From: Asparagopsis taxiformis
Lineage: Eukaryota; Rhodophyta; Florideophyceae; Bonnemaisoniales; Bonnemaisoniaceae
Length of the DNA stretch: 64,000 bases
Direction of reading: 5' to 3'
NCBI GenBank assembly: GCA_030407315.1
Contig: JALQPE010002658.1
Coordinates: 37,371 to 101,370 of the forward strand
Position numbers and translations under genes: made by a program. Positions 1 through 64,000 of the stretch are shown here, piece by piece. The notes below the pieces were generated by a model. It searched no databases. It was not told where the DNA came from and saw only the letters and a program-made list of their open reading frames with translations. Within the stretch, counting starts at the first letter, position 1. Each line of letters starts with the position of its first letter.

Positions 1-17
1 TCTGCCTCTAATGAAAC

Positions 18-397
18 ATGAGCCACAACGAAGAAAACGATATCGAACAGACGCCTACCACAGTCCTCACCGGCGACGCAAAGAAAGAAATTGGAAACTC
101 CTCGATCTCCCAAGCTCCTCCCTACGCAGAACTCACATCAAAGAAAGAACTAATATTAAAACGCATATACGATGAGATTGGAAACTCACAGGCCTCCCGT
201 CAACGCCTAGAATTTGCACCACCATGGATACTCGAAACAGCATTTGAAGACGAATATAATGGGAACTGGAAAAATGCGTACGTTCCGGTAGCAGAAAAAG
301 ACGTCCCAAGAAATTCAAATGGGATCTCGTCACATTTAGTATACAAGATCAAGAACTCCGAGACTGGCGAAAGGAAAATCAAAGCCAGGATAATCGC
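18..397 (+). pseudogene. Ty1/copia reverse transcriptase, N-terminal fragment
   Basis: The frame reads as the entry into a copia-type RT domain: an acidic N-terminal stretch, then W-K-N-A near residue 84, and K-I-K-A-R-I-I-A just before the break. This corresponds to the family's KARLVA region. TAA and TGA stops lie immediately upstream of the first ATG, so no complete polyprotein precedes it here. Homology stops at base 397, where the 24-kb element begins, and resumes in the same codon phase at 24,630. It is therefore one interrupted copia copy, not a free gene. The last residues of the open frame (after 397) come from the inserted element. Confidence 0.75.
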
Positions 398-2495
398 GGG
401 ACAATCATTAACTCAGATTTCAGTGGGATCAGAATCATGAACTCAGGAACAGAACAGATGTTTTCAAGGATGAGCCCACTGTAATTAAATAATTGCTGTT
501 CCAAGCAGTAGCGACATGTGAGTAGTGTTGGCTGAAGATGGATGGAAGGGTTATTCTCTATTAAACCAGAAAGGTTTTGTGACAACGCAAATGATCTATT
601 TTGTGTGTTACTGTAATTTACTGTAGGATTTGTATGATCAGCCGACAGGTTTCTGCATTGAATTAAAGACCGTACATAAAATATTGTACCATAATGTTCT
701 CAGGAAAGTTTCGAAATATATCTACTTTTCAGCATAGTACGATTTTTCAATCCCCACCGTTGCAGCAGTGACAACTCATCTTGTTTGCCTGTGGTAGATT
801 TTGTACAGAAATTATTTTAAACTTGTTTGGAGCTGTGACTGACAGAACCATCAGCTCCCAATAACACAGTAGACTATGGTTGGCCAATTTCACCACCAGT
901 AGTGCTTCGTAATGGTTGATTCACAGATGGAGCAGATTATTGTGTTAAAGTTTTGAAATTGAGACAGCAATTTTCCCATTTCATAGCTCCAAATGGATTA
1001 AGTCGGCGTGAATTGAATCAAACCTTTTTTATTGGATTTCAAGGCACGAAGAAGATATTTTAACTTCAGAACGATAGTTGAGGCACGGCTCGATTTTCGC
1101 GCGTCAAAATCTCGACATTGCATACGTTTTCCGATACAGTATGCAGCCAAGATTATTAGAACGAAACTATCCAAGTCGGATGCAATCAAAACGCATCATG
1201 CGGCGGGGGCGACGGTGAACGTATGTGAAAACGTGTTCGTCATCCCATGCGTCATTACCCTGCAGATCACTGGCACGGGTTTGTCTAGTCGAAGATACAA
1301 GTGCATTGCAGGACAGGAATGCAACTGCGTCCAAATTGCTCAGGTATTGTTCTGCAACCCAGTTTGTTTTGTATCCACAAAGCTGCAAAATTTTGTGTTA
1401 TGGTGCCACAGCGTCATGTCCATCCAAAATACTTTCGTCCCTCAGCAACGAACAGTGCCTTGCATATCTCATTTCCTCCGCTCATTTCAGCCGCTCGTAT
1501 ATGAATAACTTCCTTCATAATGCCGATCTCAATCGAGACAATCTAGTCTACATCATGTTTACTCAAGCTAGACAAACACTCAATGCATAAGAGAATCAAA
1601 TTGGATCAACGCAGCTCAAGTTGCTTCTTCATGAATGGGATGAAGCGCGTGTACGTCATGAAGTTGTAGCCGAAAGATTGGTAGCAGTGCATTTCATACC
1701 ATAGCTCGTTCCAAGCTGCTTGACACATGAATGAATGCATTTGCATTAAAAGTTTGGCTTGGTATGGGAATTACTGAAATTGAACTGTACAGGTTTCAAG
1801 CTTGAAGTGGGGTAGGCCGCTTTCCTATGCAATCAATTCAATCATCGCATAGGCACAAATCCTTACAGACAGACCCCCATTGCTCCTTCAGGACAGGTCT
1901 TGAAAGGACTCTCGGCGTAGCTGTTTTGGAGCTTTCCCTACCACGCAACGCGGCTATGATCAAATGTCCGGTGTCGGTTTGAGAGTGCGGTTCTTTCGGA
2001 TGGCACCGCTAATAAGCACATGCTTGCAAATCATTTCATCTTACTGGCACTGCATAATCAACACAGTGGGTGGGGAAATGTACGCCCTGAAAGCTCCGAG
2101 GGAACTCTCCTCCTTGAACGATCAAGGATGAAATAAGGTGTACCAGATATAGAACGTATGTGCGTTTTCGCTAGCTCTTGCTAGCGATGAGACGAATTAG
2201 TCTCTTCGAAGACCATGATTTTCCCCTGCATCTATCACTCATTACGGTGGAAACATTGCATCTATTAAGTTCGGAACTCGTAGATGATATTTGGTCATTC
2301 ACACGCCCGTTAAACTCGGTCATCAATGAGAGCGAGACTATGAATCGCCCTGTTAGGTTGGCATTGGATGCATCCACTGGATACTAGCCCTAGTTGCAGG
2401 ATGAGGCACCAGGTGCAATTTCGGGATATGTAGTTCAATGTACATGGATTAAGGAAGGTGGATCTATCAATTTCATATGCCAGTATGCGTATTCG
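398..2495 (+). repeat. Left 2.1-kb terminal inverted repeat
   Basis: This matches the reverse complement of 22533-24629 almost base for base (coordinates sum to about 25,028). The few differences include one T in the run near 1370. It contains a small hairpin, TCGCTAGC-TCTT-GCTAGCGA, at 2168-2187. Open frames inside, such as 1032-1508, show no protein-family character and are read as non-coding. The inner boundary is where left and right diverge, after the GCCAGTATG.GTATTCGA stretch. Confidence 0.9.
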
Positions 2496-2831
2496 ACAAT
2501 AATCTGTGCTCAAAATTGTGGCAACAAACCTATTACGCGGGAAAGATGCATCGAAGAATGCCCAAAGTTTACTACAAGATTAGCATTAACGGTTCAGATT
2601 CTCGATTTTGAGATAAGGGGGAAACAGAGGTTACAATGTATACATTGCATCACTGCAGTACCATTGGAAGAAGTATCTCCCATGTTTTTCAGAGTGTCCA
2701 ACTAGTTTCCGGAGACCGAAAGCTGCTTCACCATGGTAAGTATACATTAAGTCTACTCAGACTAAGATTCTGTATTCAACTTACCGAAAGACTTTCTCGT
2801 TCCAGCAAATTTTTTACTCCCCTTTTCAGCT
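2496..2831. other. Non-coding gap downstream of the methyltransferase
   Basis: There is no convincing coding frame between the left TIR and the methyltransferase stop. It presumably contains the 3' end of the leftward transcript. I see no recognisable repeat. Confidence 0.5.
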
Positions 2832-4682
2832 TCAGCTGTCCAACATTCTAAGAGAACAAGCGTCCCATGCGTAGAAACTGTCCGTAAGATCTCCCAGTTT
2901 CTTGACTTCTTCACCAGTTCCAAGAGATATGTAAGGGAATGCAATGTGATCTTTTCCATTGATTACTCTGATACGCCATATCACAACCAAGCACACGCCG
3001 TTATTTGAGTATTCGGGGTCAGCTAGGTTGTGGTTGTGTAGAGTGCGTCTGATCGGCCAAATCTCCCCCGGCGCAGGGAGGGCAAGCTGTGCATCAGCAA
3101 CTACTTCTCCGTTGACCATAAGTTTAACTGGACGGTCTGGAAGGAGGTGTTTGCAGGCCTCATCTGGTGTTTTAGTCGTCCTGGTAAGCGCGTCACAATT
3201 GAAACTTTTTGTAACACTGTTGTTACTTTCCTCCCCAAGTTCTGCTTGTTTCATTGCTTGATTTCTCCTGAAACTTTCTGATTCTGTATTTGTCTTCTGG
3301 TAAGAGCTTGACAAGCGTCTTGCGAGTCTACTATACGCTAAGCGGAAACATTCCAAGTCTTTCTCAATACTTGTACAAGTACGGCCAGTCTCCAAACATG
3401 CTAGGGCCGTTGTGAAGGTACCGGCGTAGGTATCGAGAACAGACCCACCCTCAGGGCAGAAAGTTGTCATAATTTCTATCAACAAGTCCGTGTTCTTCTC
3501 TTCAACGCGAACTGGAATTTTCTTCCCTGGCAGTTGTAGCTTATTCCTTGTCACTGGAATACCTGTAATCGATGCGAATCTACGAGGCAGATTGCAGACA
3601 ATACGATGATAGGGACTGATGAAATCAGGCTCAAACTGCTGGGGATGTCTGCCATTCTTTCGAGCAACCACACCATACTCGGTGGCATTTTGGGGAAACG
3701 CTGATAGACGATGATGCTGCATACCCGCAGTCTTCTTCACCAATGAATACACGTGACTCATTACCTTGAAATTTGTTTCACGTAGGAAAGAAATCCATTT
3801 CTGGAGGAAGCGAACGGAAGAGAATATGAATACGAAACCCCTCGGTTTGACAACGCGAGCCGCAAACTGACAAAAAGAGACAATTTCCTTGTCGTCCAGC
3901 TTGTCTTCGAAATGTCTTCCTGTGCCAGAGGCATTAGGTTCTAAACCGTAGGGTGGGTCTGTAAGGAGCAGATCTATCTCTTCATCATCAGATTGCCGCA
4001 CAGACTTGTCGTACTCCTCCCAGGTCATTTGAAAACAATGAATACCCATTTTCTCCAGCATTGAATGTTGTGATATTCTCTTCTCTTGGGAAGAATTTCC
4101 TCTCGTTTGTAGGCGCTGGGAGGTTTGTGACGGAAAGGTTTTCGTAGATGACTTGCACGGTTTGTCAATTAGTTCTTGACCATCCAATGTTCCATGGATT
4201 TCATTTCTCTTTTTCTCATCATCTGACGCCTGGGAACCATCTAGTTTTCTTTTCTTTCTTGTTGTGAGTGATGAATCTCTGTTTTCTCCCTCAGGAGGTA
4301 CATCAACATGCTCTTCTTGTACATCTCCATCAGGGCAGCTTGTATTATTTGGTGATTCGAAAGAATTGGAAACGTTCCCTTCACCATCTAGGCGCTTTTT
4401 CTCTCCTGTCTCCTGCGCAGGGCTCGGAGATTTTTCTGATTGTTTCCGATTAGGATACTGCTGGTTGTACTTGGCTTCCCTCATTGGGGCAGAGGCAGGG
4501 TGCAACTTGAAGTACAGATCCTTCAAGAAAGGAAGAATTAAAGTTCCATTACCAGAGTTTTCTTCCACCTCGTCGTCCAATTTTGTCGTTTGGGTAAGGT
4601 TCTGCTTTACAGCTGCCATCGCAGTAGGCCATTTGTCGCTTTCAAGGAACCTTTCAAACTTAAAAGCTTCTGAAAGTGCCAT
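2832..4682 (-). CDS. Beta-class DNA (probably adenine-N6) methyltransferase
   Basis: This 616-aa protein transfers a methyl group from S-adenosylmethionine to a base in DNA. The catalytic motif DPPY is at residues 242-245 (LLLTDPPYG). The SAM-binding motif VLDTYAGTFTTAL follows at about 415-427, after an 'EEKNTDLLIEIM...CPEGG' lead-in. Motif IV before motif I is the beta-class order, and DPPY favours N6-adenine over N4-cytosine, though that is not proven. Residues 70-210 are low-complexity, rich in K, E and S, with a basic KKRK near 143, consistent with nuclear localisation. The C-terminal 130 residues are a separate unrecognised domain. The ATG is only 9 bases downstream of the ParB-like stop and in the same frame. 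The DNA-modification role follows from the family; a job in protecting or marking the transposon is inference. Confidence 0.88.
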   Translation of the reverse strand: MALSEAFKFERFLESDKWPTAMAAVKQNLTQTTKLDDEVEENSGNGTLILPFLKDLYFKLHPASAPMREAKYNQQYPNRKQSEKSPSPAQETGEKKRLDGEGNVSNSFESPNNTSCPDGDVQEEHVDVPPEGENRDSSLTTRKKRKLDGSQASDDEKKRNEIHGTLDGQELIDKPCKSSTKTFPSQTSQRLQTRGNSSQEKRISQHSMLEKMGIHCFQMTWEEYDKSVRQSDDEEIDLLLTDPPYGLEPNASGTGRHFEDKLDDKEIVSFCQFAARVVKPRGFVFIFSSVRFLQKWISFLRETNFKVMSHVYSLVKKTAGMQHHRLSAFPQNATEYGVVARKNGRHPQQFEPDFISPYHRIVCNLPRRFASITGIPVTRNKLQLPGKKIPVRVEEKNTDLLIEIMTTFCPEGGSVLDTYAGTFTTALACLETGRTCTSIEKDLECFRLAYSRLARRLSSSYQKTNTESESFRRNQAMKQAELGEESNNSVTKSFNCDALTRTTKTPDEACKHLLPDRPVKLMVNGEVVADAQLALPAPGEIWPIRRTLHNHNLADPEYSNNGVCLVVIWRIRVINGKDHIAFPYISLGTGEEVKKLGDLTDSFYAWDACSLRMLDS

Positions 4683-4691
4683 TGATGCTTT

Positions 4692-4694
4692 CTA
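4692..4694 (-). other. In-frame TAG between ParB-like and methyltransferase frames
   Basis: The minus strand reads Gln-Tyr-TAG-Lys-Ala-Ser-Met, where Met is the methyltransferase ATG. Apart from this codon the frame is open from the ParB-like start to 2832. It could be a nonsense mutation of a fusion gene, a readthrough stop, or a true stop followed by reinitiation at the nearby ATG. Confidence 0.9.
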
Positions 4695-5693
4695 GTACTG
4701 TTCAGAGACTACTGCAAACTGTACAGGCTTGAAACCGTTTTCCTTACAAATTTCCCGAAGCCGAAAGAGAGTATTTATCTGAGTTTGTTCTCCATCTGTC
4801 CCTGAAGCTTTCATAAATATTGTTGCTTGCTTTAGAGATGTGATGTTAACGAACTTGCGAAAAACCCTGCAATCAAACTTTGTCTTCACGTTTTCCTTTG
4901 TGACTGAAGTATCACTTCTGGCAAAGCTCGAAGCAGCGAGTTCTGGGTGCTCTTCATTCATTATTTCCCCAATAACTTCAATGGTTGATCGCGGAAGTCG
5001 TGAAGCAGTTGCGGCAATTTGCTTGACGGTGCTTTCTTTAGCATGAGATGAGCCGTCATAAGCTGCAGCTACATCGGCAGCTGTGACTTTTTTCGAGTTT
5101 CTCTCTGTTTTGAGTCGATCATGTTCTTCTCGCAGTCCATTCAGCATGTCGAAAAGGGTTGGCTCGACAAAACATGTCTCAGAGTGTTTCGCATTCTGAA
5201 CTCTTGCAAGCTGTTTTAGAGTTAGCAGAGGAACACCTCCTTTCAACATAGTTACTGGCCATCGAAATCCCTCCCAAGTCTCTGGGTGCTTTTCGATAAG
5301 TTTTAGGATAGCAGAATGACGGTGCATTCCGTCAACTACACCAAACCACTGATTCCGTGACTCCATTTTTTCTCTTGCTTCTGATGCGGAAAGACCAGCA
5401 CCAGTCCAGTAAGAGCAAAGAACATGCCGGTGTGCTCCTGTGAGTGGCATTACAATTGCAACATCGGACCCTGCCGTGAATCCAGTACTAGAGATAATCG
5501 TTGTTAGCCGAGCTACTCCATATGGGGATATCTTCCTAATGTTGGTCATCGGAACACAGGCAAGTGGATCAACAGTGGTTATAACGGATCCTTCCATAAC
5601 ATCCTGGAATCGGGATGTCGCAGATTTCTTAGAAAGCTGCATTGAAGAGGTACCTGTTTCGAGCCTTCCGGACTGTCTGATGTGATTTACCAT
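4692..5693 (-). CDS. ParB/sulfiredoxin-like domain protein
   Basis: This protein of about 333 aa has a ParB/Srx-type fold signature: a region on preferred-value and neighbour choice (about 35-60), then W-F-G-V-V-D-G-M-H-R-H-S-A at about 115-127. The last part corresponds to the G.x.R.x.A box of ParB-N domains, with HRH in place of the usual arginines. The first in-frame ATG is at 5693; the frame opens further upstream, but only with TTG. In bacteria and phages this domain often precedes a DNA methylase in one polypeptide, and here the methyltransferase follows in the same frame after one TAG. The C-terminal 150 residues look helical and unassigned. The likely role is DNA binding or targeting, which is inference. 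Confidence 0.75.
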   Translation of the reverse strand: MVNHIRQSGRLETGTSSMQLSKKSATSRFQDVMEGSVITTVDPLACVPMTNIRKISPYGVARLTTIISSTGFTAGSDVAIVMPLTGAHRHVLCSYWTGAGLSASEAREKMESRNQWFGVVDGMHRHSAILKLIEKHPETWEGFRWPVTMLKGGVPLLTLKQLARVQNAKHSETCFVEPTLFDMLNGLREEHDRLKTERNSKKVTAADVAAAYDGSSHAKESTVKQIAATASRLPRSTIEVIGEIMNEEHPELAASSFARSDTSVTKENVKTKFDCRVFRKFVNITSLKQATIFMKASGTDGEQTQINTLFRLREICKENGFKPVQFAVVSEQY

Positions 5694-6034
5694 TGTCTGC
5701 TTCAGGGAGTGAAATGATTGTTTCGACAAATGAAACCAGAGCTAGAGTGGAATATATTGTATTCTCTCATTCAGAAAAGGCTTGAGGAGAATGGATGCGT
5801 TGAATTTGAGAGGCAGCCCTCGTTTTGGTAATTTTATTCGTCTAGAGATGATAGCCAATAAAAAAAGAATCACTTTCTTCAGAACTAGTAGACCTGATCA
5901 GTTCTCAAGTAACAGAAGTCAATATGGGATTTTTCAGAACATTCAAGTGTACATTCATGTGTTAGCGATAACGACAGAGTGGGCCACGTTTGACATCATC
6001 ACAATTCACGGCGCTTTACACAACGTAGAGCAAG
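5694..6034. promoter_or_regulatory. Left part of the divergent intergenic region
   Basis: This AT-rich DNA lies upstream of the ParB-like start and is interrupted by the hAT at 6043. With 8677-8901 and 18274-19256 it reconstitutes about 1.5 kb separating the two divergent transcription units. It is likely to hold promoters, but I cannot point to defined boxes. Confidence 0.4.
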
Positions 6035-6042
6035 GCGGGAAT

Positions 6043-8668
6043 TAGACCTGTAATCGGTTTGCGGTCTTTCCAGTTGAAACCGACAAGGTCCAAACCAGAG
6101 CAGTCCGTCATATCAAGAACAAAAATTGGTCCGATCGGTTTAAAAAGCGACGTAACGGTTAGTGGTCTCAATTCAGGGTACGGTCTAGTTTATCGGTCCA
6201 CAAGCCCTGTGCGGGAAGTCGGATTAGACCGCTGGACCGTTTCCTCACATTCTTGAACGTTTCATTGTTCGACAATCTATTACAGCAGAGTTGAAGAGCG
6301 AAACGTGTTCAATGATAACGGATAGTTGAGCTCCAAGCAGAATAGATTCTTGTGCTCTCTGCAGACTAAACATAAAACAATATTTCATCATCTCCCGGTT
6401 TTCCTGGCAGAATTTACACAGCACTTCGTTGTTCAAAACATGAATTCAACATCGAACACAACTCTTCCACAGCCAATTTCCACGAGCTCGCAGTCGCCAC
6501 CTCGAAAAAAATGCAAGAGATCCAAGACCAGTGAAGTTTGGCAATATTTCAAGGAAATTGCCTGGAATGGCAGTGCACAAACTGAGTGTATGCTCTGCCG
6601 CAAGAAATATAGTCGCAAAACAGCAACCAGCACGCTCGCACGTCACATTTCAGAAGTGCACTCCATTTCTGAGAGCAGTAGACAAACCAAAATATCAAAT
6701 GACGGGCAGCTTGTCAGTTCTTCTCCCCCTCCATTGGAAAAGAGACAAGAGAGTCTAACAAAACAGTTGTGCTTGTGGATAATCAATGCATCACTTCCGT
6801 TTGCTTCGGTTGAAAATGCAAAATTTGTTTCCTTTCTTCACACCATCGATCCCACATACAAGCCACCCTGCCGTGTCACTATCCAACGAAGAGCACTGCA
6901 ATACCATAGCGAAATGCGTTCAAAGATGAAAAACCTGATCTCCCGAGAAGCTAAGACAGTTTGTCTAACATCTGATGCATGGTCCTCGCGTGTATTTAGA
7001 GGCTACATGTGCATTACTGTCAGTTGGATAAACGACAAGTGGGAGGTCCAAAGCACTGTGCTTGATTTCAAACGGTTTGAGTCTCCGCACACCGGTGGAG
7101 CTACCTGTGCTCTTTTACATGATGTTATTATGGAATGGGGGCTGAGCGAAAAGGTGAAATCCATCACTACAGATAATGGGAGTGACATTTGTGCTGGTGT
7201 CAAGAAGTTGCACAATGTTCTGAAGTCTAGTTCTGGTAACAACAGTACATTACAGAACTTTCACTTTCGCTGTATTGCCCACGTCATCAATTTGGCAGTG
7301 AAAGAATGTATGAAGTTGGTTCACAGTGAATTGGCTGCTATTCGGTCTCTAATCAGCTCCATAAGAGGCTCTGTGAAGCGCCGTGATATTTTTGAAGCAG
7401 TGAAAATCGAACTGTGCAAACCTGAAGTCTCATTACCTGGCTTGGACGTTGAAACCAGATGGTCTTCTACTTTCCGCATGATCAAAGATGCGTACAATTG
7501 CAGAGCAGTTCTGAATTCAGTTTCCAATCGTGTTCCAGAACTGAGAGACTCTGTTGTTTCTGATGGAGAATGGAGGAAAGCTAAAACTATCTGTGGGTTT
7601 CTGCAACTCGCAGCTAGTGTAACAGAGAGTCAGTCTGGCTCCCTATACGTGACTTTAAGTTTCAGTGTATTAGCTTACAATGCACTGCTCAAAAGATGTC
7701 GCATGGCAATTGAAAACGAAGATGGAATTCTAAAATCAATTGCTGAGGCAATGCTGGGTAAATTGGAAAATTACAAGGAGGTCGTTTGTTCTGAGATGTC
7801 TGAGCTGGCGCGAGCTTTGGATCCCCGAATTCCGGGGGACATATTGAGGGATGAAGAAGTTCTGCGGAGAAATATTAAACTGATGGATTTGGCGGGGGAA
7901 GGTGGCTACAACAGCCTAGATGGTAACCAGAATACGAGAAGTGAATCATTACTAGCCCAACTAATCGAAGAAGAGCAAAGCCCGCTATTGGGTCCATCTG
8001 ATGAAATCAGGAAGTTTGTCCAGGCCACATCTGTTGGGGATCTGAAAATTGACCCTTTAGTGTGGTGGAAAACAAATGAAAGTAGGTTTCCAAATATTGC
8101 AGAGACAGCGAAAAGTGTGCTAGCAATTCAGGCATCTTCAGTAGCTTCAGAGGCATGTTTTTCAATTTCCGGTAACATCATTTCGCCCTCAAGATCATCC
8201 CTCTCAGATGAAACTATTGTTGCATCAATTTTGGTGAGATCATGGAGTAGAATCCTGAACACGTAACTAAACGGCTAATTTGAAACTCCTTTCTCTTCTC
8301 CATGGATTGCAAAGAAACAATATATTGAATGTGAACGAGCTAATCTGTGTGGTTTTCACTCAGCATAACCTCTATAATATCGTTGATACAACTATCTGAT
8401 CTGTAGCTGTAAGCATAATGGAGATCCGAACGTTCTGGTCTTCACCGTCTGGACCGTTTACAAAAACGGTCTAAACCTCGCGATCCATCCGTCCATTTCC
8501 GAAGATGCTATGAAGCGCTTCAGTTCAATACCGTCTAACCGATGAAAACTGCTATCACAATGTTCAAGAACTGTTCAGTAAGCCGTCTACAATATTGACA
8601 TTCCGGTTCGGTCCATTTGATGCCCCTGGACCACATGCAAGACCAAAACCGGACCATGTACAGGTCTA
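6043..8668 (+). mobile_element. Complete hAT transposon, 8-bp TSD
   Basis: The ends are TAGACCTGTA and TACAGGTCTA, flanked by direct repeats GCGGGAAT at 6035-6042 and 8669-8676. An 8-bp duplication is diagnostic of hAT insertion. Subterminal regions are rich in short CGGTC/GACCG motifs, typical of transposase-binding sites. It carries a single intact transposase gene. Confidence 0.93.
6440..8266 (+). CDS. hAT-family transposase
   Basis: About 608 aa from the first true ATG at 6440 (the frame opens earlier only with TTG). An N-terminal BED zinc finger spans about residues 28-75: VWQYF at its start, then C-M-L-C and a closing H-I-S-E-V-H. The central RNase H-like domain includes 'LTSDAWSS', 'TTDNGSDI' and 'CIAHVINLAVK'. 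The C-terminal hAT dimerisation domain has 'DPLVWWKTNESRFPN' and 'SVASEACFSISG'. All regions of the family are present without stops, and the gene lies inside intact TIRs with an intact TSD, so the copy may be functional. It acts in the nucleus, cutting at its own TIRs. Confidence 0.93.
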   Translation: MNSTSNTTLPQPISTSSQSPPRKKCKRSKTSEVWQYFKEIAWNGSAQTECMLCRKKYSRKTATSTLARHISEVHSISESSRQTKISNDGQLVSSSPPPLEKRQESLTKQLCLWIINASLPFASVENAKFVSFLHTIDPTYKPPCRVTIQRRALQYHSEMRSKMKNLISREAKTVCLTSDAWSSRVFRGYMCITVSWINDKWEVQSTVLDFKRFESPHTGGATCALLHDVIMEWGLSEKVKSITTDNGSDICAGVKKLHNVLKSSSGNNSTLQNFHFRCIAHVINLAVKECMKLVHSELAAIRSLISSIRGSVKRRDIFEAVKIELCKPEVSLPGLDVETRWSSTFRMIKDAYNCRAVLNSVSNRVPELRDSVVSDGEWRKAKTICGFLQLAASVTESQSGSLYVTLSFSVLAYNALLKRCRMAIENEDGILKSIAEAMLGKLENYKEVVCSEMSELARALDPRIPGDILRDEEVLRRNIKLMDLAGEGGYNSLDGNQNTRSESLLAQLIEEEQSPLLGPSDEIRKFVQATSVGDLKIDPLVWWKTNESRFPNIAETAKSVLAIQASSVASEACFSISGNIISPSRSSLSDETIVASILVRSWSRILNT

Positions 8669-8901
8669 GCGGGAATGATTATGATGTATTTTGTCTCGAA
8701 GGCAACTGCAAACATAGATTCCTTCATGGGTACTCTTATACATCGGAGAAACAATGAATGTTCGGAAACATGACAGTTCCTGATATACGTAATGTCCGTG
8801 ACCAACTTCTGTGCTGTGGAATGATGCGTACTATGCCTATGTCAAGATATCGACAGCTTTCTATGTGACCGACTTACATCATGGCTTGCTTGAAAGTTTA
8901 T
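8669..8901. other. Middle remnant of the divergent intergenic region
   Basis: The first 8 bases are the right TSD of the hAT and the rest runs to the left TSD of MULE-1. No gene is seen. Confidence 0.5.
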
Positions 8902-9186
8902 GACCTTTCTACTAGACTTTATTCGCCAGAGGATATTACACATACTGATTTGGGCGTGACTGGGAGGTAGCGCGGGGCGAGTGGACAGGTGTTGTTAGAA
9001 TTCAGTACGCACTTGAAACTCTGCTTCCAGTGTACTGGGATAGTGTACGAAATCCTGGGAAATATTTTGGTATGCAAACTTGGAATGTGCCAGCGAGCCG
9101 CCGCCGCCGCCGAAGAGGAACCAGGTTTTATCATACCGGCGACATTTAGAAACAGCTGGACATTCAAACTCCGGATCACACATAAC

Positions 9187-9790
9187 ACAGCCTCGCAGCT
9201 ATACCTCGCTCCCGCCTGCGCTGTGTGCATCACAGCATCACGCCGCCTCCCACTTGCACACGCACGCCGCCTCGCAGCTGTACCTCGCCCCCGCCCTGTG
9301 CATCACAGCTTCAAGACGCCTCACAGTTGTAATTCGCCGCCGCCTGCGCTGTGTGCACCGAAGCTTCACACCGCCTCCCACTTGCACACAGCCTCGCAGC
9401 TATACCTCGCTCCCGCCTGCGCTGTGTGCATCACAGCATCACGCCGCCTCCCACTTGCACACGCACGCCGCCTCGCAGCTGTACCTCGCCCCCGCCCTGT
9501 GCATCACAGCTTCAAGACGCCTCACAGTTGTAATTCGCCGCCGCCTGCGCTGTGTGCACCGAAGCTTCACACCGCCTCCCACTTGCACACAGCCTCGCAG
9601 CTATACCTCGCTCCCGCCTGCGCTGTGTGCATCACAGCATCACGCCGCCTCCCACTTGCACACGCACGCCGCCTCGCAGCTGTACCTCGCCCCCGCCCTG
9701 TACATCACAGCTTCAAGACGCCTCACAGTTGTAATTCGCCGCCGCCTGCGCTGTGTGCACCGAAGCTTCACAACGCCTCCCACTTGCACA
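9187..9790 (+). repeat. 201-bp tandem repeat, three copies, in the left TIR of MULE-1
   Basis: The unit begins ACAGCCTCGCAGCTATACC and recurs with a 201-bp period. It is built from smaller degenerate blocks (CCTCGCAGCTGTACCTCGCC, CCTCCCACTTGCACAC). The right TIR carries two copies in inverse orientation (about 13140-13545). Long open frames through it, rich in Pro, His, Ala and Arg, arise from the period being divisible by three. Confidence 0.9.
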
Positions 9791-10233
9791 CGCACGCCGC
9801 CTTGCAGCTGTACCTCGCCCCCGCCCTGTGCATCACAGCTTCACACCGCCTCTCACTTGCACACAGCCTCGCAGCTTTACCTCGCCCCCGCCTGCACTGT
9901 GTGCATCACAGCGTCACGCCGCCTCCCAATTCCACACCGCCACGCAGTTGTACGCTGCGCCCCGCCTGTCTATCTGAACCTGCCAAACACCAAGCGCACT
10001 CAGCCTGCAACACTGCTCACCCTTTGTGTCGCACCACACCTACCAACCACCTGCACCGACTGTGGTTCGCTCTGTGCTGACAAACTGCAAAGCGTAAACT
10101 GGCTGGAAACGTTCCTGGCCGCGTATATCGGACGGGAAAGTTCTTCACCCGCGAGAAGGGCACTTAGGGACAAACAGGCAATGGTTTTGGGCTGATGATT
10201 AAATCGGGATGGACTTAATATTCTTGATTTATT

Positions 10234-12729
10234 TCATGGGAGGAAAAGTACGTCTGGGTTTGCCCAGGTTCGCTGAATGGTCCGCTGTGAAGTGGCTTCT
10301 AGCACTGAAGTTTTGTATCGCTGGACACGTTGCAGTATATTGTTCACAAGGTAATCGAGTTGTGGTAAACCGTTTTCGTATTTCGAAAGCTCTGTGGCAT
10401 GTTCACTCAAAAATTTGGTAATTTCATCAACACGTGCCATCAGTTGGTCTGATCTAACCATAGCAGATTGAATCTGTGTCGGAGCATCAAAATCACACTC
10501 TGAGATGTGTGCATCGCCATTATGCAATGATGAATAGTCTTGCTGCCCCAGTATCAATGAATTAGGACTAAAAAAACAGTCATAATTGGCAATCAGTTGC
10601 CCTTCTATGCGCTGGATAGAAATGAAGGGTGGTGACCTTCGGCGGATAATATCACGATATGCCGGAAGAGGCTTCCCGGCAATTACATGCTTGCAAACGA
10701 AGTTCGAGCTTCGAATGAAGTACTGACATGTGCACAGCCAGTCTCCTGATCTTGCAACGTAAGCTCCAGAGCTCGTACGGGACTGCAATTGCCTCCATTC
10801 TGCAGAAAAGCTTTTCCACCAATTTGGCTTCTTCGACCCCGATTCGAGTAACACATATTCCATGGTAAACTTCGGCATGATCTGATTTTCGAGTACATAC
10901 AATAGCAAGTCTACTCGGGGCCTATTATACGGCAGTAAATATAGTCGTTTCAGCATGGACCAATGAGCTTCCACTTTCATTGTAGTCTTACTCAGAGCAA
11001 TTTCTCCCTCAGTACGCCGTCCCCAAAGGAAAAAAGTCTTTCCACTGTACCAATGCTCATAGAGATAGTCTAGTATGCTCTTCTCTGCTGGTAGTTTCAA
11101 CAAACCAAAAAGCTCTTCAATTGCTATTTTTTGCATGGTATCAAACTTCAGGCTTGGCATGAAAAATGGGTGCATGTGATAGTGCCGATCGATAACTGAC
11201 AGTATCGCATTCTCGCGATCGGGATCATAATTCAAAGTTCCTGTAGATTGGAGCTGCTTTAGCTTCCGTTTTATCGCCCGCTTCATGTGCCAGAGGCAGA
11301 TAGATGCGTTCATCTTGAAAGATGTGGAAATGGCGTTTAGTTGCCCCTTGTCTTTGTCGGAGAAGAAAAAGGAGGGTTTTAAAGATGGCAGAAAGGCTCT
11401 TACAGAGGAAAGGAATAAACAAATAGATTGCTGCCGCGTTGGACAATCTGGAAAAGTTGTTGAACTGCTCTCCAGTAACATATATGCCAGCGGGAACCCT
11501 GTCCCCATTACTGAACCGATCAAAGCAAACAATTCTAGCTTTTCTTTGTTCGTTTTATAAGTTGAATCAATAAATACCTCCCGGATAGGTACCTTTGCTG
11601 ACAGTTGCTTGCCGAGATTTGTTAGAAAACCAGTACTGTAAGGTTCTTTCTGTTCCCAAATCGTTTGAAATTCCTTACTGTCGATCAGAAATTGATCGGC
11701 AGAAAGTTTGGAATCTTTCCCACGTTTAAACATGCTTCCAATGCTTTCCAGCCAGCAATAATAGACGTTATTGTATTGGAATGGAGTGGCGAACTCTTTT
11801 CGTAAGATAGTGCATATCTGGAACGGAGCAAGTCCAGATTCCGTAAGTTGTGACACTCTTGATATGGCAGGTACAGATAGCGTCATTTTTGTCTCGCATC
11901 TTTCATGCATCACCGCGTGTTTCACAGTAATACTCAGTTTTGCTTTACCAGAGTATGAGAAACTTATCGAGCCTCCGCAATTGTACTGCTTCGAAGACTC
12001 TTTTTGCCGTTTATTGGATGACTGGGGCCTTTTCCGTGATCTCTGGGAGCATATAAACTGCGAGTTCGACTTTGATCCGCCGTTTCTTGCATATCTGTAA
12101 CTCTCAGTAGCACCAATCATATCGCAGAACTGGCGCTCCAAAACGTAGCGATCCGATGATGTACCTGCTGCAGGGGGCATATCAATCATCCAGCTTTCAT
12201 ACCTGCACTCAAGCGAGAACTTCATCGCAGTTGCAGCTGCAGCATTGGTCTCATGGGATCGCCTAACAAATGAACTTTTTGCATCCACAAAATCTATGTA
12301 ATACTTGGCATAAATTTTGGATGGTGATTGGTCAATGCAGATATCATTTCTGCATGTATTGCAGACTAAACTGCAACTAGACTTGTTCTGGACGTAAAAA
12401 GTATACATCCCTTTAAATTTCAGACACTTGGAGCATCGCGATAAGCAGAGGGCACGGCAGTATTGTAAGCTACGCTGTTCACCATTCCCAAACATGTGAG
12501 ATGCAACAGCACTGAACACGTTCTCATCTATGACGTATTCTTCTTCCTCAAACACTTGTTCCACAAATGCACTAACATTTGATTCAACCTCAAACAGATA
12601 TGTAAACAAATAGTTTACTTCGCAAACCAAGGGGAAGTCCGATGGGAAGTATGTCCGAAACAGTATTTTCCAGTTCCATTCGCCTGGATTGCTTGTACCT
12701 ATGTTCGAAGCTTTAGCCAACTCACCCAT
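10234..12729 (-). CDS. MULE-1 transposase (MULE/FAR1-type) with SWIM zinc finger
   Basis: About 831 aa from the ATG at 12729; the frame continues upstream only with a non-ATG start. The N-terminal third includes CXXC pairs (CSKCLKF, CNTCRND), suggesting a zinc-binding DNA-recognition module. The MULE transposase core shows 'VFIDSTYKTN' (first Asp), 'FFFSDKDKGQ' (second Asp), 'CLWHMKRAIKRK' (the C..H helix typical of the family) and 'VEAHWSMLKR' (candidate third acidic residue). A SWIM finger C-T-C...C-K-H-V follows near the C-terminus. No stops interrupt it. It is the paralogue of the MULE-2 protein; both end in W.N.DVL.LP. Confidence 0.93.
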   Translation of the reverse strand: MGELAKASNIGTSNPGEWNWKILFRTYFPSDFPLVCEVNYLFTYLFEVESNVSAFVEQVFEEEEYVIDENVFSAVASHMFGNGEQRSLQYCRALCLSRCSKCLKFKGMYTFYVQNKSSCSLVCNTCRNDICIDQSPSKIYAKYYIDFVDAKSSFVRRSHETNAAAATAMKFSLECRYESWMIDMPPAAGTSSDRYVLERQFCDMIGATESYRYARNGGSKSNSQFICSQRSRKRPQSSNKRQKESSKQYNCGGSISFSYSGKAKLSITVKHAVMHERCETKMTLSVPAISRVSQLTESGLAPFQICTILRKEFATPFQYNNVYYCWLESIGSMFKRGKDSKLSADQFLIDSKEFQTIWEQKEPYSTGFLTNLGKQLSAKVPIREVFIDSTYKTNKEKLELFALIGSVMGTGFPLAYMLLESSSTTFPDCPTRQQSICLFLSSVRAFLPSLKPSFFFSDKDKGQLNAISTSFKMNASICLWHMKRAIKRKLKQLQSTGTLNYDPDRENAILSVIDRHYHMHPFFMPSLKFDTMQKIAIEELFGLLKLPAEKSILDYLYEHWYSGKTFFLWGRRTEGEIALSKTTMKVEAHWSMLKRLYLLPYNRPRVDLLLYVLENQIMPKFTMEYVLLESGSKKPNWWKSFSAEWRQLQSRTSSGAYVARSGDWLCTCQYFIRSSNFVCKHVIAGKPLPAYRDIIRRRSPPFISIQRIEGQLIANYDCFFSPNSLILGQQDYSSLHNGDAHISECDFDAPTQIQSAMVRSDQLMARVDEITKFLSEHATELSKYENGLPQLDYLVNNILQRVQRYKTSVLEATSQRTIQRTWANPDVLFLP

Positions 12730-13833
12730 AACCAAAAAAAACAACTGAGTACACCTCCCAATTAAACAGCCAATATTCTTAGATAGTGTGCAGGTGGAAG
12801 GCGACACACGCGGCCAGGAACGTTTCCAGCCAGTTTACGCTTTGCAGTTTGTCAGCACAGAGCGAACCACAGTCGGTGCAGGTGGTTGGTAGGTGTGGTG
12901 CGACACAAGGGATGAGCAGTGTTGCAGGCTGAGTGCGCTTGGTGTTTGGCAGGTTCAGATAGACAGGCGGGGCGCAGCGTACAACTGCGTGGCGGTGTGG
13001 AATTGGGAGGCGGCGTGACGCTGTGATGCACACAGTGCAGGCGGGGGCGAGGTAAAGCTGCGAGGCTGTGTGCAAGTGAGAGGCGGTGTGAAGCTGTGAT
13101 GCACAGGGCGGGGGCGAGGTACAGCTGCAAGGCGGCGTGCGTGTGCAAGTGGGAGGCGTTGTGAAGCTTCGGTGCACACAGCGCAGGCGGCGGCGAGTTA
13201 CAACTGTGAGGCGTCTTGAAGCTGTGATGTACAGGGCGGGGGCGAGGTACAGCTGCGAGGCGGCGTGCGTGTGCAAGTGGGAGGCGGCGTGATGCTGTGA
13301 TGCACACAGCGCAGGCGGGAGCGAGGTATAGCTGCGAGGCTGTGTGCAAGTGGGAGGCGGTGTGAAGCTTCGGTGCACACAGCGCAGGCGGCGGCGAATT
13401 ACAACTGTGAGGCGTCTTGAAGCTGTGATGCACAGGGCGGGGGCGAGGTACAGCTGCGAGGCGGCGTGCGTGTGCAAGTGGGAGGCGGCGTGATGCTGTG
13501 ATGCACACAGCGCAGGCGGGAGCGAGGTACAATTGCGAGGCGGTGTTATGTGTGATCCGGAGTTTGAATGTCCAGCTGTTTCTAAATGTCGCCGGTATGA
13601 TAAAACCTGGTTCCTCTTCGGCGGCGGCGGCGGCTCGCTGGCACATTCCAAGTTTGCATACCAAAATATTTCCCAGGATTTCGTACACTATCCCAGTACA
13701 CTGGAAGCAGAGTTTCAAGTGCGTACTGAATTCTAACAACACCTGTCCACTCGCCCCGCGCTACCTCCCAGTCACGCCCAAATCAGTATGTGTAATATCC
13801 TCTGGCGAATAAAGTCTAGTGACCTTTCTGGTG

Positions 13834-16800
13834 CACTAGAACTTAAACACCCGGCTTAGAGAAGGAATTGATGGAAGCCTTGTCATATGTTGTGGCGAGG
13901 GGTGGTCACGGTTGTCCACATCGTAGGTAACGCGACTTGGTCGAGATTGGGAAATCCGAATAAATCCAGCTCCGCCCAATTCCGGATTTACCGCCGCCGC
14001 CGGTGGGTACTGTAATGATAGCTGTAATTAAATGACGACATGCAATGAACTTCACGTGACTGAGCTGCCTCGTACGCACCGGTGCATATTCCCTATCCCC
14101 GGAACGACCGGTGTTGCGCCTGCGCCGCTCCAGTGGCATACCCATGGCAACAAATACCACCAAACAGCTTTGAGTTCCTTCGTTCACTGCGCATCGGCGT
14201 GCTCAAAACCACACTGACAGCCCTGCTTCAACGACCGGCATTGTGCCTGCGCCGCTCCAGCAGCATACCCACCACCGAAAAGCTTTGAGTTACTGCGTTC
14301 GCTGCGCACCGAGACGCACAAACACAACCACACTGACAGTCCTGCTTCTACATTCATGCAAACTGCTGCAGATACGCTGGAGCTGATCACACTGATGCTC
14401 AATTCCGTGAACGCCACTTCACAAATACGCACACGGCTTCCCTGCTCCTACATTCCGAAACGAAAGCTTCCGCACTTTTCTTTGTGCTCTTCAATTGGAT
14501 AACAAGCACTGCGCAAACGTCCAAACTGTCCTCCCTGCTGTTGCCCACGCTGCACACTACCGCCCGCACATTGATAATCGTATTGATCTTTGTTTATGGA
14601 ACGGCCACATGATCCACACACTGACATTGCTGGTTATGGATCAAGGAAGATAGAATGTTGTTGGATTCAATACATTTCAGATGTGCTTGAAGCCGTCGGT
14701 TCCAGGTACTGGTATTGAATGATAGAGAAGCGGAATTTAGGTTGATTCATTGGTTTGGAAAGGGTAACAGGCCCTGATATGGAATGAATAGACGAAGGAA
14801 ACAATTCCGCGATGTGCTGATCCGGTTATTGTGTCATGCCATGCCATTGCATAGCATGGGTGGATAGCGAACAGAGAGGGAACTTTAATGGTTTATTAGG
14901 GAAGATTGAGGACATCCTCGTTTTCCCATGTCCGTGGTGCACCACGTGCATTAAGATTTCTTGACACTCTATCATGGTACGTTCTGTAGCGCTGCAAAAC
15001 ACGGAAAAGATGGTCAATTTGGCGGCTTCCAGACTCATTTTCTGATAAATCACGGACGTGTTTGATGCCCCAAGCGAAAAGATCTTGTAACTTTCTAGCT
15101 GTATCGGTGGGCTGTAGCTCTTCCGTATCGCGTGATCTAGAAACAATTATACCTGGTACAGCATGCGCAGCATGAACAGATGTAGTTGCGGATGTACCAA
15201 TTTGGGCTGTTTCAATTGAATTTTCTTCACCCGTATGCAGTGAATTCTGCTTTTCTTCACCTAGAATTGTCGCTCTATACCTGTTCTCAACCCTTTTAAA
15301 ACTGAGAAACGGAGGAGATCTACTTCGTACGACATCACGGTAGTTCGGACAGGTCATTCCGGAAGTCAAGTGCTTGCACAGAAAAAATCGGCTATGTAGA
15401 AAACCTTCACATGTACATGTCCATCGCAGTCTGTTAGTAATGTGATTTTTTGTGAGGGGAATCGAACATAGACGATTCCATTCACTGACAAAGTGCCTCC
15501 ACCATACAGGCTTCTTAATACCCGAACAGAGAAGCTCAAAGTCAGCGGAGAATCGGGGGAGAACCACTACGGATAGAATGTAAACTAAAAAGTCACATTT
15601 TGGCCGATTGTAGGGTAACAAATATACGCGTTTCAACCTTGACCAATGCGCTTCCACCATCATTGTGGTCCGGGCAATTGGGATAACTTGATTGTGTCGC
15701 CTTCCCCACAATTTGAAAACGTCATCCGAATACCAATTGCATAGTAAATATGAAATCATCCCAAAATCATCACTTCCTTCCCACAATCTAGCTATCTCAA
15801 TTCTTGCGTCTGCAAGACCTGACTGAATACGTAACTCAGGTTGAAAAGAAGAATGCATGTTGTAGTGTCTAGTGACTAGTTGCAGTATCCTCATCTCCTT
15901 TTCCCTCAGTTCCCTATGGCCATCTCTACAGATAGCATTGATTTTCCGCCGTATTGCTTGCTTCATGTGCCACAAACATATCGATGGCAGAAGTTCGAAA
16001 GCTGTTTTGATAGCACCGATCTGCCCCAAATCTTTGTCTGTAAAGAAAAATGATGGGCGCAGATCGGGGATTGTAGATCGCACAGCAGCGAGGAATTGAG
16101 TGATAGATTGTAGCCTGGTCCGGTTGCATTCGATACTTCCTGCCTCTAACAAGAGGTAAGCGATCGGGAACCCAACGCCCAGAACTGAACCGATCACTGC
16201 AAACAACTCTAATTTTGTAGAGTTAGTCTTGTATGTTGAATCAATAAACGCCTCGATTATGTTCCATTTCTCGCATATCTCTTTTCCAATCGACGTTACC
16301 ATCCCAAGTGCGAAAGGAGAAGTTAATTGCAAAACCAATTCCAAATTTTCAGCACCAGATACAAACGCTAGAGCAGATTCCTTAGGATCTGCACTGGTAC
16401 GAAATTGAGAGGCTACTGTCTCGCTCCAGACATTATATATGTTCATGTATGCGAAGGGAGTGCCAAACATATTTCTAATCCGAACAGATATTTGGAACGG
16501 AGACAAACCCAAATTGGTCAGATCCCTGATGGCTTTCCGGACATTTTCTGTCATTGCAATGACTTTCTGAGGGCTTTCATGGCAAAGCCCATGTGTAACT
16601 GTAACTTTTAAGCGCCTCTGCTTTCCATAGCATACATTTACAGAGCCCTCACAGCCATACTCTTTCTTAGAAGTCCTTCTCCTCTTTTTGCCTTCCCGGT
16701 CACTCGCATACTGACTCTTACGTCTGTTTTGCAGCTGGCTGCATATCCAACGCGTCGATGTGCATTTCATCTTGTTAGCAATGTAGCTATATCCGTCAGC

Positions 16801-18264
16801 ACCTTTCAAAAGTGCAATTAATCCCGTCTCCACTTCTCTGCGCTCTTCCTCCGAGCTAAAATCAGCTACCATTCCAAGCACAGAGCGAGATCTCCAGCTG
16901 TAGTAAACACACTCTATTGGCCATCGCAGATTCCTAGCTGCAGCATGATTGTAACTATGCCATGCTGCAATCGCCTCTCCTCCAGTTCTACAATCATCCA
17001 AATCCCCACAAAAGTATATTTTTTGGGGTATTTCATCAACAATACATGTCCTCCTGCATTCATTGCAATGTGCACTGATTGAGAGCTCATTGGTTACAAA
17101 CTGGATGCTCTGCTTACGTTTCAAGCACTTTGAGCATTTACAACAGAACAAGCTTCTTGCTTCCGTCACTGCTACACTTTTGTCAACAACAAAAGCCTTT
17201 AATGACCAAAAAACATTCTCATCTACAACGTATTCTTCAGAAGAGAATAGCTCTTCGATGCTGGACTCCACCGACTCCAATGGTAATGCATAGGCTTCAG
17301 AAAAATAGAAAGCAACATCTTCAACAGTTGGAAACTCATTACCGAATGCGTCATGATATATTTCTTTTGCGTTGTCAAATGTGTTGGAGAGTATTTCATT
17401 GTCTCCCTCGAAATTGCTCTCTTCAATTGCCATTTTGCTGTCTATACCTCCTATTACCAATGTACTGCAGCAATATCGGTGTGTGGATCATGTGGCCGTT
17501 CCATAAACAAAGATCAATACGATTATCAATGTGCGGGCGGTAGTGTGCAGCGTGGGCAACAGCAGGGAGGACAGTTTGGACGTTTGCGCAGTGCTTGTTA
17601 TCCAATTGAAGAGCACAAAGAAAAGTGCGGAAGCTTTCGTTTCGGAATGTAGGAGCAGGGAAGCCGTGTGCGTATTTGTGAAGTGGCGTTCACGGAATTG
17701 AGCATCAGTGTGATCAGCTCCAGCGTATCTGCAGCAGTTTGCATGAATGTAGAAGCAGGACTGTCAGTGTGGTTGTGTTTGTGCGTCTCGGTGCGCAGCG
17801 AACGCAGTAACTCAAAGCTTTTCGGTGGTGGGTATGCTGCTGGAGCGGCGCAGGCACAATGCCGGTCGTTGAAGCAGGGCTGTCAGTGTGGTTTTGAGCA
17901 CGCCGATGCGCAGTGAACGAAGGAACTCAAAGCTGTTTGGTGGTATTTGTTGCCATGGGTATGCCACTGGAGCGGCGCAGGCGCAACACCGGTCGTTCCG
18001 GGGATAGGGAATATGCACCGGTGCGTACGAGGCAGCTCAGTCACGTGAAGTTCATTGCATGTCGTCATTTAATTACAGCTATCATTACAGTACCCACCGG
18101 CGGCGGCGGTAAATCCGGAATTGGGCGGAGCTGGATTTATTCGGATTTCCCAATCTCGACCAAGTCGCGTTACCTACGATGTGGACAACCGTGACCACCC
18201 CTCGCCACAACATATGACAAGGCTTCCATCAATTCCTTCTCTAAGCCGGGTGTTTAAGTTCTAG
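13834..18264 (-). mobile_element. MULE-2: near-complete Mutator-like element, 9-bp TSD
   Basis: The TIRs (13836-14631 and 17469-18264) begin CTAGAACTTAAACACCCGG. The direct repeat TTTCTGGTG is at 13825-13833 and 18265-18273. The left TSD overlaps the right TSD of MULE-1, so this element landed 4 bp beyond it. Two terminal bases (CA) present at the left have no partner at the right end, a small terminal deletion. Confidence 0.92.
14896..17433 (-). CDS. MULE-2 transposase (MULE/FAR1-type) with SWIM zinc finger
   Basis: About 845 aa from the first true ATG at 17433. The architecture matches the MULE-1 protein: an N-terminal 'EEYVVDENVFW' block, CXXC pairs (CSKCLKR, CNECRRT), then a core with 'AFIDSTYKTN', 'FFFTDKDLGQ', 'CLWHMKQAIRRK' and 'VEAHWSRLKR'. 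A SWIM motif CTC...LCKH and the tail 'WENEDVLNLP' follow. The two proteins are clearly diverged, so these are independent lineages and not a duplication in place. The frame is intact within intact TIRs, so activity is plausible. Confidence 0.93.
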   Translation of the reverse strand: MAIEESNFEGDNEILSNTFDNAKEIYHDAFGNEFPTVEDVAFYFSEAYALPLESVESSIEELFSSEEYVVDENVFWSLKAFVVDKSVAVTEARSLFCCKCSKCLKRKQSIQFVTNELSISAHCNECRRTCIVDEIPQKIYFCGDLDDCRTGGEAIAAWHSYNHAAARNLRWPIECVYYSWRSRSVLGMVADFSSEEERREVETGLIALLKGADGYSYIANKMKCTSTRWICSQLQNRRKSQYASDREGKKRRRTSKKEYGCEGSVNVCYGKQRRLKVTVTHGLCHESPQKVIAMTENVRKAIRDLTNLGLSPFQISVRIRNMFGTPFAYMNIYNVWSETVASQFRTSADPKESALAFVSGAENLELVLQLTSPFALGMVTSIGKEICEKWNIIEAFIDSTYKTNSTKLELFAVIGSVLGVGFPIAYLLLEAGSIECNRTRLQSITQFLAAVRSTIPDLRPSFFFTDKDLGQIGAIKTAFELLPSICLWHMKQAIRRKINAICRDGHRELREKEMRILQLVTRHYNMHSSFQPELRIQSGLADARIEIARLWEGSDDFGMISYLLCNWYSDDVFKLWGRRHNQVIPIARTTMMVEAHWSRLKRVYLLPYNRPKCDFLVYILSVVVLPRFSADFELLCSGIKKPVWWRHFVSEWNRLCSIPLTKNHITNRLRWTCTCEGFLHSRFFLCKHLTSGMTCPNYRDVVRSRSPPFLSFKRVENRYRATILGEEKQNSLHTGEENSIETAQIGTSATTSVHAAHAVPGIIVSRSRDTEELQPTDTARKLQDLFAWGIKHVRDLSENESGSRQIDHLFRVLQRYRTYHDRVSRNLNARGAPRTWENEDVLNLP

Positions 18265-18273
18265 TTTCTGGTG

Positions 18274-19256
18274 CTCACGCAAAGGGATGTGATGAGCGTC
18301 AACGAAGAATAACACCCAGTAAATATATTTTTTGTGTCAGCATGACTTTCTGTCGGATGTTGATGCGGTGGAGGAAACAAGAGTTCATGTCATGATACCT
18401 TGTCATTGGGCTTGGCATGTTCTGCAGCATCATGCCACGTTGAGCAAGCAGTTTTGTGTCATTATGTCTTGCAGATTGGAAAAGCCGTGTTGAAAATCTA
18501 TACCCTTTCCTGGGCCTGGAATTACACACATATCACTCCCAGAAAGCCACGTTTGCAATGAAGGGATATTCTCTTCTTGCATTACATCTATACTGGAATA
18601 TCAGTATCGATAAATAGAAATGAAGCCCAATGGAATGGGCTATCTGTAATTTGGCCACTTCTCATCGACTTTATCATCACGGACGAGATATCTGAAGCAC
18701 TTGATGAGCTGGGAAGTCCCTTATTTTGGGCACTTCCACAGCCTATTCGTGAGCTACGAATAATTGTAGGTCACGCGTAGAGAATTTTATGTCATAATTT
18801 TAGGGAATCTTTCCTGAATTGGATCCGTGACCTTCACAGGAATATCAATATCATGATATAGGTCCGAAACCTTTCTTGAGAAATAAAGCCTGATGCTGCA
18901 CCGATATTTTCCTGTCTGCATTCCCGAGCCTAGGATACGGGAAGGAGGTTGTTTTCATCATACATGAAAGACCCATGGACCTTGGGTCATGATGAATCTG
19001 AAAGACCGTTTCATGAAAGCGTACCCACGTCCCTAGAGCGATCATTTTCTCATTTACATTTTATTGGCCTTAGGAAAGGCAGCTTCGAGCTCGACGTCAG
19101 TCTACAGTTTTTTTCATCACGGCGCACCAACCAAAGTGCTGTATGCACCCATATGATGACATGATGTCACTACATTTTACTAGCTGTTGAGTTTTTCAAC
19201 CATTACCATGGAACGAATACCGTGTATCGAAGTCCAATATTCATGAGCGCCTTTCC
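18274..19256. promoter_or_regulatory. Right part of the divergent intergenic region, upstream of the DUF7869-like gene
   Basis: This DNA of nearly 1 kb is without family-recognisable coding. A 67-codon open frame at 18577-18780 reads plausibly but has no support. The region ends at the ATG of the DUF7869-like gene and should contain its promoter. Confidence 0.4.
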
Positions 19257-21680
19257 ATGCACTGTCGAAGCTTCATTAAGGGTTTGAAAAATAAATCTGC
19301 AAGTTTCTTGATGACATCGAGGGCATTCATCGAATCACCTCCCTCATATTCAATGCGAGAGCCGCTCCCACTACATGGAAATAATCAACTACTGGAGGAC
19401 ACTATGTATTCTGGAACATCTATCGATGAAACAGTGGCCTCAGGTTCAAGCTCGCAAACAATAAAAAATTCCATATCTGTGAGTCGACAGTACCGGTTTA
19501 TCAAACGACAAAAGTCGGCTCCAGTTGGTTCAAGCCTCAAAACTCGCAGGAAAGGAGCAGCAGAATCTTTATCTGAAGAGATACTCCGTCGATCAAAATG
19601 CTGTAAAATGAGAAGGTGTTTCTCAAGATCTAACATTCCGTACCTTAAGGCAAAGGTGGGGATAGTGTCAAAGTTGAATAATGGAGAGCGGCGCAAAGTG
19701 TTGATGGAGATGTTACGCTTACCTGATCATGAATCAGGCCTTCAAACACCATTTTTCGTTTTCGACGGTCGTCGTGTTTGCGCGGCTTTCCTGAACAAAG
19801 CATTCAGGTTCTCTCGTGAATTGCAATGCTCGGTCAAAATGACACCGGGAAGCATGAAAAGAACAAATCATCGCTACATGGACTTCCATGATCAGAAAAC
19901 ATGCGGTAGTGATTCTATAATATCTTTCCTGAGACGCCTAGCAGATAAGACGGCTGGGAAGATGCCAGACAAACAGGAACAACACTTACCATTCTTCAAG
20001 AAGGCTGAAGTATACCGTCGATTTGAAGAAGAATACACCATTTTGTACTCAACAGAGCCTCCAACTCCGTCTTACTTCTATTCTGTCTGGAAGTCTCACT
20101 GCTTCGATATCAAAGTTCGGAAAACGACTAGGTTTGCCAAATGTGACGTATGCGAAGAACTGCGTGCAGCGATCCTTTCTGCTTCAGGACCGGGAAGTTC
20201 TACCGTTGAACTCATCAATCGGCGCAAATTACAAGTTGCCAGGGTTTCCAAGGAGAGGCAGGAATACCAATCTAAGATGGAAAGTGCTATCCTTCATCCA
20301 GATCAGTACTGTTCCATTTGTGTCGACGGAGCAGATCAATCCGCGTTTGGATTGCCGCACTTCACGGTTCAAACGAAGTCTGTTCGAGGCAAAGCTTTAA
20401 AGGTGAAGCTGATTGGAATTCTCGAGCACAGTGCCGAAAAACGTCTACATCTGTATACAATGACAGAAGAATATGAAACAGGCGCAAACCATATCGTGGA
20501 AAGCGTACATCGCTTCATCAACGAGCGTGCATCTGGTAGGATTCTTCCCCCAATATTGTACATCCAGCTCGACAATTGCACTCGAGAAAATAAGAATAGG
20601 TATTTTCTCTCTTATCTAGAGTGCTTGGTGTCCTGGAAAGTTTTTTCGGAAGTGCATGCATCTTTCCTCCCAGTCGGACACACGCACTCTGACATTGATC
20701 AAAGCTTTAGCTGTACATCGCGTCGATTGAGATCAAGTGATGCTATTACCCTGCATGAACTACATACGGAGCTCCGTGCATCCTACACACCATCCCCAAC
20801 GGTTTCTCATATGAAAAAAGTGGCAAACTTTTCGGGACTATGCAAACAAGAGAAGAACTTGACGAACATGAGAAACTTCTCACATTTTCAGTATTTCAAG
20901 TTCAATCGACTACCTACATCAAAACAGAGCTCAGAAGGATTCTTCGAAACGATATGTTACGTCAAAACAGTTTGTGACGGAGATTGGGTACCTCTCGGAC
21001 AGCATCTTGGTAAAGAGGTCCATACGTTCCTGAAGAATCCCCCGGACCTTGGAAAAACTCCCCCGACTTCAGTTACCTGCCCTGAAGGCCTAGACGAAGT
21101 AGAAGCTCGTTTGAGATCCGAAGAAGGGAGAATTAATTGCGAAGAGAAAATGGCTCAGCTACGAGATCTAGCGTCCAATGTTTTTCGTTCCAGGCTGGAA
21201 AGTTTTCACTGGGATATCCAGGGCTGTGTAGAAGGGAGCGGGCTCCAAACAAAAGAAGCGGAGAATGATAGTTGTGAAGAATTTGAAGAGGAAATCGGAT
21301 CTTATCAGGCTGCGCTCTCCAGGGTTCGAAACAATTATGGCTTCGAAAAAAACCGATTCGTTGCCGTCCGTCCTTCAAATCCTACAGCAGCCTGTCCTTT
21401 TTGGATTGCGAGGGTTCTAGAAGTGATTAATGGAAGAGAGGGGGTTCCAAGAGAGCTAATCGTACAATGGTTCGAACCCAATTCTGAAAGAGATGTATAC
21501 CACACATCGTACTCTCCCTCTTTCATCTCAAAACATGGAACATCACATCGTACCGCGTGGCGCGACAATATTCCAACGGATTCTGTAATTGTAGAGTTCG
21601 CAGATCTAACTAAGAAAAAGGAGCTAGGAATGAGAGTGCAAAAGCTATTGCGAAGAGAGTTCTGTGCCTTCATCAGCTGA
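19257..21680 (+). CDS. DUF7869-like protein, putative RNase H-fold (DDE-type) transposase
   Basis: 807 aa from the ATG at 19257. N-terminal Cys clusters (KCCKMRRC near 114; GRRVCAAF near 171) lead to a CDVC pair at 296-299. The core carries three acidic or His motifs in RNase H-like order: 'ICVDGADQ' (D357), 'IQLDNCTRENKNRYF' (D439) and 'FLPVGHTHSDIDQSFS' (H475 to D481). The DNCTRENKN...GHTHSDIDQ pair is characteristic of the DUF7869 family, which is abundant in algae, mosses and other protists and often transposon-associated. A C-terminal segment ('PFWIARVLEV...VQWFEP...WRDNIPTDSVIVEF') resembles a BAH/Tudor-like chromatin module. It is the best transposase candidate of the 24-kb element; that role is inferred. 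Confidence 0.75.
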   Translation: MHCRSFIKGLKNKSASFLMTSRAFIESPPSYSMREPLPLHGNNQLLEDTMYSGTSIDETVASGSSSQTIKNSISVSRQYRFIKRQKSAPVGSSLKTRRKGAAESLSEEILRRSKCCKMRRCFSRSNIPYLKAKVGIVSKLNNGERRKVLMEMLRLPDHESGLQTPFFVFDGRRVCAAFLNKAFRFSRELQCSVKMTPGSMKRTNHRYMDFHDQKTCGSDSIISFLRRLADKTAGKMPDKQEQHLPFFKKAEVYRRFEEEYTILYSTEPPTPSYFYSVWKSHCFDIKVRKTTRFAKCDVCEELRAAILSASGPGSSTVELINRRKLQVARVSKERQEYQSKMESAILHPDQYCSICVDGADQSAFGLPHFTVQTKSVRGKALKVKLIGILEHSAEKRLHLYTMTEEYETGANHIVESVHRFINERASGRILPPILYIQLDNCTRENKNRYFLSYLECLVSWKVFSEVHASFLPVGHTHSDIDQSFSCTSRRLRSSDAITLHELHTELRASYTPSPTVSHMKKVANFSGLCKQEKNLTNMRNFSHFQYFKFNRLPTSKQSSEGFFETICYVKTVCDGDWVPLGQHLGKEVHTFLKNPPDLGKTPPTSVTCPEGLDEVEARLRSEEGRINCEEKMAQLRDLASNVFRSRLESFHWDIQGCVEGSGLQTKEAENDSCEEFEEEIGSYQAALSRVRNNYGFEKNRFVAVRPSNPTAACPFWIARVLEVINGREGVPRELIVQWFEPNSERDVYHTSYSPSFISKHGTSHRTAWRDNIPTDSVIVEFADLTKKKELGMRVQKLLRREFCAFIS

Positions 21681-22532
21681 CAAGAGTCAGATGTGCTGTT
21701 CCATGGCATGTTGAATAAAAATGATGAAACTTTTAGTTGTGAGAATTGTTGTTGCGTTTCATACGGTCTCCAGGAACTCTCAGCATTCACTTGCAAGTAG
21801 TCTAATTTCACCTAGCTGTGTCAACTGACACTTTCACAGCGATGCATATTGTGCACATCACCTGTATACAGGTAATAACCTAGACTAACAGCTTAATCTT
21901 GGGAGGTAGCACACTTTTATGATTCATAGTGCTATGAACCGTTGAATTGACATATAAGAATACGAGACGAACACTCCCTACGTATTATACGGTTCGTCAT
22001 GGTACATATCCAGATGTTTTATGACAAATAAACTCAACGTCGTGGATCACTGATCCCAGCCACTTAACAGGTAGTCCTCAACGTTTGTGTTTCGTTTCCC
22101 CGGCTTCTATATCGTCGAAAGGAGAACGAGACTGTAGTCTCCAGGGTGAGTCCTAGATGAAGCATGTCTTTCCTAGCTTCAACTTGACCTGAGTTTGCAT
22201 TGAAATCGTTGTAGCATATGCATCATATCCGAGGAGAGTTTCATCTTGCATTCTGGACACAAAATCACTTCGTGGTGTAAACAATCAATATCTTACACAG
22301 GCCGTTTCGAAAACTTTCTCTTTCTTCCATAGGACGAAGAAAATATTTGACAGTTGAACCAAAGCCTCATTCTCAGACTTTCTCTGGAAGGACAACAATT
22401 TCCAAGTCAATCGTAAAATAGGGAGTAGGATTATGCAGTAAATGTCTATATTGGATCAGTCACTGCATAGTTGATATCTTCGTCCCGATGTATGAATATT
22501 TGTAGCAACATTGCCTCTTCAGAAGACATACT
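21681..22532. other. Non-coding, between the DUF7869-like gene and right TIR
   Basis: AT-rich DNA without supportable frames. AATAAA occurs within the first 40 bases after the stop and may serve as the polyadenylation signal. Confidence 0.45.
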
Positions 22533-24629
22533 CGAATACACATACTGGCATATGAAATTGATAGATCCACCTTCCTTAATCCATGTACATTGAACTACAT
22601 ATCCCGAAATTGCACCTGGTGCCTCATCCTGCAACTAGGGCTAGTATCCAGTGGATGCATCCAATGCCAACCTAACAGGGCGATTCATAGTCTCGCTCTC
22701 ATTGATGACCGAGTTTAACGGGCGTGTGAATGACCAAATATCATCTACGAGTTCCGAACTTAATAGATGCAATGTTTCCACCGTAATGAGTGATAGATGC
22801 AGGGGAAAATCATGGTCTTCGAAGAGACTAATTCGTCTCATCGCTAGCAAGAGCTAGCGAAAACGCACATACGTTCTATATCTGGTACACCTTATTTCAT
22901 CCTTGATCGTTCAAGGAGGAGAGTTCCCTCGGAGCTTTCAGGGCGTACATTTCCCCACCCACTGTGTTGATTATGCAGTGCCAGTAAGATGAAATGATTT
23001 GCAAGCATGTGCTTATTAGCGGTGCCATCCGAAAGAACCGCACTCTCAAACCGACACCGGACATTTGATCATAGCCGCGTTGCGTGGTAGGGAAAGCTCC
23101 AAAACAGCTACGCCGAGAGTCCTTTCAAGACCTGTCCTGAAGGAGCAATGGGGGTCTGTCTGTAAGGATTTGTGCCTATGCGATGATTGAATTGATTGCA
23201 TAGGAAAGCGGCCTACCCCACTTCAAGCTTGAAACCTGTACAGTTCAATTTCAGTAATTCCCATACCAAGCCAAACTTTTAATGCAAATGCATTCATTCA
23301 TGTGTCAAGCAGCTTGGAACGAGCTATGGTATGAAATGCACTGCTACCAATCTTTCGGCTACAACTTCATGACGTACACGCGCTTCATCCCATTCATGAA
23401 GAAGCAACTTGAGCTGCGTTGATCCAATTTGATTCTCTTATGCATTGAGTGTTTGTCTAGCTTGAGTAAACATGATGTAGACTAGATTGTCTCGATTGAG
23501 ATCGGCATTATGAAGGAAGTTATTCATATACGAGCGGCTGAAATGAGCGGAGGAAATGAGATATGCAAGGCACTGTTCGTTGCTGAGGGACGAAAGTATT
23601 TTGGATGGACATGACGCTGTGGCACCATAACACAAAATTTTGCAGCTTTGTGGATACAAAAACAAACTGGGTTGCAGAACAATACCTGAGCAATTTGGAC
23701 GCAGTTGCATTCCTGTCCTGCAATGCACTTGTATCTTCGACTAGACAAACCCGTGCCAGTGATCTGCAGGGTAATGACGCATGGGATGACGAACACGTTT
23801 TCACATACGTTCACCGTCGCCCCCGCCGCATGATGCGTTTTGATTGCATCCGACTTGGATAGTTTCGTTCTAATAATCTTGGCTGCATACTGTATCGGAA
23901 AACGTATGCAATGTCGAGATTTTGACGCGCGAAAATCGAGCCGTGCCTCAACTATCGTTCTGAAGTTAAAATATCTTCTTCGTGCCTTGAAATCCAATTA
24001 AAAAAGGTTTGATTCAATTCACGCCGACTTAATCCATTTGGAGCTATGAAATGGGAAAATTGCTGTCTCAATTTCAAAACTTTAACACAATAATCTGCTC
24101 CATCTGTGAATCAACCATTACGAAGCACTACTGGTGGTGAAATTGGCCAACCATAGTCTACTGTGTTATTGGGAGCTGATGGTTCTGTCAGTCACAGCTC
24201 CAAACAAGTTTAAAATAATTTCTGTACAAAATCTACCACAGGCAAACAAGATGAGTTGTCACTGCTGCAACGGTGGGAATTGAAAAATCGTACTATGCTG
24301 AAAAGTAGATATATTTCGAAACTTTCCTGAGAACATTATGGTACAATATTTTATGTACGGTCTTTAATTCAATGCAGAAACCTGTCGGCTGATCATACAA
24401 ATCCTACAGTAAATTACAGTAACACACAAAATAGATCATTTGCGTTGTCACAAAACCTTTCTGGTTTAATAGAGAATAACCCTTCCATCCATCTTCAGCC
24501 AACACTACTCACATGTCGCTACTGCTTGGAACAGCAATTATTTAATTACAGTGGGCTCATCCTTGAAAACATCTGTTCTGTTCCTGAGTTCATGATTCTG
24601 ATCCCACCGAAATCTGAGTTCATTGTCCC
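22533..24629 (-). repeat. Right 2.1-kb terminal inverted repeat
   Basis: Inverse of 398-2495, with only scattered single-base differences. It ends ATTGTCCC at 24629, after which the copia frame resumes. Confidence 0.9.
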
Positions 24630-25410
24630 GCATGGAAACCGCGACAAGTATAAAGATGAAATAAGAAAGGATTCATCAACTGCCCAATTCGATTGCATCA
24701 GACTCGTCCTATCTATTGCAGCCATATTCAATCTCCGTCTCTCACTGGTTGACATAAAAGGGGCATACCTCCAAAGCGGTCCGATCAAGAGAGATATATT
24801 TGTACGCCCGCCGAAAGAATGGAATGGGGATAGGCGCCTCCTATGGAAGCTCACCCTACTCCCTTATGGAATAGCAGAGGCAGGCCGACAATGGGCTACC
24901 ACAATTGAACATTGGATGATCGAGACATATGGAATGCACAGAATACAAGGAATTAGCCAGTTATATACTATCAAGGACAAACAAGGCTCCCTGAACCTCA
25001 TCATCGCTGAAGTGACTTACAATTTCCTAATCGCCGGACATCTAGAAGACACAAACCACTTTATCAATGAACTCGGATCCCGGTTCGAAATTGGGAAATC
25101 AGTTGTTAACAAGCCCTTCATATTCAATGGATGCGAGATCTCTCAAACCCCACTAGGCTCTATCACTCTATCTATGAATGAATACTTTTCGAGAATCAAA
25201 CTCATTGACATATCTCGAACACGAAGGAAGGAGCAGGATGCTAGAGCAACAGAAAACGAGATAACACTCCTGAAAAGCCTTGCCGGTGTAATTAACTTCT
25301 TGGGAAGCGGAGCTCTCCCTCAAGCCAACTATGTCGCATGCTGGATGCAGCAGACAACCTCTCAACCAACAGTTGCGCATTTGGTAGAGGTGTGGTACAA
25401 TTTATTCGGT
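24630..25410 (+). pseudogene. Ty1/copia reverse transcriptase, central and C-terminal fragment
   Basis: This continues the copia frame broken at 397: 'HGNRDKYKDEIRKDSS', the RT motif 'LVDIKGAYLQSG', the 'PYGIAEAGRQW' palm and thumb regions, and a connection towards RNase H ('ANYVACWMQQTTSQP'). The position normally holding the catalytic YVDD reads E-V-T-Y-N followed by FLIAG, so the two essential aspartates are absent. It stops at 25,410, where a gypsy LTR begins. RNase H and the 3' LTR are absent here. Confidence 0.85.
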
Positions 25411-26191
25411 TGACGCGCGCGCGCTCGTAACGACTGCGTCTGACTGAGTCCGCATGCATCCGCGAATTAGTTAGTTAGTAAGCGAGCGCACGCGTAGCGA
25501 TTCGATTACGTGTCACGGCGCGCCTGAGCGAACGCGTGCGCGCGAACGAACCTGCGAGCTTGGCGCCACGTGTAGCGCCTTTTGCGAATTTCCCTTTATT
25601 TTCCCTTTTTGGGTTTTTTATGACGAAAGTCTTTTTCCCAAATATTTCCCTTTTTTGCGTGCGAGCGAGCGGCCGCCGGCCGGCCGCGCAAGGACAACCT
25701 GTCCTAGGTAGTTAGCTACTAATGGTTGTTCTGCTTCGCACATTACCAATAAACAGCCAGCATCTTCGCAGCTACGAGTTAAGCGTTTAGCGAATCGCGA
25801 GGACCGATTGCGTTACAACGTTGCGTGCGGGTTGCTCACGATCGCCGACGTTCGCGTGCGCGCTGCGCATAAACCGATCGTCGAACCGCGTCGCACCGCG
25901 ATAGCGCGCGTTGCGTCGCACGCCACTAGGCCAGGGATTTATGACCCCTGTGTGGATCGCGTTGTGCTCGAGTTTACTCGGTGATCTCGCCCTGAGATCA
26001 CGGCTTGCGCCGGCCCGCGAATCCCGTGTTGCGATCGTTCCCTACACGTTCCGCCGTTGTACCACCCGTTCGCCAGCGCGACCGAGCGACGCGCGAACGC
26101 AAGTTCAACCAGCGCGTTACGGTTCACCTCGCCCTGACACGGCTGCAATTCTAGAACTCCCTTAGCGATCGCCACCCCGGCTGGTCCTACA
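25411..26191 (+). repeat. Gypsy-1 5' LTR
   Basis: Starts TGACGCGCG and ends CCTACA (TG...CA form). It is very rich in CpG and GCGC. It is placed by the copia truncation on the left and the primer-site motif 2 bases beyond on the right. No second LTR of this element is in the window, so both borders are inferred. Confidence 0.7.
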
Positions 26192-26193
26192 AC

Positions 26194-26211
26194 TGGTCTC
26201 TCGACCTAGAA
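26194..26211 (+). other. Gypsy-1 primer binding site
   Basis: TGGTCTCTCGACCTAGAA lies 2 bases after the LTR. It is identical to the motif after the gypsy-2 LTR (29976) and near-identical to that of gypsy-3 (34254). The leading TGG would pair with a tRNA CCA end. The tRNA was not identified. Confidence 0.65.
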
Positions 26212-26741
26212 TTGCGCGAACCGGCGTGCGAACTCAGCGAAGCACAGAAACTCCGCTTGGGGAAAACACGGGACGCCAAACCTATCGCTTACTCTAATTC
26301 TTCCTTTATCCGTTCGTCGTGCGCGACAGCGAGGGCGATTGACGCGTGCGAGCGTATCGCTATCCCGGAAGCGGTGCTATAGCCTCTCTGGTTTGCATAA
26401 CTACCCTATCTCTACTACGACGGTTCGCAGCGCGGAACGACGCGATCGAAGACGCAGCGCGTGCGCGCGCTAGTTCGCAAACCTAACGCGGGTTTGGCGG
26501 TGCCGAAAATACTGGGTTCGCGGACGATCGAGACCCGTCTTTGCGCGTTCCGAGCGAGGAAGAAGCCCTCCTGCGAGCGAACTCGTCCCCCTTACCCTTA
26601 CTACGCGCGCCCGATACGCAGACACTTTTCGGGAAGCGCTTCCCTTTTTACTTGCCAATTTTTCGACGCGCCGACGCGAGATTTTGACGCGCGCCGAATT
26701 CCCCTTTCTCCTTCCCCATCATCCCTTTTTCCCTTTTCCCT

Positions 26742-28677
26742 AGGCGACGATCGAACGCAACCGCGCCGAACCGCCGCCAGTCGCGTCGCAAACGCACGCA
26801 GTCGACGCGCTGGTCGCTTCACATATCCCTGACCCTACCGCTTCTCCGTGGCCGCCGTTACCGACGCAAGCGCTCGCGAGCATCGACGACGACGCGCAAA
26901 CGTCCGACGATGGCGCCGCAACGAAGCGCGAGGCCGAGTTCCGCGTTTCCGACGTGCACGCTACGCCGTCCGCAACGCTTCCGAGCTTGGTTCGACAAGT
27001 AGTGGACGACCCTACGTTCCAATGCATGATCCAGGCCGAAGTACGAGCTGCGGTGGACCGCGCTATCAAAGGCCAATCACGTGGATTGACGGCTCAGATG
27101 AGGGCGCAAGTCCACAACCTAATCGTCACTACGATGGACTCCCGCGAGGAGCACAACACCGAACACGCGAACGTCGCTGCGCGCGAAAACCGAACGCGAA
27201 CCGCAGCGCGCGCGACGCGGACCCCGAAGGATGGCTGGAACTGGCGCGCCAGGACCTGTCATTCGACGACCACCCGCGTTCGGATAGCGACGATGGACCC
27301 GCGCATCCCGGGCTGGTAGAGATCCAGCCGTTGAACGAGCTGTTCACGCGCGCGCTTTCGTATCGCACGTACCGCTTGCGTAATACGGACCGCGCGTTTA
27401 ACCGAACAATTGCGAGCGAATTGGCTAACACCGCGAAAATGGTGCGCCATTCGATGCAGGGAGAGAATTTCACGGGCGCTGACGGAATCGCCGTGCTATC
27501 GTTCCTGAAGTATTTCAAGAGCGCATGCGACGACACCGGGGTATCTGAAGGCGCAGCGTTGCCGATTCTCAAGTATTTCCTGGCCGACGAGGCGCGCGAC
27601 ACGTTCCAAACGTACGTGGGACGAACGTTCCGAGGAGCGCGCGCGGGCGTCGATTCGATTACGTGCTACGCGGAAGCCGTTCAGTGGCTCCTGCTAACTT
27701 ATGCGCGCGAAGGCGACGTCGCGCAAGCGTATCGTGACGTGGCGCAACAAACGCAAGACCCGAAGGAAACCGAAACGCAATTCGCTACGAGACTACGACG
27801 CCGCGCGCTGCGCTGTGGCGATGCGTTTAGCGAGCGAACGCTTGTTTCTATTTTCGTCGACGGTCTATGACCCTATGCGCAACAACTCGTACGGGACGCG
27901 CTGTCTCGCGACCCGCGTCGATACACCTTTCGAGAGCTAGTCTCTATGGCGCAGAGCCACGGAGACACGCACCGAGCGATGACACCGACGGCGAGCGCGC
28001 GACCGCTATTACGGCGAACTCCTGCGCTCTACGTGGAAGAGGACGAGACACCGACGCTGCAAGCAATGACCGTGGGGCACACCCCGCCATCAGGCTTCTC
28101 ATCGCCAAACGTCTCAACCTCCGCCGCGACGCCGCACGCTCCGCGCGAACGGAAGTTCTCGACCCCGAGCCCCATGCGAAGTCCAACCTCGCTTGGCACC
28201 CCTTCGTCGAATTATCGCACGCCACGCTCTCGCGACGCATCGCCCGCCGACCGCTCGCGACGCTTTGCGCATAACGACGACCGAGAACGCGAACGCGCGG
28301 GACCGTACACGGCGTACATACCGCGCGCAACTTACCCACCGCCTATCGTGAGGCAGACGGCACCGGCCGACACGTCTCGCACAGCGGCGTTCCGCTGTCT
28401 GATATGCCGGAAATTTGGGCACCCCATGGTAAGCTGCCCGCTGCTCTCATCCGAGCAACAGGCCGCGATTCGCGAGATGCATAGCCACGCCCGCCTAACG
28501 CCTGAAGAACTGAACCTGCAGCGCAACGTTCAGGTTTTCGAAGTTTCCGCGGACGATGACGCACGCGAGCGCGAAAGCGAACGCACGCGCGAAGATGACG
28601 CGCACGACGGCGAGCAGCTCACGCCCCACTCGGTTCGCTTCGCAGAAGACCCGGGAAACGCCTACGAGGAGTCGTAG
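26742..28677 (+). pseudogene. Gypsy-1 gag, degraded
   Basis: The capsid-like region reads 'ALSYRTYRLRN...FLKYFKSACDDTGVSEGAALPILKYFLADEA', parallel to gypsy-2 gag. A zinc knuckle C-L-I-C-R-K-F-G-H-P-M-V-S-C follows at about 28400. The N-terminal coding stretch (from about 26742) is in a different frame from the capsid, with a shift near 27,200. No ATG opens it. A TGA at 27868-27870 interrupts the capsid where gypsy-2 has Arg in 'GLRPE'. This copy cannot make an intact Gag. Confidence 0.8.
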
Positions 28678-28721
28678 CGGGTGGGCCGACTCCTCCCCAC
28701 TCAACGGACACGCGACGCGCG

Positions 28722-29360
28722 ATGACGCAACCGCCGCGCGAAAGACCGCCTCCGTTACCACCCGAAACAGTGGTCCTGTTTCAGACCCCCACCGCGAACT
28801 ACAAACTCGAGATACGCGTCGGATATAATCTACGCACGGCCACCGCGGTGACCGCTGTGCTTGATACCGGCGCGGGCCCGAGCCTCATTCGCGAGAACGT
28901 ATTAGGCGCTGATTGGAAGCGCCACGCTACGCCGCCGACGCTGCGTTGCGCGATTATCGACGCGAATGGACGACGCCTCGCGCCGAACGCGTCGTTGCGA
29001 CTTAGCGTTCTTCTAGGTGCCCGCGCGCACCTTCAAACTTTCCTGGTGATGCCGCGCTTATCCGTCCCTTGCATTCTGGGAGCAGACTTCATCGACCGCG
29101 TGGTTCGGATGATCTATACTGGGCCGCAGCGCGCGTTGCGAACCCGCTATGGAGACCACGTTCCAATGCTCCCACGCACGCCGACGAAACCGCGCCGCGC
29201 ATCGACCCCCAAGACTACCCGACCAACAGATTTCGCGCCAATCCGCGTTGCGCGCCGCACGTCGATTCCGCCGCACGCGACGCGAGCTATCTGTCGTACC
29301 GCCTGGCGGATCTCGCTGATCGAGCCGTGTCGCTTCCCTATTGGGTACCCACTTACGGGA
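28722..29360 (+). pseudogene. Gypsy-1 pol start: retropepsin, truncated
   Basis: Starts at the ATG at 28722. The aspartic protease motif 'AVLDTGAGPS' is near residue 46 and the second strand is 'VPCILGADFID'. The frame then runs toward the RT linker but is cut at 29,360 by the gypsy-2 LTR; residues after that are LTR-encoded. RT, RNase H and integrase are absent from the window. Confidence 0.8.
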
Positions 29361-29974
29361 TGTGCAAATCAGAAGGAACCAGCCAACTGGCGTGTTTCCT
29401 ATACTTAGGACCAGCTAAGGCTGACAAATAACCCCACCCGGGCCTATCGGCCCCGGCCAAGACCCCACAAGGGGAAAATTTTAACTTAGGCTGATCAGCC
29501 ATACATTACAATGTAAGCCTATTGGCAATGACCTCGCGGGTAGGCGAGCGCCAGTAATCGGGTTCTGATTGGTCACTAACTGGATATTTATTCCTAACCA
29601 CTAACCCTAGCTTACAGTAGACTTAGTATAAAACTGCCACTGGAATAGCCAGTAGGCACGGTTTCTAGAGTAACGTAAACTCAAGTGGAATTACGACCCA
29701 CAGGAACAGTTTTCGCATACCTATTGTTCAACCCCTCTCCGGGAAAACCTTAGGGTTAACCAACAGCTCGACGGATTACGTCATCTTGCTCCATTAATAC
29801 GCATCTCGCGTGAGCGCTATAATCGCACAACCCCCTCCGGGTAGCGACCCCTTCTCTCTCACGAGACTACCCGCCGGGTACCTATAAGGTTCATCTGCTC
29901 TACCACTTCCTCTACCGAGGCTCGGGACACCTGTCGGGTGGTTTGCCGCTCTAGCGGATTTTCTACCTGCTACA
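29361..29974 (+). repeat. Gypsy-2 5' LTR
   Basis: Starts TGTGCAAATC and ends TGCTACA. It is placed between the truncated gypsy-1 pol and the primer-site motif. It contains TAGTATAAAA-type sequence near 29626 that could be a core promoter. The partner 3' LTR is not in the window. Confidence 0.7.
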
Positions 29975-29975
29975 T

Positions 29976-29993
29976 TGGTCTCTCGACCTAGAA
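29976..29993 (+). other. Gypsy-2 primer binding site
   Basis: TGGTCTCTCGACCTAGAA lies one base after the LTR and is identical to the gypsy-1 site. It is internally self-complementary (GGTC-TCTC-GACC). Confidence 0.65.
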
Positions 29994-30051
29994 CCTTGTA
30001 CCCTCGGGTAAGTCTCTTTGAGAGAAATTTTCCTTCACAATCATCTTCACG

Positions 30052-31977
30052 ATGCCTCGTAACCCTACAGCGGGACCCTCTAGTGAGGACATAGCGCCTG
30101 CCAGTTACTTATCCGATTCGGATCTGATCGCCGAAGAAGGCGTGGTGATTAACACCCTGCAAGACCGAGCCGACCGAATCTTCAACGAGCGGCTGGAAGA
30201 GTTCAAGGCTGAATTCAGCACCGTCGTCGAGAAGACTGTTCAAGACCGCAGGGCTGAAATCGTAGACGCTACGGTCGAAACCGTCATGGAACTGGTCGAG
30301 CCAAAACTGATGGCCGCCAGCCGAGAAGCCACCCAAGATCGGGACGCCGAGTTCCTAGCGGAAACCTGGAATCAGGTCAAAGCCGAATTCGCTAAACGCG
30401 TGTCCCTTTTGGAAACTCGTCTGGAGGAGCTTTCGATTCACGGCTTTAGTGCCAGTCCATTAGGACAACAGGAGTTTCCTGCTCGCCGCATCCGATCGGC
30501 TGACTTCCCTGACCCTACATCCGGTAGGGAGGAAGAAGAAGATCCCCGATTGGATCAAGTCGCGGAAGCAACCCGACACCTGTCGGACCGCGTCGACGCC
30601 CTCGCCGAATCACTATCCCAAACAGGGAATATCCCTCGCACGAGACCGCACACTCGTGCCACCGGATCTGCCCCGGAAAATCCCTCGTGGGATGATGAAG
30701 AAGGACCTCTTGAGGAAGGCTTAGTGCCTTTGAAGGCCCGCGAACCCGCATTCGACCTAGTGGTCTCCTATCGGTACTACCGACTCAAGAACAAGTCCCT
30801 AACGACTGATACCCCAATGGATAAATCAAGAAGCTTGTATAAGCTAACGGAGAAGATCCGTAATTTCAACGCGTCATTCACGCCGTTCGATGGTACGGAA
30901 CCCATCGATATCCTCCGGTTCCTCGCGGAATTTCAAGATGCATGTGATTCATGCGGAGTCTCGGAGGGAGAAGCTACCAAGTTACTCAAGTATTTCCTGG
31001 AAGGAGAACCTCAACGGTTTATCGCCGCTGAGGCGGGAAAGCGCAAGCTTCTCAACCACCTGCACCAGCAGATCACTTGGCCTCAAGCCGTTAACGCCCT
31101 TCTGGCTCGCTACGCGACGGACAATGTCCTAGCGGACGCATATGACGCAGTAACGCGTATACGGCAAGGGCCGGATGAAGACGAGGCTGCATACGCAGAC
31201 AGACTGCAGGACGCTGCACTCCTGTGTGCGAACGTCTTCTCGGAAAGAGACTTGGTCAACTACTACCTCAAGGGCCTACGCCCAGAGGTTAAACACACCG
31301 TCAAGGTGACTATAGGCCGCAGTGGCGGAGAAGATTTTCTTGCTGTCCGTAACCTTGCTAAAGGACTCGGGGACTCTCTACGAGCTTCGCTACCCGCAAA
31401 GCCGAAGGCTTACCCTACTCGGGAAATCGCGGAACGTAAACGCAAAGTGTTGCTCGCTACCGTACCCGGAGAACCGGCTGTGATACCGCGGACCCCGCCG
31501 CCGACCTTACCTTCCCCTACCGGGAACCCAATGGGCGCGCCAATGCAGGCCCCTACCCTAACGGGAGAACATCTTAAACTCGCTGAGAGTATGATCCCCG
31601 AAGGGGCTGTTACTTGGAGATGCTCTGGCTGTCGCCAACCGGGGCACGTGTTATACACTTGTCCTTATTTACCACCCTCAGTGGGAACTTACTTCGCCTT
31701 TGCGAACTACGCTTACCAGCAAGAACCGGGACAGGTTATGCGCCGCCAACAGCGCCAGTCCAATCGGTTCAACCGAAAAAGGGATTACCCTAAAGCCGTG
31801 CTCCAACGGTCAAACCCTCCAACACGCATGGTTGCGTTCGCCGATGACGAAAATCATCCCAAATTGGGTCCTCTGAGGCGAGACGTTTTAGAACGTAACG
31901 AATCTTCCGTAACGGCTCAAGACGTTGCCGACGCCTTGGAAACCTCCGACGACTCCGACACGTCGTCGGAAAACTAA
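30052..31977 (+). CDS. gag: Gypsy-2 Gag
   Basis: 641 aa from the ATG at 30052, 59 bases past the primer site. The N-terminal 150 residues look coiled-coil and acidic. The capsid-like domain around 260-400 reads 'FTPFDGTEPIDILRFLAEFQDACDSCGVSEGEATKLLKYFLEGE'. A CCHC zinc knuckle C-S-G-C-R-Q-P-G-H-V-L-Y-T-C is near residue 524. It would form the retrotransposon particle and package its RNA. The frame is intact, unlike the gag of gypsy-1 and gypsy-3. The stop TAA overlaps the pol ATG. Confidence 0.9.
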   Translation: MPRNPTAGPSSEDIAPASYLSDSDLIAEEGVVINTLQDRADRIFNERLEEFKAEFSTVVEKTVQDRRAEIVDATVETVMELVEPKLMAASREATQDRDAEFLAETWNQVKAEFAKRVSLLETRLEELSIHGFSASPLGQQEFPARRIRSADFPDPTSGREEEEDPRLDQVAEATRHLSDRVDALAESLSQTGNIPRTRPHTRATGSAPENPSWDDEEGPLEEGLVPLKAREPAFDLVVSYRYYRLKNKSLTTDTPMDKSRSLYKLTEKIRNFNASFTPFDGTEPIDILRFLAEFQDACDSCGVSEGEATKLLKYFLEGEPQRFIAAEAGKRKLLNHLHQQITWPQAVNALLARYATDNVLADAYDAVTRIRQGPDEDEAAYADRLQDAALLCANVFSERDLVNYYLKGLRPEVKHTVKVTIGRSGGEDFLAVRNLAKGLGDSLRASLPAKPKAYPTREIAERKRKVLLATVPGEPAVIPRTPPPTLPSPTGNPMGAPMQAPTLTGEHLKLAESMIPEGAVTWRCSGCRQPGHVLYTCPYLPPSVGTYFAFANYAYQQEPGQVMRRQQRQSNRFNRKRDYPKAVLQRSNPPTRMVAFADDENHPKLGPLRRDVLERNESSVTAQDVADALETSDDSDTSSEN

Positions 31978-33593
31978 TGACGGGGAGTGAGGTGTCGCAC
32001 TCCCGTCAGGAGGTGGAGCGATTACGCTACTCGGTGGACATCTCGCCACAACCACCTCCGCAGGAAAAGGCTGCAACTCCCTCTAGGGACCAAAGTCTTT
32101 TCCAGGCACCAACCCCTTCGGGTTCCCCCACAGGGACTCGAACCTCAAGGCCGAAAGCCTCATGCCTGCTTAAGGCCGCCCACTACGTAGTAATGGGTTC
32201 CATCGGACTTGATCCGTCAATTCTCACGCCTATGCGTATGGTGATGGACACCGGGTCCGGACCATCGGTCATCCATGAAAGGAGCTTACCCCACAATTGG
32301 GAACAATTCCAAGTCCCTACGGGGAAAGTTCCGCAACTGGCCGATGCTAACGGCAATCCTCTTCGGATAAAAGGCAAGATAATACTGTCCTTACAGTTAG
32401 GCCACAAGTCCTTTGAGGAAGAATTCTTCGTCGCGCCTAAGTTGGCCGTACCCCTCATCTTGGGAACTGGGGCAATGAATACCCACGTAGACGCAACTAG
32501 GTGCCGGGCCCAACGAATTGATATTCACGACGGCGGGTCGATAGCTATCCTAGTGATGTCGCCTACGCGTAAAACATCCCCCACCCTTTCGTGCTACGTG
32601 GATGCCTCGAGACCCTCTAATGGGATTAACTTAGACCGCCAGCCTCATGGCATTCGATTGTCACAAAGTGTGAATGTTCCTCCGCGGAGTCAAGTAACAA
32701 CTACTGTTGTATGCGCCGGTGGCGGCTTGAGTATACTCTCTCCGAGAGATCGGATCCTTCACCGACATCGTGTCTCTATCCCGAATGGGGTTGCGGAAGT
32801 CATCCCGCGACAGGAATTCCTGACTATTTTAACTAACTTCGGTACATCCGACAAGTACCTCCCTAAAGGGACAATTATAGGCTATGCCCTTCGGGCACCC
32901 GAACGGCCAATGCGCCCCATGGCTCTCAGCCATTCTACCCCTTCCTCCCAAGAGGCCTCCACTATGGTGACTACTCTCCATCAGGAGCAAGAGGCCGAGG
33001 CCACCCAACCATCAAGCTGGAAGCAAGAAGTCTCTCTGGACCACCTTGGTCAAATCCCGTTGAGGGAACGCATCCTTAGCATGCTATCTCGACACGAGTC
33101 TATGTGGGATGGGTCCCTAGGGGACATCCGCGCTACGGAACACCGAATCGACATCGTCGAAGGGAGCAAGCCTAGGCGGCAACAACCCTACAGGATGAGA
33201 CCCGCTCGTCGAGAGATTGCCCGTAAGGAAATAACCAGCATGCTGGAAAAAGGAGTGATCGAACCGTCGACCTCCGAATGGGCTAGCCCAGTGGTTCTTG
33301 TCCCGAAGAAGGATGGTAAATTACGCTTTTGCGTCGACTATAGGGGTCTTAACGACATCACTGTCAATGATGTGTACCCCCTTCCACGAATGGATGATTG
33401 CATTGACTCCCTCGGAGATGCTCAAGTATTCACCACATTGGATTGTAATTCTGGCTATTGGCAGATCCCTGTTGCACAGGACGACCGTGACAAAACGGCA
33501 TTCACCTCCCACTTGGGGACATATCGCTTCAAGCGTTTGCCTTTTGGCTTGAAGAATGCTCCGGCAACGTTTCAGCGTGCCATCGACATTATT
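31977..33593 (+). CDS. pol: Gypsy-2 Pol (protease and partial RT), truncated by gypsy-3
   Basis: Starts at an ATG overlapping the gag stop (TAATGA). Retropepsin is at about 88-175 (DTGSGPS at 91; 'VPLILGTGAM'). The Ty3-type RT starts near 405: 'PVVLVPKKDGKLRFCVDYRGLN', 'LPRMDDCI', 'TTLDCNSGYWQI', 'LPFGLKNAPATFQR'. The gene is cut at 33,593, before the YxDD catalytic box, by the gypsy-3 LTR. The open frame continues to 33,830 but that tail is LTR sequence. RNase H and integrase are missing. Confidence 0.88.
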
Positions 33594-34252
33594 TGTAGTA
33601 TACGTGGCAATTCCGAAATTACAAATATTTACGATTTCCGCGGAATTCGAATTTCGGCGGACACGACCGGCGACAGCAATGCACGAACATTGCTGGCGCA
33701 TGCGCGCGCGCAACCGGCACACGTGTGCAACGAACGTACTGGCAACGGCCAACGGACCAACGGGTCCCTACGTGTGACCCACAAGGTCCTTTCCCATTCG
33801 GGGACGTTACGAGCAGTGTTTACACTGTAAAGCGATGCCATCGTGGCTATATAGGTATTGGCATCGTGCCGGGAGGGAAAGGGGACAATTCATCGAACGG
33901 GCAACGGCTCTAGTCTACGACTGACTTCTACGTTTTACGTTTACGTTCTGCCTAACGAGGCTTCGTCTCCGTCGAGCTGCGTACTCCCTACCCATCGCCG
34001 CACGTAAGGCTGATTGCGTGTAGTGCCTCCGGGCTTGGTTGAGAGCGCCTCCGGTGACGTACCACCTCGTTTGCTAACGTAATCCTCGCGTGGATTGTTG
34101 CGTCGTGACGCTCGTGTCTACTCGCTAACCACTCTACCTTCTACCGTTCTAACAATACAGTCAAACACCAGCGGGTGGACTGCTCGTTTCGTTTCGTAAG
34201 GACAGCGTGTCCGTAGCTCGTACCAGCTATCTAGAACTAACGTTGTTCCACA
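33594..34252 (+). repeat. Gypsy-3 5' LTR
   Basis: Starts TGTAGTATACG, inside the gypsy-2 RT, and ends TTCCACA. The primer-site motif follows after one base. It is GC-rich and differs from the LTRs of gypsy-1 and -2. Confidence 0.7.
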
Positions 34253-34253
34253 C

Positions 34254-34271
34254 TGGTCTTCCGACCTAGAA
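34254..34271 (+). other. Gypsy-3 primer binding site
   Basis: TGGTCTTCCGACCTAGAA differs from the other two sites only in the four central bases. The GGTC...GACC self-complementarity and the CCTAGAA tail are kept. Confidence 0.6.
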
Positions 34272-34356
34272 GTTGCTACGAGCATAACGACAACCAACGA
34301 GGTTGAGCTCTTTTACGTTAACGAAAAGCTACGTGCTACGCTACAGACGACGGTCT

Positions 34357-35683
34357 ATGAATTACGCTGTGTCGAATTCCAGCGCGTCGCCCAGGCAACC
34401 GTTGCCAACGTCAGCGGACGCCGAAGCCGACGTGGCCTTGTCAGCAGAAGCGATCTTCGCGACTGATCGATCTATCCCGCTGGATATCGAGGCGATCGGC
34501 CAGCTACCACGTACGGTAAGCCCGTTTGAGTCCGTGAGTATGGACCCCGCAACGCGCGGTCAGCTCAATGAAGGGAATGTGACTCCCACGGCACTACGCG
34601 TAGTGTACGAAGACCTTCGAGGTCACATCGAAAGGGCGAGCGACGCGGCCGTCGACGAAGCCGTAAGGCAGAGACTCGGAGTCTCGGAGCGCGAAGCTCG
34701 TGCGTTACGTGAACGCTCAGCGACCCTCGAACGGGAAAACGAAGATTTACGAAACCACCTCTCTGCCGTGGAGGGAAGACTCGACTCGTTTGTCGTAGTA
34801 TTCAACGAAATCGTCGCCGGACGTTCCGCTCCGCCGAGCGGAAGCGATCCGAATTACGAAGAAGGCTCGCGCGCCTATAACTCGCAATCCTCCCTGGCCG
34901 TTCCGGGAGGATACCCACCAACACCCGGTCCGACGACCCCGACAACGTACGGAAGGGGGGCGACAGTGCAACGAGCCATCGCCAACCCCAACGAGACGCC
35001 ACGAAGGCAATTACGTTTTAACGATACGCCAGACCACGCGCGGTCGGCGGACGCAGCACGAGCTGCGCAATTCGATACGAGAGCTCCCCCGCCACGTGAG
35101 ACGTACATTCCGTGGCTGGGAACGTTCGGCACGACGGACACGCGAGTCCACGAAAACGAACGTGCCGACGCGGTACGCTTACCAGGGAACGCCCTCGGAC
35201 CCGTTTGCCACGCGTTGGCAGAGCACACGACAATGCTCGACGCATTTGCGAACGTGGTGTCGTACCGTATGTACCGACTTAACGATGTACGTGAACATCT
35301 CTACGTGAACGAGAGTCAAAGCGTACATAAGCTCAAACGTGAGCTGGAGGGACTTTCCCTACGTTAAAGCCGTTCTCCGGCCGGAATCCGATTACGTTGC
35401 TCGGATTCCTCGCCCAAATACGTGATGGGTTCAGCACACTCGGAGTGTGCGAGGGAGTGGCAGTACGTGCGCTGCACTTCTTCCTCGAAGGGGACGCCCG
35501 ACGGTTCTACGATTCCCAGTGTACGACTGGCGTGATCACGACTGATCCGACGAAGAGGTTCTCGTGGCCTCACGTAATCAACGCGTTGATTAAACGATAC
35601 CTGCAAGACGACGTGCTGCAGGAGGCCTACGAAAAGGTCACGATGATCACGCAGAATCCTAACGAGGACGAGAATCACACAGC
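34357..35683 (+). pseudogene. Gypsy-3 gag, frameshifted and truncated
   Basis: From the ATG at 34357. A coiled-coil N-terminal half ('SEREARALRERSATLERENEDLRNHL') is followed by 'SYRMYRLNDVREHLYVNESQSVHKLK'. The capsid region ('FLAQIRDGFSTLGVCEGVAVRALHFFLEGDARRF') continues in another frame after about 35,356. Homology ends near 35,683 within the capsid ('MITQNPNEDEN'), where the inverted-repeat element begins. No zinc knuckle or pol is present. Confidence 0.8.
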
Positions 35684-35749
35684 ATGAGCAAAAATGGCTA
35701 TTTTTCCAGCCCAGATTTTAGTTCGTACAGTGGTGAAAAACCAGGCCAC

Positions 35750-36110
35750 GTCGCTGGTTAAATCGATCCCCAACCTCTGGATAAGCGCCATCTAATATTT
35801 TAGTAAATTTGCTGGTGAAATTCCAGTGCTTGTACAGTACGGGTGGCCTGGTTGAAAACCAGTGGATTGGATGGTTTGGCCAGGGGGTACTGGTTTGCAC
35901 CAGGCCACGGCGGTGGGTCGGACGGTGGTTATGATCCAGCGTACTGTGCTGGTTAAATTTAGGAGGTGATATGGACGTAAACCAGCCAATGGAGTGGAAT
36001 ATACCAGTGGTGATGATGGAATATTACCAGAGGGTGCCAGCTGAGAGATGATGGATAAGTTCCAGAGGGTGCAGTGCAGCGTGACGCTGGTGTGCAACCA
36101 GTGGGCCCAG
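35750..36110. repeat. CTGGTT/AACCAG mini-palindrome cluster, left
   Basis: Repeated CTGGT(T)...ACCAG motifs (GGTTGAAAACCAG, GTGCAACCAG and similar) at irregular spacing. It is the counterpart of the cluster at 47,220-47,580. Confidence 0.65.
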
Positions 36111-36279
36111 TGGATATATGTTTGCTAGCGAGTAGAAATAAACTAGAATTTGTAGTGGTAGCGTCTGTGTTTTCGGAAGTGGACGCGGACGTCCAGTCTC
36201 TCTAGTACGGGTCCTAGTCGGCCCCGAGATTTACTAGAACAAATGAACGTCCGCGTCCGAAAAAAAATAAAAATTTTTT

Positions 36280-36644
36280 GGATGCGGACGTCCACTTTCT
36301 CTAGTACGTTCGGCGGAATACTAGGACCCGACATCCACTTTCTCTAGTACGTTCGGCGGAATACTAGGACCCGACATCCAATTTCTCTAGTACATTCAGC
36401 GGAATACTAGGACCCGACATCCAATTTCTCTAGTACATTCAGCGGGATCCTAGGACCCGACATCCAATTTCTCTAGTACATTCAGCGGGATCCTAGGACC
36501 CGACATCCACTTTCTCTAGTACGTTCGGCGGAATACTAGGACCCGACATCCACTTTCTCTAGTACGTTTGGCGGAGTACTAGGACCCGACATCCAGTTTT
36601 TCTAGTACGTTTGGCCGGATACTAGGACCCGACATCCAGTATAC
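36280..36644 (+). repeat. 43-bp tandem array, about 8 copies
   Basis: CTAGTAC recurs at 36301, 36344, 36387, 36430, 36473, 36516, 36559 and 36602, an exact 43-bp period. Each unit holds an inverted pair CTAGTA...TACTAG and ends GACCCGACATCCA.TTTCT. Copies differ at a few positions (CGTTCGG or CATTCAG). Confidence 0.95.
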
Positions 36645-37219
36645 AATATATCAGCAAAAACCCGGAGGGAAGAAATTACAGCGGATGGTAAATTAAGGGC
36701 CCATATCGGACCGTATTTTATTCTCTCATTTACGAAACTGCTCGTATACAATACGTCTCTCTAGAATAGGAAATACATATCTGGTCAGAATAGGAAATAA
36801 ATACCCGGTTAGAATAGGAAATACGTATCAAGCCAGGATACGGAATATGTATCCAGCTAGAATATGGAATACGTATCCAGCCAGAATACAAAATACCTGT
36901 CAGCATACCGTCGATCACCCATCTCCCTCACTATCGCGTTCTCCCTACCATCCGAACGCCATGCACCACCATCCGCACATACTTCAAGAACCCTCACGAC
37001 CTAGATTACAAAAAATCTGCTCCTTCCCAATACCATCCCCGCTTTCCTCGACACCACCCCAGCCCATTAAATCATCAAGACATGAAACACGAACATGGTC
37101 AGCAAAATCTTACACGACTTGAAACCCACTCTTACTTCTATCGTATGCCTGAAAATATACACATACCAGAAACACCTCACAGCTTCATTCCCCATCTTCC
37201 TAGATCCCTTCTTCACTCT
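36645..37219. other. Non-coding with short-period degenerate repeats
   Basis: At 36,760-36,900 a segment of about 28-30 bp (AGAATAGGAAATA...TATC) is repeated degenerately. The rest is A/C-rich DNA grading into the next array. No gene is seen. Confidence 0.5.
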
Positions 37220-38620
37220 CCCTGAGTCCTGCCATTCCTGCTTCACCACTCCTGCATCACATACACAACATCAACCCCAACAGTCAGATTCAAAAGCAAC
37301 GCTTACCACGCCAGATATCTTAGAAAATCCCTTACTTACCTCTCATCCATCCTACACACAATACAAACCATGATCCAAAAACCTTGCAATGAATAATCAA
37401 AGTCAGCAGTCCATATCTTCGCAAAACAAGTCTTGGCGCTCAATGAAACTTACCTTCTGTCATCACCATTCCAGCATCACCTGCATAAAATCGAAATCAA
37501 CCACAACAGTCGGACTCAAAACCCACATGTCCCTCTCAGCATACTCTCAAAACTTCCGCACTTTCCTTCGCTCGACACAATACGCACCATGACTGGATAA
37601 GCTTCCAATGAATAAATATCGCATTAACTGCAATAGTCAGATTCGAAACAAACACTTCTCTCGATGCATACCCTCAGAACTCACTTACTCTCGTTTCATT
37701 CTACACACAATACATACCAAAAGTCGAAAATCTCACAACCAACAAATGAAGTCAACATTCCGCATCTTCGCACCACCGGACTGCGCGCTAAATGCAACTT
37801 ACCTTCCGTCATCACCATTCCTGCATCACCTACAAAAAATCGAAATCAACAACAACAGTCGGACTGAAAACCCATGCTTCCCTCGCTGCATACCCTCAGA
37901 ACTCACTTACCCTCGTTGTATCCTGCACACAATAGAAACCATAAGTCAAAAATTGTACAAAAAAATGTAGTCAGCATTCCATATCTTCGCGCAACTTAAC
38001 TAGGCGCTCAATGTAACTTACCTTCCGTCATCACCATTCCAGAATCACCTACACAAAATCAACATCAACCACAGCAGTCAGACTCAAAACCCACATTCCA
38101 CTCACTGCACCCCTCAAATGCTCACCTACCTCCTTTCCACCCTTCAGCAAATATGCACCATGACTCACTAAGCTCCCAATAAATAAATATTGCATAAAAG
38201 ACGACAGTCACATTTAAAACAAACACTTCCCTCGCTTCATACCCTCAGGACGCACTTAACCTCTTCATCTCGTTGCATCATACAAACAATACAACCAATA
38301 ATTCACAAATCGTGCAACGAAAAAATGTAGTCAGCATTCCATTTCATCGCGAAACCCGTCTTTCAGCTCAATGAAACTTACCTTACTTCATCACTATTCC
38401 TGCACCACCTATACAACATCAAAATGAACCAGAACAGTCAGACTAAAAACCCATGCATCCCTTATTGCACACCCGCGAGACTCACTTACTTACCTGCCTC
38501 CCATGGTTCACAACATGCAAACCATGACTCACGAAGCTTCTAATGAATCAATATCGCATCAACGACAACAGTACGACTCAAAACACACGCTTCCCTCGCT
38601 GCATACTCTCCAAACTGGCA
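37220..38620 (+). repeat. Degenerate long-period array
   Basis: CAGTC(A/G)GA landmarks occur at about 37279, 37514, 37634, 37856, 38075, 38208, 38438 and 38570. This gives mostly alternating spacings of about 220-235 and 120-133 bp, a higher-order unit near 350 bp. Conserved blocks include CTTACCTTC.GTCATCACCA and ATACCCTCAGAACTCACTTA. Copies are strongly diverged. No protein is supported. Confidence 0.75.
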
Positions 38621-39189
38621 TACTCACCGTCGTTCTATCCTCTACACCAAACAAAGGAAACACGACCAAAGAACCTCAGCCAGTGACGGCGGAGAAGTGG
38701 AATTCCACAGGTTAACCTGCGGCGTCGACTGGACAGCTTTCAACGTCAGCTTAAGTCCTGCTGTGCATACTCCATATCATCGCCGGTATTGAGATTAATA
38801 ATGGCCCAAGCCATGGTCTCTGAACTCCCGAATGATGAGATCCGGATCGAGAACATCGGAATGGTATAATCATATATATCACAATCCATTTGCTTCCCTT
38901 AAATGATCCCTGTAATATCCACTGTAAAGCACAAACTTATTCCATGAAGTTCGCAATTAATATAATTTTATTATTTCAAATGAATTAATTGAAAATCCAT
39001 CTCCCACGGCGGTCATTCATCCTTCCAAGCGCACGTTGCCAGCAAAATGTGTGACCTAGCGGTGATGATTGATCGCTCAGGCACATTCCACCATTGGGCT
39101 GCCAGAAGTGAGCACAAAACTGATACCCACAAAACCACGAGAACATTACAAACGAGGTCTCGAACGCACATTTGGAGTACAATATAAAT
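38621..39189. other. Non-coding gap
   Basis: AT-rich DNA between the degenerate array and the fold-back element, with no supported frame. Confidence 0.5.
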
Positions 39190-39653
39190 ACTATACAACA
39201 AACTCTACTCGCTATCTCAGACGACGCGGCTCACAAGTGGCGTAGTCCCAATTTTCCGTAACGCCTTTCCTGATGCTTAAAAGTAAAAAACACGTCAAAA
39301 CGTATATCAGAAATGAGTGCGAGAGTTTTCTGCACAGGAGATGCTGAGCCACCAAATTGATTTTTCGGAAATTTTAGAATTTCTGGGCTGGCCAGCAATG
39401 CAATCGAGCTGGACATCCACCGGACGTCCATTTCAGGTTGATCGTGAGAGAGTAGGGCGGGACCATGATGAAACAAGGACCAAGACCTGTCCCTGACGTG
39501 TTGAGCCTGAAATCGACCCTTCGTAAGACGCGATTTTGGCTTACAGTTAGTGCTTACAGAAGCCAGTGATGACCCCGGTCGGGGCAGCAGCCGGTTCCTG
39601 GGGCCGTTGTGGCCAAATTAGACACCTTGATTTGAATTGAAATTTGGGCTATT

Positions 39654-39709
39654 CTCAAAAACATGCACATGTGAACATGTTTTTGAGATGGGGGTGTGCC
39701 GTACGGCAC
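39654..39709. repeat. Hairpin plus palindrome cassette (copy 1 of 5)
   Basis: CTCAAAAACATG and CATGTTTTTGAG form a 12-bp stem around a loop containing CACATGTG. It is followed by the perfect 14-bp palindrome GTGCCGTACGGCAC. Further copies are at about 40154-40209 and 41245-41300, and inverted at about 44139-44193 and 45243-45299. Confidence 0.9.
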
Positions 39710-40675
39710 AATCGACCGCCCAAATCGATATAATTTTGCAATTTTTTTTCTGCCCGAAATTTTAGAATTTCTGGGCTGGCCAGCAGTGCAATCGAGCTGG
39801 ACATCCACAGGACGTCCATTTCAGGTTGGTCGTGTGCTGCCCACATCCATGCATTGCAGCAACTAAGCAGGCGGGCTCACTACTCATACAAAGTGCACGG
39901 AATATGAGTAACGTGATGTGTGAGTGTTGTTTGTCGTGAGGATGTAAGGTGGGACCATGATGAAACAGGGAAAAAGATGTCTCCCTAGCATAACTTGGGC
40001 TTGAAGCCTGGAATCGACCCTTCGTGAGATGTGGCTTTGCTTACAGTTGGTGCTTACAGAAGCCAGTGACGGCCCCGGCCGGGGCAGCAGCCGGTTCCTG
40101 GGGCCGTTGTGGCCAAATTAGACACCTTGATTTGAATTGAAATTTGGGCTATTCTCAAAAACATGCACATGTGAACATGTTTTTGAGATGGGGGTGTGCC
40201 GTACGGCACTTTCGACCGCCCAAATCGATATAATTTTGCAATTTTTTTCTGACTGAAATTTTAGAATTTCTGGGCTCGCCAGCAATGCAATTGAGCTGGA
40301 CATTCACCGGACGTCCATTTCAGGTTGGTCGAGTATTGCACATGGATACAGTTTTGCAGCTATTTCTCAGCCCAACATTTTAGAATTTCAGGGCTGACCA
40401 GCAATGTAACCGAGCCGGACTTCCACTGGACGTCCATTTCAAGTTAGGCTAGTGCTGCACATTTGCTCGCATCGCAGCAACTAAGCAAGTGTTGACAGCA
40501 CCGAGATGCCATGCAGACAAGGGGGAATCGGCTGCAAACGGCTTCCCTGGTCGGCGGCTGGATGTCTGGATGTGAATGGCTGCAAGCATGGAAATCTTGC
40601 TACCGCACAGCGCATACACACTGCAGCAGCACATCACTGACGCATGCGAAAGTTGGGTGCTGCAGTGCGTGGTTG

Positions 40676-40752
40676 TTTGTGTGTTTGTGTGTTTGTGTGT
40701 TTGTGTGTTTGTGTGTTTGTGTGTTTGTGTCTGTGTCTTTGTGTGTGTGTGT
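40676..40752 (+). repeat. TTTGTGTG-type microsatellite
   Basis: GTGTTTGT repeats ending in a (GT)n tract, in the left fold-back arm. The equivalent position of the right arm (44690-44778) reads (CACAAAGA)n then (CACACAAA)n. Confidence 0.95.
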
Positions 40753-41408
40753 ATGACGAACCTTGTGGTATCCCTAGGCGTGCACTGGTACAAAAAGTTT
40801 GGACTGCCCCATCGGTCGTACTTTGGCGCATTTACATGCATCGGAGAACGACCAAGGAGGTAGAGCAGCAATCGCTGTTGGCTGAGCGTCCAAACTGGAG
40901 GGCTTGGGGCAATGGTTCTATAGCAGTCATTTATAGGACGCCCACCGTTGATGACTGAGATCCACGGTGGGTTTAGTATTCATGGTGTTGTCCTGCATTG
41001 GCGGACGTCGAAGACGAGTACTTCCAGTGAGCGTCCAAGGTGAACAGCTCAGCAGAGGATTATGATGTGGATGTGAAGGCATGGATGAGGCCAGCAGGAA
41101 CGTTTCTGCAAGATGGGCGTGAGTGGGTAAGTGAGCGGGGAGGGGCCGCTCGGGCGCTTGGTAGCTTCTGGGGCCGTTGTGGCCAAATTAGAATCAAGCC
41201 TATGTCCGGCGGACGTCCTGAATTGCTTTATTTTTTGGGCTATTCTCAAAAACATGCACATGTGAACATGTTTTTGAGATGGGGGTGTGCCGTACGGCAC
41301 TTTCGACCGCCCAAATCGATGTATTTTTGCATTTTTTTTCTGACTGAAATTTTAGAATTTCTGGGCTCGCCAGCAATGCAATTGCGCTGGTCATTCACCG
41401 GACGTCCA

Positions 41409-44030
41409 TTTCCATTTCAGATCTACTGGTTGCACTAGGCCTGAAAGTGTTTCTGGATAGGGCCGAATAACGACCTGGGCAGCACGCACTGCGTAAGATG
41501 ATCTGTGTGATGCAGACTGCAAGGATTTCTATGGTGATTCTGGCTGGGGAATGTGGTAAGCTTGATTGTTGCGTGGCTTTGTATCTCCTTGCCTGCCATT
41601 TTGCTTGGATATTTACACGAGCGATCAAACCGAAGACGCCGACTCGGCACAACTACCAACTCTCCTAGCTTCGAGTCAGCGCCATCTAATTGCAACTTGT
41701 GACACTCAAGACGAATACGTTGTGCTGATCTCTGCAATGAAAATTGAGTTAGTGCTGCAGTTCTTTTGGTCGATGCCAATATGCAGGGATACTGTTTACA
41801 CCTTTTGGGAGTCAAGAAGTTCTCAGATTGCAAATCAAATCAGATCATGGTAGAATATCTGACTTTTCTCTCTTCCCTTCACCACATCTGCATCCGGAGC
41901 TGAGCCAAGCTGAGCTGGAGGGAACCCGGCCGCTGACCCCTGTCATTCTCATAAAAATCTTTAATGCAATACTATTCGTGTATGGTAATGTAAGTGCTAA
42001 TGAAAATGTATACAAGTCTAGAATAAACGTTGCAGTGGTTCTTTGTAGCTATCGATACTTGCTAAAAATCTGTAGCTTTTGCTTCTCGCATGGACGAGTT
42101 GCAGTCTTTGTGTTTGTTTCATTTCTGCCACAAACGAGAGGCAATCAGGGTCTGTGTGCACATAGAGAATGATTTAATATATGCGCTCATTGCCGTCGTA
42201 GATACTTTTAACAATGGCCAGTACGTTTCTCTCGGCCGCCGCCGGGTACGGTCGGACTGAAAGATCGGGGAGATGTGTGGAGAGTAGTGTTTGGATAGAG
42301 ACGAACGTTGTGATGGATGGAATGGTGATGATTTCATGCTGAAGCGATGGGAGATGGATGGATATGGTTGAATGAAATCTAGTATTCCGAAGGAGGCCTT
42401 TTCTCGAGGAAGAGGCATTATATTCTCACAAAGCATGTAGATACTGGTTTCCAGTTTGGTATGCTATTGTAGCTCAATTCACATCTTATCTACACGTACG
42501 TATGGAGAGAGATCCAAGTGTGCGTGGCACAAGTCCAACGGTGAAACAACGCAGTATGAAACTACCACAGATAAGGCGGCGTACAAAATCCTCGACTCAA
42601 GGCAGCTCTCAGGCTTTCGTGAGCACCGACTTCGTTCCACCAAGATGTTGCGGAAATATGTGCTGGTCTAACTTGATACGACCATTGGACAGTTTTGCTC
42701 TCTAAGCAATGAGCGAAAAATCAATGATTGCGCGTGTCGTCGGTACGGTCTTGTAATGTTGGCTCAACCAATAACATCTAACGTTGAGTTATCCACCCTC
42801 CGCCGTGTCGTGTCGTAAATTTGCACAGAAAATTTGTTTCAAATCTTTGCTCCAATTATCAGCTCAAATACGGCATTGATCTCCAGCTTCATCTGGACAG
42901 AAACACCGATCGCTCGATGTCTGTCTCAGATAAACCGCAGTCAAACGCCATGCGGAAAGTTTCATCGCTTCCCGTTGCGACTGAATCTGCAAACGCCACA
43001 CAAAAATTTGCCCTTTCCGCGTCCGGAACGAACGCCGACTACATGTCGTCAGGTTCCTGATCGACTGGATCGATGGAGCTTGCTCTGCAGGAGAGCAGGA
43101 CAGGCGGTTTGTTATGCCTGGACAATTTCCATACCGATCTCCCTTCTTGAGTGCAAAATTACGAGTCTAGAAATTGACCTGCATCGGCTGCTGTATCACA
43201 TCTGTGCTAAGGATTGATGATACCCGTACCGCTGAGAAATTGCAGCTCTGGTAACGTGGGGATGATGTGCTGAACACGCAGAACGCTGATCCATAACGGG
43301 ACTGCTTCATAGGCATAGTACGGAATGTATTGAGACAGCCCAAGCGAATTCAGGAGGGAGCACCAGGGCAGTGCGCGGTGACTCAGCAGATACCAGTGGT
43401 GAGTGGTCTAAATGGGGCTACACACGAGTTTGTCAATGAACAGTCTAGTTTAGTTTGGAAATGTGTCGGATGGATGGTATGTTGTAAATGTCGACAGATT
43501 TGAGGAAGCGATAGAAGCAATCAGCACCGTGTAGTTGCATCAAGGCTTTAGTGGCCATTGCTAGAGAACTTTCTCCAATGCCCTTATTGCAGGATGGGCA
43601 GAAAACCCGGCCGGTTTCGAGATTGAAGAATTCATTGCGCAGATTGAATGAATGCAATTGACGGAGAATGCAGAAGTATACAATGGTATCGTTTTGCAGG
43701 GTGACGTAGGGGAAACATGTTGGGCTTGTTGGAAATGCTGAGAGCGATGATGAGATCCAGTCGTTTCCGTCGTAGATGGCAGTGCTTATTTTCTGCACGG
43801 CTAGCTTGTCTGCTGGGCGACTGGGCGGTATTGGCGTACGATGAAGCGGGACTGGTGGTGTTTAAATGACATTTTTTGTTTGAAGATGGATGTATGTGTG
43901 CGACTAGAATGTAGTAAGAGCATGAAAATGTTTATGTTTGATGGGCGTCGCATGTTGGGGGACTTTATGTCGTGTGGGGCAATAATGTATCAGGTATTTG
44001 AAGCAGACAGCAATCGCTTGAGCGCATATA
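41409..44030. other. Loop of the fold-back element, no supported gene
   Basis: 2.6 kb of unique DNA. A 117-codon open stretch on the minus strand (43445-43798) contains CPSC and reads moderately protein-like, but it has no ATG at its start and no recognisable family. Another 79-codon frame at 42821-43060 is equally unsupported. Either could be a relic of the element's lost gene. Confidence 0.4.
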
Positions 44031-44689
44031 GACGTCCGGTGAATGACCAGCGCAATTGCATTGCTGGCGAGCCCAGAAATTCTAAAATTTCAGTCAGAAA
44101 AAAAATGCAAAAATACATCGATTTGGGCGGTCGAAAGTGCCGTACGGCACACCCCCATCTCAAAAACATGTTCACATGTGCATGTTTTTGAGAATAGCCC
44201 AAAAAATAAAGCAATTCAGGACGTCTGCCGGACATAGGCTTGATTCTAATTTGGCCACAACGGCCCCAGAAGCTACCAAGCGCCCCGAGCGGCCCCTCCC
44301 CGCTCACTTACCCACTCACGCCCATCTTGCAGAAACGTTCCTGCTGGCCTCATCCATGCCTTCACATCCACATCATAATCCTCTGCTGAGCTGTTCACCT
44401 TGGACGCTCACTGGAAGTACTCGTCTTCGACGTCCGCCAATGCAGGACAACACCATGAATACTAAACCCACCGTGGATCTCAGTCATCAACGGTGGGCGT
44501 CCTATAAATGACTGCTATAGAACCATTGCCCCAAGCCCTCCAGTTTGGACGCTCAGCCAACAGTGATTGCTGCTCTACCTCCTTGGTCGTTCTCCGATGC
44601 ATGTAAATGCGCCAAAGTACGACCGATGGGGCAGTCCAAACTTTTTGTACCAGTGCACGCCTAGGGATACCACAAGGTTCGTCATACAC

Positions 44690-44778
44690 ACACAAAGACA
44701 CAAAGACACAAAGACACAAAGACACAAAACACACAAACACACAAACACACAAACACACAAACACACAAACACACAAAC
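44690..44778 (+). repeat. CACAAAGA/CACACAAA microsatellite
   Basis: The right-arm counterpart of 40676-40752. The unit composition and lengths have diverged between arms that are otherwise highly similar. Confidence 0.95.
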
Positions 44779-45762
44779 AACCACGCACTGCAGCACCCAA
44801 CTTTCGCATGCGTCAGTGATGTGCTGCTGCAGTGTGTATGCGCTGTGCGGTAGCAAGATTTCCATGCTTGCAGCCATTCACATCCAGACATCCAGCCGCC
44901 GACCAGGGAAGCCGTTTGCAGCCGATTCCCCTTGTCTGCATGGCATCTCGGTGCTGTCAACACTTGCTTAGTTGCTGCGATGCGAGCAAATGTGCAGCAC
45001 TAGCCTAACTTGAAATGGACGTCCAGTAGAAGTCCGGCTCGGTTACATTGCTGGTCAGCCCTGAAATTCTAAAATGTTGGGCTGAGAAATAGCTGCAAAA
45101 CTGTATCCATGTGCAATACTCGACCAACCTGAAATGGACGTCCGGTGAATGTCCAGCTCAATTGCATTGCTGGCGAGCCCAGAAATTCTAAAATTTCAGT
45201 CAGAAAAAAATTGCAAAATTATATCGATTTGGGCGGTCGAAAGTGCCGTACGGCACACCCCCATCTCAAAAACATGTTCACATGTGCATGTTTTTGAGAA
45301 TAGCCCAAATTTCAATTCAAATCAAGGTGTCTAATTTGGCCACAACGGCCCCAGGAACCGGCTGCCGCCCCGACCGGGGTCATCACTGGCTTCTGTAAGC
45401 ACCAACTGTAAGCCAAAATCGCGTCTTACGAAGGGTCGATTTCAGGCTCAACACGTCAGGGACAGGTCTTGGTCCTTGTTTCATCATGGTCCCGCCCTAC
45501 TCTCTCACGATCAACCTGAAATGGACGTCCGGTGGATGTCCAGCTCGATTGCATTGCTGGCCAGCCCAGAAATTCTAAAATTTCCGAAAAATCAATTTGG
45601 TGGCCCAGCATCTCCTGTGCCGAAAATTCCCGCGCTCACTTGTGATATACGTCTAGACGTGTTTCGCACTTGTACGCATCAGGGAAGGCGTCACGGAAGG
45701 TTGAGACTACGCTACTTGTGTACCGCGTCGTCTGAAATAGCGAGTAGTGTTTGTTGTATAGT

Positions 45763-46880
45763 TGTGGAGTATGCGTCTGGTGGTTTGTAAAGCTTGCAGA
45801 ACGGGATAGGGATGTGGGTGGCTCCATTTTATGAATACATGAATACAAATATTCAGGGTTGACGAAGCGGAAAGGCATACGCTCATACATGTATGAGTTT
45901 GCATAGTGGAGAAAATATTTACATCGAAATTTACATGGAAGAGATGGAGGTTTTAAGGATGAGGTATGAGAGGAAGAAAATTCTTCTGTGGTATGAGGAT
46001 GTGTTCTGTGGGGTGGATGGAATCTTGGGATGGGATGGTACAGGGGGAAGTGGAAATGTACGGAGTGCGGGTTTAGATTGGAGTGTGATTCGGAGAGGAG
46101 TGCCGACAAGCATATTATGGGGATTGGGGAGACGCTGCGGGGTGTTGGGGTAGTGAGGGCGGAGGAGGTGTTTAGGTGGGACCGTAGGAGGGTGCGGTTG
46201 AAGGCCCCGAGAGGAGGGGGTTTTAGGAAAGTGAGGAGAAAGAGGTGGGAAGGGGGGTGGCGTCTGTTCTGGCTGTGGTGAGTGGGGATGTGATGGGGAA
46301 GAAGAGGGTTATTGTATTTGGGGAGGGAGGGGAGTGGGAGGATGGGTGCGAAGTGGGGGGTGATATGTGTTTCAGAGCGGGGAGGTTTCTGGGGAGACGG
46401 CGGGGGAGCGGGAGCGTGGGCCGGTGGTGGTGGTGGTGGTGTATACGGTATCGAAGATGCGGATGGCGTGGGGGCATGGAGCAGGTGAGGGAGGGAGGGT
46501 GGAGCAGGTCGAAGAGTAAGCTGCAGGGGAAGTTTGTGGAGAGGGCGAAGGAGAGGGGTTGAAGGTAGAGGAGAGAGGGTATTGAAGAACAATACGTTGC
46601 AAAGGTGATGGGGGAGAGCATGGTCGAGGGGATAGGGGATGTTTTTCCCTATTCTGAGGTAGTATGAGGACTGGTTATAAGAAATCTGTACGGTAGAGCA
46701 GAAAAGTAGGTATGGAATGGAGGTGTGCACCGTGGAAGCGGGGATAGGTAGCTGAAAATGCGTTCTAGAGTGGTATTGGGGGTGTTTGAGGTACAGTACG
46801 GGGGAGGTGAGCACCAAATGGAAGGGGGTGTGAGCGAGAGGATGAAAAAATTAAAGACAAAATTGGAGTCGACCGACAAG
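45763..46880. other. Purine-rich, G-run-rich segment
   Basis: From about 46,000 to 46,560 the plus strand is dominated by G and A with many GGG runs and a (GGT)n tract at about 46,424-46,441. GGGGAGGGAGGGGAGTGGG at 46,320-46,338 fits the classic four-run G-quadruplex pattern. Open frames here, including a long minus-strand Pro/Ser/His-rich one, are composition artefacts. Confidence 0.7.
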
Positions 46881-47219
46881 GAAAAATAGAGTGGTCGCCG
46901 TGATGGATGCGGACATCCATGTCGAGCAAGGCGGCAGAAATTTCTGGGGTCGAAATTTTTGAATTTCTGAACCGGCGCCCGTCCTAGGTTGACATAGACA
47001 TGGCGGAAGTCCATCCCGAGGGGGACATCCGTGGTACTAGAAACAATGAATGTCGTCCTAGTAATACTAGACGTACTAGACCGCATGGACGTCCGGATCT
47101 AGGCGGACATCCAAAAATACTGGAGAACATGGACGTCCGCCTAGTAATACTAGGTGTACTAGAGGTTGTGGACGTCCGCGTCCATTTCCGAGAACACAGA
47201 CGAGAGTACAGTAGCAGGG

Positions 47220-47580
47220 CTGGTTTGCAACCAGTGTGTCTGGGCCAGTATGGGATGGTTTAAAACCAGAGGTATCGTCTAGTCCTAGTGATGGGTCATT
47301 CCAGCGAGTGCGGTAGTACAGAGAGTGTCGGGGCTGGTTGTAAACCAGTGGGCAGGCTGGTTCCAGGCACAGTGAGTGCTGGTTGAAAACCAGCACATCA
47401 GCTGGTTGAAACCAGCCTACCCACGGGTTTACCACCAGCCCCGACACTGGTTTGAAACAGTCGAAAGACTGGGATAATTCCATAGTCTGAAGTAGATTCT
47501 ACCAATGTAAATGTAGGTTTTTTTCCATCATATTGTATGGATTTTTGTTGCAGTGTAATGGTTGCAAACCAGCAGTATAG
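47220..47580. repeat. CTGGTT/AACCAG mini-palindrome cluster, right
   Basis: Motifs such as CTGGTTTGCAACCAG, CTGGTTGTAAACCAG and CTGGTTGAAAACCAG recur. This is the mirror counterpart of 35,750-36,110. Confidence 0.7.
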
Positions 47581-48778
47581 GTGGATTGTAGTATTGATTT
47601 GACTGGTATAGTACCATCAAGAAGGGTGGTTGGAGGGCGGAAAGGAGTGGAAATCTACCAGGGGACGGGACGGAATGGATCGGGTGGGACGCTGGCATTC
47701 GGCGGGTGGGAGACGCCACTATTCCAATCATAGGATCTATAGGATGGAAAGGGTAGGACGGATAAGAATTGAAAATATGATAGATTGGTCATGTCGACCA
47801 GAATTGCGTCTTCTTCCTTGTAGGGAAGGAGACAGCAAGTTTATTTTCAAAGAACTCTGAATTAAACTATTGATAGTGCTACCATTACTACTCTAGAGAA
47901 CGGCTATCTGTGTACTACGAACTATGAAGAACTAATGCTTATTTCCTATTTCGGAGTAGAGTAGAGACAGAATGAAGTATGGAAATGATCAATAGAGGAA
48001 AAGTTAGAAAATGAAATGAACCCATAGCAGTTGAAGAGAAGGTGAAAATACATACCGGAAGGGGGACGGAAGGGAGAATGAGAAGAAAGAACCGAAGTAT
48101 GGGAGAGAGAAAGTCTGTTAGTATTTGTTGTAGCGATAAGGACAGAGTAGAGAGAGAACTTACATGGGAAGGGAAATGGAATTGAGAAAGCAGAAGGGGA
48201 TCCCATAGAATGCGAAGCACGTTATCACCCAGGTTTTCCGCTCTCTACTGAGAGGATAGTAGAGAGTGGAAAAACTGGGTAATAACGTGAGAGAGTGACG
48301 AGAAGAATGGAAAAGAGTGACGGTAGGCGCTTAAATGTCCACAGAAGGTGGCCGTGCGGTCAGAAACGACGCTTGGCATGACGCTTGGCGAAACTAAAGC
48401 GCGCACTTTTTCTATTTCAAAAAATGGCGGACAATTGTGCCGCAGAGCAGAAGAAGACGTCCAAGATGTTCACGAGACCTACAACGCGCCATGCGCCGTG
48501 TGTATTGTGGAAGAATAATTATGTTCAAAGAATAGCAATGACTTGAGGAGGAAGTCGATAGGATGCAGTGTGGAATAAATGTAAAGAGGGATGTACAACT
48601 AGTTGGTAGAAAGTATAAAAAGAGATTAGAGTGTAGGTACGTATAGGTTGAATGAGTCGTTACCAGTGAACAGAGCAGAAGAGACGTTCAGGTAAAGATT
48701 TGATGTCGTGTGAGGTGGGAAGAGTAGAAAAGGGGAGATAGATTGTTTATTGTATGGAGTAGTAGTAGTAGAAGAAAG
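47581..48778. other. Non-coding downstream of the orphan minus-strand gene
   Basis: No supported frame. It holds the 71-bp hairpin listed separately and presumably the 3' untranslated part of the gene that ends at 48779. Confidence 0.5.
48219..48289. repeat. 71-bp imperfect palindrome
   Basis: Arms of 32 bases (CACGTTAT.ACCCAG.TTTTCC.CTCTCTACT and its inverse) match at 29 positions around a short GAGAGGAT loop. It lies 3' of the orphan gene. It could be a transposon end, a small MITE, or an RNA 3' hairpin. Confidence 0.8.
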
Positions 48779-50392
48779 CTAGCCAGCCCTGGGAGGGTAT
48801 CCATGTTCTCTAGTGATGATAGAAAAAGATCCTCCATCGAGGAAAGATGGACCACCATGTGTCATAGAACGAGTTGTAAAGTTGACGGAGCATAGTTGAG
48901 GAGTACAGTTGTGGATAAGACCGACCTTTCGAACTCCAGCGGTAAGAGGAAGAAACCAACTTCCCATGAGCTTCTGTACCTTGCATTCTTCAGATTCATA
49001 CTTTGAGACAGGATAGACCAGGGCACATGGATGTAGAGGACATGAAACAGTTTCGGAATCCGTAGTCTGATTCTTTCTCTGTTCCGGAAGAAATACTTCC
49101 AGGACTATCCAGAGTGTAGGACTAGATGAATTGGAAAGCACAGGAGTGGAAGACGGAAACTGATAGCACGCCTGGAGGACAGAACCCTTTGTGACCTCCT
49201 CAGGTTTGGAGAAATCACGTGAAGCAGAAGCAGTGGAGGTACCGGATGTTTGGTGAGAAGAGGTCCATCGCGCGCCTTTGGCGGGATACCCCGAGATTGC
49301 GTGAGAAGTAGTTTTGCTTGCACATTTGAAAACAGATATAGAACTAGAGAGCTTCACCGTCACCCTGACTTTGGTCTTCTCGATGGAAACCAGGACGGTG
49401 AGGAAGAGGACCTTTTCGAAGGTGGTTGCAGGACGAGAGGTATCCCAGGGATTTGGCTTTGAGGATCTTCGCTCAGCTGGACGGTAGAGGTGTTTGATCA
49501 TGAAGGTGGGAACGAGGGTCTGGCGAGTGAAAGGGGAGCGAGGGTAGTTTGTACGTTCCATCTGAACTGTGCTGTAGGTGGGGTCCATGTTCTGATGCAC
49601 CTCGGTGAAGAGAGATGTGGATAGATCGAACAAGTCTCGTCCAGTTCCGCGAAGGAACATTTCCCAGACTCTGGTGTCTATGGGGGAGATGGACGGGTCT
49701 GCAGCAGCGGCAGTTAGATCTGCTGAGGTGTACGGGCGGAGAGACTGCGCGATGTTGTAAGTGTGTCTCAGGTAGGTCATTGAGAAGAAGTACAGAACAT
49801 ACGCGGTTGCATTGTCTTCAAGCACGTGGCACTGCATCTTGACCCAATCCAAGAGCTTGGCGAAAGAGCGGTCTTCCAAGGGCGTATTGTCAGCCGAGAA
49901 GTCGGCCATGTGCCAGCAGTCGCGAAGGTAGAGCATGATAAGGACACATTCCTCCATTTCGAGCCCGCGCCCAGCGCGGAAAATGTTGGCAAGGATGGCT
50001 AGTAAGGTCGTGACGTCGCTGGCATGCACGTCGTAGCGCATCTTGACATACGAAATGGAGTCTGTCGAGTGCTCTGAAGACCAGTAGCTCTCGCAATCGA
50101 AGGCCCCGCCGAGTAGAACGACATCTTGTTCGGCTGTGAGGTACCCATGGATATTGGGACCATCCCACTGCGGAGGGGGCTGCTGGACCCTGCGCGAAGG
50201 AGAAGAGGAAGGCCTGGGGCTGCGAGAACGGGAAGTGCGATTGGTAGCACCCTCTACGCCATGAATGGCGGGCACGGAAACGACCCTGGCTGGGTCTATC
50301 CATAGAATGGTCCCGTTACCGTGTTCATGGTTGGGGAGAGGGGGAAGGGCACCCTCTGTGCTAACAATGGAGCCGTGCGTGTCTTGAGGCAT
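48779..50392 (-). CDS. Orphan protein of unknown function (gene E)
   Basis: 537 aa from the ATG at 50392, chosen because a polypyrimidine leader ends exactly there. The open frame extends further upstream, but through leader-like and unrelated sequence. Residues 40-70 are Arg/Ser-rich (SRSRSPRPSSSPSRR). A well-composed, helical-looking domain follows at about 75-300 ('YLTAEQDVVLLGGAFDC', 'LLAILANIFRAGRGLEMEECVLIMLYLRDCWHMADF'). The C-terminal part is less structured. I do not recognise the family. It lies between the 48219 hairpin and the 510-bp palindromic element, and shares its leader type with the three plus-strand genes beyond, suggesting a common origin. Confidence 0.6.
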   Translation of the reverse strand: MPQDTHGSIVSTEGALPPLPNHEHGNGTILWIDPARVVSVPAIHGVEGATNRTSRSRSPRPSSSPSRRVQQPPPQWDGPNIHGYLTAEQDVVLLGGAFDCESYWSSEHSTDSISYVKMRYDVHASDVTTLLAILANIFRAGRGLEMEECVLIMLYLRDCWHMADFSADNTPLEDRSFAKLLDWVKMQCHVLEDNATAYVLYFFSMTYLRHTYNIAQSLRPYTSADLTAAAADPSISPIDTRVWEMFLRGTGRDLFDLSTSLFTEVHQNMDPTYSTVQMERTNYPRSPFTRQTLVPTFMIKHLYRPAERRSSKPNPWDTSRPATTFEKVLFLTVLVSIEKTKVRVTVKLSSSISVFKCASKTTSHAISGYPAKGARWTSSHQTSGTSTASASRDFSKPEEVTKGSVLQACYQFPSSTPVLSNSSSPTLWIVLEVFLPEQRKNQTTDSETVSCPLHPCALVYPVSKYESEECKVQKLMGSWFLPLTAGVRKVGLIHNCTPQLCSVNFTTRSMTHGGPSFLDGGSFSIITREHGYPPRAG

Positions 50393-50456
50393 GGTGTTGG
50401 TGGGAGCGAAAAGTAGAGAGCTGGGAATGATAGAGAGAGAGATGGAATAGAGGGGA
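50393..50456 (-). promoter_or_regulatory. Polypyrimidine leader of gene E
   Basis: On the minus strand this is almost uninterrupted C/T with short CTCTCT runs, abutting the ATG with CACCAACACC. Genes A, B and C have the same arrangement. Confidence 0.6.
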
Positions 50457-50940
50457 ACGACGATTTTTTTGTACCTCAGTCGAAATAGAAAAACAGTACA
50501 AATCAGTTCCTTATATGCGTGATTACCGCAGAAATTTAAAAAATATGGATAAACGTAGATGAAAAGACGTGCGACGTGGGGGATTAATGCAAACAATACC
50601 TGAAGAACTGGAACAGGGGTTCTATTGTAGTCGTACAAGCGTATGAGGGAAGGTGATTGCCGATGACGCACATAGACTGGTAGTAATATAGAGGGAAATG
50701 GACGAGTGAATGCACCCATTTAGTGGCTATCGATTTGAACGGGTTCAGAAAGTAACCATTACAGGTATATACAAACTATAGTTTGTTACCAAATGTGGGT
50801 GTGAACGGGTTTGGCAGTTGGATGAAATAAACGGTTTCGGATTGTAGTGGAGTGTGTAACATGTGACACGCAATGCATCCTGGTAACTCCAAAGCCGTTC
50901 ATACGGCCGTATAAGCGGTTTGAGGGATCTGGTAGCGAAT

Positions 50941-51450
50941 TGTCATACTCGACTTGCTCGAGCAATCCTCAATCCGGGGTACGAACTAGTTCGGATTGAG
51001 TATTGCTCGTGCAATTTCTGGCGCCCAAAATGGGCGAAATTCTGCGGAAATAATTTCTGAAAAATATTTTCAATTTTGCGGCCGCCTGAAATTGCTCGAG
51101 CAATACTCAATCCGGGGTACGAACTAGTTCGGATTGAGTATTGCTCGAGCAATTTCTGGCGCCCAAAATTGGCGAAATTGGGCGGAAATAATTTCTGAAA
51201 AAATATTTTCATTTTGGGGCCGAATGGCCGCCTGAAATTGCTCGAGCAATACTCAATCCGAACTAGTTCGTACCCCGGATTGAGTATTGCTCGAGCAATT
51301 TCAGGCGGCCGCAAAATTGAAAATATTTTTTCAGAAATTATTTCCGCAGAATTTCGCCCATTTTCGGCGCCAGAAATTGCTCGAGCAATACTCAATCCGA
51401 ACTAGTTCGTACCCCGGATTGAGTATTGCTCGAGCAAGTCGAGTATGACA
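50941..51450. mobile_element. 510-bp palindromic element with 3-bp TSD
   Basis: It begins TGTCATACTCGACTTGC and ends with the inverse, centred near 51195. AAT flanks it directly at 50938-50940 and 51451-51453. It contains four 61-bp palindromes at 50954-51014, 51092-51152, 51238-51298 and 51377-51437, two in each orientation as judged from the asymmetric centre (CCGGGGTACGAACTAGTTCGG). It has no coding capacity, so it is a MITE-like unit. Confidence 0.85.
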
Positions 51451-51453
51451 AAT

Positions 51454-52015
51454 GCCACGGAAGCGCCACCACACCCCTCCAGCCGGCACCCTCGAGTAAT
51501 ACTAGTCTTCCAGGGATCATGTGCCCTCAGAGACATGCTCAGAGGCACCTTTCCGGGTGCAAAAATTGTAACCATGCCTGGGCTTCCGGGTTGTACCTGG
51601 TGACCCAGCCCATCAACGGGTAGTGGAACTATTGGAAATGAAATAGTGCTCATGTGTTATGATCGTCAGAAGTTGTAATTGTATATATGTGATTTAATTA
51701 GTTTACTAGCATAATTACGGAAGTACTAGGGCAGTGCAATATGGCGTGGTAGACAGCAGTGCAGCATCATGAAGCTGCAGAGTTGCACCACTCATAGTGT
51801 TGGTACGAAGTGGAAAAGGATTGGTGGCTACCAGTATTGCATGGCCAAGACCGATTATTAATTTGAATTCAAAATGACAATGGTCATCCATGCTCCCGCT
51901 TCATGTTGAATTTGGAAGGGTCAGGGTCGATAAGCGGGTTTGAGGTATGGTTCCAGCAAGGCTGTTTGAGAGGGATGACGAAATCGCTGTTTCTGCACGA
52001 TTTGGAGGGGTCGAC
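51454..52015. other. Non-coding gap
   Basis: No supported gene or repeat between the 510-bp palindromic element and the palindrome upstream of gene A. Confidence 0.5.
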
Positions 52016-52091
52016 TTGCTCGAGCAATTCTCAATCCGGGGTATGAATTAGTTCGGATTGAGTCTTACTCGAGCAATTTTGGTATGACAAA
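52016..52091. repeat. Solitary 61-bp palindrome with element end
   Basis: The palindrome 52016-52076 is followed by GGTATGACA and then AAT, the same terminal motif and target trinucleotide as the 510-bp element. No left TGTCATACT terminus is present, so it may be the left border of the unit carrying gene A. Confidence 0.7.
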
Positions 52092-52191
52092 TTATGATCA
52101 ATATATCAAAAAACCGTTCATTTTGAAGGTTTCCCTATTAAACGAGTTATGCCAACGCCTGACTACCGGTACCGTACTACGCGTGTCACTG

Positions 52192-52260
52192 CAACCTCAA
52201 CTTCCGCTCTCCTCTCTCTCCGTCCATTTCCATCTCTATCTCCCCGCTCTCCCTACCGCC
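52192..52260 (+). promoter_or_regulatory. Polypyrimidine leader of gene A
   Basis: A C/T-rich run (CTCTCCTCTCTCTCCGTCC and similar) ends about 20 bases before the ATG at 52281, which sits in a favourable ACAAAAATG context. Confidence 0.6.
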
Positions 52261-52280
52261 AACACACCACCCGAACAAAA

Positions 52281-55200
52281 ATGCGTAACGCCAGGAAAGT
52301 TTTCGATAAACTTGAGCTCTCCATGTACTCCATGGAAACTGGCACGCTGTCGGTCAACGACATTTTCGTCTCCGACCAGCAATCTCGCGAAGTGGACATG
52401 GACCACGTCGACGGCATGTACCAAGAGATTCTCCGCGATGGGTACCCCAAGCACGCGCTGGGTCTCATCACAGTCGGAAAAATCTCGCGCACCGTCGGTG
52501 GAAACACCACTGCGCGCTACGAGATCTGCGACGGGCTTCACCGCCACGCTGTCGGGAAAAGGGCTGTCGCTTCTGACGACGATAGCGAGAAGGCGACTAC
52601 TCTCCGCAACACCTTCCTTGCCCTCCCGGTCAGCATCGTTTCTCGCAAGGACAACAAGGACCTAGTCACCGAGGACTTGTTGTTCCTTAGCCAGGCGCTC
52701 AATGCCAAGGCACACAGGGTCCTTGCCACCAGGCCCCGCGACTTCGTACACACCGCTATTAGCATGTACAACGCTGTCGGTGGGAAGTTTGCCGGTGTGG
52801 AGCTCAAGACGGCTGCCGCATTCGCATCGTACTTGGAACACCGCTTGTTCGGTTCAGTCCACAAGGCGAAGGCATTGAGCTACGCCACCGTCTCGCTCAA
52901 GATGATGTCGAGCCCGTTGACGTACGAGGCGTTCAAGGTCATTGGCAGTGTTAACGACGACGTTGCACTCGTCATTCTCAAGAACAGCGCGTTTACCAGT
53001 GCGCATGACCGAGCCTCTCTCCTGATGCTCGACTGCCTCATGCTTCGCAAGAAGCACGCTTCGAGGCATCAGGCCTTTGGACGAATCAAGCTTCTCGTGA
53101 GGGATTACCTCCTCAATATCCGGGCGTATTACACCTGTATGCGCAATCTGGCCGACCGGTTCCAGAAGGATATCTCAGAGCTGTACAGCATCCCTGACCT
53201 CCGCGTCAGTGGCAATGCTTCATTCTCCACTGTGGACGTCGTTTACGGGTTCGTCACCGAGTTTGAGCACCCCGTCGCTCGTTCTGCGTCGGCCCAGAAT
53301 GACCGCATGGATTCGTTTGAAAAGTTGTTCAACGACCGGTACAAGCCTGTACCGAAACCCCCAAGGCGCCCCACTCCCCCCGCCCCCTCCACTTCTTCGG
53401 CACAGGATCCTGTCGACAATCCCGCCTCTCGCCAACCTGCTGGTGCAGCCTCTGGCTCCGCCGCACAAGATGATGCGGTTGTCGACATGGATACCAGCTC
53501 GGACGAAGAAGTCCACATCCCTCCTGCCACCCCTCCTGCCACCTCTTCGCCCTCACATGCCCCCAATCCTCTTGCGGCGCCTCCTGTTCGCACAAAGTCG
53601 CCCACTTCGCATCGCACGAAGCAGGCTGGGCGCAGGAGGCGTTCGGACTCCGGTCCGGATTTCACGCGCAATGTGAAACGCAAGAGTGATTTCGCACCCG
53701 CTTCCGTCACGTCACCGGGCTCTGCTAATAGATTCAGAAGCACCCCGAAGGGAAGCGGGCAGCGATGGCGAGGAAGTGGCCAGGCAGGGCGTCGTCAAAG
53801 CTCCCGTCTCATGGCTCGCATCGAACGCGAGCAGGAGCAGGCCGCACAGGTATCCAGTGATGAATACTCTGATGCTGGCAGTGACGACGTGGAGATTATC
53901 GAAATCGAGGCAGTCGAGGTTTCGGACGAGGGAAGTGACGCATCCATGGATGATGTCCCTGACACGTACGGTGGATACAAAGTCCACCGCTACGAGGATG
54001 CCCAGCAGGCTGTCCCAGCTGCAGTTCTCAGCAACGTCTCCGCCGATACTGCGAAAGCACGAGTGCAGTCGGCGTCTTCTCTGCTCCACCCGGAGCACAG
54101 AAGCGGGTTCTACCTGGAGGAAAGCGACATCCTGGCCATCAAGGAGTCCGTTCTGGCTGCAGCTGGCGACACAGAGTCTGTTCGAACCCGGGTGTTCGAG
54201 CGAGCTCGCGGCTTCATGGACTCGGTTGGGTATGTTTGTCTACAGGACATATTCTCCCAGGGCATCGTCAGGGATGCTGTCGACAAGGTTTGCCGGTCGT
54301 TCGCTGACAAGTTCACCGACAAGGCTGAAGGTGTCTGGGGCAAAATCCTTAACAAGGAGCCCTCAGGGCTGGTCGACGGTGACGGGAACAAAATCAATCC
54401 CCATCCGTACGACGGGAAGAATCATGACCGCTACATGACTTCCTGCGCCTCAGTCACCGACAAGCTGGAGAACGAAGACGCCGAGACGTTCAAGGCCAAG
54501 CTCATTGTCGATGTTGCAATAGAAATGGTCGGAGACCTGCTCTTCGTCCAGTACGAGCTCGACCACGACCGCAAGTGTCAACCGGGGACGAAGCTCTCCT
54601 TTGCCAAGTCAGGACTGCGCCTTCTCCTGACTGGCGAGGACTGCAAACGGCAGGTGCCGCATCTGGACTTCATGTATCCAGGTGCGGACAAGAAGGACAG
54701 GAAGAAGTATTGGGGAACGCCAATGCCGAACCCAAACTTCGCCATCCTGGCGACTGGCGCAGTCAGCTCTTGCCTTTTCGTTCGCCCGCGCTCGCACGTG
54801 TACCTGAACGGGCCGGCAAGTATGGCTTCACAGCTATTGCCGGCCCTGAACGCTAAAATCGTGCACATCCCGCCGTTCTCCGTCATGTTCAGCCGTGGTG
54901 ATTTGGAACACGCCGGTCCTGGATGGTCCGATCACCGGGAGAATACGAAGCGATTCGACGGTGTCGACCTGGAAACGGCGGGTGGTGAGCGTGATCCCCG
55001 TAATATCTACGGACATTACCTCCGCATTCACACCATGGCCATTCGCGAAGGGGAGTCGATGGTGAACGACCTGGTTTTCACACCTGGTGGACCTGCACCG
55101 TACATCGCGCCGTACGACTCTGCCTACGTTCCGCAAAGTTCGTCGAACAGCGACGAGGAGAGCGACGACGGCAGCCAAGGTGGGGGTGAAGAGGGTAACC

Positions 55201-55292
55201 AGGACGGGAGCGAAGGTGGCGGCCCGCCAGGGAGCCCCAATAGTAGTAGCACTTCGTCTTCTGGTAGTGAAGAAACAGAAACTGATGATTAA
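52281..55292 (+). CDS. ParB-like domain fused to a 2OG-Fe(II) dioxygenase (gene A)
   Basis: 1003 aa from the ATG at 52281. The N-terminal ParB/Srx-like domain spans about 25-150: 'VDMDHVDGMYQEILRDGY' and the signature D-G-L-H-R-H at 84-89, followed by a helical region to about 350. The middle is disordered, with a basic GRRRRS/VKRK stretch (likely nuclear signal) and an acidic 'VEIIEIEAVEV' that resembles a SUMO-interacting motif. The C-terminal domain (about 600-930) carries a 2OG-oxygenase facial triad: H794-L-D796 ('VPHLDF'), distal H877 ('RGDLEHAGPGW') and candidate 2-oxoglutarate Arg915 ('YLRIH'). A Gly/Ser/acidic tail ends it. The predicted role is oxidation of a DNA, RNA or protein substrate; linking it to modified bases is inference from the ParB-like partner domain. 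Confidence 0.75.
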   Translation: MRNARKVFDKLELSMYSMETGTLSVNDIFVSDQQSREVDMDHVDGMYQEILRDGYPKHALGLITVGKISRTVGGNTTARYEICDGLHRHAVGKRAVASDDDSEKATTLRNTFLALPVSIVSRKDNKDLVTEDLLFLSQALNAKAHRVLATRPRDFVHTAISMYNAVGGKFAGVELKTAAAFASYLEHRLFGSVHKAKALSYATVSLKMMSSPLTYEAFKVIGSVNDDVALVILKNSAFTSAHDRASLLMLDCLMLRKKHASRHQAFGRIKLLVRDYLLNIRAYYTCMRNLADRFQKDISELYSIPDLRVSGNASFSTVDVVYGFVTEFEHPVARSASAQNDRMDSFEKLFNDRYKPVPKPPRRPTPPAPSTSSAQDPVDNPASRQPAGAASGSAAQDDAVVDMDTSSDEEVHIPPATPPATSSPSHAPNPLAAPPVRTKSPTSHRTKQAGRRRRSDSGPDFTRNVKRKSDFAPASVTSPGSANRFRSTPKGSGQRWRGSGQAGRRQSSRLMARIEREQEQAAQVSSDEYSDAGSDDVEIIEIEAVEVSDEGSDASMDDVPDTYGGYKVHRYEDAQQAVPAAVLSNVSADTAKARVQSASSLLHPEHRSGFYLEESDILAIKESVLAAAGDTESVRTRVFERARGFMDSVGYVCLQDIFSQGIVRDAVDKVCRSFADKFTDKAEGVWGKILNKEPSGLVDGDGNKINPHPYDGKNHDRYMTSCASVTDKLENEDAETFKAKLIVDVAIEMVGDLLFVQYELDHDRKCQPGTKLSFAKSGLRLLLTGEDCKRQVPHLDFMYPGADKKDRKKYWGTPMPNPNFAILATGAVSSCLFVRPRSHVYLNGPASMASQLLPALNAKIVHIPPFSVMFSRGDLEHAGPGWSDHRENTKRFDGVDLETAGGERDPRNIYGHYLRIHTMAIREGESMVNDLVFTPGGPAPYIAPYDSAYVPQSSSNSDEESDDGSQGGGEEGNQDGSEGGGPPGSPNSSSTSSSGSEETETDD

Positions 55293-55547
55293 GTTTAGTA
55301 CTAGATACTTAGCATGCAACTAGAACTAAACTCTAACTCATAAACGTCTCAGTATTGAACAGCATCTCCATACCTTCCAGGCCAGCAGTACTATAGGCCT
55401 ATACTACGCTATACCTTGGGGTATTACCCCTATTGCCTAATAATTCTACTACTAGCTAACGGACGAGGACAGCCTTGGTGATGCAGAGGCAGCAGGAGTA
55501 GTACTCAGGGAGACCCATATCTGCTTCAGAGCCTCTTGGGGTAGATT

Positions 55548-55921
55548 TGTCATACTGGACTTGCTCGAGCAATACTCAATCCGGGGTACGAACTAGTTCG
55601 GATTGAGTATTGCTCGAGCAATTTCTGGCGGTCACTTGGCCCGCAAAAATCGAAAATATTTTTTCAGAAATTATTTGCGCCCAATTTCGGCCGTTTTGGG
55701 CGCCAGAAATTGCTCGAGCAATTCTCAATCCGAGTTAGTTCGTACCTCGGATTGAGTATTGCTCGAGTAAGTTCAGGCGGCCGCAAAATTGAAAATATTT
55801 TTTTCAGAAATTATTTCCGCCCAATTTCGGCCATTTTGAGCGCCTGGACTTGCTCGAGCAATACTCAATCCGAACTAGTTCACATCTCGGATTGAGTATT
55901 GCTCGGGCAAGTCCAATACGA
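55548..55921. repeat. Three-palindrome cluster between genes A and B
   Basis: 61-bp palindromes at 55561-55621, 55710-55770 and 55850-55910. The left end TGTCATACTGGACTTGC matches the 510-bp element; the right end is diverged (GTCCAATACGAC). Spacers are the same AAATTATTTC...GGCGCC type. It looks like the 510-bp element after losing one unit. Confidence 0.85.
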
Positions 55922-56061
55922 CTGCGGCTGGAAGATGCCTGACAAGTGACATGTCCGTCAATGCCCTAAATGAAATACTGCAAATTTTATTTTTAAAAGC
56001 ACAGGTCCTGTCGCGATCTCCCGGCATCCAACCCTTGTACTGCAAGCTCTTGCTCCGTTAC

Positions 56062-56131
56062 TACCATTCTCTCTCCATCTCCCTCCCTCCACCTCTCCTC
56101 CCGTTTACGTTCTCTCTTCCATCCACGCACT
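56062..56131 (+). promoter_or_regulatory. Polypyrimidine leader of gene B
   Basis: CTCTCCATCTCCCTCCCTCC-type sequence runs to within about 10 bases of the ATG at 56132 (CACTATGG). Confidence 0.6.
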
Positions 56132-59100
56132 ATGGCCGATAAGGAACCACAGCACATCTTCCAGGAACTGGTCTGGAGCAGTTACTCCTTCCGCGGTGTG
56201 CACATGTCCATCGAGGAAACCCATGTCGCTGCGCAGACCTCTCGCGAGGTCGACGACGCTCACGTGGATCGCATGCTACAGGAAATGCTCGTCGACGGGT
56301 ACACTGAGAAAGGCCTCGGCCAAATCACTGTGGCCGAGCGCATGCACAACGGCAATAAGCGTTTCGAAATTGCTGATGGTCTGCATCGTCGCACTGTTGG
56401 AATGCGTATCCTCGCGTCCACGGATGTCTCCGAAAAGACAAAGGCTCTGCAGAAGCAGTTCCGCGACTTGCCCATCCAGATTGTCAGCCGTAATGATGGC
56501 TTGGAAATGACTCTCGAAGATCTCCTCTTCATCAGTCAGCGAATGAACTCCAAGTCTCATCGCGTTCTTCCCACTCGACCTCGAGACCGCGTCCACAGCG
56601 CTATCAGCTTGTACAACGCTGTCAATGGACGCATGGGTACGGCCGAGCTGAAAACGGCTGCTACGTTTGGGATGTTCCTTCACTCGCGCCACTTTCACAT
56701 GGCAATGAAGCTCTCTCAGGCCATTTCATACGCATCCGTCGCGTTGAAAATGATGCACAGTCCATTGACCTATGCAGCCTTCAAGACCTTCAGTGCCGAC
56801 GACGAGGAAGGCGTTGCTTTCAGCGTCCTCAAAAATTCCGTGTTCACTCGAGCTACGGATAGAGCTTCGCTGCTCATCCTTACCTGTCTCAAGCTCCGCA
56901 AGGACAATCCCTCCAAACATCTCGCCTTTGGGCAGTACAAGGACCTCAAGGTCAAGGACTACCTGCAGAACATCTGCGATTATTCCGCGGTCATGCGCGC
57001 TGCTGCAGAAGAGCTCAAGGTGGATATCGCCACCATTCACGATCTCCCTGATCTTTTTGTTCGCAATGGCAAACAGGTTTCCACAACTACCTACGTTTAC
57101 GAATTGGTTACAATGTTCGAGAAAGGTGTCGTGCCTAGAACGAAGGAGGCTCAACAGCTCCGTGACCAACGATTCAAACAGACCATTATCGACCGTTTGA
57201 ATCCGCCCACATCTCCCAAGCTCACCCTACCATCCGAACAGGATGACATTTCCTCACCCTCCCCTGCCACTCCTATCGAGGGCCTCGAGCCAGCCCCTCT
57301 CCCTGCTATCACTAATACCCCTCCAACGCAAGGTCCAGTCATTGATGACGATGCAGCCAGTGATAGGCTGACAAAAAACACTCCCGCGGACGACAACGAC
57401 AGCACCCATTCCATTGAGCAGAAACTCCGCGGTACAGCTGTTCACGATGGAATATCTCCTGAAAGGGATGAAATCCTTCCAAACATCGACAGGGCTTCCA
57501 GTGGTTCTGCAGACCAGAATCAACATCACTCCGATGAAGATGGCTCTTCCTCCAGTGAAGATGCTATCATACCGGACGTGCGAGATTCTACTGTCGAAGG
57601 TGACCCCAACAGTCCCTTCCAGTGTGCGCTCGGGGAACACTGCCGTCTCCCACTATCCAAACCAGCTCACAAGTGCACAACGTGCAACTCTGTTGCTGTT
57701 CACAACCTCTGTGATTATCCAAGAGTGCACCACCTCATCCCAGTGAAGTACATCAACAATGGTGATAGAGACATGCTCATGGTTTGCTCTCGCAAATGTT
57801 ACGATGGCAAAAATGAGGGAGACCTTCCTTCTTTTGCCCCACCTCCCGGCGTTTCCGTTCAGGAAGCATGGAAAGGAGATCCTTTCGACCCCTTCAAACC
57901 CAGCACTGCCAAGTCTCCTCTCAAGTCCACTCCGAAAAAGAATACCTCAAGGAGTACTACGGCCGGGAAATCCCCCATCCTCCCCACTCCGAAGGGAAGC
58001 AAATCTTCTGCCGCTCCCACCCCTCCCCTTCCACGCCAGAAACGCCTGCGGAGAGTGCGCGTACCCCGGTTGCCGAGAAAAGTGCAGATACGCCCTCCAC
58101 TGCGACTGTGCGTAAAAGTCCCCGCACCAAGAGAAACGTTACCTCTCTATACACTCCGGAGCGCAATGTCAAGCAAAAGATTTCTCGCTCCGCTTCCAAG
58201 AAGGGCCCGAAAACAAAAACACTCAAGGGCTCGGAAACCAATTCCGCCTTTCCAGCACCGTTCTCTGCCGTACCCCATCCAAAGAACGAGGAAAAACAGC
58301 AGGACGTCCCTCCTGCCGTGTTGGAAAAAGTTTCCACCCAGAAGGCCGCCCGCAACGTTCACCTCGCTTCCTCTCTACTACCAGACAACCATAGAAGCGG
58401 TTTCTATCTCACCGTGGAGAAGATTCAGTCCATCAAGGACTCTATTGCTACCGCCGCAGCGACCGAGCCTCTACAGCAAGAAATCTTCTTTGAACGCGCA
58501 AGAGGTTCCATTGAGTCCCTCGGTTATGCTGTTCTTGATGATATCCTCAGTCAGCCCATTGTCAAGGCTTCCGTGGATGTTCTCTGCAAGTCGTTTGCAG
58601 AAATGTTCACCAATCAAAGCAAGAACTCTTGGATGCTTATACCTAACATTGGCACCACGAACGTCGGCGCTGCCACCAGTGAAAACGAGCGTCGCTACAT
58701 GACTCCCTGTTCCGCCGTCACCGACGATCTAGAGAATTCCAACGAACCGCTTTTCTCTGATAAGCTCATTGTGGACGTCGCTTTGGCTGTTGTCGGACAT
58801 CAGCTCCATCTGCGCTCTGCTATATCCAGCCTGCGTGAATATGCTGAAGGCTCGGAGTTGAAGTTTCAAGGGTCCGGACTTCGACTTCTTCTTACAGGCA
58901 ATGGCACTAAACGCCAGGCCTCCCACTTCGCCTTCAATCCCACTACCCCCGGCAAATTGTGGAAGACTAATGTTGACGCAAACCCTGAACCGAGCTATGT
59001 CTTTGTTGCCACCGGGGTGGGGTCTCCAGTGCTCGTTCGCCCGCGCTCCCATGTCTACATCAATTGCGCCCCGCGTTATGTCTCGAAAATTTGGCATCTT

Positions 59101-59480
59101 CTTCCTCCTCGGATTGTATGGATCCCCCCTTCTCCGTCATGGTCATGCGCGGTGACGTCGAACATGCTGGTCCCGGTTGGGATGACCATGCCCTAATGAG
59201 AACCATGCATCCCAATGATGGTCAGCTCTCTACGTACGGACAGTATGTCCGTATTCAGTCTCTAGCTGTTCGCGAGAGGGTGCCATGGTTCCTGAAGACA
59301 TGCAATGCATCGACAACTCCCCCAAACGCTACAAATTCCCACATGACGACGTCCAAGTCATCTAAACCTCCATCAAATGATGTCCCACAGACTCCCTTTC
59401 CATTCTCTCTACCATCATCTTCACCATATTCTGTAGGGTTTCTCTCTATTCTTCCTCTACTTTTGCCTACTCCTAGCTAG
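56132..59480 (+). pseudogene. ParB-like / Cys-rich / 2OG-oxygenase protein (gene B), two frameshifts
   Basis: Paralogue of gene A. The ParB-like domain at about 20-150 has 'REVDDAHVDRMLQEMLVDGY' and 'IADGLHRR'. Between the domains gene B has a Cys-rich module absent from A (about 495-560: QCALGEHC, CTTCNSVAVHNLC, CSRKC), probably zinc-binding. The frame then shifts near 58,030 and again in a six-C run at 59124-59129. Homology to A continues across both: 'HRSGFYL', 'RYMTPCSAVTD', 'VRPRSHVYIN', 'MRGDVEHAGPGW', 'YGQYVRIQ'. In the first facial-triad motif the metal-binding Asp is Ala (H-F-A). Both shifts lie in or near C-runs, so sequencing error must be excluded before calling it dead. Confidence 0.7.
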
Positions 59481-59599
59481 TGTTTTGCATCTCTTAAAGT
59501 GATTGCCACACTTCTTTTCCATTTCCACTTCTCTCATTCCATCTCCGTCCTTCGCTGGTGTTCTCATTTCACAGTCTCCACTCTTCACCCTTCACATAG

Positions 59600-59865
59600 T
59601 TGGTCGAGCAAATCTCAATCCGGCATTGCTTGGTTCCCGATTGAGTATTGCTCGACCAATTTCAGTATGACAAATATTTCAGTATGACAGATACAAATTG
59701 GTCGAGCAAATCTCAATCCGGCATTGCGTGGTTCCCGGATTGAGTATTGCTCGACCAATTTTAGTATGATAATATTTATTTAATTTCAGTATGACAGCTA
59801 CAGATTGGTCGAGCAATACTCAATCCGGGAACCTCGCAATGCCGGATTGAGATTTGCTCGACCAA
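59600..59865. repeat. Three-palindrome cluster, variant type, between genes B and C
   Basis: Palindromes at 59600-59659, 59698-59758 and 59805-59865 have TTGGTCGAGCAA/TTGCTCGACCAA arms and a different centre (GGCATTGC.TGGTTCCC). The first two are each followed by a (T)TTAGTATGA or TTTCAGTATGACA terminus. The third is inverted. Confidence 0.85.
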
Positions 59866-59997
59866 TTCACTTTGCAATGTAACGGTCATCCCTGACGTAA
59901 ACTGCCTGCCTCCCGTCCCTTCCGATTCTGGGTGATCACCAAACCCAAGCGCCGTCCCCTCTACCAAATACGGCTCGGTATCCGAACCCGTCCGTAT

Positions 59998-60057
59998 TCC
60001 GTCCGTTCGCTCCTTTCCCTCGCCAGACTTTCTCTCCCACACACCTTTCTCTCCCTC
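59998..60057 (+). promoter_or_regulatory. Polypyrimidine leader of gene C
   Basis: C/T-rich from CGTTCGCTCC to CTCCCTC directly before ATGGCT at 60058, as in genes A, B and E. Confidence 0.6.
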
Positions 60058-61699
60058 ATGGCTCCTCCCAACAATGAAAACATCCACCGCGACGTGGAAG
60101 CGCGCTTCTCCGCTCTTCTCCAACAGTTCCTCGCTCCCATTCAGGAAGAACTGGCCGCTCTACGTTACCTTTCTTCCCTCCTCGCGGCACCAACACTGTT
60201 CCAGCTGCCAGCGCTGAGGATCCATACAGGAGCGTTCATATTGCCTGTCAGCTTGTGAACAGCATTTTCAGCAACAAAGCAACCGTCTCTCGCTTCGTTG
60301 CTCACTGCACAGTCAAGGAGTTGGCCAGGACTGGCGCTCCGTTCCAGACCAGCTGTCCTAGTTCCTCCCATCCTTCCAACTCCTGTCCGACTCTGCTCCT
60401 CGCCGCACTGTCCTTCTCCCAATTCTCTTCCACTCCCGCGGACTCCGCAAAGTCCAAGCGTTCCCTCATTTCCAGCCCCGTAGGGAAAAAGCACGTCTAC
60501 TTGAAGCGCTCAATCGTCGGTTCCGCTTTCTTCTCAATGGCCAACGACCAGGTCGTTAGGTGGAAGGACTCGACATCGCGTAAAGCCGGCAACGTAGACC
60601 CTGGAGAAGAGGATGACCTTAACATGTCGACAGCCATCCGCAGCTACCCCCTCCGAAACGCCACCGTTGTACCTCAGGATAAGCCTGCCTGGGTGCGCCT
60701 CCCGCCTCATGCTCTTCGAGAAGCCTTTGCACTTGCAATGCCCACAGATGAAGACAACATCGTTGTGCCGCCTTCAAAGCGGAAGCGACTATCTACCGGC
60801 ACCGATGTAGACTCCATCCGAGCTCCCCCTGCCTCTTCCTCGACATCCAGAAACTCCGCTATCCCTGCAGCAGATACTGGACCCGTTATGTTGGCTACGT
60901 CCGCGCTGCGTGCTCTTACAAAGTTCTTTAACAACTCTAGAAAGAATATGAAACAAGAGCTTCTCAAATCATGTTTCTTTCTTCTTCACCAAGATTTCGA
61001 CGCCGTTCTTCTCGACAACTCTGCAGATAGTAATCAAGCATCGTTCATGACGTTCAATAACGACTTTCCCCTTCGTTCCGATGATTCTATTCCTACCACT
61101 GCTAGAGCGTACGGGAACAGTGCAGAAGCAAACAAGGTATATGAAGAAAACGACAGAATCTTCAATACTTTCACGCTCGACTGTCATGAGCTCATCGTTC
61201 AGGTCACCTATACAGTTTCCGTCACAGACTCCGAAGCCGACTCCTCTCCGTCTCGTTCCTCACAGCAACGAAAAGCTCTGACCAAATTCTCCTTCCTCAC
61301 CACTGCCATGGTACTGCTCACCAGTTTCTGCCAATGCCCTCAACGCCATCTTCTGTGCCACAATACGGAAGCTATTCTTGCCTCTTACAAGATAGCTATA
61401 TGCTTAAAATCACTATTCTCCTCAATGATAGACTCAGATGAATATGGTAGAGATGGCTTCCCGCTTGTTGGAAGTCACGGATGCCTTGACCTCCGCGACT
61501 ATATTCCTGGTGGCGAGCTACTCTCCAGCTTCATTCGAAAGAAGAAGAATATATCCGCCCACGAATACGATGCAATCAATTCGACACAACAGATCTTTGT
61601 TCCATAGCAACTGAGGACCTCGATCCTCCCTGCAACGTTACGGAAGACCATCAAGCTTTGCAGGAGGATGAGGAGCTTGGAATATCCCTCGTCATGTGA
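60058..61699 (+). pseudogene. Unrecognised protein (gene C), frameshifted
   Basis: Starts ATGGCTCC after the pyrimidine leader. A helical N-terminus 'RDVEARFSALLQQFLAPIQEEL' is followed by a frame change near 60,180. The protein then continues well-composed through 'QLVNSIFSNKATVSRFVAH', a basic PPSKRKRLS (likely nuclear signal) and 'ALTKFFNNSRKNMKQELLKSC'. The long frame stops at 61,607, but an alternative frame after about 61,588 continues convincingly to a stop at 61,699 ('DPPCNVTEDHQALQEDEELG'), implying a second shift. I recognise no domain. It could be a decayed gene or carry sequence errors. Confidence 0.5.
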
Positions 61700-62271
61700 C
61701 TTCTCCTTTCCCCTTATGCCTAGTAGACTCAAACAATAATGTAAACTGTAGTCTTCTTTGAAACCTTCAAACTTTTACCGTTCTCCTTTCATATTCTACT
61801 CATCCATTTATTATCGCTCTATAGCAGGTACTTCTCGGCCAGTTTTTCCATTCTTCCCGCTCCTACTGCCCTGTTCACTACTTCTTCGGACAGCAGTTTG
61901 GCTATTCTTCGCGGTTCGTCAATACCATGGATTAAAACATACGGTACGTAAACTCGCAAACAACCCCACTGTCCCTCTCCATTCCTTCCACGTTTCCTCT
62001 GCCCAACAGGCTCCCATTCCACCCGGAAACTCTTCACAACTCCGCTCCTTCGACTTCTTCCCCCATTGACACATCCACTGCGAACCTCTGAATGAATTGG
62101 GCACACCCCCTCTCGACTCTCAACCCCATCTTCGAAACGTACTGTCCCTGCACTATTGTGCGATCCCTTCGAACTGCACACAGTGCAGATTGTTCCCTCC
62201 GCAGCGCACAGAACATGCTGCTCCCGATGCTCATCGATACCGGTCCATTCTCACTATTCCCTCCATCATCC
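61700..62271. other. Gap between the convergent gene C and gene D remnants
   Basis: Minus-strand frames (for example 61819-62181) could be further decayed parts of gene D, but continuity could not be established. Confidence 0.4.
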
Positions 62272-63560
62272 TCACAAGTGCCGTCCCCATATTTGCAGGC
62301 TACTCTGTTTCCAAAACCTCTCTTCATTCTCTTTCTCTTCTTCTTTCCCGTCAGTAGTAGACACGTTACGGGTGTGCACAAGCATTTCGCTGCGCTGCAA
62401 TAAAGATATTCCTAGCATGTCGGATAGCACAGCAAAGTTGCTGCAAACCACTGTGATCGCTTCGTTTCCAGTTCCATGCATTGCCGAGTGTAAACTGGGA
62501 TACACATCGTACAGACCTTCACCGTATAGGTCTATTGTTCCCTTCAGTAACTCTCGGAATATCCCGCTGCACAATGTAGCAGGAACTTGTATCGGAGAGG
62601 TCACGAGATTTCCGCACATCATAGCTCCGTCCACCATACTTGTAGAGAACACGCGACTAGAGCTTCCAGTCGGTATTCGTACAGCCTGTTCTACCATCTT
62701 CTCCACTCCTCTCCGCATCATCGACAACAGCACCAGACCAACATTATCAACGATGCTGCTGGAACAATTAAACTTCCCGCGTCCAACAACGACATTGCAT
62801 CCTCCAGAACTCGCACCCTGGTCTCCAGCTGGCTCTCATTCGACGTCCTCTGTGCCCTCACTGCTCCATCTTCGGTTTTAACACGCTTGTAATCCGGCTC
62901 CCCAGCTTGCCGGCTATCCTCAGCGCTACTGTAGCTGGACTCCTCCGACAGTTAATCTCCTCCCCCTCATCGTGACCGTCAACGTTTCCGACAGAGCATT
63001 TTCCTCTGCGCCACGCAGTCGGCTGCTGTCCGGCGCACATAATTCTCCGTCCGAGTAGGAACGTTCCATCATCATATCCCACGCAGGGATATCCCTTTCC
63101 GGCATTGCATCGTACAGAATCCTGCCTTCAGCGATGATCTCTTCCTCGAATTTCGGCTGCACGCTACCCGAAAATCTCCAAGACCTTACATCCGAAAACG
63201 CCACTTTCTCCCACCTTGTATAATATGGATCATCATCACCGACGCGCCGTCTCCATCCTTAGCGTCCCCAGATTCCACGACCCCGGGCACGTACACTCCA
63301 CTTTCCCTCTCTACGTCTACGAGGGCTCCTGGTGGAGGAGCTCCCGTGCATACTGGAAACTCTTCGGGGAGGCTCAGTGACACCACCTTCCCGCCCCACC
63401 ACATCCCCACACCAGACACCTCAAACCACACCCTCGATCCTAGACCCCACTTTCGGCAAGTCTTCGATACCGAGTACCCTCTCTTGGGCACGGTTCGCAA
63501 TCGCTTTTTCGCTCTTGCACCTAATCCTCGCTGACTCACGCCTGTTTCGTCATGATTCCC
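62272..63560 (-). pseudogene. Decayed gene with PWWP-like N-terminus (gene D)
   Basis: The minus strand gives successive protein-like stretches in changing frames. First comes 'GLGSRVWFEVSGVGMWWGGKVVSL' (63,440-63,370), which resembles a PWWP/Tudor-type domain core. Then, after a shift near 63,195 at a G-run, 'VAFSDVRSWRFSGSV', and after a shift near 62,930 a stretch into 'GSRITSVLKP'. A coiled-coil-like 'SQLETRVRVLEDAMSLLD' follows, and finally 'MMRRGVEKMVEQAVRIP' to a stop at 62272. There is no intact ATG-started frame. Repeated single-base shifts indicate a pseudogene or poor sequence. The domain assignment is tentative. Confidence 0.4.
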
Positions 63561-63732
63561 CTCCCAAATAGTGTAATACTAGAGAAGACGACAATTTAAC
63601 AATGTAGTTGATGCAATACCATCTTTTCACTACGGCGATTACAGCCTAATATATGTGTACATACTCATGATGAATCATCTACTCCGTAACGTCATTGCGT
63701 TTACCACGAAATGGCATGACTCGCTGATCGAT

Positions 63733-63803
63733 TCTCATACTCAACTTACTCGAGCAAAACTCAATCCGGCATGTCAACCAGCCCGGATTGCGATTCCGAC
63801 CAT
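63733..63803. repeat. Degenerate 61-bp-type palindrome
   Basis: TCATACTCAACTTACTCGAGC retains the left terminus of the 510-bp element. The inverse half (CCCGGATTGCGATTCCGACC) is mutated. It probably marks the right boundary of the palindrome-punctuated region. Confidence 0.65.
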
Positions 63804-64000
63804 TTTTAATTCAATTTTTCTTCACATTCCCTTTTAATTACCCATTATAGCTCCCGATCAAACTACATTTCGTGATTGGTAGTTCAGATTAATTTGGCTG
63901 ATCCTCAGCTACTTCCCTCTCGAGAGTTATATATAGGTCTTTGGCTCCAGCGACCCGTACTGGACGGGCCGGTTCGGTCGATGCAGACCCATACGCCAAA
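63804..64000. other. Window edge with TATA-like sequence
   Basis: TATATATAGG occurs at about 63,927-63,936, followed by GC-rich sequence. It could be a core promoter facing right, but the transcribed region lies beyond the window. Confidence 0.3.

Follow-up and report, generated by a model that had tools for sequence, protein, structure and literature searches.

What kind of mobile element would carry a DNA methylase and a ParB-like protein beside its transposase, and what might such an enzyme do for the DNA that encodes it? The question is raised by a transposon of the red alga Asparagopsis taxiformis, found in a stretch of 64,000 nucleotides (here termed ‘the window’, meaning the whole of the DNA analyzed; G000:C2530:37371-101370) within a 141.5-Mb assembly. 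Answering it requires the exact limits of the element, the nature of its genes, and the degree to which those genes remain together in other copies.

Limits, target site and nested insertions

The element is a DNA transposon with terminal inverted repeats (TIRs), a target site duplication (TSD) and a corresponding empty site, and it occupies positions 410-24620 (24,211 bp). Inverted-repeat comparison places the left TIR at 410..2496 (plus strand, 2087 nt, with the tip AACTCAG...ATCAGAAT) and the right TIR at 22532..24620 (minus strand, 2089 nt); the two are 99.76% identical over 2089 aligned columns. A 4-bp TSD, CATT, lies at 406..409 on the left and at 24621..24624 on the right, both identified by comparison of the flanks and the left one also by means of the empty site (C121:34517-34756), where the joined flanks, with one CATT, match at 98% along the full 240 nt. 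That site is another copy, in the same genome, of the Copia-like retrotransposon that served as the target of the element. In the window, the left part of the interrupted Copia-like reading frame (15..405, plus strand) is recognized from the open reading frames and the empty site and is without a Pfam match of its own, and the right part (24625..25413, plus strand) matches RVT_2. Because the insertion target is itself palindromic (GCGGGACAAT-C-ATTGTCCCGC), the TIRs appear longer than they really are; a prior sequence-only reading of the window, which described TIRs of 2.1 kb correctly, had for this reason set the ends slightly too wide, at 398 and 24629.

A 2-bp CG duplication, indicative of the CACTA/EnSpm group, was considered and rejected, since the tips, when compared, and the empty site both give 4 bp. 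EnSpm elements generate TSDs of 2-3 bp, and the 4-bp TSD found here does not suggest kinship with them. Giant EnSpm elements of red algae were reportedly the subject of work by Petroll in 2025. Those described in the red alga Chondrus crispus (in the account given in PMC6431247) resemble the present element in their large size, their several genes and their red-algal host.

Three further transposons are nested inside the element, as had been proposed, each of them flanked by its own TSD and lying outside the core: a hAT transposon with BED and hAT dimerization domains (6043..8668, plus strand; 8-bp TSD GCGGGAAT) and two transposons with MULE domains (8911..13820 and 13835..18265, both on the minus strand, with 9-bp TSDs GACCTTTCT and TTCTGGTGC, respectively), all recognized by Pfam matches and TSDs. 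Subtraction of the three, together with one copy of each duplication, leaves a core of 12,218 bp, in agreement with the 12 kb or so estimated earlier. Nested insertions are also described as frequent in the giant transposon families of the brown alga Ectocarpus (as reported in PMC12477816). Within the core, the two genes are divergent, again as first read, with one on the minus strand (the ParB-methylase reading frame) and the other on the plus strand (DUF7869). There is little doubt about this anatomy, which comprises the transposon, its ends and its genes.

A predicted transposase and a ParB-methylase fusion

The plus-strand gene (19257..21680) encodes a protein of 807 amino acids that matches the Pfam family DUF7869 (PF25273) at 2.4e-51. 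Pfam, alignment and fold lead to the prediction that it is a transposase with an RNase-H (DDD) integrase-like core, built around D357, D439 and either D479 or D481, with a probable BAH domain at its C-terminus. In an alignment of 50 rows (A1; the window protein plus 49 picked by hand from 120 listed relatives), D357, D479 and D481 are invariant and D439 is present in at least 90%. Structural matches of the predicted fold to transposases reach only middling Z-scores; a Foldseek search with that fold returned no match at E 0.001 or better, and a search of the PDB with the protein sequence gave nothing above chance. The protein database contains at least 199 relatives (the 120 listed being candidates that share most words), and the name DUF7869 was not found in the literature searched. 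One relative, P0007, is 95% identical to the protein in the window. The longest contig is 8109 bp for both P0007 and P0003 (a relative of the second gene), and 8751 bp for both P0001 and P0008, a hint that the members of each pair share a contig.

The minus-strand gene had been read as two, one encoding a ParB-like protein and one a methylase. The corresponding reading frames share a single frame, however, and are parted in the window copy by one in-frame TAG (4692..4694, minus strand); in P0003, a close relative from a separate assembly, the same region is one open frame of 936 amino acids. Among the matches listed, 75 of the 117 ParB-related places in the genome also lie in open frames of at least 900 amino acids. 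The components of the originally claimed gene set are thus all present, but they are distributed over two genes rather than three: a ParB-methylase fusion and DUF7869.

The N-terminal part of the fusion (4692..5729, minus strand; defined from the open reading frames and the alignment) contains the motif WFGVVDGMHR. A DGxHR-type motif marks the ParB/Srx superfamily, and it is intact in all 12 fusions examined. The description ‘ParB-like’ is upheld at the level of the superfamily only, since none of 11 fusion members matches a ParB Pfam model at E values up to 5; weak, sub-threshold matches to GmrSD_N (4 of 11 members) and to DndB (3 of 11) were obtained. Such matches are in keeping with an alternative in which the ParB-like part acts as an NTP-regulated nickase that aids cutting or replication, while the methylase shields the element from it. 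ParB domains of the superfamily are reported to be nucleases, including that of Bce_0392, a bacterial ParB-methylase fusion that resembles the present protein (here by prediction) in joining a ParB-like domain to an adenine methylase (PMC5512222); the GmrSD_N and DndB matches are not significant, however, and a nickase appears quite improbable.

The remainder of the fusion (2832..4691, minus strand) consists of the methylase part and a C-terminal region shared with relatives. Its earlier assignment to the beta class is supported by a sequence match to PF01555, by the DPPY motif and by the fold of relative P0003. The motif DPPY points to adenine as the substrate, and the folds nearest to the methylase part are those of adenine enzymes (with N4C enzymes matching as well), which together suggest that adenine would be the base modified. 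All 12 fusions examined retain DPPY, and eight of them have a SAM motif pattern behind it; of the exceptions, the C417 sequence ended before the motif, and those of C643, C1818 and C2034 departed from the pattern. Among nine aligned relatives, DPPY is lost from two (P0005 and P0006), and some relatives may therefore be inactive. The structure of the fusion was predicted from nine sequences (pLDDT 63), and the listed structural matches of the whole-fusion fold are all taken up by the methylase part; a profile of the ParB part (A4) had no PDB match by sequence. Among the candidates sharing most words, the protein database holds at least six relatives of the fusion and at least eight of profile A4.

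Linkage, constraint and termini across the genome

Searches of the genome scored at least 117 places with the ParB query (from 656 candidates), at least 150 with PF25273 (from 502) and at least 150 with PF01555 (from 2605). PF25273 had no match in 14 control genomes, a weak control in that the 11 named ones are all prokaryotes; PF01555 was found in 11 of the 14. The expectation that the genome would hold further copies was borne out, and the tips and genes are common to them.

A ParB place lies within 20 kb of 43 of the 56 DUF7869 places listed (31 divergent, 12 on the same strand), and the other 13 have none within that distance among the matches listed; the count was made with 117 ParB and 56 DUF7869 places, after the removal of 18 of 135 and 1 of 57 rows that were second stretches of places already listed. 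In a second count, a listed ParB or methylase place was found within 16 kb of 68 of 150 PF25273 places, with 66 upstream of DUF7869 (30 on the same strand and 36 on the opposite one) and two downstream. This count took 31 of 150 methylase places; the 119 left out belong mostly to long classes typified by L039 and L083, which are methylases of other lineages in the same genome, with other neighbors and with SET. Conversely, 78 of the 117 ParB places have a DUF7869 place nearby among the matches listed.

If the fusion were a captured passenger without a role in transposition, DUF7869 places such as those 13 might be expected, and the methylase gene does travel, because the L039 and L083 lineages carry it beside other neighbors. 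Six DUF7869 places without a listed ParB partner (C643, C1818, C2034, C1711, C613 and C2995, the fifth of these belonging to the 13) were picked by hand and read for approximately 7 kb upstream. All six encode the fusion just upstream, so that copies lacking the pair, which had been named as grounds for refutation, are absent from the sample. The C2995 copy belongs to the class of C1978, whose other copies already showed the fusion, and the remaining five fusions share about 31-62% identity with the references. In C1978 itself, the fusion had no listed DUF7869 partner, yet DUF7869 adjoins it on reading; it also adjoins the fusion in C2228, on the same strand, and the two are paired in C417 and C197. 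Both genes thus occupy one strand in some subfamilies, and are divergent in that of the window.

Further evidence against a passenger comes from the manner in which the two proteins diverge. Third codon positions differ at 0.63-0.68, versus 0.27-0.41 at the other two (three comparisons), as expected under constraint at the protein level. The identities of fusion and DUF7869 are correlated across seven pairs (r 0.72, a value reached or exceeded in 16 of 5040 permutations; six of the pairs come from loci and the seventh is P0001 with P0008, the window being compared over its ParB part only), and fusion identity among the diverged DUF7869 subfamilies sampled is about 30-62%. Because every sampled place carries the fusion and both of its motifs are intact in every fusion examined, it looks, from sequence comparison, like a conserved part of the element, and a mere passenger seems very unlikely.

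The termini present a more varied picture. A 4-bp TSD is found in eight of the nine elements of which both ends were read (other copies were read at one end). C1052, an 11.3-kb copy with TIRs 99.6% identical, no large insertion seen and a broken DUF7869 frame, has no 4-bp duplication in its flanks; its subfamily mate C1745 has the 4-bp TSD CCTC. In the six subfamilies compared, tips start with AAC, followed by CAGAA some 18 nt inward. The TIRs themselves span from about 28 nt, imperfectly matched (C2228, 13.1 kb), to at least 2.2 kb (the C16 family), and those of the window, C16, C1052 and C1017 show no mutual likeness at E 0.01.

Paired GTCACG motifs occur roughly 75-88 nt from the tip in three subfamilies (C16, C1052/C1745/C85 and C1017), and all seven such pairs detected in the window and 26 loci scanned sit at tips. 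The enzyme Dam controls transposition of Tn10 through hemimethylated ends after replication, and a similar arrangement, in which hemimethylated ends would switch the transposase on or off and the methylase would thereby set the timing of transposition, would accord with these pairs and with the retention, in sampled copies, of a methylase next to the transposase. The motif is absent, however, from the window's own subfamily, and no pair was found in C417, C2228 or C197; a role in timing is accordingly regarded as unlikely, if still worth weighing.

Kinship, origin and a possible self-mark

The sequence-only reading held that no described eukaryotic family has such a gene set. A counterpart has in fact been published: Sola1-1_Ec32 of Ectocarpus, a 21.5-kb giant Sola-1 transposon of a brown alga, is described as having a comparable arrangement, in which the transposase is accompanied by an 1104-amino-acid protein, encoded on the other strand, that joins a ParB-like domain to an N4C-N6A methyltransferase domain (PMC12477816). 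Its authors suggest self-binding and self-modification by that protein, and the same account cites green and red algal cases of ParB with a methyltransferase. The element described here is likewise large; it differs in its host and its dimensions, and in some of its subfamilies, unlike Sola1-1_Ec32, a single strand bears both genes. Sola elements are characterized by a DDD transposase, a 4-bp TSD (PMC10741241) and highly variable TIRs, quoted at 11-1124 bp, with AWWT as the TSD of Sola2 (PMC10741241, PMC3627910). Because TSD length and the predicted DDD core fit this description, the element is probably Sola kin, compared by description; its TIRs are similarly variable. It departs from the descriptions in that its TSDs are partly not AT-rich (in contrast to Sola2), in that some TIRs (those of the window, at 2.09 kb, and those of the C16 family, at 2.2 kb or more) exceed the quoted range, and in that it carries a ParB-methylase fusion.

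The suggestion of a prokaryotic or viral source for the pair was not borne out. A search of 50,697 phage records with the ParB part of the window fusion gave no match; the fusion (A2) was not found in GTDB contigs by a pattern-and-tblastn search; viral contigs, searched with the DUF7869 protein, A1 and A2 (by pattern and tblastn for the fusion), yielded no confirmed relative; and plasmids searched with DUF7869 yielded none. The fusion as a whole matches 124 phage records, the best 20 of which cover at most 30% of it, over the methylase. In these respects it differs from the ParB-methylases of bacteria and phages. Such an origin may nevertheless apply, because the methylase domain clearly belongs to a bacterial type, and because L039, another fusion encoded in this genome, has a ParB part that weakly matches phage families (phrog_4272 at 1.7e-5, and phrog_1033, ‘ParB-like’, at 0.0031).

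Considered together, the evidence leads us to lean towards a cut-and-paste, Sola-like transposon with a fusion protein that would bind and methylate the element encoding it. The DUF7869 transposase would recognize the AAC...CAGAA tips and insert with a 4-bp stagger, and the second gene (divergent in the window's subfamily) would supply a single fusion of ParB-like and N6-adenine methylase parts, which would attach to element DNA and add methyl groups there as a ‘self-mark’. Self-methylation is, on balance, the role we favor for the fusion. The mark might preserve the activity of the element within host chromatin, or might allow the transposase, with its BAH domain, to distinguish element from host; that its purpose lies in chromatin and the avoidance of silencing, rather than in the timing of transposition, is an idea held more loosely, at just short of a toss-up. 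Transposons that carry TET/JBP or SET genes, described as oxidizing methylated bases or methylating histones (PMC12730594), similarly encode enzymes that act on epigenetic marks, in the present case a predicted DNA methylase.

These observations give DUF7869 a likely function, that of a predicted transposase, and bring methylase-SET proteins in neighboring repeats to attention. A much bolder and rather doubtful extension is that this superfamily, in which the methylase would be as essential as the transposase, provides mobile DNA with an epigenetic system of its own in an alga: the fusion would mark, the BAH-containing transposase would read chromatin, and other lineages would join the methylase to SET. 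Because the methylase fusion persists in the strongly diverged DUF7869 subfamilies sampled in this genome, a published remark on one accessory gene is extended towards a pattern, and self-methylation by a eukaryotic transposon becomes directly testable.

Methylase-SET proteins in the host genome

At one locus of the host genome assembly (L039, contig G000:C44), positions 3504-7061 encode a protein of 1186 aa in which a DGAHR motif is combined with an N6_N4_Mtase domain (PF01555, 2.4e-16 in Pfam) and a SET domain (PF00856, 4.3e-6), and the N-terminal part of which weakly matches the phage families phrog_4272 and phrog_1033. This 1186-aa open frame recurs many times among the listed PF01555 matches of the host genome (150 scored of 2605 candidates). 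No match to DUF7869, the putative transposase, was found in the scanned ORFs of L039, and none was recognised in locus L084 on inspection by eye.

At locus L083 (G000:C1850), the methylase-SET protein measures 1080 aa (L083:1717-4956) and a DGLHR motif is carried on a separate ORF (7870-9798). On visual inspection, another ORF, at 7178-8110, is similar to the C-terminal region of the ParB-like/methylase fusion in the window.

ParB-like matches on contig C481

Four ParB-like matches, each containing one TGA, lie on one strand of G000:C481 (29207-43131) at a spacing of approximately 4.3 kb, and look like a tandem array.

Element tips and target site

In three subfamilies, pairs of GTCACG motifs, 10-13 nt apart, are found approximately 75-88 nt from the TIR tip (at L037:110, L041:837, L062:176, L079:300 and their partners); such pairs are absent from the window's element. 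The starts of contigs G000:C245 and C2777 lie no more than a few bases away from the tip of an element, and the assembly therefore breaks at these repeats.

The target site of the window's element is palindromic (396-409 and 24621-24631). Most other copies of the Copia-like retrotransposon seem to lack this palindrome, judging by their matches to the 240-nt join (the element's flanks, joined with one CATT), which are shorter by approximately 17 nt or more. The palindrome is perhaps the footprint of an older excision.
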